From positions 1 to 45,099 of IMG/VR virus record IMGVR_UViG_3300029787_000095: a DNA stretch of 45,099 nucleotides; one strand, 5' to 3'. A program made the translations under genes and the position numbers. Below the pieces are notes generated by a model. It ran no database searches and was not told the origin of the DNA. It saw only the letters and a list, made by a program, of their open reading frames with translations. The stretch is from a virus. Shown one piece after another: positions 1 to 45,099 of this stretch (positions are counted from its first letter, which is position 1; each line of letters begins with the position of its first letter).

Positions 1-99
1 CCGCCTGGCCGAGAACGCCGCCAAGATTGCGCTCGTCAAGGCGATCACCGACAACCCCGACCGGCCCGCCATCTCGTGCCGCGATCTCGAATGGGGCAT
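1..99. repeat. Terminal overlap, identical to 45001-45099
   Basis: Bases 1-99 are identical to 45001-45099. The repeat lies inside a continuous coding frame and has an exact, assembler-like length. I infer overlap from circular assembly rather than a biological terminal repeat; the unique genome is then 45,000 bp. Confidence 0.9.
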
Positions 100-388
100 G
101 ATGGTCGCACGCCAGAGCGTTGAGGCGCTCATGCAGGCGGTCAAGGAACGCGTGGCTGACAACGAACAGGAAGCACGCCTCAAGCGCCTGCACATGATCG
201 TGAAGGACGCCGGCGCCGCCGGTATCGACCTCTCCGAACTCACCCGCCGATCGCAATGGCTCAAGGCCCGAGAGCGCACCGAGATCCTCAACGACCTCGA
301 AGCTGGGGGGCAAATCCGCATCGATGAGCAGCCGAAGCCCGAAGGGCAGCGCGGTTTCGCGCGCAAGATTATCTATGATGTCAGTTGA
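1..388 (+). CDS. Primase-helicase (AEP/DUF3987), C-terminal end; continues from 43007-45099
   Basis: This is the C-terminal part of the gene that begins at 43007. Base 1 equals base 45001, and the reading frame is continuous across the join (base 1 is the third base of a codon). The full gene is 2,382 nt and encodes 793 residues. This segment holds the end of the helicase-like region and a C-terminal tail resembling a winged helix (about the last 70 residues, with a run such as LSELTRRSQWLKARERTE) that may bind DNA. It ends with TGA at 386-388 and meets the convergent gene at 381-683. Calling a separate 96-residue gene from the ATG at 98 would be an artefact of where the circle was opened. 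Confidence 0.9.
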   Translation, partial: RLAENAAKIALVKAITDNPDRPAISCRDLEWGMMVARQSVEALMQAVKERVADNEQEARLKRLHMIVKDAGAAGIDLSELTRRSQWLKARERTEILNDLEAGGQIRIDEQPKPEGQRGFARKIIYDVS

Positions 389-683
389 GGCGAATGACGG
401 TGTAGCCACCACCGTCTTGAAAAATAGAGAATTCCAGACCCTCACTCTTGCTGAGACGATATGCTGCTCGATGGAGCGTGAGGTAAAGCTGCCTCATCGT
501 CTTCTTTTCGTCCTGCGTTCGATTGCGATAGCCGGTGAGAGGAACGTGAAAACCCTGCCCCACTTCTATGCGATTGAACGGGTACATCATTCGATCTCCG
601 CGCGCACCAACTGCGCGGAGCTTATCGAATTCTGAGGCTGGGACGCTCGCCGGAGCGAAATCGTTGGGGGTGTCGTCGTGCAT
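381..683 (-). CDS. Conserved-type phage hypothetical protein, convergent with the primase
   Basis: A 100-residue protein starting at ATG 683-681. The frame is open further upstream, but that would read through the iteron block, so the ATG just after the iterons is preferred. The core has a pattern (YPFNRIEVGQGF, then VPLTG) that I associate with small phage proteins of the DUF7303 type, followed by a basic helical stretch (KKTMRQLYLTLHRAAYRLSK) and a C-terminal beta end (GGGYTVIRLN). No catalytic residues stand out; a small nucleic-acid-binding or regulatory role is possible. It is the only minus-strand gene in this part of the genome, and its start lies 9 bp from the TGTAGACAA iterons, so it may be controlled by whatever binds them. 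The 3' end overlaps the primase stop by 8 bp. Confidence 0.7.
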   Translation of the reverse strand: MHDDTPNDFAPASVPASEFDKLRAVGARGDRMMYPFNRIEVGQGFHVPLTGYRNRTQDEKKTMRQLYLTLHRAAYRLSKSEGLEFSIFQDGGGYTVIRLN

Positions 684-691
684 TCGAAACT

Positions 692-727
692 TGTAGACGC
701 TGTAGACAATGTAGACAATGTAGACAA
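692..727 (+). repeat. Iterons, 4 x 9 bp TGTAGACAA
   Basis: Four contiguous 9-mers: TGTAGACGC (692-700), then TGTAGACAA at 701-709, 710-718 and 719-727. Each contains TGTAGACA, and the other strand reads TGTCTACA. The array is a likely binding site for a replication initiator or an autoregulating repressor. Confidence 0.85.
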
Positions 728-941
728 GCCCTTGCGCGACAGCAAGATTATTGCCCCCAACCTTCGAAAATTTCTTGCCGGGTAAGGCGTTCAAGCCTCC
801 CCGAAGTCTTCAAGGAAAGTCTTCAAAGCAGGAAACCCGCAGAAAACCGGGGCTCCGGCTTTGTTTTCAAGATTTCAAGTTTTCTCGCGCGCGCGATAAG
901 GGGGGGGTGGGGTGTGGTGCCTATGATATTATATATACCAT

Positions 942-965
942 TGAATACTTGAATACTTGAACACT
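942..965 (+). repeat. Iterons, 3 x 8 bp TGAATACT
   Basis: TGAATACT at 942-949 and 950-957, then TGAACACT at 958-965, directly after an AT-rich stretch (TATGATATTATATATACC, 921-938). This is a second repeat family, distinct from TGTAGACAA, which suggests two proteins or two functions in the same origin region. Confidence 0.8.
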
Positions 966-1096
966 TTACCCAAACCAGCAGAAATCCGCCAAAAATCAGC
1001 TTTGAAGACTTTTTGAACTCTTCAAATCGTTGCCTTTCCCTCCACCATCTGGCATATCGGTCGGCGACGCGGCGATCCTCCTCGAAAGGGATCGCT

Positions 1097-1654
1097 ATGA
1101 ACGCACTGACGACCATCGAGGCTGCGCCCGCGCAAACCCTTGCGCTCGCCCTGCCCGACAATCTCGCATTCGACGACTGGCTTGCCCAAGGCCGTGCGCT
1201 CGCCTCCACCAAGCGCCACCTCGATTTTCTCGTCGGTGACTGGATCCTGTTCGGCCGCGAACACTTCCCCGAGCAGCTCGATCTCGCGCTAGCCGATGTT
1301 TCCGACGATCCGCGCAACCTCAAGCGCATCGAGAAGACCGCCCGCGCCTTCCCGCCTTCGCAGCGCTGCGCATCTTTGAGCTTCGAGCATCACGCTCATG
1401 TCGCCGACCTTCCGACGCAGGACGCCTTGCCGCTGCTGCGCGAGGCCGAGCGCGAAAGGCTCCCGGCGAAGAAGCTGCGCATCAAGGCCATGCTGCGCAA
1501 GGTCGAGACCGGGCAAATCCTGCCGCGCGAGGACGATGCCGAGGACGATGCTCTCATGGCGCTGGTTCGTGCATGGAACCGGGCGCCGGTATCTGTGCGG
1601 GAGGAGTTCGCGGAGATGGTGGGCGACAGCGCTCTTGGTGTAATCGAGGCGTGA
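1097..1654 (+). CDS. LmbU-like putative DNA-binding regulator
   Basis: 185 residues. The ATG at 1097 has a strong ribosome site (AAAGGG, 1085-1090); upstream in-frame codons lack one. The pattern of conserved positions (LVGDWILFGREHF, then a helix with RNLKRIEKTARAF, then LSFEHHAHVADLP and a basic C-terminal helix) resembles the LmbU/ParB-like group of helix-turn-helix regulators, in which a GDW-Y-G segment is followed by SFGHHAEVA. It is the first gene after the candidate origin and heads the terminase operon, so it could bind the origin repeats, act as a packaging-linked regulator, or activate late genes. The family assignment is from memory of the motif pattern; the function is unproven. 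Confidence 0.65.
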   Translation: MNALTTIEAAPAQTLALALPDNLAFDDWLAQGRALASTKRHLDFLVGDWILFGREHFPEQLDLALADVSDDPRNLKRIEKTARAFPPSQRCASLSFEHHAHVADLPTQDALPLLREAERERLPAKKLRIKAMLRKVETGQILPREDDAEDDALMALVRAWNRAPVSVREEFAEMVGDSALGVIEA

Positions 1655-1656
1655 CC

Positions 1657-1824
1657 ATGACCCGCACCATCCCCCCCGCCCCGCCCGAGTTCGCCGAGCA
1701 GTTCGCGATCGGCGGTTGGGAGCGTGTAGAACACCTCTACGGCGCGCGCTCCGACCTCATTCGCAAGTGGATCACCATCACCGGCGCGCAGACCCGCCGG
1801 CAGATCAGGAGGGCCGCGGCGTGA
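1657..1824 (+). CDS. Small HTH-like protein upstream of TerS
   Basis: 55 residues, ATG at 1657, two bases after the previous stop. The sequence has an amphipathic helix pair (FAIGGWERVEHLYGARSDLI, then RKWITITGAQTRRQI) that looks like a small helix-turn-helix in which a surface arginine-rich helix would contact DNA. It is tightly packed between the regulator and TerS; its stop overlaps the GTG of TerS. It could help recognise the packaging site or regulate the operon. No family name can be assigned with certainty. Confidence 0.65.
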   Translation: MTRTIPPAPPEFAEQFAIGGWERVEHLYGARSDLIRKWITITGAQTRRQIRRAAA

Positions 1825-2327
1825 GCCTGAACGCAAAACAGCAGCGCTTCGTCGAGGAATATCTCGTCGACCTCAACGCCACGCAAGCCGCAATCCGGGC
1901 TGGCTACAGCGAAAAGACCGCGAAACAGCAGGGCGCCCGCCTGTTGACGAATGTTGACATCGCAGCTGCGGTATCGGCTTCAAAGGCCGAAAGGTCCGCT
2001 CAGACGGGCATAGACGCCCGCTGGGTGCTCGAAAGGCTGGGTCTGGAGGTGGAGGCCGACATGGCCGACCTTTACGACGAGAACGGCAATCTACGGCCCG
2101 TGAAGGACTGGCCCCTGATCTGGCGCACCGGCCTCGTTGCTGGCGTCGAGACGGTTCGCGAGGGCGGCGAGGAATCGGTCAGCTACGTCGACAAGATCAA
2201 GATTAGCGACCGCATCAAGCGCATCGAACTCATCGGCAAGCATGTCGACGTGCAGGCGTTCAAGGATCGCATCGAACAGTCGGGTTCGCTGGAGATTGTC
2301 ATCGCGCCTGAGGATGCGGCGCTGTGA
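1821..2327 (+). CDS. terS: Terminase small subunit (Terminase_2 type)
   Basis: 168 residues from GTG 1821 with an AGGAGG ribosome site at 1807-1812. The N-terminus carries the Terminase_2 signature (LNAKQQRFVEEYLVDLNATQ, then AAIRAGYS, with NVDIAAAVSASKAER downstream), a helix-turn-helix that binds the packaging start site. The rest is helical and probably forms the oligomerisation region. TerS recognises phage DNA and hands it to TerL at the portal. Here TerS and TerL are separated by a phosphatase gene, which is unusual. The stop codon overlaps the next start by 4 bp. Confidence 0.9.
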   Translation: MSLNAKQQRFVEEYLVDLNATQAAIRAGYSEKTAKQQGARLLTNVDIAAAVSASKAERSAQTGIDARWVLERLGLEVEADMADLYDENGNLRPVKDWPLIWRTGLVAGVETVREGGEESVSYVDKIKISDRIKRIELIGKHVDVQAFKDRIEQSGSLEIVIAPEDAAL

Positions 2328-3043
2328 GCAACACCTATGCCATCGCCGACCTTCACGGTCGCTTCGACCTGCTCTGCCAAGCGATCGATTTGATCGAGCG
2401 CGATGCTGGTGAACGCGGCGGCAAGCTGGTGGTGCTCGGTGACTTCGTTGACCGTGGACCGCAAAGTCGGAGCATTATCGACCTGCTTATGGCTGGGCCA
2501 TCGCGCCAGGGCTGGGAATGGATTGTCCTGCAGGGCAACCACGAGGCGATGATGCTCGAATGCTTGAGCAAACCGGGCATCTTGCGCTGGTGGGTGGGAA
2601 ACGGTGGCGGGCAGACGCTCGAATCTTACGGCTACCGACACGGCGACAGCCTGTTCCCGCTCAAAATCCCTGCCGAGCACCTTGCGTGGCTGGAAGGGCT
2701 GCCGCTGACCCACGAGGATGAGCACCGGATTTTTGTCCACGCCGGGGTTCCGTTCGATCAACCGGTGACCGAAGCAAAGCCCGAGACATTACAGTGGATG
2801 CTCTACCCCGGCGACGTGGACCACAGCGATGCTGAAATCCACCCCGACCTTTGCCATTGCAGCGGGAAGCATATCGTGCATGGCCACCACCAATCTGAAG
2901 CGCATCCGCTGTTGAAGGCGCACCGCACTAACCTCGATAGCTTCGCTTGGAATAGCGGACGCCTCGCGATCGGTGTGTTCGACGAGACGCAGCCGCAACC
3001 AGTTCGGATCATGGAAAGCCTCGCGGTCTCGCGAGCCGCCTAA
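2324..3043 (+). CDS. PPP-family metallophosphatase (lambda phosphatase-like)
   Basis: 239 residues, GTG start overlapping the TerS stop. All PPP-family metal motifs are visible: DLHG (residues 9-12), GDFVDRG (39-45), GNHE (71-74), a later VHAG and a C-terminal HGHH. These bind a two-metal centre that hydrolyses phosphomonoesters; relatives such as the NinI phosphatase of lambda remove phosphate from Ser/Thr/His/Tyr. There is no signal peptide, so it should act in the cytoplasm. Its position inside the terminase operon is odd. It could reverse host kinase signalling, remove nucleotide-based signals, or simply be a moron. The substrate cannot be read from sequence. Confidence 0.85.
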   Translation: MSNTYAIADLHGRFDLLCQAIDLIERDAGERGGKLVVLGDFVDRGPQSRSIIDLLMAGPSRQGWEWIVLQGNHEAMMLECLSKPGILRWWVGNGGGQTLESYGYRHGDSLFPLKIPAEHLAWLEGLPLTHEDEHRIFVHAGVPFDQPVTEAKPETLQWMLYPGDVDHSDAEIHPDLCHCSGKHIVHGHHQSEAHPLLKAHRTNLDSFAWNSGRLAIGVFDETQPQPVRIMESLAVSRAA

Positions 3044-3046
3044 CCC

Positions 3047-4495
3047 ATGACCCCCGCCGCCGGTTTCGCCACCAAGCCGAACAGCGCCCCGCTTGCGCAG
3101 CTGACCCCCCGGCAACGCGAGGCCAACCGCCTACTCGCCAGCCCGGCGCGCAACATCATGCTCCGCGGCGGCTCTCGCTCAGGCAAGACCTTCCTGCTCG
3201 TGCGCGCCATTATCCAGCGCGCCATCAACGCGCCGAACAGCCGGCACGCGATATTCCGCTTCCGCTTCAACCACGCGAAGACGACCATCTGGGCAGACAC
3301 GATCCCGACCGTGCTCAAGCTGTGCTTTCCGACGCTGCGGGTGCGGTTCGACAAGACCGACTTCTACGTCGAGATGCCGAACGGGTCGCAGGTCTGGATT
3401 GCCGGGCTTGACGACAAGGAACGGGTCGAGAAAATCCTCGGCGCCGAGTATGTCACCCTCTACTTCAACGAAAGCTCCCAGATCCCGTGGGGCTCGATCG
3501 AAACGGCTATGTCCCGACTGGCGCAGAAGGTGGCGCTCGATCCGGCTATCGCCAAGCAGACCGGGCGCACGCATCTCGCGCTCAAGGCATACTTCGACTG
3601 CAACCCGCCCTCGAAACTGCACTGGTCCTACCAACTGTTCCGCGCGAAGCTGAAACCGGGCACCAAGGAAGCGCTCGCCAACCCCGACGATTACGCCGAG
3701 ATGAAGGTCAATCCGGCCGACAACGCCGAGAACCTGCCAGACGAGTATTTCGAAGTCCTTGCCAACATGAGCGCGGCCAAGCGTCTGCGCTTCGAAGCGG
3801 GCGAATGGGCGAGCGAGGTCAATGGCGCGCTGTGGTCGCTCGAGGACCGGCATGTCGAGGCGACGGTCGAGCCGGACGGGACCGAAGTGCCGGGCTACGA
3901 CATCACCGGGATCGACAGCACCCGGGCAACGCTCGAATGGGTCGGCGACACGCCCTACGCGGTCTACAACGGCGCGCGCATCGCCATGCAGCGCATCGTG
4001 GTCGCGGGTGACCCGAGCGGCACGAAAGGAGATGGCGGGGGCGATGACGTGGGCATCGTGGTGGCCGGACTTGGCACCGATGGCCGCGGCTACGTCTTCG
4101 AGGACGCCAGCGTGAATCTGTCGCCAGAAGGCTGGGGGCGCCGCATCATCGAGCGCTTCACCCGATGGGGCGCTGACCGCGTGGTCGGGGAAGCGAACTA
4201 CGGAGGCGACATGGTGCGCGCGACCATTCAGGCCAGCGACAAGAGCGTGCCCTACAAGCCGGTCAACGCGACCCGGGGCAAGGTGGTGCGCGCCGAACCA
4301 ATCAGCGCGCTCTACGAGCAGGGCAAGATCAGCCATGTCGGCGTGTTCCCCGATCTCGAGGACCAGATGTGCAACTTCACCGCATCCGGCTACGTCGGCG
4401 AAGGCTCCCCCGACCGGGCAGATGCGCTGGTCTGGGCGCTGACCGAGTTGATGCTCGGCAAGGGCAAGCGCCCGGGGCTGGGGGATGTGCTTTAG
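3047..4495 (+). CDS. terL: Terminase large subunit (Terminase_6 type)
   Basis: 482 residues. The ATPase domain has Walker A GGSRSGKT (41-48) and a Walker B-like VTLYFNE (136-142), with the motor coupling motif near FDCNPPS (183-189). The C-terminal nuclease (RNase H-like fold) shows GDPSG at 321-325, an acidic strand with EAN at 382-384 and SPDRADAL (454-461), the usual acidic triad placement. TerL cuts concatemers and pumps DNA through the portal. The length is normal for the family and no frameshift is seen. It ends with TAG, whose last base is the first base of a GCGGCGGTAA element. Confidence 0.93.
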   Translation: MTPAAGFATKPNSAPLAQLTPRQREANRLLASPARNIMLRGGSRSGKTFLLVRAIIQRAINAPNSRHAIFRFRFNHAKTTIWADTIPTVLKLCFPTLRVRFDKTDFYVEMPNGSQVWIAGLDDKERVEKILGAEYVTLYFNESSQIPWGSIETAMSRLAQKVALDPAIAKQTGRTHLALKAYFDCNPPSKLHWSYQLFRAKLKPGTKEALANPDDYAEMKVNPADNAENLPDEYFEVLANMSAAKRLRFEAGEWASEVNGALWSLEDRHVEATVEPDGTEVPGYDITGIDSTRATLEWVGDTPYAVYNGARIAMQRIVVAGDPSGTKGDGGGDDVGIVVAGLGTDGRGYVFEDASVNLSPEGWGRRIIERFTRWGADRVVGEANYGGDMVRATIQASDKSVPYKPVNATRGKVVRAEPISALYEQGKISHVGVFPDLEDQMCNFTASGYVGEGSPDRADALVWALTELMLGKGKRPGLGDVL

Positions 4496-4504
4496 CGGCG
4501 GTAA
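4495..4504 (+). promoter_or_regulatory. Late-region element GCGGCGGTAA, copy 1 (before portal)
   Basis: Exact 10-mer starting on the last base of the TerL stop, 33 nt before the portal ATG at 4538. One of six identical copies in the structural region. Confidence 0.65.
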
Positions 4505-4537
4505 TCCCCACGCCCCTATCGCGCCACACCCGCAGCC

Positions 4538-6406
4538 ATGGGCAAAGTGCTAAACCTGTTTGATGGGCTCCGTAGTGCCCTCACCGGCACCGGGACCGCC
4601 CGCGATGCCCGAACCTCCTACGATTACGCCTTCCGCGCGCTGACGCAGCCCGAGATCGCCGCGGCCTATTCCGGCTCCGGCCTCCTGCGCAAAATCTGCC
4701 AGATCCCCGCGCTCGACATGGTGCGCGAGTGGCGGACGTGGAATGGGCTTGAGGCCGATCAGGTCGCCAAGGTCTATGCCGAGGAAAAGCGCATCGGCCT
4801 CGTCGGCCTTGTGCGCCAGGCGGAAGTTCTCCGCGCTCTCGGCGGCGGTGCACTCATCATGGGCCTGCCCGGTGACCCGACGCAGCCCGCGCGCCCGACC
4901 GACAAGCTCGCATTCGTGCACGTCGTCTCCCGCTGGCACCTGACCTTCGCCCAGCTGCAGGACGACGCCACCAAGCCGGGCTTTGGCGAGCCCGAAATGT
5001 GGACGATGAACACCACGGTCGGGACCAAGGACATCCACCCGAGCCGCGTCATCCCGTTCCGCGCCGATCGCACCGCCTCGCTCGCCATGCCGACGCTCAA
5101 CAGCGCCGATGCGTTCTGGGGCGAGAGTACGGTCTCGCAGGTGCTCGACGCGGTGAAGGACAGCGACGCCGCGCGCGCCGCGTTCGCCGCCTTGCTGCAC
5201 AAGGCCAAGACGATGCGGATCGGTATCCCGAAGCTGTACGAGATGGTCGCAGCGGGCGAGGACCAGAAGGTATTCGACCGTCTCGCCATCCTCGCCACCG
5301 CGGAATCGATGCACAACGCGGTCGTGTTCGACAATGGCGACGACGAGGGCAAAGGCGGCGAGGCAATCACCGACGCCGAATACAACTTCGCCGGCGCCAA
5401 GGACATGCTCTACGCCTACGGCGAATTCGTGGCCGCGATCTCCGATATTCCGGCAACGCGACTGCTTGGCCGCGCGCCCGAGGGGATGAACGCGAGCGGG
5501 GACAGCCAGCAGAAGGATTGGCAGAAGAAGGTTCGGGCCATGCAGGAACTCGACCTGACGCCCTGCCTCGACAGCCTCGACCCGCACCTACTCGCCGCTG
5601 CCGGTGCATCGGCCGACAAGGCGAACGCATCCTGGGATCCGCTCGACACGCCTTCGGAGAAGGAAAACGCCGAGCGGTTCAAGACGCAGATGGAAGCGAT
5701 CGACAAGCTGCAGGCGACCGCGGCCATTCCCGACGAGGCGTTCAACCGCGGCGTGCAATCGCTCATGGTCGAGGAAGGCTATCTGCCCGAGCTCGAGCTT
5801 GCGCTGTCGGAACTCGGCGACGACGAACGGTACGGGATCGGCCTGCCCGACGATCCCCTGTCGAAAGGAGGTGATCCGGTATCTCTTGGCGGAGGCGGGG
5901 CAGATGATGTCCCGCCGCGCCTTGCTGCGAATGATGCCGCGCCGCGCCCGCTTTACGTGAAGCGCGAACTGCTCAATGCTGCCGACCTCGTGGCGTGGGC
6001 GAAGAAGAACGGCTTCGACAGTACCCTCGCCGCCGAGGACATGCACGTCACGATCCTCTATAGCCGCTCGCCGGTCGACCCGATGAAGATGGGCGAGACC
6101 TGGACGAGCGAAGAGAACGGCGGGCTTACCATCAAACCGGGCGGCCCCCGCGCGCTCGAACGCTTCAACGAAGGCGCGGTCGTGCTGCAGTTCGCCAGCT
6201 GGTCGCTCGAAAGCCGCCACCGCGAAATGGTCGAGGCAGGCGGCTCGCACGATTGGCCGGAATACCTGCCGCACGTCACGCTTTCGTATCAGGCGGGCGA
6301 CATCGATCTCGAAACGCTGGTTCCGTATTCGGGCGAGCTTCGGTTCGGGCCTGAGATTTTCGAGCCGCTGGACTTGGATTGGAAGAGCAAGATCGAGGAG
6401 GCGTAG
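4538..6406 (+). CDS. Portal protein (DUF1073) fused to a C-terminal 2H phosphoesterase (Acb1-like)
   Basis: 622 residues. Residues 1 to about 440 match the DUF1073 portal family (SYDYAFRALTQPEIAAAYSG, then a helical crown region), which forms the dodecameric DNA channel at the capsid vertex. After a Gly/Asp-rich linker (about 440-470) comes a separate domain of about 150 residues with two HxT motifs: H503-V-T505 and H579-V-T581, both followed by hydrophobic strands. Paired HxT motifs about 75 residues apart define 2H phosphoesterases, and the geometry resembles T4 Acb1, which cleaves cyclic nucleotide signals of CBASS defence. DUF1073 and Acb1-like domains are known to be associated in family databases as I recall. 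Enzymatic activity is inferred from the motifs only. Confidence 0.88.
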   Translation: MGKVLNLFDGLRSALTGTGTARDARTSYDYAFRALTQPEIAAAYSGSGLLRKICQIPALDMVREWRTWNGLEADQVAKVYAEEKRIGLVGLVRQAEVLRALGGGALIMGLPGDPTQPARPTDKLAFVHVVSRWHLTFAQLQDDATKPGFGEPEMWTMNTTVGTKDIHPSRVIPFRADRTASLAMPTLNSADAFWGESTVSQVLDAVKDSDAARAAFAALLHKAKTMRIGIPKLYEMVAAGEDQKVFDRLAILATAESMHNAVVFDNGDDEGKGGEAITDAEYNFAGAKDMLYAYGEFVAAISDIPATRLLGRAPEGMNASGDSQQKDWQKKVRAMQELDLTPCLDSLDPHLLAAAGASADKANASWDPLDTPSEKENAERFKTQMEAIDKLQATAAIPDEAFNRGVQSLMVEEGYLPELELALSELGDDERYGIGLPDDPLSKGGDPVSLGGGGADDVPPRLAANDAAPRPLYVKRELLNAADLVAWAKKNGFDSTLAAEDMHVTILYSRSPVDPMKMGETWTSEENGGLTIKPGGPRALERFNEGAVVLQFASWSLESRHREMVEAGGSHDWPEYLPHVTLSYQAGDIDLETLVPYSGELRFGPEIFEPLDLDWKSKIEEA

Positions 6407-7249
6407 GTGCGCGTTGACCTCGCTGCAATGACCCGCCGCGCAAAGAACCCGCGCCGCACCGTCATCCCCATTCGCCCGATCAAGGCGCAGGCAACCCAAG
6501 CGACAAACCTGTACCAAAGCGCCTATCGCCCGGTCGTCCAAGCATGGGAAGCCTCCCTGCCCGCGATCCTTGCCGAGTACGAGCGCACCCTTGCCCAGAT
6601 GACGACCGACAGCCCTGCCGATGTCGAGGCGCGGATTGGCCAGGCGGAAGCTGAGGCGCAGTCGATCGTGCTGCGGGTGTCGATCGCACTGGAGCGGTGG
6701 GCGGCTGCTGTTGAGCGCTGGCATAGGCGACGCTGGGTCGCGAACGTGCTCTCGGCTACGAGCGTGGACCTGAGCACGATGATTGGTGCGGGCGACATGC
6801 GGATGACGCTCGAGGCGGCGATTGCCCGCAACACCGGGCTGATCAAGTCGGTGTCGGACGAAACGCGGCGCCGAGTTGGCGATGCCGTGTTCCGCGGGCT
6901 GCAGAACCGCACGCCGTCCCGCGATGTTGCGCGCCAGTTGCGCGAGGCCGTGGGGATTGAGCGGCGCCGGGCGCTGCGCATCGCCAGTGACCAGAACGTC
7001 AAGATCGCCTCTGCCTTGAACGAAGAGCGGCGGCGGCAGGCCGGGATCATGGCGTGGCAGTGGATCCATTCCGACAAGGTGAACTTCCGGCCGGAGCATG
7101 ACGCCCGCGACGGGTTTCTCTATTCCGATGAGCCAAGCGATGCCGGGCGCGAATACCAGGGCAAGACTGTGCGCCGGCCGCCGTCTGATCGCCCCGGGGA
7201 GCTTCCGTTTTGTGGCTGCACCTCGCGGGCCGTGCTCATCCTCGAATAA
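6407..7249 (+). CDS. Phage head morphogenesis / minor head protein (Mu gpF / SPP1 gp7-like)
   Basis: 280 residues from GTG 6407, directly after the portal stop. The long helical N-terminal half leads to the typical C-terminal signature of the Phage_Mu_F family: WQWIHSDKVNFRPEHDARDG, then EYQGKTVRRPP, GELPFCGCTSRAVL. Such proteins join the portal in the procapsid and can be injected with DNA. The conserved Asp/His/Cys pattern near the end (HD, CGC) is seen across the family and may bind metal. The position next to the portal fits. Confidence 0.85.
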   Translation: MRVDLAAMTRRAKNPRRTVIPIRPIKAQATQATNLYQSAYRPVVQAWEASLPAILAEYERTLAQMTTDSPADVEARIGQAEAEAQSIVLRVSIALERWAAAVERWHRRRWVANVLSATSVDLSTMIGAGDMRMTLEAAIARNTGLIKSVSDETRRRVGDAVFRGLQNRTPSRDVARQLREAVGIERRRALRIASDQNVKIASALNEERRRQAGIMAWQWIHSDKVNFRPEHDARDGFLYSDEPSDAGREYQGKTVRRPPSDRPGELPFCGCTSRAVLILE

Positions 7250-7285
7250 TCGCTTCGCCCGCGCCGCCCCGTGTGGTATCAAAGC

Positions 7286-7318
7286 GGGCCGCAACGGGTG
7301 TGGTTACCCGCGCGGCCC
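7286..7318 (+). terminator. Nested hairpin between minor head gene and moron
   Basis: Outer stem GGGCCGC (7286-7292) pairs with GCGGCCC (7312-7318); inner stem CGGGT (7295-7299) pairs with ACCCG (7306-7310). No U-tract follows, so it may be a weak terminator or an RNA processing/stability element. The same outer stem is used at 11470-11498. Confidence 0.5.
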
Positions 7319-7346
7319 TGACCAGTAACCGCATTGGAGTGCGATC

Positions 7347-8054
7347 ATGGGTATTTTCTCTCGTAGCGAAACTGCCGACACCATCAACCGTTCTGATGAA
7401 AAATCGGAGTGGGCTCGCGCGCAGGAATATAGCAAAACTCTCGACGAAATGGCTCGCGAGGAAGATGTTAAGCTGCGCGAGCGCGTTCCGGACCTCACGC
7501 TCGAATACGAGGCTGAGCACGCCTCGCAAGTCGAAGGGTTCAACTACCGCTTCCAGCGGCACGGCGATTTTCTGACTGTCAGCCTAACCCGCGCGGCGAA
7601 TGACAGCGCATGGTACGGGCCCAAGCATGTCGAGACATTCAATCTCGGCAAGACGAATTCGATCCGCTTCACGGAAGGCAAGGCACCTGCTTATTTGGGC
7701 GGGTTCGGATGGATTGTTTTCACTGAGTATGAGACCGGAGGGACTGGTCAGAGTTCGGCCTCCCCGACAACTCCTCCGCGGGACGGAAAGCACGTTCTAA
7801 GGCCGGCCCGCCATCCCGGCGCACCAGGTGGCAGAGTGATGCTTTGCAAAGAGGAGGGGAAACCCCGTAATTTTATATCCATGGGAGGCGGGGTGAATTA
7901 CAGGACGACTGATTTCCCGATGCCTTCGGAAGATGATGCGATCCGCTTTGATGGTATCGGGCTTACGATTTATGCACCATTCGGTCTGGGCGAAAAGATG
8001 CACGCCGATCTTTTGGCTGAAATCGGACGCGGTTGGGAAGCATCCCATGACTGA
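7347..8054 (+). CDS. Hypothetical protein, possible moron
   Basis: 235 residues, ATG at 7347 with GGAG 12 bases upstream. I do not recognise a family. The first 70 residues are highly charged and helical (WARAQEYSKTLDEMAREEDV); the middle (RFQRHGDFLTVSLTRAANDS) looks like beta strands; the second half contains a Pro/Gly-rich linker. Codon choice is less GC-biased than in its neighbours (for example AAA, AAT and TTT codons). It lies between the minor head gene and two tiny genes, after a 97-bp gap holding a hairpin. These are typical signs of a moron acquired separately; the function is unknown. Confidence 0.65.
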   Translation: MGIFSRSETADTINRSDEKSEWARAQEYSKTLDEMAREEDVKLRERVPDLTLEYEAEHASQVEGFNYRFQRHGDFLTVSLTRAANDSAWYGPKHVETFNLGKTNSIRFTEGKAPAYLGGFGWIVFTEYETGGTGQSSASPTTPPRDGKHVLRPARHPGAPGGRVMLCKEEGKPRNFISMGGGVNYRTTDFPMPSEDDAIRFDGIGLTIYAPFGLGEKMHADLLAEIGRGWEASHD

Positions 8055-8340
8055 CATCATCGAACGCGCAGCGCGGGCAGTTGCCGCGATCGATTATCGC
8101 AGGGAAGTTCGTGACTGCGCTCGCCCGGCAGACCCGCCTGTATTCACGCCCGTGCCGTGGGATGACCTACCCGCGAAGGCGCAACTGGAAAGCATGGAAA
8201 AGGCCCGCGCCGTCCTCCGCGCGATCCGCGAGCCGACACCTTGGATGAAAAAGGCTGGAGCTGTCGACTTCGGAGGCCGCGACTGGATGCTCGAAGAGTT
8301 ATGGGCTGGGGTGATCGACGCCGCGCTGGGGGAAGAGTGA
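8047..8340 (+). CDS. Small phage hypothetical protein
   Basis: 97 residues, ATG 8047, overlapping the previous gene by 8 bp and the next by 1 bp. It has the layout of small accessory proteins common in phages of GC-rich proteobacteria: an N-terminal IIERAARAVAAID helix and a central EKARAVLRAIREPT segment. No catalytic motif is visible. Overlaps on both sides argue that it is translated as part of one transcript with the flanking genes. Confidence 0.65.
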   Translation: MTDIIERAARAVAAIDYRREVRDCARPADPPVFTPVPWDDLPAKAQLESMEKARAVLRAIREPTPWMKKAGAVDFGGRDWMLEELWAGVIDAALGEE

Positions 8341-8540
8341 TGGCCATGGACGCGGGCTTCTATTGGATACGCGCCAAGCGTCCGAATGCCGAATGGACCG
8401 TGGCAAGGTTTGACGGTGACGATAGCTTAGGCTGGACGTTCTTCAACAACCTACATCTTGCCGACACTGATGAACTGTTCGGCGATGGCGAAGATGGTAT
8501 GGGCTACGAGCTCGGCCCGCGAATCTCCGAACCAACCTAG
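8340..8540 (+). CDS. Small phage hypothetical protein (FYWIR-type)
   Basis: 66 residues, ATG 8340 overlapping the previous TGA. It contains FYWIRAKRPNAEWTVARFDG, a pattern repeatedly seen in short phage proteins of unknown function whose aromatic residues alternate in beta strands. It is acidic towards the C-terminus. Its stop codon shares its G with a GCGGCGGTAA element. Confidence 0.65.
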   Translation: MAMDAGFYWIRAKRPNAEWTVARFDGDDSLGWTFFNNLHLADTDELFGDGEDGMGYELGPRISEPT

Positions 8541-8549
8541 CGGCGGTAA
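8540..8549 (+). promoter_or_regulatory. Late-region element GCGGCGGTAA, copy 2 (before DUF2213 gene)
   Basis: Exact copy beginning on the last base of the upstream TAG, 31 nt before the ATG at 8581. It heads the protease-cement-capsid module. Confidence 0.65.
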
Positions 8550-8580
8550 ACGCCTCCCCTGCCCTGCCTATGCGTAGGGC

Positions 8581-9696
8581 ATGTTCTGTGCGGACCACCT
8601 TACGCTAGACGCTCCCCAGCGGACCCGTGATGGGTTCCTCAAAGTGCGCGCCCGAGCTGCTCGCACCGGGATCTACGATTACGCAGGCCACGAGGTCGAC
8701 CCGAACAACGAGCATGGCCTGCGCGACAAAGCCGTGGTCAAGGTCTATCGCCCCGGCGATCAGGTCTTCGACCGCGCCAGCCTAGCCAGCTTCGTCGGCA
8801 AGCCCATCACCGACAACCACCCGACCGACCCGGTAACGCGCGACAACTGGCGCGACCATGCGCGGGGCACGATCATGGGCGCGGTTCGCGATGGCGAATA
8901 CGTGGCCTTCGACCTGATGCTGACCGATGGCGCGACCATCGACGCCGTGGAAGCGGGCAAGCGCGAACTATCGAACGGGTACGCCACCGACCTCAAGTTC
9001 GAACCGGGCAACGCGCCCGATGGCACGGCCTATGACGCCGTGCAGACCTCGATCACCGGAAACCATATCGCGCTGGTCGACAGGGGCCGGGCCGGTTCCG
9101 AATGCCGAATCTCGGATCGCTTTGCGGTCTGCGATGCCAACCCCGCCCGCGTGGCGGAACTCACCGCAACCAAGGATGAACCCATGAAGAAGATCACGCT
9201 TGATGGTCTGCAGGTCGATTTGTCGGATGCTGACGCTGTCAGCGCGGCCTTCGACAAGCTGCAGGCAAAAGTCGCGACCGCCGACAAGGCCCTCGCCGAC
9301 GCCCAGACCGAACACGACAAGGCAATCGCGAAGCTCGACGCGAAGGTCGAAGAACTCGAAAGCAAGGTCGTCGACCAGGCCCAGATCGACGCGCTCGCCG
9401 ACGCCAAGGCCGACACCGTGGCCAAGGCCAAGGCTGTCTGCGGCGACAAGCTGCCCGACACTGCCGGCAAGACCGTGGGCGAAGTTCGCCGCATGGCTCT
9501 CGACGCCAAGGGCATCGACTGCACCGACAAGTCGGACGACTACATCGAGGCTCGCTTCGATGCGCTGACTGCGGATGCATCGGGCAAGGTCGAGCCGATC
9601 ACCCCGAAAACCACCACGAATGACGCAGCCAGCGACATTGTCGCCGCTCGCGCCGCTCGCAACGCCCGTCTCGCGACGGCTTACAAGGGAGCCTGA
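8581..9696 (+). CDS. DUF2213 prohead protease/scaffold-like protein
   Basis: 371 residues. Residues 1 to about 185 match DUF2213 (GIYDYAGHEVDP, then VGKPITDNHP, RELSNGYATDLKFEPG, NHIALVDRGRAG), a family placed just before capsid genes and thought to be a prohead protease analogue. Residues about 200-270 form a long charged coiled coil (AKVATADKALADAQTEHDKA and on), as expected for scaffolding, and the Lys/Ala-rich end resembles capsid-binding scaffold tails. An in-frame ATG at 9184 with a ribosome site would make the scaffold part separately. Protease activity is inferred from family and position. Confidence 0.85.
   Translation: MFCADHLTLDAPQRTRDGFLKVRARAARTGIYDYAGHEVDPNNEHGLRDKAVVKVYRPGDQVFDRASLASFVGKPITDNHPTDPVTRDNWRDHARGTIMGAVRDGEYVAFDLMLTDGATIDAVEAGKRELSNGYATDLKFEPGNAPDGTAYDAVQTSITGNHIALVDRGRAGSECRISDRFAVCDANPARVAELTATKDEPMKKITLDGLQVDLSDADAVSAAFDKLQAKVATADKALADAQTEHDKAIAKLDAKVEELESKVVDQAQIDALADAKADTVAKAKAVCGDKLPDTAGKTVGEVRRMALDAKGIDCTDKSDDYIEARFDALTADASGKVEPITPKTTTNDAASDIVAARAARNARLATAYKGA
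9184..9696 (+). CDS. Possible internally initiated scaffold protein (nested in DUF2213 gene)
   Basis: In-frame ATG at 9184 (reading MKKITLDGLQVDLSD), preceded by AAGGATG about 10 bases upstream. It would yield a 170-residue protein made only of the coiled-coil scaffold half. The arrangement parallels lambda C/Nu3, where a protease gene contains a separately translated scaffold. This is an inference from domain boundary and start signal. Confidence 0.4.
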   Translation: MKKITLDGLQVDLSDADAVSAAFDKLQAKVATADKALADAQTEHDKAIAKLDAKVEELESKVVDQAQIDALADAKADTVAKAKAVCGDKLPDTAGKTVGEVRRMALDAKGIDCTDKSDDYIEARFDALTADASGKVEPITPKTTTNDAASDIVAARAARNARLATAYKGA

Positions 9697-9699
9697 ACC

Positions 9700-10149
9700 A
9701 TGGCCGTTTTCCAGACCAATTTCAGCGATGACATCGCGGTTCCCTACGCGGGTTCGCCCGGCAACGGTGAGCTGTCGAATGACATTTCACTCCACCTCGA
9801 AGGCTCCACCGCCTGTGCTTTCGGCCGCCCGGTTTACCGCGGGACTGCTGACAAGGGCGCGACGCTGACTGTCTCGGCGAACCTGCGCGGTTTTGCCCTT
9901 CGTCAGCAGGGCCTCGTTGAAACCTCCGACCGGCCGGCAGACAGCTACGCCCCCGGAGACACGATGGCCGTGCGCGAACGCGGCACGATCTATGTCACCA
10001 CGGCAGTGACGGTAACTGATGGCCAGCAGGTCTATGTCACCGACGCTGGCGCCGTCACCAATGTTTCGACCGACAATACGGCTGCGACGGGCTGGTTCTT
10101 CGACCAGACCATCACCGCAGCCGGTCGCGTCATGATTGCTCGTCGATAA
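9700..10149 (+). CDS. Structural cement / decoration protein (Gp24-like)
   Basis: 149 residues, ATG 9700, three bases after the previous stop. It begins with FQTNFSDDIAVPYAGSPGN, has a Gly/Thr-rich beta-barrel core (AVRERGTIYVTTAVTVTDGQ, QVYVTDAGAVT) and ends with GRVMIARR, matching small head-stabilising cement proteins found directly upstream of DUF2184 capsid genes. It would sit on the outside of the capsid and lock capsomers. It has no Cys and the length is normal for the group. Confidence 0.8.
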   Translation: MAVFQTNFSDDIAVPYAGSPGNGELSNDISLHLEGSTACAFGRPVYRGTADKGATLTVSANLRGFALRQQGLVETSDRPADSYAPGDTMAVRERGTIYVTTAVTVTDGQQVYVTDAGAVTNVSTDNTAATGWFFDQTITAAGRVMIARR

Positions 10150-10161
10150 GGAGCCTGACCA

Positions 10162-11145
10162 ATGAGCGAACTTACCTTCTACGACAGTGTCGAGACCGCT
10201 CGCCGGGCCCTCGATGCGGAAAAGCCCGACCTCGCTTTCATCGACTCGCTTCGCGGCGTCGATCTGAGCGATGCCGATGCCACGCTGGCGTTCCTGCAGC
10301 CGCAGCTGCACCGCGTCGAGCAGGCCATCTACATGACCAAGTACCCGGAAGCGAACTACGCCGAGTTCATGCCGGTCGATACGCAGGGTGATGTATGGAC
10401 GCCGGGCAGCATCCACTTCTCGGGTGACATCACCGGCAAGCCGGAATGGTTCGACGTGGCGGCAGACGATATGCCCTACGCCGAATTCAGCCGTACTCAG
10501 TTCCTGCAGGAAAACCACATTCGCGCGATCGGTCTCCGCTGGACCCGTGCGGATCTCGAAAAAGGTCAGCGCCTCGGCGTCGACATGGTTTCGGGCAAGG
10601 TCGATGCGGCGAACAAGTCGGCTGAGCGCGACATTCACAAGATCGCCACGGTGGGCGACGGCGTGAAGTTCACGACCGGTTTCTTCAACAACCCGCTGGT
10701 GACTTCGGTCGCGGCCGGCGCCACTCTGGCGGCTTCCACACCGGACGAAGCGGTAACGATCGTCAACGCGGCTCTGACTTCGGTCGAGGTCAATACCGGC
10801 GAAACGATGCAGGCTGACACCCTCGCGCTGCCGACCGGTGTGTACAATGGCCTGGTCTCGCGCCGCATGACCGACACGAACATGACGGTTCTCCGCTATA
10901 TTCAGGAGAATTCGGTCGTGCCCAACCTGACGATCAAGAAGACCCGTCACCTGACGACGTCAATGATCGCTTACGCCAACACGCCTGAGGCGCATCGCTT
11001 CCACCTGCCCGGTGGCGGCCTGCAGCTCGGCCCGGATTGGCAGGTCGGTCACTATGTCTGGGCGCGCCCGGGCATCTACGCTACCGGCGGTTACGAATGC
11101 CGCCTGCCCAAGGCATTCACCAAGTACACGGGGGTTGCAGCGTAA
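10162..11145 (+). CDS. Major capsid protein (DUF2184 type)
   Basis: 327 residues with an AAGGAG ribosome site at 10148-10153. It belongs by pattern to the DUF2184 major capsid family: a long N-terminal helical arm, EANYAEFMPVDTQGDVW, then GLRWTRADLEKGQRLGVDM, a variable mid domain with TLALPTGVYNGL, and a C-terminal YECRLPKAFTKYTGV. HK97-fold capsid proteins of this type follow a cement gene in this same order. The stop TAA shares its last base with the ATG of the next gene. Confidence 0.9.
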   Translation: MSELTFYDSVETARRALDAEKPDLAFIDSLRGVDLSDADATLAFLQPQLHRVEQAIYMTKYPEANYAEFMPVDTQGDVWTPGSIHFSGDITGKPEWFDVAADDMPYAEFSRTQFLQENHIRAIGLRWTRADLEKGQRLGVDMVSGKVDAANKSAERDIHKIATVGDGVKFTTGFFNNPLVTSVAAGATLAASTPDEAVTIVNAALTSVEVNTGETMQADTLALPTGVYNGLVSRRMTDTNMTVLRYIQENSVVPNLTIKKTRHLTTSMIAYANTPEAHRFHLPGGGLQLGPDWQVGHYVWARPGIYATGGYECRLPKAFTKYTGVAA

Positions 11146-11444
11146 TGGCCACGTTCACCGTCAAGAACAACGCGCCCGGCGCGCGCGGCGTCGGTTCGGT
11201 TCTCATCGAGGCCGGTGCTACCAGTGAAGTCGAGTTGACCGATGAGGAAGCCAAGCTGCTTGGCGACTTCGAGGGTGTCGAAGTCATCGAAGGCAACGAG
11301 GACGACGGTTCGCTTTCGTCCATGAAGGTCGATGATCTCAAGGCGCTTGCCGAAGAAGAAGGCATCGACCTCGGCGATGCGACCAAGAAGGCCGACATCG
11401 TCTCGGCGATCGAACTGGCCCGCGAGGAAGCTGGCCAGCAGTAA
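11145..11444 (+). CDS. HeH/SAP-like small head protein
   Basis: 99 residues. The N-terminal half (ATFTVKNNAPGARGVGSVLI) is a beta domain. The C-terminal part (SSMKVDDLKALAEEEGIDLG, then KADIVSAIELA) is a helix-extended-helix motif of the HeH/SAP/Rho-N type that binds nucleic acid. Proteins of this kind follow capsid genes in many siphophages and may contact DNA in the head or at the neck. A strong terminator lies 26 bases after the stop. Confidence 0.75.
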   Translation: MATFTVKNNAPGARGVGSVLIEAGATSEVELTDEEAKLLGDFEGVEVIEGNEDDGSLSSMKVDDLKALAEEEGIDLGDATKKADIVSAIELAREEAGQQ

Positions 11445-11469
11445 TGAGCCCTGTCGGGTCTCAGGGGGC

Positions 11470-11501
11470 GGGCCGCTTCGCATAGCGCGGGGCGGCCCTT
11501 T
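11470..11501 (+). terminator. Terminator after the capsid module
   Basis: Stem GGGCCGC (11470-11476) with GCGGCCC (11492-11498), an inner CGC-ATA-GCG hairpin, then TTT. It is followed 6 bases later by a GCGGCGGTAA element, so one transcript seems to end where another may begin. Confidence 0.75.
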
Positions 11502-11506
11502 CCATT

Positions 11507-11516
11507 GCGGCGGTAA
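11507..11516 (+). promoter_or_regulatory. Late-region element GCGGCGGTAA, copy 3 (before DUF4054 connector)
   Basis: Exact copy directly downstream of a terminator and 32 nt before the ATG at 11549. Placement after a terminator favours a promoter role. Confidence 0.7.
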
Positions 11517-11548
11517 TTCCGCGCCGCGCATAGGAGCAAACCGAAGTC

Positions 11549-11920
11549 ATGGCATACACCGCGCCTACCCTCTCAGCTTTCCGCGCGCTCTACCCTGCGT
11601 TCGATGCCGTGGCCGATGCGACCGTGCAGGCATGGCTGGACAAGGGCGAGACCGAGACCGCGAACTGGCCTGATGCGAACCGCGACGACGGGATTATGCT
11701 TTTCACCGCGCACCGGCTGACGACGCAGGGGCTTGGTGCGGGCGCGATTCCGGCCGGTGTCACCAGTTTCAAATCTGGCACATTCTCGGCGACCGTTTCG
11801 GACGGCCTCGCAAGCAAGACCGGCTTCGCTGCGACCGGCTACGGCCGCGACTATATCGACCTCTCCAAGCGCATCTTCGGCGGGCCCCGTCTCGCATGGA
11901 CTCCCCCGACCCGTGTTTGA
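11549..11920 (+). CDS. Head-tail connector (DUF4054)
   Basis: 123 residues, ATG 11549 with TAGGAGC upstream. Residues 5-60 carry the DUF4054 pattern (LSAFRALYPAFDAVADATVQ, then MLFTAHRLTTQGLG), an all-helical adaptor that docks under the portal. The C-terminal part (ATGYGRDYIDLSKRIFGGPR) is typical of the family. It is the first gene of the connector module and overlaps the next by 8 bp. Confidence 0.85.
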   Translation: MAYTAPTLSAFRALYPAFDAVADATVQAWLDKGETETANWPDANRDDGIMLFTAHRLTTQGLGAGAIPAGVTSFKSGTFSATVSDGLASKTGFAATGYGRDYIDLSKRIFGGPRLAWTPPTRV

Positions 11921-12281
11921 CGCAGCCTTCGCCTCGATCGCCGCGGGCTTTGCCGAGCGCTTCGGTGCGCCGTTCGTTGACGCCGTAGCATGGTGGCCGG
12001 GTGAGCCGGTCAAGGACGCGGGCGGCTCGATCATTTCCCCCGGCACGCCAGTCCAGTATCCGTGCCGGGCACAATTCGACGTGCCCACGATCGCGATGCG
12101 GCAGGCCGAGGGCTTCACCGAGCAGGATGCGCGCATTCTTGTGCTCGATTTCAACGGCACGCTCGACGCCGATGCCGAGATCCGCGTCGCATCCGGCGAT
12201 AACGCTGGCCAGTGGCGCTTGCTGACCGTCACGCGCGATCCCGCCGGTGTCGGGTACGAATGCCGGGCGAGGCGCAAGTAG
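11913..12281 (+). CDS. Neck / head closure-like protein
   Basis: 122 residues from GTG 11913. It starts with a helix (FDAAFASIAAGFAERFGAPF), followed by beta strands with a recurring VLDFNGTLDADAEIRVASGD turn, compatible with a small beta-barrel stopper or head-tail joining protein. Position between the DUF4054 connector and the gp10-like protein is where the head-closure protein normally lies. The family is inferred from order and size more than from motif. Confidence 0.7.
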   Translation: MFDAAFASIAAGFAERFGAPFVDAVAWWPGEPVKDAGGSIISPGTPVQYPCRAQFDVPTIAMRQAEGFTEQDARILVLDFNGTLDADAEIRVASGDNAGQWRLLTVTRDPAGVGYECRARRK

Positions 12282-12692
12282 ATGGGCTTCAAGGGTCTCG
12301 ACAAGCATCTGCGCCGGTTGAAACGACTTCAAGGCCCCGAGGTCGAGCGCATGGCCGGTGCGGTCGTGTTCGAAGGTGCCGACACGATCCGCGCCGAGGC
12401 TTTCCGCATGGTGTCCGCAGGTTCGGTATCGGGCGCCGGCCACGTCGCATCGAAACCCGGCGAGGCCCCGAACCGCGACACGGGCGACCTGCAGGCCGGT
12501 TTCGAAACCGCGAAGACCGGACGCGTCTCGGCCGAGTTCCGTAGCAGGTCGGCGCACGCTAAACCGCTCGAGCTCGGGTCGTCCAAAATGGCGCCCCGCC
12601 CGCACATTCGCCCGGCCCGAGACAAGAAGGCGGCGGAAATTCGCGACCGCCTTGCCGAGCAGTTCAACACCCTCGTGAAGCGGTCAGGATAG
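12282..12692 (+). CDS. HK97 gp10-like tail completion protein
   Basis: 136 residues starting immediately after the previous stop. It has the clear HK97-gp10 signature: SKPGEAPNRDTGDLQAGF (residues about 55-72), then KPLELGSSKMAPRPHIRPA near the C-terminus. These proteins join the completed tail to the neck. The N-terminus is basic and helical, as in the family. Confidence 0.88.
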   Translation: MGFKGLDKHLRRLKRLQGPEVERMAGAVVFEGADTIRAEAFRMVSAGSVSGAGHVASKPGEAPNRDTGDLQAGFETAKTGRVSAEFRSRSAHAKPLELGSSKMAPRPHIRPARDKKAAEIRDRLAEQFNTLVKRSG

Positions 12693-12703
12693 GAGCAAAC
12701 CCC

Positions 12704-12913
12704 ATGACCACCATCGAACTCGACGCCCCGTGGACCTACCGCACGCCGGAAAAGACCATCAACTATCCGGCCGGCAAGCACGAGGTTTTCCAATACATCG
12801 CCGACCAGGCCGAGGCCGAGGGCGCTATCACGAAGAAGGAGGAAGCCGATGGCGACGCCGACAAGCCTGCAACGCCTCGCAAAGCGCGCTCTGCTGACAA
12901 GGGCAAAGGCTGA
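12704..12913 (+). CDS. Small charged protein between tail completion genes
   Basis: 69 residues with AGGAGC upstream (12692-12697). A short beta-like start (DAPWTYRTPEKTINYPAGKH) is followed by a highly charged tail rich in Lys, Glu and Asp. It overlaps the next gene by 65 bp in a different frame, so its tail is constrained by that gene. It resembles small neck-region proteins of similar phages; no specific function can be assigned. Confidence 0.65.
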   Translation: MTTIELDAPWTYRTPEKTINYPAGKHEVFQYIADQAEAEGAITKKEEADGDADKPATPRKARSADKGKG

Positions 12914-13286
12914 CACGGGGCTGACGGCCCTTGTTCCGGCCGCCTCTATCGCGCCAGACGGTACGCCGTCTTGGCCGTTCATCCTTATCGCAAGCCCGCG
13001 CACGCTGCGCCTTCGATCCGCCTGTGTCCGCGGAGCGACGGTATCGTTCGACGTTCACACGTTCGCCGGGCCGCGGGAGAGCGGCGGCGCGGTAGTCGAG
13101 ACCGGCGAGGATCACATCGCCCGCATCGGATCCGCGATCGAGACCGTGTTCGCCGACAACCGCCTGGTGCTGGCCGGCGGCGCGGTGTGCAAGATCGAGT
13201 TCTCCGACATGCAGCTGCTACCCGACGACGAGCCCGACCACTGGCACTGGATTTCGCAACTGAATTGCCGAGTGCTCGCGGAATAG
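12849..13286 (+). CDS. Tail completion / tail terminator protein (DUF3168)
   Basis: 145 residues, ATG 12849 within the preceding gene (AGGAGG ribosome site at 12837-12842). It follows the DUF3168 pattern: an N-terminal helix (SLQRLAKRALLTRAKADTGL), a strand-rich core with VSFDVHTFAGPRESGG, and a helix followed by a final strand (HWHWISQLNCRVLAE). The family forms the ring that ends tail tube growth. The order DUF4054, gp10, DUF3168, tail tube is standard. Confidence 0.82.
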   Translation: MATPTSLQRLAKRALLTRAKADTGLTALVPAASIAPDGTPSWPFILIASPRTLRLRSACVRGATVSFDVHTFAGPRESGGAVVETGEDHIARIGSAIETVFADNRLVLAGGAVCKIEFSDMQLLPDDEPDHWHWISQLNCRVLAE

Positions 13287-13298
13287 GTATAAGGCGGC

Positions 13299-13496
13299 GT
13301 GGACGTTCACCCGCCCAACCCCGCGCTCGACGTGTTCCTGATCCTGCTGTCGGAGCTTCACCGATCGGGCACGCTCGACGACGAAGGATTGGCGCGCGTG
13401 ATGGAAAAGCTCGAGCAGTCCGAATATCACGACATTGCCGACCGGGTGGCTGCGCTTCCGCTCATGAACCTGCTGGGTGAAATCAAGCGGCGGTAA
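13299..13496 (+). CDS. Small helical hypothetical protein
   Basis: 65 residues from GTG 13299. It is mainly helical (ALDVFLILLSELHRSG, then LARVMEKLEQSEYHDIADRV) and lies between the tail terminator and the tail tube. The last two codons and stop are formed by a GCGGCGGTAA element. It may be a small tail assembly helper; no family is recognised. Confidence 0.6.
   Translation: MDVHPPNPALDVFLILLSELHRSGTLDDEGLARVMEKLEQSEYHDIADRVAALPLMNLLGEIKRR
13487..13496 (+). promoter_or_regulatory. Late-region element GCGGCGGTAA, copy 4 (before tail tube)
   Basis: Exact copy that encodes the final Arg-Arg-stop of the upstream gene, 57 nt before the tail tube GTG at 13554. Confidence 0.6.
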
Positions 13497-13553
13497 ATCG
13501 GGCTGGCGAGCGGCCCTAGCGTCTCTGCGTGTAATTCAACGCGGAGAAGCCGA

Positions 13554-14000
13554 GTGAGTGTTCCGAACGAATCCGACTTTGCCCTCATCAAGATCGGTGA
13601 CGGCGAAGCAACCGAGACCTTCACCGCGATCTGCGGCATCGAAAACGTCTCGATCAACCGTACTGCCAATACGAACGACCGCTTCCGCCGCGACTGTGCG
13701 AAGCCGGGTGTTCCTGCCGTTCGCCGCTCGCGCACGACCGGCAAGCAGATGGACATCACCGGCACCGGCGGTGTGGACAAGGCCAGCATCGCGGATTTCG
13801 AAGCTGCTCTCGGCATCGTGGGCAACTATCAGATCGAGCTCTATCAGTACGACGGCACCGACACCGGCGATCTGATGGGCACCTTTGCCGGCGCCTTCAA
13901 TATGACCAGCGCCAACATGAGCCTCGACGCGAACGGCGACAGTTCGGGCGAAGTCACGCTTGCCAGCGATGGCACCTGGACGTGGACGGCCGAAGCCTGA
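13554..14000 (+). CDS. Major tail tube protein
   Basis: 148 residues from GTG 13554 (GGAG about 12 bases upstream). Pattern, size and position match tail tube proteins of GTA-like and lambda-like siphophages: an N-terminal strand pair, NRTANTNDRFRRDCAKPGVP (a loop typical of the group), TTGKQMDITGTGG, and a beta-rich C-terminus ending GTWTWTAEA. It would polymerise around the tape measure. It lies directly before the chaperone and tape measure genes. Confidence 0.83.
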   Translation: MSVPNESDFALIKIGDGEATETFTAICGIENVSINRTANTNDRFRRDCAKPGVPAVRRSRTTGKQMDITGTGGVDKASIADFEAALGIVGNYQIELYQYDGTDTGDLMGTFAGAFNMTSANMSLDANGDSSGEVTLASDGTWTWTAEA

Positions 14001-14029
14001 TGCGCGAAGGCTGGGGCGGCGATTAATCC

Positions 14030-14494
14030 ATGACCACCGAAGTCGTCACCGAGTTCGCGGACGGGACGTACCGCTTCTGGCTTCCCATGCGGCAGGTGAC
14101 GAGCTTCGAGCGCGATCACGGCTCGATCTTCGACTTCTGGGGCAAGCTCACCGATGCGATCGGCATCGATAAAGAAGGCGCGTTCCACTACATCGGCCCG
14201 AGCGGCCCGCCTGTCACCGCGCTGCGTGACTTCATCCGCCTCGCGCTGATCGGCGGCGACCAGTGCACGATCGATGGCGAAGAGGACGGCGTCGGCCCGA
14301 CCAAAGCCAAGCACCTGGTCGACGATTACTGCTACCCTGCCCGCCCACTTGCCGAGGCTGCGGCGCTGGCGTTCCAGATTGCGGACGCCGCGGTGCGGGG
14401 GGTGGACCTCAAGGCTGAAAAAAAAAGCGCCGCGGTGACGAGCGAGCCGAACCCTTCCGACGCGGAGCCGTCATCGCAAACTGCGGACAGCTAG
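14030..14494 (+). CDS. Tail assembly chaperone G (GTA_gp10-like), unshifted product
   Basis: 154 residues in frame 0. The N-terminal half matches the GTA gp10-type tail assembly chaperones (ADGTYRFWLPMRQVTSFERD, then AIGIDKEGAF and ALRDFIRLALIGG). The protein coats the tape measure while the tail tube grows. Near residue 131 the coding sequence runs through nine As, where a -1 shift would give the longer GT product. The frame-0 tail after that point (SAAVTSEPNPSDAEPSSQ) is low-complexity, as expected for a normal stop product. Confidence 0.82.
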   Translation: MTTEVVTEFADGTYRFWLPMRQVTSFERDHGSIFDFWGKLTDAIGIDKEGAFHYIGPSGPPVTALRDFIRLALIGGDQCTIDGEEDGVGPTKAKHLVDDYCYPARPLAEAAALAFQIADAAVRGVDLKAEKKSAAVTSEPNPSDAEPSSQTADS

Positions 14495-14637
14495 GCATCG
14501 ACTGGCGCTCGGTCGACATGGCCGAATATCTCGAAGCGCTCGAAGCGCACTCCGAGGCGCACAATCCCGATTCCGACAAGAAAAAGCAGGCGTCGCCTGG
14601 CCTCATGCGCTTTGTGAAGGCGCACCGGGAGGGTTAG
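14030..14637 (+). CDS. Tail assembly chaperone GT fusion made by -1 frameshift
   Basis: Predicted 202-residue product: 132 frame-0 residues up to the AAA AAA codons (14420-14425), then the -1 frame from 14425 to the TAG at 14635-14637 (70 residues). The -1 frame is open from just after TGA 14416-14418 to 14637 and encodes a plausible T domain (LGIDWRSVDMAEYLEALEAH, then MRFVKAHREG). That domain has no other start site with a good ribosome signal. The order and logic match lambda G/GT. The shift itself is inferred. Confidence 0.75.
14418..14426 (+). promoter_or_regulatory. Programmed -1 frameshift site (A9)
   Basis: Nine As read in frame 0 as GAA AAA AAA AGC; the heptamer A-AAA-AAA allows both tRNAs to re-pair after slipping back one base. 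GC-rich sequence follows and could form a stimulating structure. Confidence 0.75.
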
Positions 14638-14647
14638 CGCATCGCGG

Positions 14648-14947
14648 CTACTGGCACGCCATCATGGCGGCATAGTCGGGCGATGCGCGCTCCATGCATT
14701 CAGTCACGCGCTCGGCTCTATCAGCCTCCGCGCGGAGATCCGCAAGATCGGGTTGCGTTTCGAATTGCCCACCTTGTGCGCCAAGCCAGAATGCAAAACC
14801 GGCTGCGGCAACGATCCCTATGATCATGGTGTAGGTCGCCCCGTCGCGCATCTTTCCGTTCTCATCCTGCATATCGCGCGAGAACCCCATCTGCACCGAG
14901 CGCAGCAGTAGGTAAGCGCACCCAAGCCATCCGATAATCTGTAGCAT
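14648..14947 (-). CDS. Small membrane protein, antisense to the tail operon
   Basis: 99 residues on the minus strand with GGGGAG just upstream of its ATG (14947). Two hydrophobic segments are visible (residues about 3-17, LQIIGWLGCAYLLLR; and 39-57, YTMIIGIVAAAGFAFWLGA), with a charged C-terminal tail holding two Cys. It sits between the tail chaperone and tape measure genes, pointing against them, so it is probably expressed independently, perhaps in the lysogen. It could be an exclusion protein or a membrane-anchored moron. No family is recognised. Confidence 0.65.
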   Translation of the reverse strand: MLQIIGWLGCAYLLLRSVQMGFSRDMQDENGKMRDGATYTMIIGIVAAAGFAFWLGAQGGQFETQPDLADLRAEADRAERVTECMERASPDYAAMMACQ

Positions 14948-14959
14948 TCCACTCCCCTT

Positions 14960-14969
14960 GCGGCGGTAA
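14960..14969 (+). promoter_or_regulatory. Late-region element GCGGCGGTAA, copy 5 (before tape measure)
   Basis: Exact copy 45 nt before the tape measure TTG start (15015), placed just after the antisense gene's start region. It would give the tape measure module its own signal. Confidence 0.65.
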
Positions 14970-15014
14970 TTTCACAGCCACCGCAATTTACTGATCGTGT
15001 CAAGGAGCAGCACC

Positions 15015-17849
15015 TTGGCCGAAGTCGATCCCGTCATCCTTGAAATCCGCGCCGAGCTTGGCCGGTACAAGGCGGAACTGCGCTCCACCACAACCAGCGT
15101 CGAGCGGCTTCTTGGCCGGCAGGAGAAGTCGGCTAAACGCCTTGAAGCCGAAATGCGCCGCTCGTCGAGCGCAATTGCCAGCACTCTACGCGGCCTAGCT
15201 GGCACCCTCGCCGCGGCATTCACCGGGCGCGAACTGGTCGGACTGATCGACGGATTTACGCGCCTGCAGAACAATCTGCGCGTTGCGGGGCAGGAAGGCG
15301 AAAACCTCGCCCGCGTTCAATCGAGCCTGCTTTCGATCAGTCAGCAATACGGCGTGGATGTCGAGACGCTTTCGGGCGTGTTCCTCAAGGCCAGCTTGGC
15401 TCAGAACGAACTGGGCGCGTCGACCGAAGAGATCATTCGCCTCAACGAGATCGTCGCGGCCTCGCTCAAAATCACCGGCACCAGCGCGGAAGAAGCGCGG
15501 GGGGCGCTGCTGCAACTTGGCCAGGCGCTTGGTTCTGACGTGGTGCGCGGCGAAGAATTCAACTCGCTGCTCGAAAATGCGCTGCCGCTTGTCCAAGCTG
15601 CGGCTCGCGGCATTGATCGCTTCGGCGGATCGGTCGCGCGGCTTCGCGCGGAGGTGGTCGACAGCAAGGTCACATCGCAAGAGTTCTTCGAAGGCGTGCT
15701 TCGCGGCGGAGTTCAGACGATCGAGGACGCCGAAAAGGCGAACCTCACGCTGGCCGGTTCGTTCGAAGCGCTGCGCAGCCAGTTGCTCGTCTACTTTGGC
15801 GAGGCTGGCAAGGGTGCCGGGGCTACCGAGGCGCTGACATCAGCCATAAACGCCCTCGCTGACAATCTCGACGTCATCATCCCTGCGCTGGCCACCATTG
15901 CTCTCGCTCTCGGCGTCAAAATGGTCGGCAGCGCCGTGGCAGCGAGCAGTGCAATGTTCGCGCTGACGGCAGTCATGGGCGGGGCCGCGACTGCCACCGA
16001 AGGGCTCACCTTCGCTATGGCGGGCCTGACACGCGTCCTCCCCCTCGCCGCGCTAACCGCAGTGATCGGCGCGCTTGGCTATCTCGCTGTCGAGGCCCAC
16101 CGTGCGAGCGGCGAAGTGGCAGCGCTTGCGAGCGAGGCCGACGCGGCTCAAGCCGAAGCCGAGGCGATGGAAAAGCGCATCAAGGATGCGGGGGGCGAGA
16201 CCGATAAGCTGGGCTCGGCTGCGCAAACTGCGCGCGGAGATATGGGCGACCTCACCGGCGCTATGGAAGGTGCCCGGCAGAAGGCTGCGGAACTTGGCCA
16301 GCAAGCCGAGCGCACCGGCAAGCAATTGCTGCAGATGCGGTTGCAGGAAGTTCTCGGCCAGCGCCAACAGATCACCAATTCGCGCAACTCGCGCCAGCGC
16401 AACATCGCCTCGCAGACGCGCACGGGTGACGCGCTGGCCACCTCTGGCGACGCTACATTCCGTGCTCGCGAAAATCAGGAGTTGGCCGAGCTTCAACGTC
16501 TCGAAGAGGCGCTGCGTTTCCAAATTCAGAACTATGGGCTGGATCCGGGTCCTGCGGGGGTCGCGGTTCGCGCGCCGACTGCGTCATCCGATAAGGCGAA
16601 AAAGAGCGCCAAGACCCGCACCCGTTCCGGTCCCGACGCTGCGGAGATCGCCGCCCGGCAGGAAGCCGAGATCGCCCGCCTGCGCGCCGAGGAAATTCAG
16701 GCGCGGCTCAATCTCACCGAGGACATCGACGAGCGCGCCAACCTGCAGGCGGAACTCGACGCAATCGAACTTGCCCAGCGCCGCGCCGACATCGAGAGCA
16801 ACGCCGACCTGAGCCGTGCGCAGAAGGATGCGCAGCTTGAAATCCTCAACGGGCTGTTCGGCGTATCGGGCGAGATCGACGAGCAGGGCCGCATCATCGT
16901 GCGCGGCAACGAAGGGCTGTATGCGCAAATCCGCGAGCGCGAGGCGCAGTTTGAAGAGCTACGCCGCGCCGGCCAACTCGAAGCCGATACCGCGCGGGCG
17001 AAAGAGGATGTTCTTCGCAGTCAGCTTTCCATCACGTCCGACCGCGAAGAGCGCGCTCGCCTTGAGCGCCAGATACTCGACATCCAGATCGAGGCGGCCA
17101 AGGCCGAACTACGCAACCAGATCGCGACGCTGGAACTGGCCAAGGGGCGCGAGAAAGAAGTCGCCCTGCTTCGCCAGCGCTTGTCTGACCTAGACACGAT
17201 CCGCGCGAACGAGGCGGAAGGCATTGCCCGCGACAACGAAAGCCCGCTGCAGCGCTATGCCCGCGGGCTCAACGAAAGCGACCTTGGCGACGAAGCCGAG
17301 CAGCTTATCGTCGACGAGATCGAGACGGTGCGCGGCGGTATTCGCGACGCCATTGCGGACGCGATCGGCACCGACGACCCGCTGATCACCGGGCTGCTCG
17401 ACCTGCTGTTGCAAGACCTGATCTTCAAGCCGCTGGCGAACAGCTTGGCCAACGCGAGCGGCGGTGGGGGCGGCGGTTTCATTCAAGTGATCGGCGGCGT
17501 TCTTGGCGCATTCGCGGGCGGCCGCGCATCGGGCGGTTATGTCTCGCCGGGCACCATGTACCGCGTCAACGAAGGCTCAAGCCCCGGGCGAGTCGAGGGC
17601 TTCCGGCCGGCGGGTTCTGGCGAGATCATCCCGCTAGGCCAGATGAACGCGCTCGCGAACGGCGGGATGCGCTCGGCGGCGGGCGGCGGCGTCGCGGTCG
17701 TGCGCCTCGAGCTTTCCGGCGACATCGACGCGCGCATCGACCAGCGCAGCACCAACGTCGCGGTCGAGGTCACCCGCGCAACGGCCCCGCGCCTGATCGA
17801 TGCGGCGGCAAACGAAACCGCGCGCCGCTTTAGCAGGCCCAAGCTATGA
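15015..17849 (+). CDS. Tail tape measure protein
   Basis: 944 residues from TTG 15015, chosen because AAGGAG (15002-15007) lies 7 bases upstream; the alternative GTG at 14997 has no ribosome site. The N-terminal region (about residues 60-240) matches the tape measure N domain: LVGLIDGFTRLQNNLRVAG, then EEARGALLQLGQALGSDVVR and GEEFNSLLENALPLVQAAAR. A hydrophobic stretch follows (about 285-360), then long coiled coils rich in Arg/Glu/Ala, and a Gly-rich region before a C-terminal part with GGYVSPGTMYRVNEG. It sets tail length and is ejected before DNA. Confidence 0.9.
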   Translation: MAEVDPVILEIRAELGRYKAELRSTTTSVERLLGRQEKSAKRLEAEMRRSSSAIASTLRGLAGTLAAAFTGRELVGLIDGFTRLQNNLRVAGQEGENLARVQSSLLSISQQYGVDVETLSGVFLKASLAQNELGASTEEIIRLNEIVAASLKITGTSAEEARGALLQLGQALGSDVVRGEEFNSLLENALPLVQAAARGIDRFGGSVARLRAEVVDSKVTSQEFFEGVLRGGVQTIEDAEKANLTLAGSFEALRSQLLVYFGEAGKGAGATEALTSAINALADNLDVIIPALATIALALGVKMVGSAVAASSAMFALTAVMGGAATATEGLTFAMAGLTRVLPLAALTAVIGALGYLAVEAHRASGEVAALASEADAAQAEAEAMEKRIKDAGGETDKLGSAAQTARGDMGDLTGAMEGARQKAAELGQQAERTGKQLLQMRLQEVLGQRQQITNSRNSRQRNIASQTRTGDALATSGDATFRARENQELAELQRLEEALRFQIQNYGLDPGPAGVAVRAPTASSDKAKKSAKTRTRSGPDAAEIAARQEAEIARLRAEEIQARLNLTEDIDERANLQAELDAIELAQRRADIESNADLSRAQKDAQLEILNGLFGVSGEIDEQGRIIVRGNEGLYAQIREREAQFEELRRAGQLEADTARAKEDVLRSQLSITSDREERARLERQILDIQIEAAKAELRNQIATLELAKGREKEVALLRQRLSDLDTIRANEAEGIARDNESPLQRYARGLNESDLGDEAEQLIVDEIETVRGGIRDAIADAIGTDDPLITGLLDLLLQDLIFKPLANSLANASGGGGGGFIQVIGGVLGAFAGGRASGGYVSPGTMYRVNEGSSPGRVEGFRPAGSGEIIPLGQMNALANGGMRSAAGGGVAVVRLELSGDIDARIDQRSTNVAVEVTRATAPRLIDAAANETARRFSRPKL

Positions 17850-18448
17850 CCGAGATCATCGTCCCGAACGCTGACGACTTCCTGCTCGACAGCCTGCGCC
17901 TTCGCGCACCGGCGCAAGTCAATCGCTCGACATGGACCGGGCGGCGCAAGGTCATCGGCCTGGCGGGCACCGAAGTCTGGACCGGGCAAGCGACGATCGA
18001 CCTGATCACGACCGAGGAACAGGAGCGCCAATGGCGCGCATTCCTGTTCGCGCTCGAGGGGCCGGTCAACTGGTTCCGCTGGCGCCTGCCGTGCAACAGC
18101 CATATCGGCCCGAAGCCAACCGTCGATACGGGCGCGTCGGACGGGTACGCGCTGCCCCTCACCGGCGGGCAACCGAATGCGCGGATACTGCGCGCCGGCC
18201 AGTTCATGACTGTGCCCCTGCCCTCCGGCCACGCCCGCGCGGTGTGCCTGACCGCAGACCTGCGCTTCGATGCGTCGGGGGATGCGACGGCGCAGTTCAA
18301 GCCCGCATTGAACGAGACACCGACCGAGGGAGCTACGGTCGAGACGACCGACCCGTACATTCCCATGAGCGCTGTCGATCCCGAGCAGGGGCTCAACAGC
18401 GCGGACGGCGTGTCTGGGGCGACCTTCGACGTCGAGGAGGCGCTGTGA
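17846..18448 (+). CDS. Distal tail-like protein
   Basis: 200 residues, ATG 17846 overlapping the tape measure stop by 4 bp. The N-terminal half is a beta domain with NRSTWTGRRKVIGLAGTEVW and a WRAFLFALEGPVNWFRWRLP core, typical of minor tail proteins placed right after the tape measure; the second half is Thr/Asp-rich. By position it should be the distal tail or first tip protein that caps the tube. The family is inferred from context. Confidence 0.65.
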   Translation: MTEIIVPNADDFLLDSLRLRAPAQVNRSTWTGRRKVIGLAGTEVWTGQATIDLITTEEQERQWRAFLFALEGPVNWFRWRLPCNSHIGPKPTVDTGASDGYALPLTGGQPNARILRAGQFMTVPLPSGHARAVCLTADLRFDASGDATAQFKPALNETPTEGATVETTDPYIPMSAVDPEQGLNSADGVSGATFDVEEAL

Positions 18449-19110
18449 GCCTGCCCGACCCAACCTATTCGGCAGCGCTCGACGAGCCGATCGTCAAGCC
18501 GGTCTGGTTCGCCTTCCTCGATTTCGTGGGCGACCCGGTGCGCGCGAACACGAGTGGGCGGAACATAACCCCGGCAGGGTTCGACGATCCCGACTTAGAC
18601 GACCAGACCTTTATTGGCATCTCGGGCACGCTTGTCGCGGTGTCCCCGGTCAAGATTAGCGAAGGCGGGTCCGAGACTGTCACAGCCCAGCTATCCGGCA
18701 TTCCCGGTCTCGATGATGACGTGATCGCGATGATCAACGATTCCTCCAATTGGCAAAGCCGCGACGCCCGCCTCTGGAAAATCATCCGCAATGCCGCGAA
18801 CGTGCAGCAGGGCGGCTTCGACGCCTACTACACCGGCAAGATGGTCGGCCTCACGCATTCGGGTTCGGGTGAAGGGCAGGTGCTCACCGTCACAATCGAG
18901 AGCTATCTCGGCGTATTCTCCGAACCGTCGAACAACACCTATCTCGACCAGGAGCGCTACGACCCGGGTGATGAAAGCGCGCGGGCGGCCATTGCAATCG
19001 CGAACGGCAATTACACCGGCGCGCGGACTGGAAGCGGCGGCGGGGGTGGCGGGACCGGCCCGGGCGGGCGCGGCAATGTCTTCGGCGGGCCAAGGTACGA
19101 TTACCTATGA
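18445..19110 (+). CDS. Tail tip / baseplate hub-like protein
   Basis: 221 residues from GTG 18445, overlapping the previous stop. It contains repeated strand motifs (TFIGISGTLVAVSPVKISEG, then SETVTAQLSGIPG) and a DARLWKIIRNA segment, followed by a Gly-rich C-terminal tail (GSGGGGGGTGPGGRG) ending YDYL. It sits where DUF2163-like hub proteins occur in GTA-type tails, before an NlpC/P60-like protein. No enzymatic motif is visible; a structural role in the tip is inferred. Confidence 0.65.
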   Translation: MSLPDPTYSAALDEPIVKPVWFAFLDFVGDPVRANTSGRNITPAGFDDPDLDDQTFIGISGTLVAVSPVKISEGGSETVTAQLSGIPGLDDDVIAMINDSSNWQSRDARLWKIIRNAANVQQGGFDAYYTGKMVGLTHSGSGEGQVLTVTIESYLGVFSEPSNNTYLDQERYDPGDESARAAIAIANGNYTGARTGSGGGGGGTGPGGRGNVFGGPRYDYL

Positions 19111-19535
19111 CGCGGCTACCGGATTGGGAAGCGCGGCTGTCCGCATGGATCGTGGCCAACCGGTCGCGCGAGTTCGCGTGGGGGCAATGGGATTGCATTC
19201 TCATGGCCTGCTCGGCGGTCGAGGCGCAAACCGGCGCTGACCCGGCTGCTGAATACCGCGGGCGCTACAGCGATGCGCGCGGCGCGGCGGAGGCTTTGCG
19301 CGAGCTCGGCAAGGGGACACTGCTCAAGACCGTCGATGCTGAGTTCGATCGGCGCCCGGTCGGGAAGGCACGGCGCGGGGATCTCGTGATGTTCGACCAG
19401 AGCATTGGCGTCTGCGTCGGCGGCGCTGGTCTGTTCGTGGGCGAAGAGCGCCTGACCGACGCGGCCGGCATCCCGATGCGCGCAGGGCTGGTTACCATTC
19501 CTCGCGCCTCCCTCACACAAGCTTGGACGGTCTGA
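19107..19535 (+). CDS. NlpC/P60-like tail protein (DUF6950 type)
   Basis: 142 residues overlapping the previous gene by 4 bp. The segment WGQWDCILMACSAVEAQTG carries the DC motif that starts the catalytic helix of NlpC/P60-like cysteine peptidases, and later ARRGDLVMFDQSIGVCVGGA matches the strand after which a His is normally found. A clear catalytic His is not evident (VCVGG in that position), as in the DUF6950 group, so activity is uncertain. Its position before the J-like protein matches lambda K. It would locally open peptidoglycan during DNA entry or help tip assembly. Confidence 0.75.
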   Translation: MTRLPDWEARLSAWIVANRSREFAWGQWDCILMACSAVEAQTGADPAAEYRGRYSDARGAAEALRELGKGTLLKTVDAEFDRRPVGKARRGDLVMFDQSIGVCVGGAGLFVGEERLTDAAGIPMRAGLVTIPRASLTQAWTV

Positions 19536-19536
19536 T

Positions 19537-21540
19537 ATGGGCAAGGTGGTCAAGGCCGTAGCCACGGTGGCGGCAATCGCGGCGGCAATCCCGACCGGCG
19601 GCACTTCGCTCCTCGCTCTTGGCCTCGGCGTATCGTCTCTGGCGGCCACTGCTATAGCCGTGGGCCTTTCGGTAGGCGCATCGCTGCTCAACAAGAAGAG
19701 CAAGCCGCCCAAGAACAGCCCCGAAGCGCTCGACCGATTGCGCGCGAACCTCGACCCGCGAACGCCGCGCAAGACAGCGGTGGGCATCACCGCGCTTGCA
19801 ACCGACATTCGCGACGAGGAATTCACCGACGACCAGACGTATTTTCACCGGTTCATCGTCTGTGCGAGCCACAAGGTCGAAAGCATCGACGAAATCTGGT
19901 TCGACGACGAACGCGTGTGGTCATCGTCCGGTGGTGTGGAGGGCGACGCGGTCGGTTATCTGACGGTCGCGACGCGGCTCGAAGGCAGCGCGGCGAACGC
20001 GATCAACATTTCGAGCCGCATGGGCTCTACGCGGCGCTACACCGGGCTCGCCTACGTCCATCTACGCTACAAGCTGACCGGCAACAGCAAGAAGGCCGAA
20101 AGCCCGTATGCGGGCGGCATCACGACCCGCATCACGATCCGCGGCAAAGGCGCTGCCCTGCCCGATCCGCGCGACCCGTCGCAGGACATGGGCGACCAGT
20201 CGACTTGGGTCTGGGATGATGACGCTTGCCGCAATCCTGCGCTCGCTCTGCTGTTCTATCTGCTCGGCTACCGGATTACCAACCCGTCGACGAGCGAGGA
20301 ACTGCTCGCGGTCGGCAAGGGCATCCCGGCCAATCGCATCGACCTCGACAGCTTCGCCGTGGCGGCCAACATCTGCGACGAGGAAATCGGCAAGGTCGGG
20401 GGCGGCACCGAGCCGCGCTATCGCTGCGACGGCGTGTGGAGCGAGGGCGACAGCCCGACCACCGTTATGGACATGCTCAAGGCCACGATGAACGCCGACC
20501 TCGACGACGTGGGCGGCAAGCTGCGCCTGACGATCTTTCACGACGACCTTGCGGACGTTGCGGCCGAATTCGACGATGGCGACATCATCGACGCCTTCGA
20601 ATGGCAGTCGGTCCCGCCGCTCGACCAGACCTTCAATATCGTCCAGGGCGCATACACCGATGCCAGCGACGTGGGCCTCTATCAGCAGGTCGATTACCCG
20701 CGGCAGGAGGTCAGCAGCCCCGATGGCATCGACCGCATCAGCACGTTCAACCTTCCGATGGTGGAATCGGTCGGGCAGGCGCAGCGCCTTGCGGCCATGC
20801 GCCTCGAGCGCCAGCGCTATGGCGGCGTGTTTTCGGCCGAGTTCCAGGCGACTGCGTGGAAGGTGCAGAAGAACAGCATCGTCAAGCTGACCTTTGCCCA
20901 GACCGGGTTCACCGAAAAGCTGTTCCGGGTCGCCGAGATGGAGATCAGGCAAGACGGCGTGGTGCCGATGACGCTGGTCGAGGAAAACGCCGCGATCTAC
21001 ACCCCGCCCTCGCTTGCCGCCGCGATCGCACCGGTGGCCTCCACGCCGTATCAGCGCGCGCTAGATCCGCTGGTGCAGGCGCTTGGCGAGGTGGATGCGC
21101 AGGCGGCGCGGCTCAAGCTGTCGAGCAGCTACACGCGGGGCCTTGCTGGCAACATCACGCAGCTACACGATGGCACCGGAACAGGAACTGTAACCGTCAC
21201 CATTCCCGACCACACCCGCGTGTATGCGGACAGCACCGAAGCACCTGTAACGGGCGGTGATTTCACGCTGGACGAAACGACCAGCTATCTCCTGTCCTAC
21301 GATGACCCCGATTTCGCGGGCGGTGAATTGGGCGTGGACTTCGCGCTGGTTGAAATCACCCCCGGCACAGGCGGGCAGACAGGCGGCGATGCTTATTTCA
21401 GCGCGGCCAATCCAAGCCGCCATTACCTCGCCAGTATCAGCACGGTGAACGAGGCAGGCGAAGGCGGCGGTGCGGGTGGTTCCTCGCCCCCCGGCGGCGG
21501 TGGCTGGGACAATGACGATCCCGGCGGCGACATACCCTAG
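19537..21540 (+). CDS. Tail tip attachment protein (J-like central fibre protein)
   Basis: 667 residues. The N-terminus has a hydrophobic Ala/Gly-rich segment (residues 8-50), frequent in tip proteins of these phages. The body contains beta domains (SIDEIWFDDERVWSSSGG, RYTGLAYVHLRYKLTG) and a central region resembling the phage tail-tip J core (LLFYLLGYRITNPSTSEELL, then NICDEEIGKVGGG). The C-terminus is Gly/Pro/Asp-rich (GEGGGAGGSSPPGGGG), a probable flexible linker to fibres. It should contact the host receptor. Its stop is overlapped by a GCGGCGGTAA element. Confidence 0.8.
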   Translation: MGKVVKAVATVAAIAAAIPTGGTSLLALGLGVSSLAATAIAVGLSVGASLLNKKSKPPKNSPEALDRLRANLDPRTPRKTAVGITALATDIRDEEFTDDQTYFHRFIVCASHKVESIDEIWFDDERVWSSSGGVEGDAVGYLTVATRLEGSAANAINISSRMGSTRRYTGLAYVHLRYKLTGNSKKAESPYAGGITTRITIRGKGAALPDPRDPSQDMGDQSTWVWDDDACRNPALALLFYLLGYRITNPSTSEELLAVGKGIPANRIDLDSFAVAANICDEEIGKVGGGTEPRYRCDGVWSEGDSPTTVMDMLKATMNADLDDVGGKLRLTIFHDDLADVAAEFDDGDIIDAFEWQSVPPLDQTFNIVQGAYTDASDVGLYQQVDYPRQEVSSPDGIDRISTFNLPMVESVGQAQRLAAMRLERQRYGGVFSAEFQATAWKVQKNSIVKLTFAQTGFTEKLFRVAEMEIRQDGVVPMTLVEENAAIYTPPSLAAAIAPVASTPYQRALDPLVQALGEVDAQAARLKLSSSYTRGLAGNITQLHDGTGTGTVTVTIPDHTRVYADSTEAPVTGGDFTLDETTSYLLSYDDPDFAGGELGVDFALVEITPGTGGQTGGDAYFSAANPSRHYLASISTVNEAGEGGGAGGSSPPGGGGWDNDDPGGDIP

Positions 21541-21549
21541 CGGCGGTAA
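21540..21549 (+). promoter_or_regulatory. Late-region element GCGGCGGTAA, copy 6 (before fibre genes)
   Basis: Exact copy starting on the last base of the J-like stop, 32 nt before the ATG at 21582. It heads the fibre module. Confidence 0.65.
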
Positions 21550-21581
21550 ATTCAGCGCGCCTCCAGCGATACCCGTGCGAC

Positions 21582-22004
21582 ATGGCAAGCGCACCGAAAA
21601 TCAATCTCGTCGCCTATAAACGGGTCCCGTTCGACAAGACGATCCCTGACTTCCGCGGCGACTATTCCGGCGCGACCGTCTCGATGCAGATCCGGGCGGA
21701 AGAGGGCGACGCCGGAAGCGCTCTTGTCACGCTCGGCGCCTCGTCCAGCGGAAGCGAAGGTGTCGCGATCACATACGATGGCGCTTACACCTTCGAGCAC
21801 AACGGCACGACCCATACCGGTGCGAGCCTCATCAACATCATCATCAACGAAACAACGCTCGAGGCTCTTTCGCCCAGCGCTGACACGTCCGACCCGCTTG
21901 TTCTCAAATACGACCTGCACATCACCGCCGCAGGCGTGAACGGCGGCAAAAAGTTCGTCGCGGTGGCGGGCGCCTTCACCGTTTACCCGGGAGTTACGCA
22001 ATGA
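21582..22004 (+). CDS. Fibre-associated beta-sandwich protein
   Basis: 140 residues. It has alternating strands (INLVAYKRVPFDKTIPDFRG, then TVSMQIRAEEGDAGSALVTL, ending KFVAVAGAFTVYPGV), consistent with an Ig-like or BppU-N-like domain that anchors fibres to the tip. The stop overlaps the fibre start by 4 bp, so the two are probably made together. The family is inferred from fold pattern and place. Confidence 0.65.
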   Translation: MASAPKINLVAYKRVPFDKTIPDFRGDYSGATVSMQIRAEEGDAGSALVTLGASSSGSEGVAITYDGAYTFEHNGTTHTGASLINIIINETTLEALSPSADTSDPLVLKYDLHITAAGVNGGKKFVAVAGAFTVYPGVTQ

Positions 22005-23413
22005 GCGAAACGGTAATTCTGCCGGGCGCGACGCCTGTCATCGTCACTGGCGAGAATACAACGGAAGCAGCGCGGCAGGCAGCGCTGGCCACAGCGGAGC
22101 GAGAAGCAGCGGAACTGGCGGCAGCTTCGGCTGCGGCGGCGGGGAATTACCATCCTTCTGTCGCGGCGGGCGAGGCGGCCACGGCGACCGATGGCCTGTT
22201 TTCGTCCGACGATGGAACGGGCAATCTGATCTACTATCGGCGCACTGCCGGCGGATCGACAGAGATCGGCCGCGCCGTCACCCCGTCCACGCTCGACGAT
22301 TATGCGCAGCGTACCGGCGGCGAAACGTCAGTCTCGGGGCGCTACGGGTTCACTAACCTCTCGTCCTTCGCAACCGCTCCCGAAGCGACCGTTCAGGTCA
22401 TCAATGACACAGTAACGACCGCAGGCCCCGCGATCGGTCTCAACGTCAAGCAATACTGGCAGGGTTTAGCGGCAAGTCCGCTGGCCAATAACGACTGCAC
22501 GCTGTTCGAAACCTACACCAAGACGGTCGATGATAGCTTTAACGTCACTTGGTCGGTCAGTGCGCCGAATGCCTATTATGACATTCCGCTTGGCGTGAAT
22601 GACAGTGGTGAGCGCATCTCGGTTTACGGTTGGGCGGTATCGGTCCCCGGTAAGCCTGGTTATTCGCATGTCGGCACGCTCGGCGCGCAAAAGGGTGTGT
22701 CCGGTGCCGTCGGCTTTCGCGGCACCCACGCGGCCACCGCAAGGGTTGTCAGTGCGCTCGCGGTTGTAGGGGAGGTCGAAAGTTCGAGCGGGGTAATCGA
22801 AAACGGTTATGCCGGCTTCTTTCGCAGCGCGGTTGGCGATGGCGAGGTGCTGGCCAATACGGCGGTCTATGCCAAGGCGACCGGCGGTACGAACAGCAAC
22901 TATTCGATCTATGCCGAAGGCGGCATCGCGTTCTTCCTCGAACCGATCCACATCGGCAACGAGAGCGGCCAGACCAACGCGCTCCTGAAGGTCCGCAACG
23001 ATACCGTGCAGGGCATCGAGTTCGGCAGCGTGGGCAATGGCTACGGCTCGACCATCGGTTCGACCGTCAGCGGCGGCTTCCCCTTCCTCGCCTTCAACTG
23101 CGAGGCTGATACGACAGGGGACACCTTCCGCACGCGCGGCTTCAAAGGCACGGTCATGTATTCGCCGCTCAATGGCAGCATGCGCTTTGCCCGCATCCCC
23201 ACGGCCAGCGCGTCGGGGCAGGGATTGGACTTGTCCGCGCAGTTCACGCCGAATGGCAATTTCCAGACCTACCACAACCCGATCTTCGGCGGGGTTGTTC
23301 CTGGCAGCGCATCGGCAACCGGCACCGCTGGCGAAATCGCTTGGGATTCGGGCTATATCTACGTGTGCGTCGCGGCGAACACGTGGAAGCGCGCGGCGAT
23401 CTCGACGTGGTAG
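22001..23413 (+). CDS. Tail fibre / receptor-binding protein
   Basis: 470 residues. An Ala/Glu-rich N-terminal coiled coil (about 20-50) leads into TATDGLFSSDDGTGNLIYYR, a linker common in tail fibres, then a Gly/Ser/Thr-rich beta region and a C-terminal domain with AGEIAWDSGYIYVCVAANTW, a module often found at fibre tips. It is the last structural gene and the likely receptor-binding protein. No endosialidase or lyase signature is visible. It ends 8 bp from the convergent acetyltransferase gene. Confidence 0.78.
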   Translation: MSETVILPGATPVIVTGENTTEAARQAALATAEREAAELAAASAAAAGNYHPSVAAGEAATATDGLFSSDDGTGNLIYYRRTAGGSTEIGRAVTPSTLDDYAQRTGGETSVSGRYGFTNLSSFATAPEATVQVINDTVTTAGPAIGLNVKQYWQGLAASPLANNDCTLFETYTKTVDDSFNVTWSVSAPNAYYDIPLGVNDSGERISVYGWAVSVPGKPGYSHVGTLGAQKGVSGAVGFRGTHAATARVVSALAVVGEVESSSGVIENGYAGFFRSAVGDGEVLANTAVYAKATGGTNSNYSIYAEGGIAFFLEPIHIGNESGQTNALLKVRNDTVQGIEFGSVGNGYGSTIGSTVSGGFPFLAFNCEADTTGDTFRTRGFKGTVMYSPLNGSMRFARIPTASASGQGLDLSAQFTPNGNFQTYHNPIFGGVVPGSASATGTAGEIAWDSGYIYVCVAANTWKRAAISTW

Positions 23414-23421
23414 GTCATGCG

Positions 23422-24039
23422 TCAGCGCGGCTTGGCAGGGTTTCCCATAACAACTACGCCCGGTTCAACGTCCTTGGTGACCACGGCCCCCATGCCGACG
23501 ATAGCGCCCCTTCCGATGCGCAGGGGCTTGTCGGGGGTGCCTTGCCGCAAGACAGCGCCAGTGCCGATGTAGGCGAAGTCCTCAATGTGGACGTTGCCGT
23601 TGCAGTTCACGCGGGGCGCGAAGGTGACGTAATCGCCAATCACGCAGTCATGCGCGACGTAGCTGTAGATGTTGGACTGGAACTGGCGCCCGATCTTGGC
23701 GGTGGCGGTGACCATCGAGTAATTGCACAGGACGGCGCCATCGCCGATCTCGATACCGTGGCCGAGCGAGACATGCTGGCCGGTGTAGTCGAACGGGACA
23801 AGCCCCGCGTCAAGGCATCGTTCTTCGATAGACTGCCGCACCTTGCCATCCCCCACAGCAACGATGAAGTGATCTCCGGCGTCCATGTCGGCAAGGCTGA
23901 CCACGGGCAGGCCAGCGGTTCGGGCGGTGTCGTCAATGAAGACAATCTCTGGCTCTTCGTTGAGCGTCTCGAATTGCTCCCGCAGCGGGGTGATGAGTTC
24001 ATGGCCGAAGCCGCCAGCGCCGAAGATGCCTATGCGCAT
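23422..24039 (-). CDS. NeuD/PglD-like sugar O-/N-acetyltransferase
   Basis: 205 residues on the minus strand. The N-terminal Rossmann part starts IGIFGAGGFGHEL (residues 3-15), as in NeuD/PglD enzymes. From about residue 95 on there are hexapeptide repeats of a left-handed beta-helix (IGDGAVLCNYSMV, IGRGAIVGMGAVV). H130 in SYVAHDCVIGDY is the likely catalytic base. These enzymes transfer acetyl from acetyl-CoA to sugars of surface glycans. A gene next to the fibre but transcribed opposite to it suggests lysogenic conversion: altering the receptor glycan to block superinfection. It is translationally coupled to the small membrane gene at 24040-24156. Confidence 0.85.
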   Translation of the reverse strand: MRIGIFGAGGFGHELITPLREQFETLNEEPEIVFIDDTARTAGLPVVSLADMDAGDHFIVAVGDGKVRQSIEERCLDAGLVPFDYTGQHVSLGHGIEIGDGAVLCNYSMVTATAKIGRQFQSNIYSYVAHDCVIGDYVTFAPRVNCNGNVHIEDFAYIGTGAVLRQGTPDKPLRIGRGAIVGMGAVVTKDVEPGVVVMGNPAKPR

Positions 24040-24156
24040 CTATCGGCGCCAGTGCCGCTGTGCGGCGAATTGCTTCCACGCATAACGCGCGGTGGCCGCG
24101 ATGATGAGGATTATCCCTCCGATCAAGAGATAGGCGATCACGTGTCGTGCATCCAT
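24040..24156 (-). CDS. 38-residue single-pass membrane protein
   Basis: ATG 24156, stop 24042-24040, immediately abutting the acetyltransferase start (TAGATG). One transmembrane segment (residues about 7-22, IAYLLIGGIILIIAAT) is followed by a basic tail (WKQFAAQRHWRR). It probably forms an operon with the acetyltransferase and could tether or regulate it at the inner membrane. No family is known to me. Confidence 0.6.
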   Translation of the reverse strand: MDARHVIAYLLIGGIILIIAATARYAWKQFAAQRHWRR

Positions 24157-24197
24157 GCGCACCCTCTTACGCTGTTTTGCGCCGGGAATCCAGCACC

Positions 24198-24308
24198 ATG
24201 ACCCGCATCCTCGCCTTGACCGGCCTTCTCGGGTTCTGCGTAGCCGGCATTGCGGCCTACCGGCTCAATCGCTGCCTTCGCCGTGCGTTCACGGGGTGGC
24301 GCGCGTGA
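24198..24308 (+). CDS. 36-residue membrane peptide
   Basis: ATG 24198; one hydrophobic segment (ILALTGLLGFCVAGIAAY) then a basic tail (NRCLRRAFTGWRA). The stop TGA overlaps the ATG of the next gene. It is the first gene of the lysis-side operon and divergent from 24156, with only 41 bp between the two starts. The function is unknown; it could modulate the holin. Confidence 0.55.
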   Translation: MTRILALTGLLGFCVAGIAAYRLNRCLRRAFTGWRA

Positions 24309-24853
24309 TGCACGACGTCCTCGCCCACACCTTCCCGCCGAGCTTCGAGGGTTCGCCGTGGTCCTACGGCTTTGCGCTTTTCAGCCTGACGCTGATCTGC
24401 GCGCTGTCGTTCGCCATGTTGCTGCAATTCGTCTTCGAGTGGCACGCGCGGCGCGAGGCGCAGAAGATCGCGGCCAATCGCATCAGCGCGCCCATGCCGC
24501 TCGCTTCGCCGCTGGCAATCCATCGCTGGATCATCACCGGATTCCTCGTCACGATACTGCTCGGCGCCTTCCCCGATGTGATGGTGCTATTCATGTGGGG
24601 CGAGGCGCGCGATAGCACGATGGCGCAGCTATTCATGATCGATCGCATCTGCGACGGCCTGACCATCTTCCCCTTCACGCTCGCCGCGGTTCTGTCCGCC
24701 TGGGGAATGCAGGTGCTTCCTCAGCAGCTGGTGCGCGAGACGCGCGTGATGCTGCAGAGGCCGCGCTGGGACACGATCAAAGCGCAAGCCAAGATCATCG
24801 GCACGGTCTTGGTGATCGCGGTCGGTGTGACAATAGCCAAGGCCGGGGCATGA
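24308..24853 (+). CDS. Multi-pass membrane protein in the lysis operon
   Basis: 181 residues. Hydrophobic segments are visible near residues 22-45, 72-97, 116-137 and 164-180. A basic loop (EWHARREAQKIAANR) follows the first. No recognised holin signature, but position before a holin-like gene and endolysin suggests a role in membrane permeabilisation or its timing. Its stop overlaps the next ATG by 4 bp. Confidence 0.65.
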   Translation: MHDVLAHTFPPSFEGSPWSYGFALFSLTLICALSFAMLLQFVFEWHARREAQKIAANRISAPMPLASPLAIHRWIITGFLVTILLGAFPDVMVLFMWGEARDSTMAQLFMIDRICDGLTIFPFTLAAVLSAWGMQVLPQQLVRETRVMLQRPRWDTIKAQAKIIGTVLVIAVGVTIAKAGA

Positions 24854-25215
24854 AGGCTTCGACCGGCATAGCCATCGCCGCGCCTAGCTTGGGCCCGGCG
24901 ATCGTGACCGTGTTCGGCATCGACGTGCCGGTCATGGCGCTGTGCCTCTCGGTGGCTGGGCTCGTCCTAGCTCGCGTTATTGCCCCGCCACCGCTGCGCA
25001 AGCTGTCGCGCGTGCAGGAAGTGTCGCTGACCCTGCTCCTGCTCGTCGTGCTGTTTCTGATCGTAACCGGCGAGCTCGGCGGCGGTGATCCCCTCGGACC
25101 CGGCATGGCAACCGTGTGGGGCATTGGCCTTGGGTTCTCGGGCCTGCTCGCAGTCGAGTTCTTTGGCGAGCGAATTCGCGCGATGCTGACCGCTCTCATG
25201 GGAGGTGCGAAGTGA
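24850..25215 (+). CDS. Holin-like membrane protein
   Basis: 121 residues, about four hydrophobic segments (residues about 6-25, 28-46, 57-76 and 88-103) with a short charged C-terminus (GERIRAMLTALMGGAK). It lies directly before the endolysin with a 4-bp overlap, the usual holin place. The call is based on topology and context; other membrane genes in the operon could share or perform the role. Confidence 0.65.
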   Translation: MKASTGIAIAAPSLGPAIVTVFGIDVPVMALCLSVAGLVLARVIAPPPLRKLSRVQEVSLTLLLLVVLFLIVTGELGGGDPLGPGMATVWGIGLGFSGLLAVEFFGERIRAMLTALMGGAK

Positions 25216-25790
25216 CCATCAAGAACCTGCAGCAAGCACTCGGCGTCACCGCTGATGGCATCGCCGGGCGCGGCACCTTCACCGCCTTGTTCCGCAAGCT
25301 TGGCGCATCGCAGGAGCGCGCTGAAGAACTGGCGTTGTCGGCCAACGTCCACTTCCCCTCCTACGGGATCATGGACAGCGCGCTTCGCCTGGCGCACTTC
25401 ATGGCGCAGCTGTGCCACGAAAGCGGTTCGTTCCGCTACATGGAAGAGATCGCGAGCGGGGCAGGCTACGAGGGGCGCGAAGACCTCGGCAACGTCTATG
25501 CAGGCGATGGGCGTCGCTACAAAGGCCGCGGCCCGATCCAGCTGACCGGCCGCGCGAACTACCGGACCTTCGGCCGGCGCCTCGGCATTGACCTCGAGCG
25601 CCACCCCGAGATTGCGGCCATCCCCTCGATCGGGCTTCACACAGCGCTGGAATACTGGCGCGATCGCGGGCTCAACGCGTGGGCCGACCGTGACGACGTG
25701 CTGACGATCACGCGCAAGATCAACGGCGGCACGAATGGGCTTGCCGACCGCAAGCATCACCTCGCCAAGATCAAGGGGTGGCTGCTGTGA
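25212..25790 (+). CDS. Endolysin, GH19 chitinase-like
   Basis: 192 residues from GTG 25212 with a perfect GGAGG at 25201-25205. The short N-terminal segment (NLQQALGVTADGIAGRGTFT) looks like a peptidoglycan-binding element. The GH19 domain follows: AHFMAQLCHESGSFRYMEE with the probable catalytic Glu in HES, then YKGRGPIQLTGRANYRTFG and TRKINGGTNGLADR. GH19 endolysins cleave the glycan backbone of peptidoglycan. No signal peptide or SAR anchor is seen, so a holin is needed for release. Confidence 0.9.
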   Translation: MTIKNLQQALGVTADGIAGRGTFTALFRKLGASQERAEELALSANVHFPSYGIMDSALRLAHFMAQLCHESGSFRYMEEIASGAGYEGREDLGNVYAGDGRRYKGRGPIQLTGRANYRTFGRRLGIDLERHPEIAAIPSIGLHTALEYWRDRGLNAWADRDDVLTITRKINGGTNGLADRKHHLAKIKGWLL

Positions 25791-26023
25791 ACCACGATTG
25801 GCAACGCTTCGCCGCGATCGTCATGCTTGCCCTGCTCGGTGGCGGCATCGTCGCTTGGCTGATCGTCTCGGTCATCGCGGATGGCAAGGTGACCGCAATC
25901 GACGGCGGCGCGCTTGCTGCGGCGTTCCTGTCGCTGCGCGAGGTGTTCTCCAAGATCGAGAAGATCGCGCTTGGCATCCGAACGCCCGAACCTCCCACCG
26001 AACCAATCGGAGAAGACCAATGA
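25787..26023 (+). CDS. Small membrane protein after endolysin
   Basis: 78 residues from GTG 25787, overlapping the endolysin stop. One clear N-terminal membrane segment (FAAIVMLALLGGGIVAWLIV, residues about 8-27) and a second moderately hydrophobic helix (GGALAAAFLSLREVFSKIEK). It may be an antiholin or second holin. The Pro-rich end (RTPEPPTEPIGED) is probably cytoplasmic. Confidence 0.6.
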   Translation: MNHDWQRFAAIVMLALLGGGIVAWLIVSVIADGKVTAIDGGALAAAFLSLREVFSKIEKIALGIRTPEPPTEPIGEDQ

Positions 26024-26148
26024 CCGGCGAACGCATGGGCGAAATGATCGGCAAGGGCATTCGCGCGCGTCTGCGCGGGATCGCCGCGGACTACTGGTTC
26101 GTCGCGTTCGCGGTGGTCGCATTTCTCATCGCGCTGTTTCTGATATGA
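26020..26148 (+). CDS. 42-residue membrane peptide
   Basis: ATG 26020 overlapping the previous stop by 4 bp. A basic N-terminal half (GKGIRARLRGIAADYW) precedes one strong transmembrane segment at the C-terminus (FVAFAVVAFLIALFLI). The end overlaps the spanin start. C-tail-anchored topology is likely; the function is unknown. Confidence 0.6.
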   Translation: MTGERMGEMIGKGIRARLRGIAADYWFVAFAVVAFLIALFLI

Positions 26149-26525
26149 TCGGGACCATCGCCGGATGGCTGATCGCCCGCAACCCGGCCATGACGCTGGC
26201 CCATGCAAAGCGCCTGGCCAAGGTTGGGTTGGTCGCAGCCGCCATCGTGTTCGCGGTCGGCGGCTTCGTGGCCTGGGATTATTTCGACGACAAGGCTGCG
26301 GTCGAGAAGGCCTATGCCAAGCGCAAGCTCAACGAGGCCAAGGATGCGCTCGAAGGCGAGCGGCGCGCGAACCGCGGCGAGGAAGCCCGGCGTGAGGCCC
26401 GAGAAGCCGACAGCGCCAACACCACCGAAGAAATGAAGGAGGCCGAAGATGCTGACCCCGAAGCTGCCCGCGCTCCTGCTGGCCCCGTCTCTCGCGCTGC
26501 TGCTGACCGCTTGCGGCGGCGGTGA
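26145..26525 (+). CDS. Inner-membrane spanin (Rz-like)
   Basis: 126 residues, ATG 26145. A transmembrane helix near residues 28-44 (GLVAAAIVFAVGGFVAW) is followed by a long charged coiled coil (AVEKAYAKRKLNEAKDALEG and on), the layout of i-spanins. The o-spanin lipoprotein gene begins in another frame within its end, the normal Rz/Rz1 arrangement. Together they fuse the inner and outer membranes in the last step of lysis of a Gram-negative host. Confidence 0.75.
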   Translation: MIGTIAGWLIARNPAMTLAHAKRLAKVGLVAAAIVFAVGGFVAWDYFDDKAAVEKAYAKRKLNEAKDALEGERRANRGEEARREAREADSANTTEEMKEAEDADPEAARAPAGPVSRAAADRLRRR

Positions 26526-26751
26526 GGTAAAGTCCACGCCCGACCCCATCCGCTTTGAGCGCGTGCCGTTGCCGACCGCGCCCGTCGGTGAGGCTGACTG
26601 CGGCGGCGAACCGTGCCTCTCCGATCGGCAGGTTGGCGAACTGCTCAACGAGATGGTCGATGTCGCCTGTGAGATGGGCGACAAGCTGGCGTGGCTTTCG
26701 GACTATTATCTGAAGACCGAATTGCCGCCGACCTGTCCGCCGGCCGAGTAG
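26449..26751 (+). CDS. Outer-membrane spanin lipoprotein (Rz1-like)
   Basis: 100 residues, overlapping the i-spanin by 77 bp. The N-terminal signal sequence (LPALLLAPSLALLLTAC) ends in a lipobox, LTAC, with the lipidated Cys at residue 22. The mature part has a Pro-rich piece (STPDPIRFERVPLPTAPVG), typical of o-spanins, but also four further Cys and a helical region, making it longer than most Rz1. AGGAGG precedes the ATG (26438-26443). Confidence 0.75.
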   Translation: MLTPKLPALLLAPSLALLLTACGGGEVKSTPDPIRFERVPLPTAPVGEADCGGEPCLSDRQVGELLNEMVDVACEMGDKLAWLSDYYLKTELPPTCPPAE

Positions 26752-26756
26752 GAGCA

Positions 26757-27908
26757 ATGCCCAATCCCGGCCTATCCGACGAGGAACTGAAACGCACCGT
26801 TGAAGCGGTGCGCAACGCGGGCGGCAACCACACCGCCGCGGCATCAGTGCTCGGCATCGATCGCCGCACGGTTGCAGACCGTCTCAAGCTCGCCGCACGG
26901 CGCGGCTTCACCGGCGAAGCATCGAACATGGAGGGCGGTGCCCCGGCAGGGTTTACGGTCAAGCGCCATTCGGCCCGGTTCGACAAGGAGGGCAACCCCG
27001 CAGGCGGATGGCTGATCAGCGAGCCGACGAAAGAAGAGGCGTGGGAGACATTCGTCGCCGCGACCCTCGACGTTGCCGAAAACTTGAAGGGGCTTTCCCG
27101 GCCCACCCCATCGCCGACATTCTGTGACAAGGACTTGCTGACCGTAATCCCGATGGGCGATCCGCACTTCGGCCTGCTCAGCTGGGCGAAGGAAACCGGC
27201 TCCGACTTCGATCTCGACATTGCCGAGCGCCTGACCTTCAACGCGGTCGACCGGCTCGCCGCAATGACGCCGGCAACGGGCACGGTCCTCCTGCTCAACC
27301 TGGGCGACTTTTTCCATGCCGACGACAGCACCAACCGCACCCCGCGAGGGCAGAACGTGCTCGACGTTGACGGGCGATTCCAGAAAATCGCCTCGGTTGG
27401 CTTCCGCGCGATGATCCGATGCGCCGACCGGCTGCTCGAAAAGCACGAGAGGGTGATCATCAGGAATAACCGCGGCAACCACGATCCGCACCAAGCGGCG
27501 ATGCTCACGATTGCGCTCTCGGCATACTACCACGCGAACGACCGGGTTGAGGTCGAGATGTCGCCAAGCGGCTTCTTCTACTATCGCTTCGGCAAGGTGC
27601 TGATAGGATCCACGCACGGCGACGGCGCCAAGCTGGCCGACCTGCCCAGCATTATGGCCGACGACGCCGCGGATGAATGGGCGGCCGCACGCTTCCGCGT
27701 TTGGCACTGCGGACACTTCCACCACGATCAGGTGAAGGAATATCGCGGCTGCACGGTCGAGACGCACCGGACCCTTGCCGCTGGCGATGCCTGGCACCGA
27801 TACGAAGGCTACCGCGCCGGCCGGGACATGAAGGCGATTGTCTACCATCGCGAATATGGCGAGGTGAACCGCGTCCGCTGCGGCGTCGAGATGTTGGAGG
27901 CGGCATGA
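26757..27908 (+). CDS. HTH-metallophosphoesterase fusion
   Basis: 383 residues, ATG 26757 after TAGGAGC. Residues about 20-48 form a Fis-type helix-turn-helix (NHTAAASVLGIDRRTVADRL). The C-terminal part is a calcineurin-like phosphoesterase with DPH (about 140), GDFFHADD, RGNHD, THGD and GHFHHD metal motifs. DNA binding joined to a two-metal phosphoesterase suggests sequence-targeted phosphodiester or nucleotide cleavage, for example DNA processing near a recognised site. This combination occurs in some phages of GC-rich proteobacteria; its function there is not known to me. Confidence 0.78.
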   Translation: MPNPGLSDEELKRTVEAVRNAGGNHTAAASVLGIDRRTVADRLKLAARRGFTGEASNMEGGAPAGFTVKRHSARFDKEGNPAGGWLISEPTKEEAWETFVAATLDVAENLKGLSRPTPSPTFCDKDLLTVIPMGDPHFGLLSWAKETGSDFDLDIAERLTFNAVDRLAAMTPATGTVLLLNLGDFFHADDSTNRTPRGQNVLDVDGRFQKIASVGFRAMIRCADRLLEKHERVIIRNNRGNHDPHQAAMLTIALSAYYHANDRVEVEMSPSGFFYYRFGKVLIGSTHGDGAKLADLPSIMADDAADEWAAARFRVWHCGHFHHDQVKEYRGCTVETHRTLAAGDAWHRYEGYRAGRDMKAIVYHREYGEVNRVRCGVEMLEAA

Positions 27909-28063
27909 GACGCGACCGCAAATCCGGCTATGCGGTCACAGAACGATCGGCCGGGCTCGCGGACCTGCTGTATCTCGAGGTGGTCAAGCTGGACTGCGGA
28001 ACACCGCCCGAAGATCTGGCCGAAAGCGTCGCTGCCATCGCTCGGGCTATGCGAGGGCGCTGA
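27905..28063 (+). CDS. 52-residue hypothetical protein
   Basis: ATG 27905 overlapping the previous stop by 4 bp, so likely translated with the phosphoesterase. It has a basic start (RRDRKSGYAVTERSAGLADL) and a helical rest. It is the last plus-strand gene of the late region; the leftward genes converge on it. Confidence 0.55.
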   Translation: MRRDRKSGYAVTERSAGLADLLYLEVVKLDCGTPPEDLAESVAAIARAMRGR

Positions 28064-28130
28064 CCAGCCAAACCGCGACCGGCAATAGGATCCCCGCGGC
28101 GATCAGCGCGAATTCCAGCCTTACCCCCAT
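28047..28130 (-). CDS. Possible 27-residue membrane peptide
   Basis: ATG 28130, stop 28049-28047, reading MGVRLEFALIAAGILLPVAV then a short hydrophobic end. One transmembrane segment. The ribosome site is weak (GAGG more than 12 bases upstream) and it overlaps the convergent gene by 17 bp, so this is tentative. Confidence 0.35.
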   Translation of the reverse strand: MGVRLEFALIAAGILLPVAVWLVSALA

Positions 28131-28138
28131 CGCGCCCG

Positions 28139-28318
28139 TTACGCCTCATATGCCTGCCGGAATTCGAGCCAGTGGGCGCGCTCGTTCGGATTGAACTCAG
28201 GGAATTCCTTCACGCGATCGAACGCGGCGTCAAGCCGTAGCTTTTCGTCGCTGGCGAGCCGCTGCTTCGAGCCGTCGTGCGAAAGGGACATGCGGGGGAT
28301 TCGAACGTCATCGGTCAT
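28139..28318 (-). CDS. 59-residue hypothetical protein
   Basis: Start ATG 28318 is preferred over an upstream TTG at 28360, which would run into the neighbouring gene. It begins TDDVRIPRMSLSHDG and continues with a charged helical region (KLRLDAAFDRVKEFPEFNPN). It belongs to the leftward cluster on the far side of attP. Unknown function. Confidence 0.5.
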   Translation of the reverse strand: MTDDVRIPRMSLSHDGSKQRLASDEKLRLDAAFDRVKEFPEFNPNERAHWLEFRQAYEA

Positions 28319-28340
28319 GGGCGGCTTATCGGCCGGCGCG

Positions 28341-28418
28341 CTACTGTAGGAAAGCCCCAATCACCCCCACGATAAGCCCCATACCTATCAGCACCAGCAG
28401 GGGCTTAGGTAGGCGCAT
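28341..28418 (-). CDS. Possible 25-residue membrane peptide
   Basis: ATG 28418, stop 28343-28341; reads MRLPKPLLVLIGMGLIVGVI followed by GAFLQ. GAGG lies 6 bases upstream of the ATG, a good ribosome site. A single transmembrane segment. Too short for homology, so the call rests on start signal, topology and fit between neighbours. Confidence 0.4.
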   Translation of the reverse strand: MRLPKPLLVLIGMGLIVGVIGAFLQ

Positions 28419-28443
28419 TGGATGCCTCGATCATGGCGCGGTA

Positions 28444-28614
28444 TCAGTGTTCACCTCTGTTCGAAGCCTGGAAAGCTGCCCTCAAGACAGCCAAAGTAGC
28501 ATTTGTGGCGTCACACTCATCCTCGCGATAACCAGAGTCAGCGAGCGCGTTCCATCCAGCCTCCACCATCTCCGGCGTAATCTCAATGTCGGCCTGTCGG
28601 GGAGAATCATCCAT
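28444..28614 (-). CDS. 56-residue hypothetical protein
   Basis: ATG 28614, overlapping the upstream gene's stop by 8 bp. It contains EITPEMVEAGWNALADS and LAVLRAAFQAS, a pattern common in small phage proteins of GC-rich hosts, with unknown function. It is part of the leftward operon beyond attP. Confidence 0.6.
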   Translation of the reverse strand: MDDSPRQADIEITPEMVEAGWNALADSGYREDECDATNATLAVLRAAFQASNRGEH

Positions 28615-28918
28615 GTTTGCTGTCCTCCTTGTGGTGGAGCTTTGCGATAGCCTCAAGCGCCCCCGCCCGAACATAGTCCAGCGCATCCGCCATTGTCGCG
28701 GGCATGGGCAGGTCGGCGTGAAAACCGTCATCGAAACGCCTGTCTTGCGGGATAAGCGCCAGGTGCGGACTTTCTCGCGTCGGGCCGCACGATGCGTCGG
28801 CGGATACCTGACATTCCCCGACCGTGAACCACCACCCCGGCAGGTCCGCTTTGAAGCGCACGATTGCTGCCTCAAGACCGTTCGGCGCGGCTTGTTTCCA
28901 ATCCCCTGCCTCAGTCAT
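28607..28918 (-). CDS. Hypothetical protein with aromatic core
   Basis: 103 residues, ATG 28918. It contains LPGWWFTVGECQVSADASCG and FDDGFHADLPMPATMADALD, a layout seen in accessory phage proteins of unknown function, and ends with a helical, Ala-rich tail. It overlaps genes on both sides by 8 bp, supporting translation in one operon. No enzymatic motif. Confidence 0.65.
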   Translation of the reverse strand: MTEAGDWKQAAPNGLEAAIVRFKADLPGWWFTVGECQVSADASCGPTRESPHLALIPQDRRFDDGFHADLPMPATMADALDYVRAGALEAIAKLHHKEDSKHG

Positions 28919-29027
28919 GGCTTGCGTCCTTGGGGGCTGGCGTCCACTTCGGGCGATAGACGAACCTCGCACCGATTATGCGCGCCATCCGCAACGTTGC
29001 CTCGCTCGGCTTCCATTTATCTGACAT
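28911..29027 (-). CDS. 38-residue protein, paralogue of 31519-31647
   Basis: ATG 29027 with GGAGAC upstream. It reads MSDKWKPSEATLRMARIIGA then RFVYRPKWTPAPKD. It shares the pattern W-PS-AT-RMA-I-G-RFVYRPKW with the protein at 31519-31647, so the two are clearly related. The basic, aromatic sequence suggests nucleic-acid or partner binding; nothing more can be said. Confidence 0.6.
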   Translation of the reverse strand: MSDKWKPSEATLRMARIIGARFVYRPKWTPAPKDASHD

Positions 29028-29042
29028 TGGTGTCTCCTGTGG

Positions 29043-29333
29043 CTAGGCGGGCTGCGATACGTCGATGGCGTAGACATTCACCGGATCATCGCCAAAATGC
29101 GGGTGGGTTATTATTCTCCCGATGAAGCCGCGCCACTGCCGAGTTAAGCGGGTTTCGCCTTCGACGCCCCCGCCCTTCGGATAGCCTCGGGTGAGGATAA
29201 CCCGGTCATAGTCACGCGTCACAAGCCGTTTGCGCCAGTAGTCGGTAACAAGGCGGAACTCTTCGGTCTTAGACCCGTCGCGGATCTGATCGAAGTAGAC
29301 GCCCTTCACTGGAATTGTCAGGTCGGCCATCAT
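29043..29333 (-). CDS. ASCH/PUA-like domain protein
   Basis: 96 residues. It begins LTIPVKGVYFDQIRDGSKTE and continues EFRLVTDYWRKRL, the pattern of small ASCH-fold proteins: a beta-barrel that binds RNA or modified bases, with the conserved G-K-E-R positions. Such proteins occur in phage accessory regions and may act on modified nucleotides or tRNA-like ligands. It ends one base before the neighbouring gene. Function inferred from fold. Confidence 0.72.
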   Translation of the reverse strand: MMADLTIPVKGVYFDQIRDGSKTEEFRLVTDYWRKRLVTRDYDRVILTRGYPKGGGVEGETRLTRQWRGFIGRIITHPHFGDDPVNVYAIDVSQPA

Positions 29334-29717
29334 CTATTCTCCTTCACTACTGGCTAGGTGGTCGATCTCCGCGAGAATGTCGGGGTGCGGTTCGAACCAT
29401 TCCCCTTGAATGCGGTGCTCAGCAAAACGGCGGTGATACTCCGCCTCCTGCGAACCATCCGGCACAACCGCCAGCAACTTGAGGGGACGCGGGTTTGCGC
29501 ATTGCAAGTCGCTTATGCGACCTCCGACATTCCTTGCCCGCCCGATCTTGATTGCGCCGCACTCGGAGGCAACGAAATAGGTCCAGCCTCGCTGCTCGGC
29601 TATGGCCGCCACGCGATAGGACAGCAGCTCTTTGCCAAGCGCCATTGCCACGGTCGCACGCGCAGGTTCGGTCCAAATGGTCCGCGAATGGTCCGCAATG
29701 TTCGTTTCGTTCGCCAT
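29334..29717 (-). CDS. T5orf172/Mug113-type (GIY-YIG superfamily) protein
   Basis: 127 residues. The core (YFVASECGAIKIGRARNVGG, then LQCANPRPLKLLAVVPDG and EWFEPHPDIL) matches the T5orf172/Mug113 branch of the GIY-YIG nuclease superfamily, with KIG and the R of ISDLQ-type helices in place. The branch is common in phages and usually of unknown target. It lies directly beside attP, as the first gene beyond the site. Confidence 0.75.
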   Translation of the reverse strand: MANETNIADHSRTIWTEPARATVAMALGKELLSYRVAAIAEQRGWTYFVASECGAIKIGRARNVGGRISDLQCANPRPLKLLAVVPDGSQEAEYHRRFAEHRIQGEWFEPHPDILAEIDHLASSEGE

Positions 29718-29770
29718 CTATTCACGCTCCGTTCGTCCCGCGATGGACGCAAAACCGCGCGTCCGGATGA

Positions 29771-29825
29771 CTTTCCCTCGTTTACACCGAGAGGGTCGGC
29801 GGTTCGAGCCCGTCATCGCCCACCA
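29771..29825 (+). other. attP: 3' half of tRNA-Val(UAC)
   Basis: The sequence reads as the 3' half of a tRNA: anticodon loop TTTACAC (29781-29787, anticodon TAC 29783-29785), a T-arm with GGCGG-TTCGAGC-CCGTC (all five pairs form, one wobble), acceptor strand ATCGCCC (29815-29821), discriminator A and CCA (29823-29825). No 5' half exists nearby. A tRNA 3' half ending 20 bp from the integrase stop is the classic attP arrangement; integration would rebuild a host tRNA-Val gene. Confidence 0.85.
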
Positions 29826-29845
29826 TTCTTAAACACGCAGAAATC

Positions 29846-31045
29846 CTAGCCCTTCGGGGCCTTGCGTTCAACCAATATCCGGTTCTTATCCCCTGTGATG
29901 GTCAGCAAGTGGTCCGCACACCACTGCTCCGCAGCAGCGTGGCACTCCTGCCAGAAAGTGGTCAGCGCCGATTCGAGTTGCGGGCTGTTTCGTGGGTCAT
30001 AGTGCAGGTAGTGCTTTGCCGTGGTCCCGCGCCCAGCGTGCCCCGCCAGCCCTTCGACCTGCACCCTCGGCACACCGGCATTGTCCAGATAGGTCAGCAG
30101 CGTGTGGCGGATGGCGTAGGCCTCGGCGTCCACGCCGGTCAGCGCGCGGGCTGTGCGCCACCATGTCTTGCGGCTTTTGACCTTCTCATGCGGGACGCGC
30201 TTCCATGCGTCGAGGATCGGCTTTAGCGGCTCGATCACCGGCACCACGGGGCGGCGCTTGTTCGTCTTCCTTGTTCCAGGCGGAAGCAGGTCCAGCGTTT
30301 TGTCATCCCACTGCGTTGCGGGTGAGAAGTCCATCGCGGCCCCCGGTCGGCACCCGCAAGCGATCATCAGGCACAATTCCCGCCACACCGGCCAATCGAC
30401 GCGAGCGTAGCCCCATAGGGTGCCAATCTCTTTGAACGTCAGCACGCGGTCGCGCGGTTCGCTGCGCAGGTCGCGCTTAACCATCACGATCTTTGGCGCG
30501 GCCACTCTGCCCGCCGCCTCGGCATGGTTCAGGGCTGCGCGTAGATCCTCAAGGTTGCGTTGGACCGCCTCGCCAGACACGCCCTTGCTTTTGTGGTTGA
30601 ACGTCTTGCCGCCCCACTCCACGGACCATTCGTGCGGACCCATGCGCCAGCGGCGAAACCTCGCCAGCGAAACCTTGTTGATGTCCGAGACGGTCGCGCC
30701 CGTGCCAAGCTCGTCTTGTTGCAGGAAGCCGATAATCGCGCGGAAGCTGCTCTTGACCGTATCGAGCCGCACAACGTCCTCACCATGCTCTCGGCAGTAG
30801 TGCATCAGGTGAGGCACGATCTGCGCCTGTTCGGGAGCCTGATCCGGCTGCTTTGACCGCTGCTCGGCGGCGTAGGCGTGAAGGATGGGCTTGGCATCCT
30901 CTAAAGACCTTCGCTTAGTGCTGCGATAGACAACGGAGCGCGACTTGGGGGAGTAGGTCGCGATCTGCCAGATGTCGGGGGATTTGCCGTCGCGCCGCTT
31001 GTCGAGCCAGAAATCGCCGTCTTGGTATTTGTGTTCGCTGGACAT
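29846..31045 (-). CDS. int: Tyrosine integrase
   Basis: 399 residues on the minus strand, ending 20 bp from the tRNA-like attP. An N-terminal arm-binding region is followed by a core-binding domain (about 75-180) and a catalytic domain with R233 (GCRPGAAM), R313 in AYAIRHTLLTYL, H336 in GLAGHAGRG and Tyr346 in KHYLHYD. In the usual HxxR box the first position is Tyr310 rather than His, a known but less common variation. It would catalyse insertion into and, with a helper, excision from the host tRNA-Val gene. Confidence 0.92.
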   Translation of the reverse strand: MSSEHKYQDGDFWLDKRRDGKSPDIWQIATYSPKSRSVVYRSTKRRSLEDAKPILHAYAAEQRSKQPDQAPEQAQIVPHLMHYCREHGEDVVRLDTVKSSFRAIIGFLQQDELGTGATVSDINKVSLARFRRWRMGPHEWSVEWGGKTFNHKSKGVSGEAVQRNLEDLRAALNHAEAAGRVAAPKIVMVKRDLRSEPRDRVLTFKEIGTLWGYARVDWPVWRELCLMIACGCRPGAAMDFSPATQWDDKTLDLLPPGTRKTNKRRPVVPVIEPLKPILDAWKRVPHEKVKSRKTWWRTARALTGVDAEAYAIRHTLLTYLDNAGVPRVQVEGLAGHAGRGTTAKHYLHYDPRNSPQLESALTTFWQECHAAAEQWCADHLLTITGDKNRILVERKAPKG

Positions 31046-31185
31046 AGTTCCTCGGCTTCGATCTGGGATAGCAAGCTCAATACGCCGAACTCACCCAGCT
31101 CGCGCAACTGATCGTTGGAAAGCGTCATGCCCGTGCCGTTACGCAGGGCGCGACGATATTTGGACATGATAGCCTGAGCGGTCAC
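30901..31185 (-). CDS. Small protein overlapping integrase start
   Basis: 94 residues from GTG 31185 with GGAGAG upstream. The N-terminal half (MSKYRRALRNGTGMTLSNDQ, then LRELGEFGVLSLLSQIEAEE) is a plausible folded helical domain; the C-terminal half overlaps the integrase by 145 bp and is low-complexity Ser/Pro/Thr. Its position directly upstream of int suggests an excisionase or a regulator of int, but no MerR-type pattern is evident. Confidence 0.6.
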   Translation of the reverse strand: MTAQAIMSKYRRALRNGTGMTLSNDQLRELGEFGVLSLLSQIEAEELCPANTNTKTAISGSTSGATANPPTSGRSRPTPPSRAPLSIAALSEGL

Positions 31186-31186
31186 A

Positions 31187-31309
31187 TTACTCTCCGTTGA
31201 GGTGCTTGCGGAGGGCTAGGCGATCGATCACAACCCGGCGCAGCAAAGCAGTTTTCTTACGCGAAATCTCGCGGGCGCCCCCGGCTATTTCAGCGATGCT
31301 CTTATCCAT
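31187..31309 (-). CDS. 40-residue basic protein upstream of int
   Basis: ATG 31309 with GGAGG upstream; reads MDKSIAEIAGGAREISRKKT then ALLRRVVIDRLALRKHLNGE. It is basic and helical, and overlaps its neighbours. A small DNA-binding helper for recombination is possible given its place, but this is only context. Confidence 0.55.
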   Translation of the reverse strand: MDKSIAEIAGGAREISRKKTALLRRVVIDRLALRKHLNGE

Positions 31310-31514
31310 TGTGGGCCTCCTGGGCGCGGAGGATTCTGTCGATGCGGTCGCGCGCCTCTTGTAGCCGCCAGCCCGCAGTGTTGTATCGTTCCGGCGTGAT
31401 CGGAGTTACCTCGTCGTTCAGTGCCACGATCATGTCGTTTGCCGCTTCCGCCGCCTCTCGTAGTAGACCCTCCAGCGCCTCGATCCGCTCGGCCAGCTTT
31501 GTTGTGTCGGTCAT
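31302..31514 (-). CDS. 70-residue coiled-coil protein
   Basis: ATG 31514. It has a heptad-like helical sequence (KLAERIEALEGLLREAAEAA) and a C-terminal helix (WRLQEARDRIDRILRAQEA). The layout resembles small phage proteins often found in accessory operons. Overlaps the next gene by 8 bp. Confidence 0.6.
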   Translation of the reverse strand: MTDTTKLAERIEALEGLLREAAEAANDMIVALNDEVTPITPERYNTAGWRLQEARDRIDRILRAQEAHNG

Positions 31515-31518
31515 TGTG

Positions 31519-31647
31519 TTACTCCGGTTGGGGGTGGGCGAGCTGCCATTTGGGGCGATAAACGAACCGGCATCCCAATATCTGCGCCATTCGCTCGGTT
31601 GCCGCGCTCGGCCAGCTTTGTTCGCCCTCGGTCTGTCGGCTATTCAT
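31519..31647 (-). CDS. 42-residue protein, paralogue of 28911-29027
   Basis: ATG 31647. It reads SWPSAATERMAQILGCRFVY then RPKWQLAHPQ. It shares the core W-PS-AT-RMA-I-G-RFVYRPKW with the 38-residue protein at 28911-29027 on the other side of attP. It overlaps the Lar-like gene by 8 bp. Confidence 0.6.
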   Translation of the reverse strand: MNSRQTEGEQSWPSAATERMAQILGCRFVYRPKWQLAHPQPE

Positions 31648-32314
31648 CAACGCCTCCTTTGAGTGCGCGGATGCGCGGTTCGAGTTGGTCAGGCGCGTCG
31701 GGCCGGTTGATGAGGAACCCGTCTGTCGGGTCGGTAATTTCAGGCCATGACGCGGACACAAATACGTCCAGTGCGCCCGTGTAGCGATCCGCAACTCGCT
31801 CCCGTTGAAGCCCTGCGACAAACCATTCCTGCTTGTTCCAGAGTTCCGCGTCGGGGCAGGCGTCGGTCATACGAACGGGGGCGCCAATCTTGGGCTGCCA
31901 TGCCTCTTCCAGCACTACAACCCTATCGGAGAGGGCGGCGACAACGGCATCCAGCACTTCATGCGGCCAATACCCACCGTCAATCGGTCGGTCTGTTGCT
32001 GCGTATTCAGTGTCACTTTCGTGCGGTAGCCCGGTAATGGATTGCAGAATTTCCTTTGCCCGATCCACCAGCGCGCTATCGGCCTTTGGGGCGGGGCGGG
32101 TGTTCCATGCGGCGATGGCCTTCGCTTCGGTTTGGTGGCCGACTGACAAGGTTTGGTTACTTGCCCCGCACTCGACGCAAGATACGAAAAACGACTGTGT
32201 GATTTCGCTTCCGTCTTCCCAAGTCGTGTCTGCTAGCGGGCGCGAGTAGCTGCACGTTCCGACATGGGCACCACCCCCGCAAAACGGGCACGGCTTCAAT
32301 TCATCCGCCATCAT
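31640..32314 (-). CDS. Lar-like restriction alleviation protein (zinc ribbon)
   Basis: 224 residues, ATG 32314 with TTTGGAG upstream. The N-terminal 60 residues match the Lar family: LKPCPFCGGGAHVGTC, later FFVSCVECGAS and AKAIAAWNTRP, giving a four-Cys zinc ribbon. Lar of the Rac prophage modulates host type I restriction, favouring modification. The long C-terminal part (HESDTEYAATDRPIDGGYWP and on) is unlike the short canonical Lar and has no identified fold. It sits with an orphan Dcm, which suits a protection role. Confidence 0.75.
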   Translation of the reverse strand: MMADELKPCPFCGGGAHVGTCSYSRPLADTTWEDGSEITQSFFVSCVECGASNQTLSVGHQTEAKAIAAWNTRPAPKADSALVDRAKEILQSITGLPHESDTEYAATDRPIDGGYWPHEVLDAVVAALSDRVVVLEEAWQPKIGAPVRMTDACPDAELWNKQEWFVAGLQRERVADRYTGALDVFVSASWPEITDPTDGFLINRPDAPDQLEPRIRALKGGVDE

Positions 32315-32394
32315 CAATCTCCAAACTCTCTGCAAATATCCTCGAAGCGCGGGAGCATCTTGCGTCCGTCCGCTTCTGCTGCCTTGCGTATCAT
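32314..32394 (-). CDS. 26-residue peptide coupled to the Lar-like gene
   Basis: ATG 32394 (overlapping the previous stop, ATGA), stop TGA 32316-32314 overlapping the Lar-like ATG. Reads MIRKAAEADGRKMLPRFEDI then CREFGD. Its value may be to deliver ribosomes to the next gene. Overlaps at both ends support it. Confidence 0.45.
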   Translation of the reverse strand: MIRKAAEADGRKMLPRFEDICREFGD

Positions 32395-32531
32395 TTGCCC
32401 CGCCCAAGCAAGCGGGAAAGCAATCCAGGCCGCTGCATGGGCAGGATGCGCTGGTTAGGGGTGTAGCCGCCGCTGAATGCCTGCGGGGGCGCGCTGCGAT
32501 GGGTGCGCTCGTAGGTGCTGGCGCGGGTCAT
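32391..32531 (-). CDS. 46-residue basic protein
   Basis: ATG 32531, overlapping the upstream gene's stop by 4 bp; reads MTRASTYERTHRSAPPQAFS then GGYTPNQRILPMQRPGLLSR. Basic and low in predicted structure. The overlaps at both ends favour real translation; the function is unknown. Confidence 0.55.
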   Translation of the reverse strand: MTRASTYERTHRSAPPQAFSGGYTPNQRILPMQRPGLLSRLLGRGK

Positions 32532-32707
32532 GAGTTCGCGCTCCGCAGGTCGAGCCACCAATCCCTAATGAAGCGGATCGGGTGCCGGATGCCGCAGCGC
32601 CAGCAGGCGCTACCGAGCATCGTGCGTCCGTGGTCGCAGCGCCAAAAGGTGCCGCTATCGATCATGACGGGGTTGCCTCTGTCGTAAACATTCTTGCGGG
32701 CCATCAT
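32528..32707 (-). CDS. 59-residue zinc-finger-like protein
   Basis: ATG 32707 preceded by AGGAG. It reads MARKNVYDRGNPVMIDSGTF then WRCDHGRTMLGSACWRCGIR. The C-x-H and C-x2-C set (WRCDH, CWRCG) can form one zinc site. It ends in a tryptophan-rich helix. Part of the leftward operon; unknown function. Confidence 0.6.
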   Translation of the reverse strand: MMARKNVYDRGNPVMIDSGTFWRCDHGRTMLGSACWRCGIRHPIRFIRDWWLDLRSANS

Positions 32708-32898
32708 CAATTCTCCTGTCCTGCGATAAGTGCCTCAGCCCGCGCTATGCTGGTCTGAATGCTTTCGATTGCTGCTATCTGCGCGTCACACAGGGCGATT
32801 GCGGTGGCCTGCGATGCCATGCGCCCCCACTCCCGTTCGCGCAGATCCCGCGCGGCCCGTTCGTCGCAGCGCGCCTGCTGTGCCCTGCCCCCGTTCAT
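32707..32898 (-). CDS. 63-residue helical protein
   Basis: ATG 32898; overlaps its neighbours by 1-4 bp. It is Ala/Arg-rich and helical (RCDERAARDLREREWGRMAS, then IAAIESIQTSIARAEALIAG). Probably a small coiled-coil protein. No family. Confidence 0.55.
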   Translation of the reverse strand: MNGGRAQQARCDERAARDLREREWGRMASQATAIALCDAQIAAIESIQTSIARAEALIAGQEN

Positions 32899-33230
32899 GG
32901 CAGGGCCTCGTGGTAGGCTGCGAGGGCGGCGCGGATTTTGACCAAAGCGTTCCAGACGGTTTTTACTACGCCCCTGTCTCGGCCCTGAAGGACGAGAGAA
33001 TGCATGGTTTCAACGTATGGCTCGGCAATCTCCAACGCCTCGACCAGCGCCTTGACTTCTGGCTGTGCTGTGGAGGCGAGGCGGTGGGCGGCGTGGCGCA
33101 GTATAAGTGCGCTATCGTCGTTGAGCATGTACTCGTGAGTGGTGGCCATCGACTGGAGCGCCTTGATTAGCCGCGCGTCGTCCTGCGTCACATTATTCTG
33201 CATGGCTGCGGCCACCTTCTCATTATCCAT
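32895..33230 (-). CDS. 111-residue hypothetical protein
   Basis: ATG 33230; an upstream open frame to 33446 is rejected because it lies over the neighbouring gene and is Pro/Arg-rich. The sequence (VTQDDARLIKALQSMATTHE, YMLNDDSALILRHAAHRLAS) is helical and regular. It overlaps genes at both ends. No known function. Confidence 0.6.
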   Translation of the reverse strand: MDNEKVAAAMQNNVTQDDARLIKALQSMATTHEYMLNDDSALILRHAAHRLASTAQPEVKALVEALEIAEPYVETMHSLVLQGRDRGVVKTVWNALVKIRAALAAYHEALP

Positions 33231-33483
33231 GATCTGTCTCCTTGGGGGTGGCGGGGGCTGGCCATTTTGAGGGCGAGCCGTCCGCTTGGATGCCGCATTG
33301 GTGAAGGTAGAAGGCGGGCTTTCCCTCGCCCACGACTGCCCATGAATGCAGCCGCCAAGCCCCCCTGTGCTTTGCCCAATAGAGGGCGGGCTTGCCGCAG
33401 CGGCGGCACGTAGTCGGCCTCTTGAAAAGGGTCGGGGGTTCACCAAAGCCGGAAAGCACCGCGCCCTTAGGGAAGTAGGCCAT
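33223..33483 (-). CDS. 86-residue zinc-ribbon-like protein
   Basis: ATG 33483. It contains RPTTCRRCGKPALYWAKHRG, a C-x2-C half-site, followed by aromatic residues (WRLHSWAVVGEGKPAFYLHQ) and a further Cys/His (HQCG). One zinc ribbon is plausible. Overlaps by 8-17 bp with neighbours. Unknown role; nucleic-acid binding is possible. Confidence 0.62.
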   Translation of the reverse strand: MAYFPKGAVLSGFGEPPTLFKRPTTCRRCGKPALYWAKHRGAWRLHSWAVVGEGKPAFYLHQCGIQADGSPSKWPAPATPKETDHG

Positions 33484-33793
33484 CACACCCTCCCGCCACT
33501 CGCGGCGTAACAAAGCGGTCAGGCTCGCCCCGAAGCAGACCCGCAATCGCGTGCTGGTAATCGTTCAGGCACCAGCCAAGCGCGCTCTGTTCCGGCTGCG
33601 AAAGGTTCGCCAGCGTCGGTGCGCTTATCTCCAGGTTCGCCTCGATGGTGCGAGCGATCTTGAGGGCGCGGGGTGCGTCGAAGCGGTTCCGCTCGGCATG
33701 GTCGCGCAGGCGGTTGATCAGGTGCGTGGCGCGAAGGATAAGGCTGTCCGCCTCGCTGGGCTTCGCATCGGTGAAGGTGGCGGGGGCGGTCAT
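33467..33793 (-). CDS. 108-residue helical hypothetical protein
   Basis: ATG 33793, overlapping the Dcm stop by 4 bp. It has helical segments (EADSLILRATHLINRLRDHA, then SALGWCLNDYQHAIAGLLRG). It is not recognised. Adjacent position could link it to the methyltransferase, but no motif supports a partner role. Confidence 0.6.
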   Translation of the reverse strand: MTAPATFTDAKPSEADSLILRATHLINRLRDHAERNRFDAPRALKIARTIEANLEISAPTLANLSQPEQSALGWCLNDYQHAIAGLLRGEPDRFVTPRVAGGCDGLLP

Positions 33794-34518
33794 GCTGCCA
33801 ACTCCTGCTCGTTTTGAACCGCTTCCAGGATTGCATTGCCAATCGCAGTGACGATCTGGGGGACTACTGCGTTTCGGAGGGTGTCAATTCGGTCCACCCG
33901 ATAGGCAGACCCATCATCCATTCCTCGAAACTCGCACAGCGCACTTTGCCAATCTCGGTCCCACGGAACGGATTGCTGCTGCCGCCCCATTCGTCCAAGC
34001 GCCCGACAGTATGGTTTCGCCCACCGTTCACCCCCGAGGGCGTGGGAAGCAGCGGTGATCCAGATGCGGTCGCGGTTATGGGGCGCGCCAACGTGGGAAG
34101 CCGGTATGCAGTGCCAGACAGCATCATACCCGAGCGCGGCCAAGTCTCCGAGAACCTGCCCCAGCCCTCGATCAAGCAAAGCTGCCACGTTTTCCAGCAA
34201 GACCCATTGCGGCTGTGCCACGCCAATGGCTCGCACGACTTCGGACCAAAGCCCGCTACGTTCTCCGGTAATTCCGGCGCGCTTTCCTGCATTGCTAATA
34301 TCCTGACATGGGAATCCCGCAGCCAACGCGTCGGCCAATGGGTATCGGGCCGAGCGAACGTCCCCGAGATTAGGTACGTTGGGCCAATGCTCGCTGAGAA
34401 CGGCGCTGGCATGCGGTTCGGTCTCGCATTGCGCGATGACCCGAAAGCCGCCCGTTCGCTCAAGCCCGAGGTCAATGGCCCCGATGCCCGAAAACATAGA
34501 GAGGGTGCGGAGGGTCAC
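33790..34518 (-). CDS. dcm: Orphan DNA cytosine-5 methyltransferase
   Basis: 242 residues from GTG 34518, overlapping the preceding stop. Motif I is SMFSGIGAIDLGLERTGG (residues 7-24); motif IV GFPCQDIS has the catalytic Cys71; ENV follows at 109-111 and RDRIWIT is motif VIII-like. The target recognition region is short, so the enzyme is small for a Dcm. No restriction enzyme gene is near, so it is an orphan that likely protects phage DNA from host restriction or marks regulatory sites. Its target sequence is unknown. Confidence 0.88.
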   Translation of the reverse strand: MTLRTLSMFSGIGAIDLGLERTGGFRVIAQCETEPHASAVLSEHWPNVPNLGDVRSARYPLADALAAGFPCQDISNAGKRAGITGERSGLWSEVVRAIGVAQPQWVLLENVAALLDRGLGQVLGDLAALGYDAVWHCIPASHVGAPHNRDRIWITAASHALGGERWAKPYCRALGRMGRQQQSVPWDRDWQSALCEFRGMDDGSAYRVDRIDTLRNAVVPQIVTAIGNAILEAVQNEQELAA

Positions 34519-34667
34519 TGACCGGCTCCAGCAGCGACCTCTTCCGCCATCGCACGCGAAGGGCAGACGCGAAGCAGCTTGTCGCCGTGGTAAACGTAGA
34601 ACTCGGTGCAGGGCGGATAGCCGGGGGCCGTTGCCGCGCCCTGCTCGATGATACGAACCTTCGCCAT
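34515..34667 (-). CDS. 50-residue protein, first gene of the leftward operon
   Basis: ATG 34667 with GGAGTAAGAC upstream. It reads MAKVRIIEQGAATAPGYPPC then TEFYVYHGDKLLRVCPSRAM. Two Cys; a compact beta-alpha protein is plausible. It is the first gene after the leftward promoter (34763-34790), with a leader of about 90 nt, and so should be the earliest product of the left arm. Confidence 0.6.
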   Translation of the reverse strand: MAKVRIIEQGAATAPGYPPCTEFYVYHGDKLLRVCPSRAMAEEVAAGAGQ

Positions 34668-34762
34668 CTGTCTTACTCCTTTGCCAAGTGGCAGGAGCGC
34701 GAGGCGATCGGCCGCGGACTCCCCTGGCCGGCGCCGGAAGGCGTCGACCTTGTGGGGAACCC

Positions 34763-34809
34763 TTTATCCGATTATCGGATTAGCTGTCAATATCCGTTTT
34801 GCGGATAAT
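34763..34809 (-). promoter_or_regulatory. Leftward promoter PL with two operators
   Basis: On the minus strand: -35 TTGACA (34790-34785), 16-base spacer, -10 GATAAA (34768-34763). A perfect palindrome ATCCGATTATCGGAT (34766-34780) lies in the spacer and overlaps the -10. A second, ATCCGTTTTGCGGAT (34792-34806), lies just upstream of the -35. Both match TATCCG-N5-CGGATA closely. Repressor bound here would block polymerase. The 26-bp centre spacing is about 2.5 turns. Confidence 0.8.
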
Positions 34810-35385
34810 TTAGAGGGGCTCGACTTTGAGCACCACCCGCCCGAGCACAACGAAGTCGTGATCGGCAATCTCCCATCCCTTGTGGTCCGGGTTGTCCGAA
34901 AGCGGCTCGAACCGCGGCGGGCTTCGGAAGTAGGCCTTTAAAGTGGCCTCGTCTTCGCTGTTCTGGATCAGGTAGACCTTGCCGTCGCGAAGCTCTTTGT
35001 CGCGCGGATCGACCACGACATGCGAGCCGTCTGCGAACAGCTTGTTCATGCTATCCCCGCAGACTTCGATCGCGAATGCGTCACGGCCAGCGGCGTCGAT
35101 AGGTATAGGCAACTCTCCAAGCGGCATATTTATAGCTTCCCTCCAGGCACCGGCGTTCGCGATGCCTATAATTGGCACCGTGCGAACCGAAGGCCGTATC
35201 GGGATTCCAAGGTAGTCATATGCCAACCGGGCTTCCTGCGCGGTAATGCGCCGTTTGCCACGTAGGATATTCGAGAACGCAGACTGCGAGGTCAGCCGCA
35301 TGGCCTTTGCCATATCGGCCTGAGTGACCCCGCGCGCCTTCATGGTGCGCTTCACTAGCTCTGCGTCGAACGCCTTTTCCTGCAT
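34810..35385 (-). CDS. LexA/CI-type phage repressor (HTH-S24 peptidase)
   Basis: 191 residues from ATG 35385. The N-terminal XRE helix-turn-helix (RGVTQADMAKAMRLTSQSAF, residues about 19-38) binds operators. The C-terminal S24 domain has Ala78-Gly79 in IANAGAW as the probable self-cleavage site, Ser112 (CGDSMNKL) and Lys150 (EATLKAYF) as the catalytic pair. RecA-triggered cleavage would induce the prophage. It lies between the two operator regions (34763-34809 and 35455-35471), as in lambda. A 14-bp palindrome is present in its leader. Confidence 0.88.
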   Translation of the reverse strand: MQEKAFDAELVKRTMKARGVTQADMAKAMRLTSQSAFSNILRGKRRITAQEARLAYDYLGIPIRPSVRTVPIIGIANAGAWREAINMPLGELPIPIDAAGRDAFAIEVCGDSMNKLFADGSHVVVDPRDKELRDGKVYLIQNSEDEATLKAYFRSPPRFEPLSDNPDHKGWEIADHDFVVLGRVVLKVEPL

Positions 35386-35404
35386 GTATCCGGTTTGGCA
35401 TATC

Positions 35405-35418
35405 GCAGAAATTTCTGC
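35405..35418. promoter_or_regulatory. 14-bp palindrome GCAGAAATTTCTGC
   Basis: Perfect palindrome in the leader of the repressor gene, 20 bp before its ATG. It differs from the TATCCG operators, so it may bind another protein (for example the Cro-like product) to control the repressor. Confidence 0.5.
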
Positions 35419-35446
35419 ACCTGTGCATTTCGGATTGCAATAGGTC

Positions 35447-35473
35447 TTGCTTAATATCCGATCTTCGGATATT
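35447..35473 (+). promoter_or_regulatory. Rightward promoter PR with operator
   Basis: TTGCTT (35447-35452) and GATATT (35468-35473) fit -35/-10 positions with a 15-base spacer. The operator ATCCGATCTTCGGAT (35456-35470) fills the spacer, matching the consensus exactly, with TATCCG and CGGATA at 35455-35471. The -10 ends 9 bases before the Cro-like ATG (35482), so the transcript may have almost no leader. Confidence 0.65.
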
Positions 35474-35481
35474 CGGGGCTC

Positions 35482-35727
35482 ATGCAAAACGTGATCGCCC
35501 ACATTTTCAAGGTGCTCGGAGGCGCGACAGCCATCGCGAACGGCACCGGTCATCCGGTTCAGACCGTGCATGATTGGCTCAACAAGCCGCCAGCGGAAAT
35601 CCCGCCTTGGCGTCGGCCTGCAGTCCTCGACCTCGCGCGCCGCGAAAAGAAGCTGGACGAGCTCGGTGACGAGGCTCGGGCATACCTCGCTTCGACCGAG
35701 CGCATGGTCGGAAAGGCGGCGGCATGA
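35482..35727 (+). CDS. Cro-like/YdaS-type HTH protein
   Basis: 81 residues, ATG 35482, probably translated from a nearly leaderless message. The N-terminal part (IFKVLGGATAIANGTGHPVQ, then TVHDWLNKPPAEIPPWRRPA) is the YdaS/Cro-like helix-turn-helix: a short HTH with a Trp in the recognition helix and a Pro-rich turn. It is divergent from the repressor and first in the right arm, the place of Cro. It should repress the repressor or early promoters. Confidence 0.78.
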   Translation: MQNVIAHIFKVLGGATAIANGTGHPVQTVHDWLNKPPAEIPPWRRPAVLDLARREKKLDELGDEARAYLASTERMVGKAAA

Positions 35728-35954
35728 CCCTTCACGACGCCCTCACCCGCTACACGCTGCAAAGACAGCGCCGTGCGACGCGCCCGTTCCTGCGGTTCTC
35801 GCTGCGCAATGCTGCGAACGAAAACCAGCATGGTCCGTTGTGCAATTGCCCGACCTGCGAACATGGCGGGCTGGCCCACTGCGCCGAATGCGATGTCTGG
35901 CTCGAGCCTCACGAGGGCTGTCCGCACATTCCCGCGCCGAAGGGTGCCGCATGA
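35724..35954 (+). CDS. Cys-rich small protein
   Basis: 76 residues, overlapping the previous gene by 4 bp. After a basic helix (ALTRYTLQRQRRATRPFLRF) there is CNCPTCEHGG and CAECDVWLEPHEGCPH, giving enough Cys and His for one or two zinc sites. Possible adaptor or nucleic-acid-binding protein of the early region. Unknown function. Confidence 0.6.
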   Translation: MTLHDALTRYTLQRQRRATRPFLRFSLRNAANENQHGPLCNCPTCEHGGLAHCAECDVWLEPHEGCPHIPAPKGAA

Positions 35955-36349
35955 GCGCGCCTCTCGTCAGCAGCGGCCTCAAGGTCCGCAAGAACACGGG
36001 CCAGCGCTGCCCGTCCGCCCTCGCCGCCGTGCGCGTCGCCCTCGCCCAGCCCTTCGCCGATCCGGTGAATGTCGGCGGCATCCCCATGCGCCGCGCCGAA
36101 GCCCGCGATCTGCTCACCACCCTCACCAGTAAGCCCGCGCGTCACTCGCACGACGCAACGGCCAGCGCCGCCGAACGCCTGTCCCCCTTGGCCGACGGCG
36201 GCGCAACCCAATCCCCGGCTCTCTCCATGGCCGGGCGCACCGCGGAGGCTTCTCTCTCCTCCACTGCTGGCCTCCGCGGTGCATTTCATCGTCCTGTCCA
36301 TGCGGCTGCTGATGCCGCAGCCCGTCAAGAGGATCATCCCAATGGATAA
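35951..36349 (+). CDS. Early-region hypothetical protein
   Basis: 132 residues, ATG 35951 overlapping the previous stop. It reads SAPLVSSGLKVRKNTGQRCP, then GGIPMRRAEARDLLTTLT, with a Ser/Ala-rich rest of low complexity. The first 65 residues look folded, the rest disordered. Overlaps the CII-like gene by 8 bp. No family is recognised. Confidence 0.5.
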   Translation: MSAPLVSSGLKVRKNTGQRCPSALAAVRVALAQPFADPVNVGGIPMRRAEARDLLTTLTSKPARHSHDATASAAERLSPLADGGATQSPALSMAGRTAEASLSSTAGLRGAFHRPVHAAADAAARQEDHPNG

Positions 36350-36749
36350 GAAGGTTTGCCAGATGCGCGACCGTCAGCGCCGCGTGTTTCGCATCGCTTG
36401 CGACCCCCGCCGCTATGGCTTGACGCTGCAGTTGATCGCCGACGAAGCCGGGCTCGGTTACGATAGCGTCCGCAATTACGCCAACGGCGAAACGACCATG
36501 CCCATCACAGCGCTCGATGCGCTGATCGGCGTCGTTCCCGACGAACTGCTTTCTCACCTTCTGCCAGGCGACCGCATGATCGTGCGCGTCCCCGAAGACG
36601 TCGACTTCGATGAAGCCGCGCGCGGGATGCACCGGTTCCTTGCTGCGAAGTCGGAAGCGCATTGCCCCGAAAGCGAGTGCGGCGAGGCGATTGGGCCGAA
36701 CGAGTCCAAAGACCTGCGCTCGCACCTGACCGTGGTGAAAGCAGCATGA
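36342..36749 (+). CDS. CII-like/HTH regulatory protein
   Basis: 135 residues, ATG 36342 preceded by AGAGG. It has a helix-turn-helix region (LTLQLIADEAGLGYDSVRNY, residues about 27-46, then ANGETTMPITALDALIG), similar to CII-type or XRE-like activators. The C-terminal part (residues 74-135) is acidic and holds two Cys. In this position, third or fourth in the right arm, it could act as the lysogeny decision regulator. This is inferred from place and motif. Confidence 0.65.
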   Translation: MDKKVCQMRDRQRRVFRIACDPRRYGLTLQLIADEAGLGYDSVRNYANGETTMPITALDALIGVVPDELLSHLLPGDRMIVRVPEDVDFDEAARGMHRFLAAKSEAHCPESECGEAIGPNESKDLRSHLTVVKAA

Positions 36750-36895
36750 GCGAGCCCCTCCCCTTCACCCGCGAGAACGTCCTTTTGTGGCTCGGCAACG
36801 TCCTCACCGGCGCGGTCGCTGGCTTGATCATGGTCGCGGCTGTCTTCCTGATTGTGGAGGTGGCCGCTTATCTGATCGTGATGGTGGCCGCATGA
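36746..36895 (+). CDS. 49-residue membrane protein
   Basis: ATG 36746, overlapping the previous stop by 4 bp. One long hydrophobic segment or hairpin (WLGNVLTGAVAGLIMVAAVF, then LIVEVAAYLIVMVAA). It is early, so a role in superinfection exclusion or membrane signalling is possible. Not recognised. Confidence 0.6.
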   Translation: MSEPLPFTRENVLLWLGNVLTGAVAGLIMVAAVFLIVEVAAYLIVMVAA

Positions 36896-37041
36896 TCGAC
36901 CCCCGCCTCATCGAAGCAGAAGCCCTGCAACCGCTCGACGAACCCCGCTCCGCCCTGTGGCGCCGCGTCGTCTTTTCCTTCCTCACCGGCTTCGTCGTCG
37001 TCTCGATCGTCGGCGTCGGGATTGTTCGGGGGTGGTGGTGA
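36892..37041 (+). CDS. 49-residue membrane protein, tandem neighbour
   Basis: ATG 36892, overlapping the previous gene by 4 bp. An acidic N-terminal half (IDPRLIEAEALQPLDEPRSA) is followed by one transmembrane segment (FSFLTGFVVVSIVGVGIV). Together with the preceding protein it forms a membrane pair in the early region. Confidence 0.6.
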   Translation: MIDPRLIEAEALQPLDEPRSALWRRVVFSFLTGFVVVSIVGVGIVRGWW

Positions 37042-37445
37042 TGGCTGACATTCCGATCCTGCGCGTCTTCACCGTCGACCTTCCCCTTCCCCCGAGCGTC
37101 AACGAACTGACGGTCAACCTCAAGGGCGGCGGCCGGGCGAAGTCGGCCAAATACAAGGCATGGCTCGAGGAGGCGCGCTGGCACGTCATGACCGCATGGC
37201 GCGGCGCCGGAAAGCCTGAATGGCCGGAAGCGCCGATGCGGATCGACATGGCGCTCGGCATCGAGGGCCGGAAGCGTGACTGCTCCAACTGCATCAAGGC
37301 AATCGAGGATCTGCTCGTGAAGAACCTGCCGATCCCCGACGACCGCTGGAACGACGCCGGCTCATGGCGCCGCGACGAGAACATTCCTGGAATTGCGCGC
37401 GTCACCATCGCGCCTCTGGAACAGGAGGGTCTGGGGCAGCCGTAA
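37041..37445 (+). CDS. rusA: RusA-like Holliday junction resolvase
   Basis: 134 residues, ATG 37041 overlapping the preceding TGA by 1 bp. It has the RusA pattern: VDLPLPPSVNELTVNLKGGG, then KYKAWLEEARWHVMTAWRGA, and the acidic metal-binding region GRKRDCSNCIKAIEDLLVK with a second acidic patch (PIPDDRWNDAG). RusA cuts four-way junctions, helping process branched DNA before packaging. The usual D-x-DN is D-C-S-N here. Confidence 0.82.
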   Translation: MADIPILRVFTVDLPLPPSVNELTVNLKGGGRAKSAKYKAWLEEARWHVMTAWRGAGKPEWPEAPMRIDMALGIEGRKRDCSNCIKAIEDLLVKNLPIPDDRWNDAGSWRRDENIPGIARVTIAPLEQEGLGQP

Positions 37446-37511
37446 GGCCCCCACGGAATTCGAGTTCGCCGCGTCAAGGCCCTCCGCCGCTACCCGACGA
37501 AAAGAGCTCAA

Positions 37512-37523
37512 CCCCTGACTGAC
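37512..37523 (+). promoter_or_regulatory. Early-region element CCCCTGACTGAC, copy 1
   Basis: Exact 12-mer 13 bases before the ATG at 37537, with the AAGGA ribosome site just downstream. One of three identical copies. Confidence 0.6.
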
Positions 37524-37536
37524 AAGGAACCGAAAA

Positions 37537-37983
37537 ATGAAACTCGAAGACATCACCGAACAGCCCCCGGGCGTTCTCGACCAGCTGCCGATCGACGTGC
37601 TGGCGAGCCTCAAGAGCCAAGCCGACGCACACGCGGCCGCCGCTTCGCAGATGGTCGCCATCCTGCACGGCGTATTCGAGCGCCGCTATGCCGCCGGCCT
37701 CAACTCGACTGGCACGCATCACCGCCAGGACGGCGAATTCGACATCAAGATCACGGTGCCGAAGCGCGTCGACTGGTCGCAGCCCAAGCTCGTCGAAGCG
37801 GTCGAGACGATCAAGGGGTGGGGCGAAGACCCGTCCGAATACGTCGACACCACGATCAAGGTGCAGGAGCGCAAGTTCGACGCATGGCCCTCGGCTATCC
37901 GCGACCTGTTCGAGCCGGCGCGCACGGTGAAGACCGGCAAGCCCAAGTTCGACGTTGCCCTTGCGAAGAAGGAGGCCGCGTAA
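37537..37983 (+). CDS. Phage protein preceding the ATPase
   Basis: 148 residues with AAGGAA upstream. Helical N-terminal part (DQLPIDVLASLKSQADAHAA) and a beta/charged middle (GEFDIKITVPKRVDWSQPKL), then KVQERKFDAWPSAIRDLFEP. Proteins of this kind stand directly before Sak4-type ATPases and DUF669 proteins in many phages and probably work with them in recombination. Its stop overlaps the ATPase start by 1 bp. Confidence 0.65.
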   Translation: MKLEDITEQPPGVLDQLPIDVLASLKSQADAHAAAASQMVAILHGVFERRYAAGLNSTGTHHRQDGEFDIKITVPKRVDWSQPKLVEAVETIKGWGEDPSEYVDTTIKVQERKFDAWPSAIRDLFEPARTVKTGKPKFDVALAKKEAA

Positions 37984-38756
37984 TGGCTATTTCTCTCGCA
38001 TCCCTCAACCGGATCGACACGCCCAAGCCGCCGCGGATCGTGCTCTACGGCCCGCACGGCATCGGCAAGAACACTTTCGCCGCAGGCGCGCCCAAGCCGG
38101 TCCTGATCAATCTCGAAGACGGTCACCCGGCTGACAGCCCGATTGACGCCTTCCCGAAGGCAACCTCCTTTCAGGACGTGATGGAGGCGTTCGGCGCGCT
38201 CTACACCGAGGATCATGACTTCGAGACGTTGATCGTCGACAGCCTCGACTGGCTCGAACCGCTCGTCTGGGCGGAAACCTGCCAGCGCAACAACTGGTCG
38301 GACATCGAACAGCCGGGCTACGGCAAAGGCTATATCGCCGCGCTCGATGTGTGGCGCGAGTATCTCGACGCGATCAATGGCCTGCGCAACGACAAGGGCC
38401 TCGCGGTCATCCAGACCGCGCATGCCGAGATCAAGACCTTCAACAGCCCCGAGACCGAGCCCTACGATCGGTATCAGATCAAGCTGCAGAAGCGCGCTGG
38501 CGAACTGGTGCAGGAGCATGCCGACATGGTGCTCTTCGCCAACTGGAAGGTGTCGACCACCAAGACCGACGCCGGATTCAACAAGAAGGTGACGCGCGGC
38601 ATCGGCGCCGGTCAGCGCACCGTTTACACCGAAGAGCGGCCCGCATTCCTCGCGAAGAACCGGCACCGCCTTCCTCCCGAACTCCCGCTCGAATGGTCGG
38701 CCCTGACGGCAGCCATGTCGAACGCGAGCGCCGCTCCGATGAGCGAAGCGGCTTAA
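37983..38756 (+). CDS. Sak4-like/AAA ATPase for recombination
   Basis: 257 residues. Walker A-like GPHGIGKNT at 23-31 and Walker B TLIVDSLDW (82-90), with a later VIQTAHAEIK motor motif and ELVQEHADMVLFANW, match phage RecA-fold annealing ATPases (AAA_24/Sak4). Asn replaces the usual Ser/Thr after the Walker Lys (followed by Thr), so nucleotide hydrolysis may be altered. It pairs with the DUF669 protein and PD-(D/E)XK nuclease, a common recombination set. Confidence 0.82.
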   Translation: MAISLASLNRIDTPKPPRIVLYGPHGIGKNTFAAGAPKPVLINLEDGHPADSPIDAFPKATSFQDVMEAFGALYTEDHDFETLIVDSLDWLEPLVWAETCQRNNWSDIEQPGYGKGYIAALDVWREYLDAINGLRNDKGLAVIQTAHAEIKTFNSPETEPYDRYQIKLQKRAGELVQEHADMVLFANWKVSTTKTDAGFNKKVTRGIGAGQRTVYTEERPAFLAKNRHRLPPELPLEWSALTAAMSNASAAPMSEAA

Positions 38757-38768
38757 CCCCTGACTGAC
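38757..38768 (+). promoter_or_regulatory. Early-region element CCCCTGACTGAC, copy 2
   Basis: Exact copy starting right after the ATPase TAA stop, 14 bases before the DUF669 ATG at 38783, with AAAGGAA between. Confidence 0.6.
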
Positions 38769-38782
38769 GAAAGGAATTACAC

Positions 38783-39265
38783 ATGGTAGCTCTCGGCGGA
38801 ACCTATACCGCAGATCCGGACAACGTGCAGGGCGATTACTCGCCCATCCCCCCGGGCGAATACCGGGTCCACGTTATCGGCTCGGATCTCAAGGCCACCA
38901 AGGCTGGCACGGGCAACTATCTCGAACTCGAGATGGAAGTGCTCGACGGCGAACACCAGGGGCGCAAGCTCTTCGATCGCCTGAACATCGACAACCCGAA
39001 CCAGCAGGCCGTCGACATCGCGCAGCGCACGCTCAACGCGATCTGCGTCGCGGTCGGCAAGCTCTCGATCGCGGACAGCAACGAACTGCACAATATCCCG
39101 ATGATCGCAGTGGTGAAGGTCGACCCGGCTCGTGGCGACTACGGTCCCTCGAACTCGATCAAGACCTACAAGCCGGCCGGTGGCGGAAACGTCACGGCAG
39201 CGGCGGCGCAGAATAGCGCGCCCGCCAACAGCAACAGTTCGCCGCCTTGGAAGCGCGCGAGCTGA
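38783..39265 (+). CDS. DUF669 single-strand DNA-binding-like protein
   Basis: 160 residues. The DUF669 pattern is clear: YSPIPPGEYRVHVIGSDLKA, then GNYLELEMEVLDGEHQGRKL, FDRLNIDNPNQQAVDIAQRT. The fold is OB-like and binds single-stranded DNA beside Sak4-like ATPases. The C-terminal tail is disordered (NSAPANSNSSPPWKRAS), as in single-strand binding proteins that recruit partners. A long hairpin follows 14 bases after the stop. Confidence 0.82.
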   Translation: MVALGGTYTADPDNVQGDYSPIPPGEYRVHVIGSDLKATKAGTGNYLELEMEVLDGEHQGRKLFDRLNIDNPNQQAVDIAQRTLNAICVAVGKLSIADSNELHNIPMIAVVKVDPARGDYGPSNSIKTYKPAGGGNVTAAAAQNSAPANSNSSPPWKRAS

Positions 39266-39279
39266 CGCAAGCCGAGGAT

Positions 39280-39314
39280 GGCCGGGCGGTAGTTTCGAAG
39301 GCCGCCGCCCGGCC
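39280..39314 (+). terminator. Long GC-rich hairpin after DUF669
   Basis: Perfect 10-bp stem GGCCGGGCGG (39280-39289) with CCGCCCGGCC (39305-39314), 15-base loop, no U-tract. Could attenuate transcription or protect the 3' end of upstream mRNA. Confidence 0.5.
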
Positions 39315-39322
39315 GCCTCATT

Positions 39323-39334
39323 CCCCTGACTGAC
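39323..39334 (+). promoter_or_regulatory. Early-region element CCCCTGACTGAC, copy 3
   Basis: Exact copy 18 bases before the GTG at 39353, with AGGAGG between. It lies just after the hairpin at 39280-39314. Confidence 0.6.
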
Positions 39335-39352
39335 AATCATAGGAGGTCGGCT

Positions 39353-40303
39353 GTGGTCGCCCTACCAGACTTCTCGCCTCAAACGCTAGATGCCGCAGAC
39401 CGTGCCTATGAGCAGGCGCAAGATCGCCGCTGGCGTTCGCATCTCGGCATGAGCCAGATCGGCGGGCCCTGCGACCGCGCCCTCTGGTACTCCTTTCGCT
39501 GGGTCCAAAAGCCCAGCTTCGACGCCCTAACCCTCAAGCGGTTCGAAGACGGGCACCGTACCGAAGACCTGATTGTCTCGCGCCTCAAGCTGGTGCCCGG
39601 CATCGAACTGCACGAGGCCGACGAGCGCGGCGAGCAATTCCGCTTCAACGATTTCGGCGGCCACTTTTCCGGCAGCTGCGATGGCGTGGCCCTTGGTCTG
39701 CTCGAAGCGCCGAAGGCATGGCACATCCTCGAGATCAAGGCGTCCGAAAAGTGGACCGATCTCGACAAGGCGCGCAAGAAGGTTGGCGAGAAGAACGCGC
39801 TCGCCGAGTGGAACACCACCTATTACGCGCAGGCCGCGCTCTACATGCACTATGCGGGTCTCGAACGGCACTACATCGTGGCCTCATCGCCCGGTGGCCG
39901 CCGGTGGACCGCGGTGCGGACGAACGCCGACCCGGTGTATGCTGAGACGCTTCGGCTGCGCGCCGAGCGCATCATCTTCACCGACGAGGCACCGCCCAAG
40001 ATCGGGGACGAGACCTATTTCCAATGTCGGTGGTGCGATTTCGCAGCCCTGTGCCACGGCGCGGAGCCGATGGCAGAGCGTACCTGCCGTACCTGTATCA
40101 ACGTGACGCCCGAGCGCGATGGTTCGTGGAAGTGCTCGAAGTTCGGCCACGAGCTTTCGAAGGATGACCTGATCGCGGGATGCGGCGAGCATCGCTATCT
40201 GCCTTCGCTCGTGCCCTTCGAGCAGATCGACGCCTACGAATGGGGCATCGTCTACCGGCGCCCCGGCGGCGACGAGTGGGTCGATAAGGGGCAGGCGCTG
40301 TGA
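39353..40303 (+). CDS. PD-(D/E)XK nuclease (Cas4/RecB-like)
   Basis: 316 residues from GTG 39353 with a perfect AGGAGG. The nuclease core shows GHFSGSCDGVAL (motif II Asp), then WHILEIKASEKW (E-x-K) and later YYAQAALYMHYAG (motif Q-x3-Y). Cys residues near the ends of the core (GPCDRALW; CRWCDFAALC) suggest an iron-sulfur or zinc cluster, as in Cas4/RecB-type enzymes. It would make single-strand ends for the ATPase/DUF669 annealing system. Confidence 0.84.
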   Translation: MVALPDFSPQTLDAADRAYEQAQDRRWRSHLGMSQIGGPCDRALWYSFRWVQKPSFDALTLKRFEDGHRTEDLIVSRLKLVPGIELHEADERGEQFRFNDFGGHFSGSCDGVALGLLEAPKAWHILEIKASEKWTDLDKARKKVGEKNALAEWNTTYYAQAALYMHYAGLERHYIVASSPGGRRWTAVRTNADPVYAETLRLRAERIIFTDEAPPKIGDETYFQCRWCDFAALCHGAEPMAERTCRTCINVTPERDGSWKCSKFGHELSKDDLIAGCGEHRYLPSLVPFEQIDAYEWGIVYRRPGGDEWVDKGQAL

Positions 40304-40503
40304 GCGCCGCCATAATTCGCGCCGCTGACCTCATGGGCATTCTTCGCGATTGGAGCGGCCCATGTCCGTCCGATGCTGTCTTCGCCGCGCACCTTGGTTG
40401 CCGCGAAGATCAAGCAGCGGAAGCCCTCGCGTTTCTCGAAGCGAACGGCCTGATCCGCATCGATCGCACCATCGAGATCCTGACCGAAAGGAAAGCCGCA
40501 TGA
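40300..40503 (+). CDS. Small winged-helix protein
   Basis: 67 residues overlapping the nuclease by 4 bp. It reads PSDAVFAAHLGCREDQAAEA then LAFLEANGLIRIDRTIEILT, a winged helix-turn-helix with a beta wing. Probably a small regulatory or accessory DNA-binding protein of replication. Confidence 0.65.
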   Translation: MSAAIIRAADLMGILRDWSGPCPSDAVFAAHLGCREDQAAEALAFLEANGLIRIDRTIEILTERKAA

Positions 40504-40868
40504 ACGCTGTTCGCAAAGCTATTGCCACCGATCTCGCCCAAGGGCCGGGATGGATGCGCTCTTTTCAGGCATCAAAAGCCGTCATCGCCGCCATGATCGA
40601 GGATAATGAACTCGGGCGAGTAAAGCCACCACATGGGCGTGGTTACAACATGATCGGGCTCACCCCAGAGGGCGCTCGCAAATACCGCCTGACGGTCGAG
40701 CCCTGCCTTCTTGCTCGCTCAAAGCAGCAACTCCGCGCCGACCTCGCGGAGCATATGTCCCAAGGCATGACAATTACCGCTGCGGCGCGCGCGGCCGATA
40801 TTCCTCCGACGCATGCCACGGTTCTGTGGGCTGAGATCAAGGCGGAACTCGGATGGCAGGCATGCTGA
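40500..40868 (+). CDS. Two-part HTH protein before the helicase
   Basis: 122 residues, ATG 40500 overlapping the previous stop by 4 bp. The N-terminal half (WMRSFQASKAVIAAMIEDNE, then YNMIGLTPEGARKYRL) is a winged-helix-like unit; the C-terminal half (GMTITAAARAADIPPTHATV, then LWAEIKAELG) is a homeodomain-like helix-turn-helix. Possibly a replication regulator. It overlaps the helicase start by 16 bp. Confidence 0.65.
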   Translation: MNAVRKAIATDLAQGPGWMRSFQASKAVIAAMIEDNELGRVKPPHGRGYNMIGLTPEGARKYRLTVEPCLLARSKQQLRADLAEHMSQGMTITAAARAADIPPTHATVLWAEIKAELGWQAC

Positions 40869-42505
40869 CCCTTCGCGATTATCAGCAAGAGGCAATCGAC
40901 GAAACCTGGGCGACGCTGGGTAAGGGTGTCAAGCGCCCGCTTCTCGTGGAGCCGACCGGAAGCGGCAAAGCTCTGATACTGGCCAGCCTGTGCAAGCAGG
41001 CGTGGGAGATGGACCCTACCGTTCGCGTCGTCATTCTCGTCGATAGCGAGGAGCTGGTCGCGCAGAACTACCAAGAGTTCATCGGAATCTGGCCGGATGC
41101 ACCGGCAGGCATATACTGCGCCGGGCTCAACCGCCGACAAATCCACGCGCAATTCCTCTTCGCCTCGATCGCTTCGATCTACAAGCGCGCATACGAAATC
41201 CAGCGCTGCGACATTCTCCTGATTGACGAATGCCACATGATCCCCCGGCGCTCGGACGCAATGTATGGGCGCTTCATTGGCGACCTCGAAACCATCAACC
41301 CCAGCCTCGCCATAGTCGGGGCAACCGCGACGCCGTTCCGCTTGGATAGCGGGAAGCTGCACAAGGGGAAGGACGCACTTTTCGATGAGATCGCGCACGA
41401 AACAACCGCGATCCGGCTGATCGAAGATGGCTACCTTTGCCCTCCACGCACTTGGCGGCGCGACGACATCAACCTCCAAGGCGTAGGCAAGCGCGCTGGC
41501 GAGTTTGTCGTGTCGCAACTTGAAGCCGCCGCGATGGATGATGCGGCTCTGGAAAAGACCGTCGAGCATATCATCGAAGCAGGCCAGAGCAGGCAGGCGT
41601 GGAAGATTTTCGGCGTCTCGGTTGCACACTGCGAAGCAATTCACGAACGACTTGCCCAACGCGGCTACGTCGGCGGGTGCGTATTCGGCGAAACCGATAA
41701 AGCGGAACGGCGGGCCAATATCAGCCGCTTCGACAGCGGACACTACCGCTATCTCATCAGCAATATGGCACTGGTCAAAGGCTTCAATGTGAAGCGGATC
41801 GACCTCGTGGTGCTAGCGTTTTCAACGCTGTCACTGGTCAAATACATCCAAACGATCGGTCGCGGAACGCGCCCCCTGTATGCCCCCGGGTATGACCTAA
41901 GCAGCCGCGAAGGCCGACTGGCAGCCATCGAAGCGGGGCCGAAGCCCTATTGCTACGTCCTCGATCTTGGCGGGAATATCACCCGACATGGCCCGTTCGA
42001 TGATCCTTGGGTGGCCGACAAGCAGGCTGGCGATGGAGAGGGCGAAGCTCCCGTAAAAGAATGCCCCGAATGTCAGTGCCAATGCGGTACCATGAGCCGG
42101 GCATGCCCAGAATGCGGTTTCGAATTTCCGCCACCGGAACGGAAAATAAGCACGGCCCCAGACGTAAAACCTATCCTGTCGGTCGAGCCCGAATGGCTCG
42201 AGGTGGCCGAGATCAACTACCGGACGCACCGCAAGGCCGGCTCCCGCGACAGCATGCGCGTCGAGTACCGCGTCGGCCTGACCATCCACAAGGAATGGGT
42301 CTGCTTCTCGCACACCGGCTTCGCTCGCCAGAAGGCCGAGGGCTGGTGGCTCAGGCGGGCAGCGCCGGCCGTGCCCCGCGATACCGATGAGGCGATCGCG
42401 CGGGCCGGCGAACTCGCCCGCCCCTCTCACATCCGCGTGAAGCGCGAGGGCAAATACGACCGCGTGATCGGGTTCCGCTTCGACGAGCGAAAGGAAGCAG
42501 CATGA
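40853..42505 (+). CDS. SF2 DEAD/DEAH-type helicase with zinc ribbon
   Basis: 550 residues (an alternative ATG lies at 40862). The N-terminal RecA domain has LRDYQQEAI, P-loop PTGSGKAL (34-41, with Ala instead of Ser/Thr after Lys), DECH (125-128) and GATATPFR (157-164). The second domain has QTIGRGTRP (motif VI). After about 400 there are Cys pairs (CPECQCQCG, CPECGFEF) forming a zinc ribbon. The last 100 residues are basic and aromatic. It probably opens DNA for replication or recombination; a DnaB-like helicase is otherwise absent. Confidence 0.85.
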   Translation: MAGMLTLRDYQQEAIDETWATLGKGVKRPLLVEPTGSGKALILASLCKQAWEMDPTVRVVILVDSEELVAQNYQEFIGIWPDAPAGIYCAGLNRRQIHAQFLFASIASIYKRAYEIQRCDILLIDECHMIPRRSDAMYGRFIGDLETINPSLAIVGATATPFRLDSGKLHKGKDALFDEIAHETTAIRLIEDGYLCPPRTWRRDDINLQGVGKRAGEFVVSQLEAAAMDDAALEKTVEHIIEAGQSRQAWKIFGVSVAHCEAIHERLAQRGYVGGCVFGETDKAERRANISRFDSGHYRYLISNMALVKGFNVKRIDLVVLAFSTLSLVKYIQTIGRGTRPLYAPGYDLSSREGRLAAIEAGPKPYCYVLDLGGNITRHGPFDDPWVADKQAGDGEGEAPVKECPECQCQCGTMSRACPECGFEFPPPERKISTAPDVKPILSVEPEWLEVAEINYRTHRKAGSRDSMRVEYRVGLTIHKEWVCFSHTGFARQKAEGWWLRRAAPAVPRDTDEAIARAGELARPSHIRVKREGKYDRVIGFRFDERKEAA

Positions 42506-42675
42506 AATATGAAGTCCACACCATCATCCAGGCGCACATCGTGGTCGAAGCGAGCAGCGAGACCGAGGCTTACGATAAGGCCGAGGGAGCCGCACTCGCG
42601 GTTGTCGCCTCCCGGCTCGAGACGCGCGGCAAGATCATCACCGCCGCGCGCGAGGCGGACGAGGTCACCGCATGA
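42502..42675 (+). CDS. 57-residue hypothetical protein
   Basis: ATG 42502, overlapping the helicase stop by 4 bp with AAAGGAAG upstream. It reads MKYEVHTIIQAHIVVEASSE then TEAYDKAEGAALAVVASRLE. A beta-hairpin plus helix layout is typical of small phage proteins that bind nucleic acid; function unknown. Confidence 0.6.
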   Translation: MKYEVHTIIQAHIVVEASSETEAYDKAEGAALAVVASRLETRGKIITAAREADEVTA

Positions 42676-43007
42676 CCGCCCCGTGCTTTTGCCACCGCGC
42701 GCCGCGCGGCTTCGCCTGGCACGACTTCTCCATTGCAGGCCATCTCCGCCCGCCCGGCACAGACGCGTGCTCCATGGAATGCCTTTCGATCATCTCCTCC
42801 CTCAAGGGATCGCCCACCATGCCTGACCATACCGAACAGCGCGCCGTCGAGGCCGCAAGCGAGCGCATCGGCTCCTACCTCGAGAAGATCGGCAAGACCG
42901 ACCTCGCCGCGATGACGGCCGACGAGTGGAGCGGGTTCCTGCTCCACGCCTTCACCTGCACCGCCGAGGAAGTCCGCAACATCGTGACCGAGGAAGTGCC
43001 CTTCTGA
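42672..43007 (+). CDS. DUF6511-like hypothetical protein
   Basis: 111 residues overlapping neighbours by 1-4 bp. It starts with APCFCHRAPRGFAWHDFSIA and SMECLS, a Cys/His set that could bind zinc, followed after a linker by a helical domain with MTADEWSGFLLHAFTCTAEE. The two halves look like separate units; the second resembles DUF6511. It directly precedes the primase and may work with it. Confidence 0.6.
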   Translation: MTAPCFCHRAPRGFAWHDFSIAGHLRPPGTDACSMECLSIISSLKGSPTMPDHTEQRAVEAASERIGSYLEKIGKTDLAAMTADEWSGFLLHAFTCTAEEVRNIVTEEVPF

Positions 43008-45099
43008 TGACCCGCGCCGCACCCAAGTTCATCCCCGACCAGGCCCGGGCCCTGTTCGATCTCCTCGCCCCATTCGGCGGGATCCACCTCGTCGCCATCC
43101 ATCCCAAGGCGCCCGCCATCTACGGCAAGCACTTCGAGCGCGATGTTGATGCCGCGCTTGAATGGACCGAGAAGCAGAACGCCGACGGGTTCGGTGTCTA
43201 TTGGAGCGTCAATGCGGTGCGGCCGCAGCGCCATAAGAAGCCGACCAAGGGCGACATCTCGCACGCCCGCTTCGTGCATGTCGACATCGACCCGCCGAAG
43301 ACCGGGGGCAAGTTCGACAAGGAAGCGATCGTCGACGCGCTCACCGGCCTTGCGCATCCCCCGAGTTTCGTCATCGATAGCGGCGGCGGGCTCAACGCCC
43401 TCTGGCGGCTCGACGAGCCTTGCGAGAACCTCGCCAGCATCGAGGCTATCAATCAGCAAGTGCGCGAGTATTTCGACGCCGACCCCGGGACCTGGAACAT
43501 CGATCGCGTCCTGCGCGTGCCCGGCACCGTCAACTATCCGAACGCCATCAAGCGCGCGCGCGGGCGCGGCGATACGCAAGCCGGTTGGGCGGTTGATGAT
43601 CAAGGCGAGGTTCACGACCCCGCCGAGCTCTCCGCGGCATTCCCCGCGGCGACCTCTTCCGCGTCTTCGCCGGCCGCCAACATCGCCCTGCCCCAGAACA
43701 TCAATCCCGAGACCCCGGACAGTCTTGGGCTGGCTGCGCTCGATCCTGTGCGCCTCGCCATATCCGAGCCGCCGGGAGACGACCGCTCGGGCGACGGAGT
43801 GGCCGCCGCGCGTCTCATGGCCAACGCCGGGCTGACCGACGAGCAGATCGTCGGGACGCTGCTCAACGCCGAGAACGCGGTTTCCGCCCATTACCTCGAC
43901 CAGCGCGATCCCAAGCGCGCCGCGGCCCGTACTCTGCAGCTGGTCCGCGCGGATGGGCCGCCCTCGCCACCCCCGGGCGAGAAGGTCATGAGCCCCGAGC
44001 AGCACCGCGCGCTGGTCGAGAACATGAAGGCCAAGGCGCGTGCGCAGATGGCGCCGCGAGATACTTCCGAAGATAGCGGAAATATCGAACCATCCGGAAA
44101 CCCCGGAAAGTTGATCACGGAGCCGCAATGGCTGGCCGATCTCGGCAATGGCGGGCTCGCGCGCTTCGTGCGCCACGTCATCGCGACCGCGCCCTCGCCG
44201 CAGCCGTGGGTCACACTCGGCGCGTCTATCGCCATGTTCGGCGCCATCGCCGGGCGGCGCTACGCCGGCCCCACCAATTTGCGCACCAATATCTACAGCA
44301 TCGGCATTTGCGATTCCGGCGGCGGCAAGGATCACCCGCTGCGCGCCGTCACCCGCCTCATGATCGAGGCCGGGCTCGCGGGCCAAGTTGGCGGATCCAA
44401 GATCGCCAGCGGCTCGGGCCTCGTCACGGCTGTCACCCGGCACCCCGCCATCCTGTTCCCGCTCGACGAGGTGGGGTTTCTCATATCCTCTGCGGCCGAT
44501 CGCAAGCGCGCGCCGAAGCACATCACCGAGATCATCGACAACCTGACCGAGTTCTATTCGCTGGCCGACAGCACCTTCCTCGGCACGGCCTACGCCAACG
44601 ACAAGGAAAAGCCGCGCGAGGTCATCGAGCAGCCCTGCCTTTGCCTCTTCGGCGTCACCACCCCCGGCGTATTCTGGGGCTCGCTGTCATCGGGCAACGT
44701 GCTCGATGGTTCGCTCGCGCGCATGCTCATTTTCCAATCGGAGAACGACTATCCGGATGCGCAGCACGACCTCGCGCGCCGCGACATCCCGCAAGACCTT
44801 GTCGACCTCGTGCAAGCCATCTCGGAAGGCGCGGCGGGACACAACCCGTTCCCGATCGGTGAGGCGTCGCAGATCGTCCCCAAGCCCTATACCGTGCCCT
44901 ATGCGGACGATGACGCGGCCGAGCTCGCCCGGGCCTACCGCGACCGGCAAATATCCATGCTGCGCGAGCACCGCGGCTCCAACCTCACCGGCATCATTGC
45001 CCGCCTGGCCGAGAACGCCGCCAAGATTGCGCTCGTCAAGGCGATCACCGACAACCCCGACCGGCCCGCCATCTCGTGCCGCGATCTCGAATGGGGCAT
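43007..45099 (+). CDS. AEP primase / DUF3987 helicase fusion (continues at 1-388)
   Basis: N-terminal 697 codons of a 793-residue protein; the ATG (43007) overlaps the previous stop by 1 bp. Residues about 85-180 form a RepB/AEP-type primase core: HVDIDPP with D93 and D95, SGGGLNALW (125-133) and IDRVLRVPGTVNYPN (165-179), though the usual His after GGG-x is Asn130. From about 370 the DUF3987-type motor follows, with a P-loop-like GICDSGGGKDH, FPLDEVGF as Walker B, and AYAND. It would prime and drive phage replication. The gene lies directly upstream of the iteron region. Confidence 0.9.
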   Translation, partial: MTRAAPKFIPDQARALFDLLAPFGGIHLVAIHPKAPAIYGKHFERDVDAALEWTEKQNADGFGVYWSVNAVRPQRHKKPTKGDISHARFVHVDIDPPKTGGKFDKEAIVDALTGLAHPPSFVIDSGGGLNALWRLDEPCENLASIEAINQQVREYFDADPGTWNIDRVLRVPGTVNYPNAIKRARGRGDTQAGWAVDDQGEVHDPAELSAAFPAATSSASSPAANIALPQNINPETPDSLGLAALDPVRLAISEPPGDDRSGDGVAAARLMANAGLTDEQIVGTLLNAENAVSAHYLDQRDPKRAAARTLQLVRADGPPSPPPGEKVMSPEQHRALVENMKAKARAQMAPRDTSEDSGNIEPSGNPGKLITEPQWLADLGNGGLARFVRHVIATAPSPQPWVTLGASIAMFGAIAGRRYAGPTNLRTNIYSIGICDSGGGKDHPLRAVTRLMIEAGLAGQVGGSKIASGSGLVTAVTRHPAILFPLDEVGFLISSAADRKRAPKHITEIIDNLTEFYSLADSTFLGTAYANDKEKPREVIEQPCLCLFGVTTPGVFWGSLSSGNVLDGSLARMLIFQSENDYPDAQHDLARRDIPQDLVDLVQAISEGAAGHNPFPIGEASQIVPKPYTVPYADDDAAELARAYRDRQISMLREHRGSNLTGIIARLAENAAKIALVKAITDNPDRPAISCRDLEWG
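45001..45099. repeat. Terminal overlap, identical to 1-99
   Basis: Second copy of the circular overlap; it lies within the primase-helicase gene. Confidence 0.9.

Follow-up and report, generated by a model that had tools for sequence, protein, structure and literature searches.

A repeated box upstream of virion genes as a putative late promoter element in a temperate siphophage, with an orphan helix-turn-helix protein as its candidate reader

Introduction

Why would one 10-nucleotide sequence recur six times in the late region of a phage genome, each time just upstream of a virion gene? We examined this question in the IMG/VR virus record IMGVR_UViG_3300029787_000095, which consists of 45,099 bases and is analyzed here over its whole length ("the window"). 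The 99 bases at its start recur exactly at its end, so the record probably represents a complete circular map of 45,000 bp. The plus strand carries, in this order, genes for an LmbU-like protein, a small helix-turn-helix protein (sHTH), the small terminase subunit (terS), a phosphatase, the large terminase subunit (terL), the portal, a head morphogenesis protein, a protease, and the major head protein, followed by connectors, tail tube, tape measure, and distal tail; an integrase gene and a CI-type repressor gene are on the strand opposite to the virion genes. Relatives with a similar large terminase are prophages of Sphingomonas, Sphingobium, Blastomonas, and Pelagerythrobacter, and more distant ones come from Rhizobium, Sinorhizobium, Shinella, and roseobacters. 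The source phage is best explained as a temperate, integrase-bearing siphophage of Sphingomonadales. A search for near DNA matches among GenBank phages returned none, and we found no literature on late promoters or leaderless starts in sphingomonads.

Results

The window contains exactly six copies of GCGGCGGTAA, at the very positions that the original prediction had listed, all on the plus strand and every one shortly 5' of the start of a virion gene, so that each indeed opens a structural unit. No copy is present on the minus strand of the window, and the pattern read backwards does not occur. When one mismatch was tolerated, we counted 18 matches, compared with 5.1 (standard deviation, 1.9) in shuffled sequences, none of 100 of which reached 18. 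Twelve of the matches are one-mismatch relatives, where only a single one had been reported. Repetition alone is insufficient evidence, because other 10-mers recur five to six times within coding sequence; nine 10-mers have at least five copies in the window. What singles out GCGGCGGTAA is that all of its copies (6/6) lie 15 to 75 nt upstream of a gene start, the runner-up among the nine having one copy out of five in such a position.

Box 1 (4495 to 4504) precedes the portal gene (ATG at 4538), with a -10-like CACACC at 4525 to 4530; box 2 (8540 to 8549) precedes the head maturation protease gene (ATG at 8581), with TATGCG at 8569 to 8574; and box 6 (21540 to 21549) precedes the gene at 21582 (ATG), with TACCCG at 21570 to 21575. 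No Shine-Dalgarno (SD) sequence accompanies these three starts. Box 3 (11507 to 11516) is followed by CAAACC at 11537 to 11542 and by the ATG of a virion structural protein gene at 11549. The start codon is more distant at box 4 (13487 to 13496; TAGCGT at 13517 to 13522), which precedes the major tail (tube) protein gene (GTG at 13554) and has an SD-bearing leader, and at box 5 (14960 to 14969; TACTGA at 14989 to 14994), which lies 5' of the tape measure gene (TTG at 15015) and has an AAGGAG leader. The box-to-start distances are as originally given, namely, 33, 31, 32, and 32 nt for boxes 1, 2, 3, and 6 and 57 and 45 nt for boxes 4 and 5, and the described overlaps with stop codons are likewise correct for the window (TAG at 4495, 8540, and 21540; TAA at 13494 to 13496). 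The base that follows the 10-mer is T or A in all six copies, as had been noted, but this position is free in relatives. A terminator-like hairpin of 12 pairs on the plus strand (11470 to 11498) stands just 5' of box 3; its stem ends 8 nt before the copy at 11507, not 6 bp before it as first described. An inverted repeat on the plus strand (8560 to 8581) spans the -10 and the ATG of late promoter 2, and roughly half of the relatives carry, at this position, an inverted repeat whose sequence differs but is still complementary. Finally, one of the 12 one-mismatch relatives, GCGGCGGCAA at 17802 to 17811 on the plus strand, may be a seventh, degenerate site: a TA is found at offset 29 and the ATG of the distal tail protein gene (17846) at offset 44, and homologues of this gene are preceded by four sites of an independent IMG/VR set.

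We then compared about 200 related sites, in which the box (consensus TGACGGCGGTAA) is followed by a conserved TA 20 nt downstream. The box was present at equivalent junctions of related phages, where the 10-mer had been expected, despite the divergence of the surrounding DNA, and the -10 partner sought 12 to 20 bp downstream turned out to be a TA-bearing element at 20 bp. The sites are of two types: type A, to which the boxes of the window belong, and type B, CGTCCGTAG, which occupies equivalent junctions at the same distance from the start codon in a second group of relatives (loci L017 to L022 without L020, plus L026, L064, L080, and L181). With offsets measured relative to the initial base of the 10-mer, 43 of 76 distinct A-type sites have the TA at exactly 30. 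In an independent scan that covered 2.9 million IMG/VR viral contigs and permitted the TA equally at 29, 30, or 31, it stood at exactly 30 in 108 of the 127 distinct sites among the matches listed. Start codons are found at offset 42 to 43 in 38/76 A-type and 16/27 B-type sites (antisense sites, 9 and 2, respectively), and overall they form two classes, at offsets 41 to 44 and 58 to 70. An SD-like sequence precedes 4/51 (A) and 0/20 (B) of the starts in the first class and 12/15 (A) and 3/3 (B) of those in the second. The distance from TA to box is unchanged in both classes, and the A of the TA, comparable to the A at -11 in a sigma-70 -10 element, is retained in 45/51 of the sites with a start at 41 to 44. 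A second element thus keeps a fixed spacing from the box irrespective of where the gene starts, which is the mark of a promoter.

The -10 element is poor by the usual consensus. It is also poor in the B group, where, as at two sites of the window, CA replaces TA. A scan for sigma-70-type promoters found none on the plus strand between 4000 and 23900. Of 25 full records selected for the motif, 18 have 4 to 8 copies on the same strand. In a Blastomonas genome of 4.0 Mb, five of seven matches to the composite pattern fall within 16 kb of one prophage, and three of four are in a prophage in the S. baiyangensis genome; being largely confined to the prophage in host genomes, the pattern does not represent a host regulon. 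Two procedures were dropped, namely, motif discovery by 9-mer counts over whole loci, which was swamped by codon words, and a position matrix fitted freely to all 112 loci, which drifted because motif-less relatives were mixed in. The fixed -10-like partner, the start geometry, the conserved junctions, and the two interchangeable box types strongly support the original proposal of a late promoter or activator element for each module, and judging from these patterns the boxes are very probably late promoter elements.

Comparison of gene trees with box types bears on how the boxes might be read. Changes between A and B number six on the protease tree (6.3 when shuffled), five on the terL tree, one on the portal tree, and two on that of the LmbU-like protein. 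Every protease junction nevertheless carries the box type of its own phage, and no mixing of A and B boxes was seen. The scatter of A and B over the protease tree, combined with these own-type junctions, indicates that the protease gene moved between groups and that its box was either retained or altered to match a factor of the recipient. Since the gene was exchanged freely between the groups while its promoter always had the phage's own box, we propose that the reader acts in trans.

The best candidate for this reader is encoded upstream of the boxes. The sHTH gene (1657 to 1824, plus strand) lies directly after the LmbU-like gene and just 5' of terS, and it specifies an orphan protein of 55 aa, whose predicted model has three helices (pLDDT, 85). 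Sequence and fold searches revealed no relatives of sHTH in Pfam, PHROG, or PDB. Every motif-bearing phage for which enough sequence was available encodes sHTH. Among the 25 records picked by motif alone, it is present in 18/18 with at least four same-strand copies and in 0/7 with only one or two chance copies. A detectable homologue of the TerL of the window occurs in only 5 of the 18 motif-rich records, so the association does not simply follow terminase descent. Homologues of the portal and the protease show the same distribution (18/18 and 0/7), and the association of sHTH is therefore partly a matter of shared descent. Among TerL relatives, each of the 25 motif-bearing loci encodes sHTH, as does L077, where boxes missed by the strict rule are present on inspection; none of the 45 others does. 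Loci scored as motif-less include 28 with portal homologues and 25 with protease homologues, and sHTH is set apart from those two genes by these relatives, which possess them and, L077 aside, lack sHTH.

The sHTH protein comes in two forms. The short form, of the YGAR/YGK type, is invariably accompanied by an LmbU-like gene; the long form, which is mostly of the TNWR type and has an RYVxG tail, never is. This rule fits 18/18 records. In the simplest reading, the long form alone does the work of the short form plus the LmbU-like protein, which would make the latter a probable partner of short sHTH. The residues of the sHTH recognition helix, compared by eye, show no clean division into A and B and do not by themselves predict the box type. 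The sHTH proteins of L024 and L065 are almost the same, but the boxes are mostly GCGGCGGGAA in the former and TGACGGCGGTAA in the latter, and the two LmbU-like proteins differ more. On the sHTH tree, the B group does not form a single clade, although one clade is not rejected (p = 0.275). On the strength of its co-occurrence with the boxes, we lean toward sHTH as the specificity factor.

The original prediction had assigned the role of activator to the LmbU-like protein (1097 to 1654, plus strand). One may accordingly ask whether the boxes are late promoters whose specificity is set by this protein, sHTH being accessory or a packaging protein. All 22 aligned members match the NCBIfam entry LmbU_fam_TF (best E value, 8.6e-20), and LmbU is a DNA-binding activator (PMC6510168). 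The A/B changes on its tree number only two, its residues 107 to 133 give the best separation of A from B, and the type of L024 and L236, characterized by GCGGCGGGAA, a box that also predominates in GenBank phage Ssp-JY40, has a near-identical LmbU-like protein in common. On the other hand, the protein of the window scored 71.4 bits against NF038070, below the 125-bit cut-off, and is thus a distant homologue rather than a member of the family. Its model is all-helical (pLDDT, 89), with a Noc/ParB DNA-binding domain as the best, though weak, match (probability, 0.94; E value, 1.2). Moreover, of 31 motif-rich phages (full records or prophages), all of which have sHTH, 11 lack the LmbU-like gene: 8 of the 18 motif-rich records, G003, G007, and the Blastomonas prophage G022, with canonical boxes throughout. 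The original activator proposal is only partly supported, the relationship to LmbU being one of distant homology, and we consider it unlikely that the LmbU-like protein sets the specificity of the boxes.

Other candidate factors gave little. Sigma-70 region 2 scored above the cut-off in none of 29 phage records and was matched by 10 control genomes; the RNA_pol family (PF00940) was matched by none of 20 records and likewise by none of the control genomes; and Pfam and PHROG scans of the genes tested, a subset of the open reading frames, contained no MotA or AsiA family. A protein combining a helix-turn-helix with a metallophosphoesterase (26691 to 27908) was set aside as an activator, being widespread on viral contigs and having no tie to the motif as far as examined.

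Three further readings dispense with an activated promoter. As these phages carry an integrase and a CI-like repressor, the boxes might be stoperator-like operators that silence virion genes in the lysogen, and a site over -42 to -33 could block polymerase too. We regard this as improbable: the sites are limited to the late region and the late strand, the box occupies the -35 position in a region where the sigma-70-type scan detected no plus-strand promoter, and removal of the repressor would leave no strong promoter. Still less probable are boundary or linker sequences for module recombination with no transcriptional role. The boxes do lie at module edges next to exchanged genes, but a linker would need neither the TA at +30, nor the tie to the start codon, nor the rule linking SD sequences to leaders, and it predicts the A/B mixing that was not seen. 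That the sequence acts in RNA, as an antitermination, processing, or translation signal, is hardly credible, the fixed start-codon distance of the first class notwithstanding, given that the TA spacing persists when the start codon shifts away, that two unrelated box sequences occupy equivalent places, that the box is not an SD sequence, and that Rfam gave no match.

Discussion

We consider it probable, from the sequence comparisons above, that the virion genes have separate late promoters whose box is read by a phage protein, sHTH being the best candidate. In the model that we propose, the promoter would consist of the 10-bp box, 20 bp, a weak -10 (TA, with the A at about -11), and about 11 bp to the transcription start. 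With the T of the TA placed at -12, the box would span approximately -42 to -33 and replace the sigma-70 -35 element. Transcription would begin with the LmbU-like/sHTH/terminase operon; sHTH, alone or together with the LmbU-like protein, would then bind the box and recruit or re-aim the host polymerase, which with its housekeeping sigma factor would use the weak -10. In the source phage, sHTH would act with the LmbU-like protein and elsewhere the longer sHTH would act alone. A transcription start about 11 to 12 nt after the TA would explain the leaderless class and the SD-leader class together: transcripts of the portal, protease, 11549, and 21582 genes are predicted to begin at the ATG or within about 2 bases of it, and those of the tail tube and tape measure genes to have a short leader with an SD sequence. 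With its own promoter for each virion module, the phage would not need to overcome termination, for example, at the hairpin at 11470 to 11498.

Taken as a whole, the picture would be that of an undescribed late-promoter system, in which an orphan helix-turn-helix protein of 55 to 110 aa (long and alone or short and with the LmbU-like protein) redirects the host polymerase to a box that stands in for the -35 element, the virion modules are each transcribed from a promoter of their own, several virion mRNAs are leaderless, and box specificity has been switched between lineages (GCGGCGGTAA/GCGGCGGGAA versus CGTCCGTAG). We put this joint reading forward tentatively, the switch included, with slightly more doubt than confidence.

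The model would offer a rule by which late gene expression can be read in common, almost unstudied temperate phages of alphaproteobacteria; a single strict form of the promoter matches at least 120 stretches in IMG/VR. It names a concrete and very small candidate activator that has no known family, and it predicts leaderless synthesis of the portal and capsid-module proteins. The two box types, which stayed apart while nearby genes were swapped, amount to a natural experiment in the joint evolution of a regulator and its sites. Late promoters of unannotated prophages would become findable, and the boxes are a possible promoter set for sphingomonads.

Small phage activators made before or for the late genes are familiar from activators of the RinA/ArpU kind, encoded beside terS, and from the late promoters governed by P2 Ogr or Mu C. 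The sHTH protein resembles them as a small candidate activator encoded just before the late genes, but it has no detectable Pfam or PHROG relation, and the boxes described here are asymmetric rather than inverted repeats. RinA itself is an established phage activator (PMC9867676).

In T4 middle promoters, the MotA box replaces the -35 element, is centered at -30, and lies 12 ± 1 bp from the -10 (PMC2988021). The arrangement that we propose is similar in having a phage box for the -35 element, a host -10, many copies, and a phage DNA-binding protein that works with the host polymerase. However, the box is GCGGCGGTAA, lies 20 bp from the TA, and is centered at about -38, thus differing from the MotA box in both spacing and sequence, and it serves late virion genes with predicted starts at or near the ATG. 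LmbU of Streptomyces lincolnensis binds the palindrome CGCCGGCG (PMC6510168). The protein at 1097 to 1654 is homologous and may likewise have a central helix-turn-helix (the fold match is weak), but our box is asymmetric, the score is below the family cut-off, and the protein is not universal.

The start-associated sequences of cluster K mycobacteriophages lie 3 to 7 bp from the start, contain the ribosome-binding site, and precede non-structural genes (PMC3203893). They too are short asymmetric repeats 5' of many phage start codons, mostly in one orientation, whereas the boxes of the window are 31 to 57 nt from the start, contain no AGGAG, have a -10 partner, and precede virion genes. Within the alphaproteobacteria, GafA of the gene transfer agent RcGTA binds a promoter 5' of terS (PMC9638019). 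The system proposed here differs in that the boxes begin after terL and recur for each module, no relative of GafA having been noted in the window, but in both cases virion genes would be switched on by a phage-derived activator acting through the host polymerase.

At the window's protease promoter, where the late box (8540-8549) precedes the ATG at 8581, an inverted repeat (8560-8581) covers both the -10 and the start codon. About half of the protease promoters compared carry such a repeat, of 5 to 7 bp, which we also found at the same junction in the related phage loci L024, L062, L064, L080, L167, and L174; the sequence of its arms varies among phages, while their complementarity is kept. 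No such repeat was present at the portal promoters compared with them. The element may be an operator or, alternatively, could form a hairpin that stops translation of read-through mRNA.

Elsewhere in the window, the portal C terminus (residues 481 to 617; gene 4538-6406) matched PHROG 755, whose label, RNA ligase, is probably wrong. The protein at 26691-27908, of a type encoded by many viral contigs, combines an N-terminal helix-turn-helix (HTH) with a part that looks like a metallophosphoesterase from its GDPHFG, GNHD, and GHFHH motifs. Since bases 1-99 are identical to 45001-45099 (99 bases), the record probably represents a complete circular map.

Some phages of the group encode longer proteins in which the HTH module resembling sHTH, the candidate box reader, occurs in two or three tandem copies (L023, 2852-3742; L012, 3708-4499; G043, 12786-13082). 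Two GenBank "Synechococcus" phages, PP438430 (L383) and OM868076 (L384), are also members, each with the LmbU-like protein, sHTH, and boxes GCGGCGGGAA; as their closest relatives infect sphingomonads, this host label needs checking.
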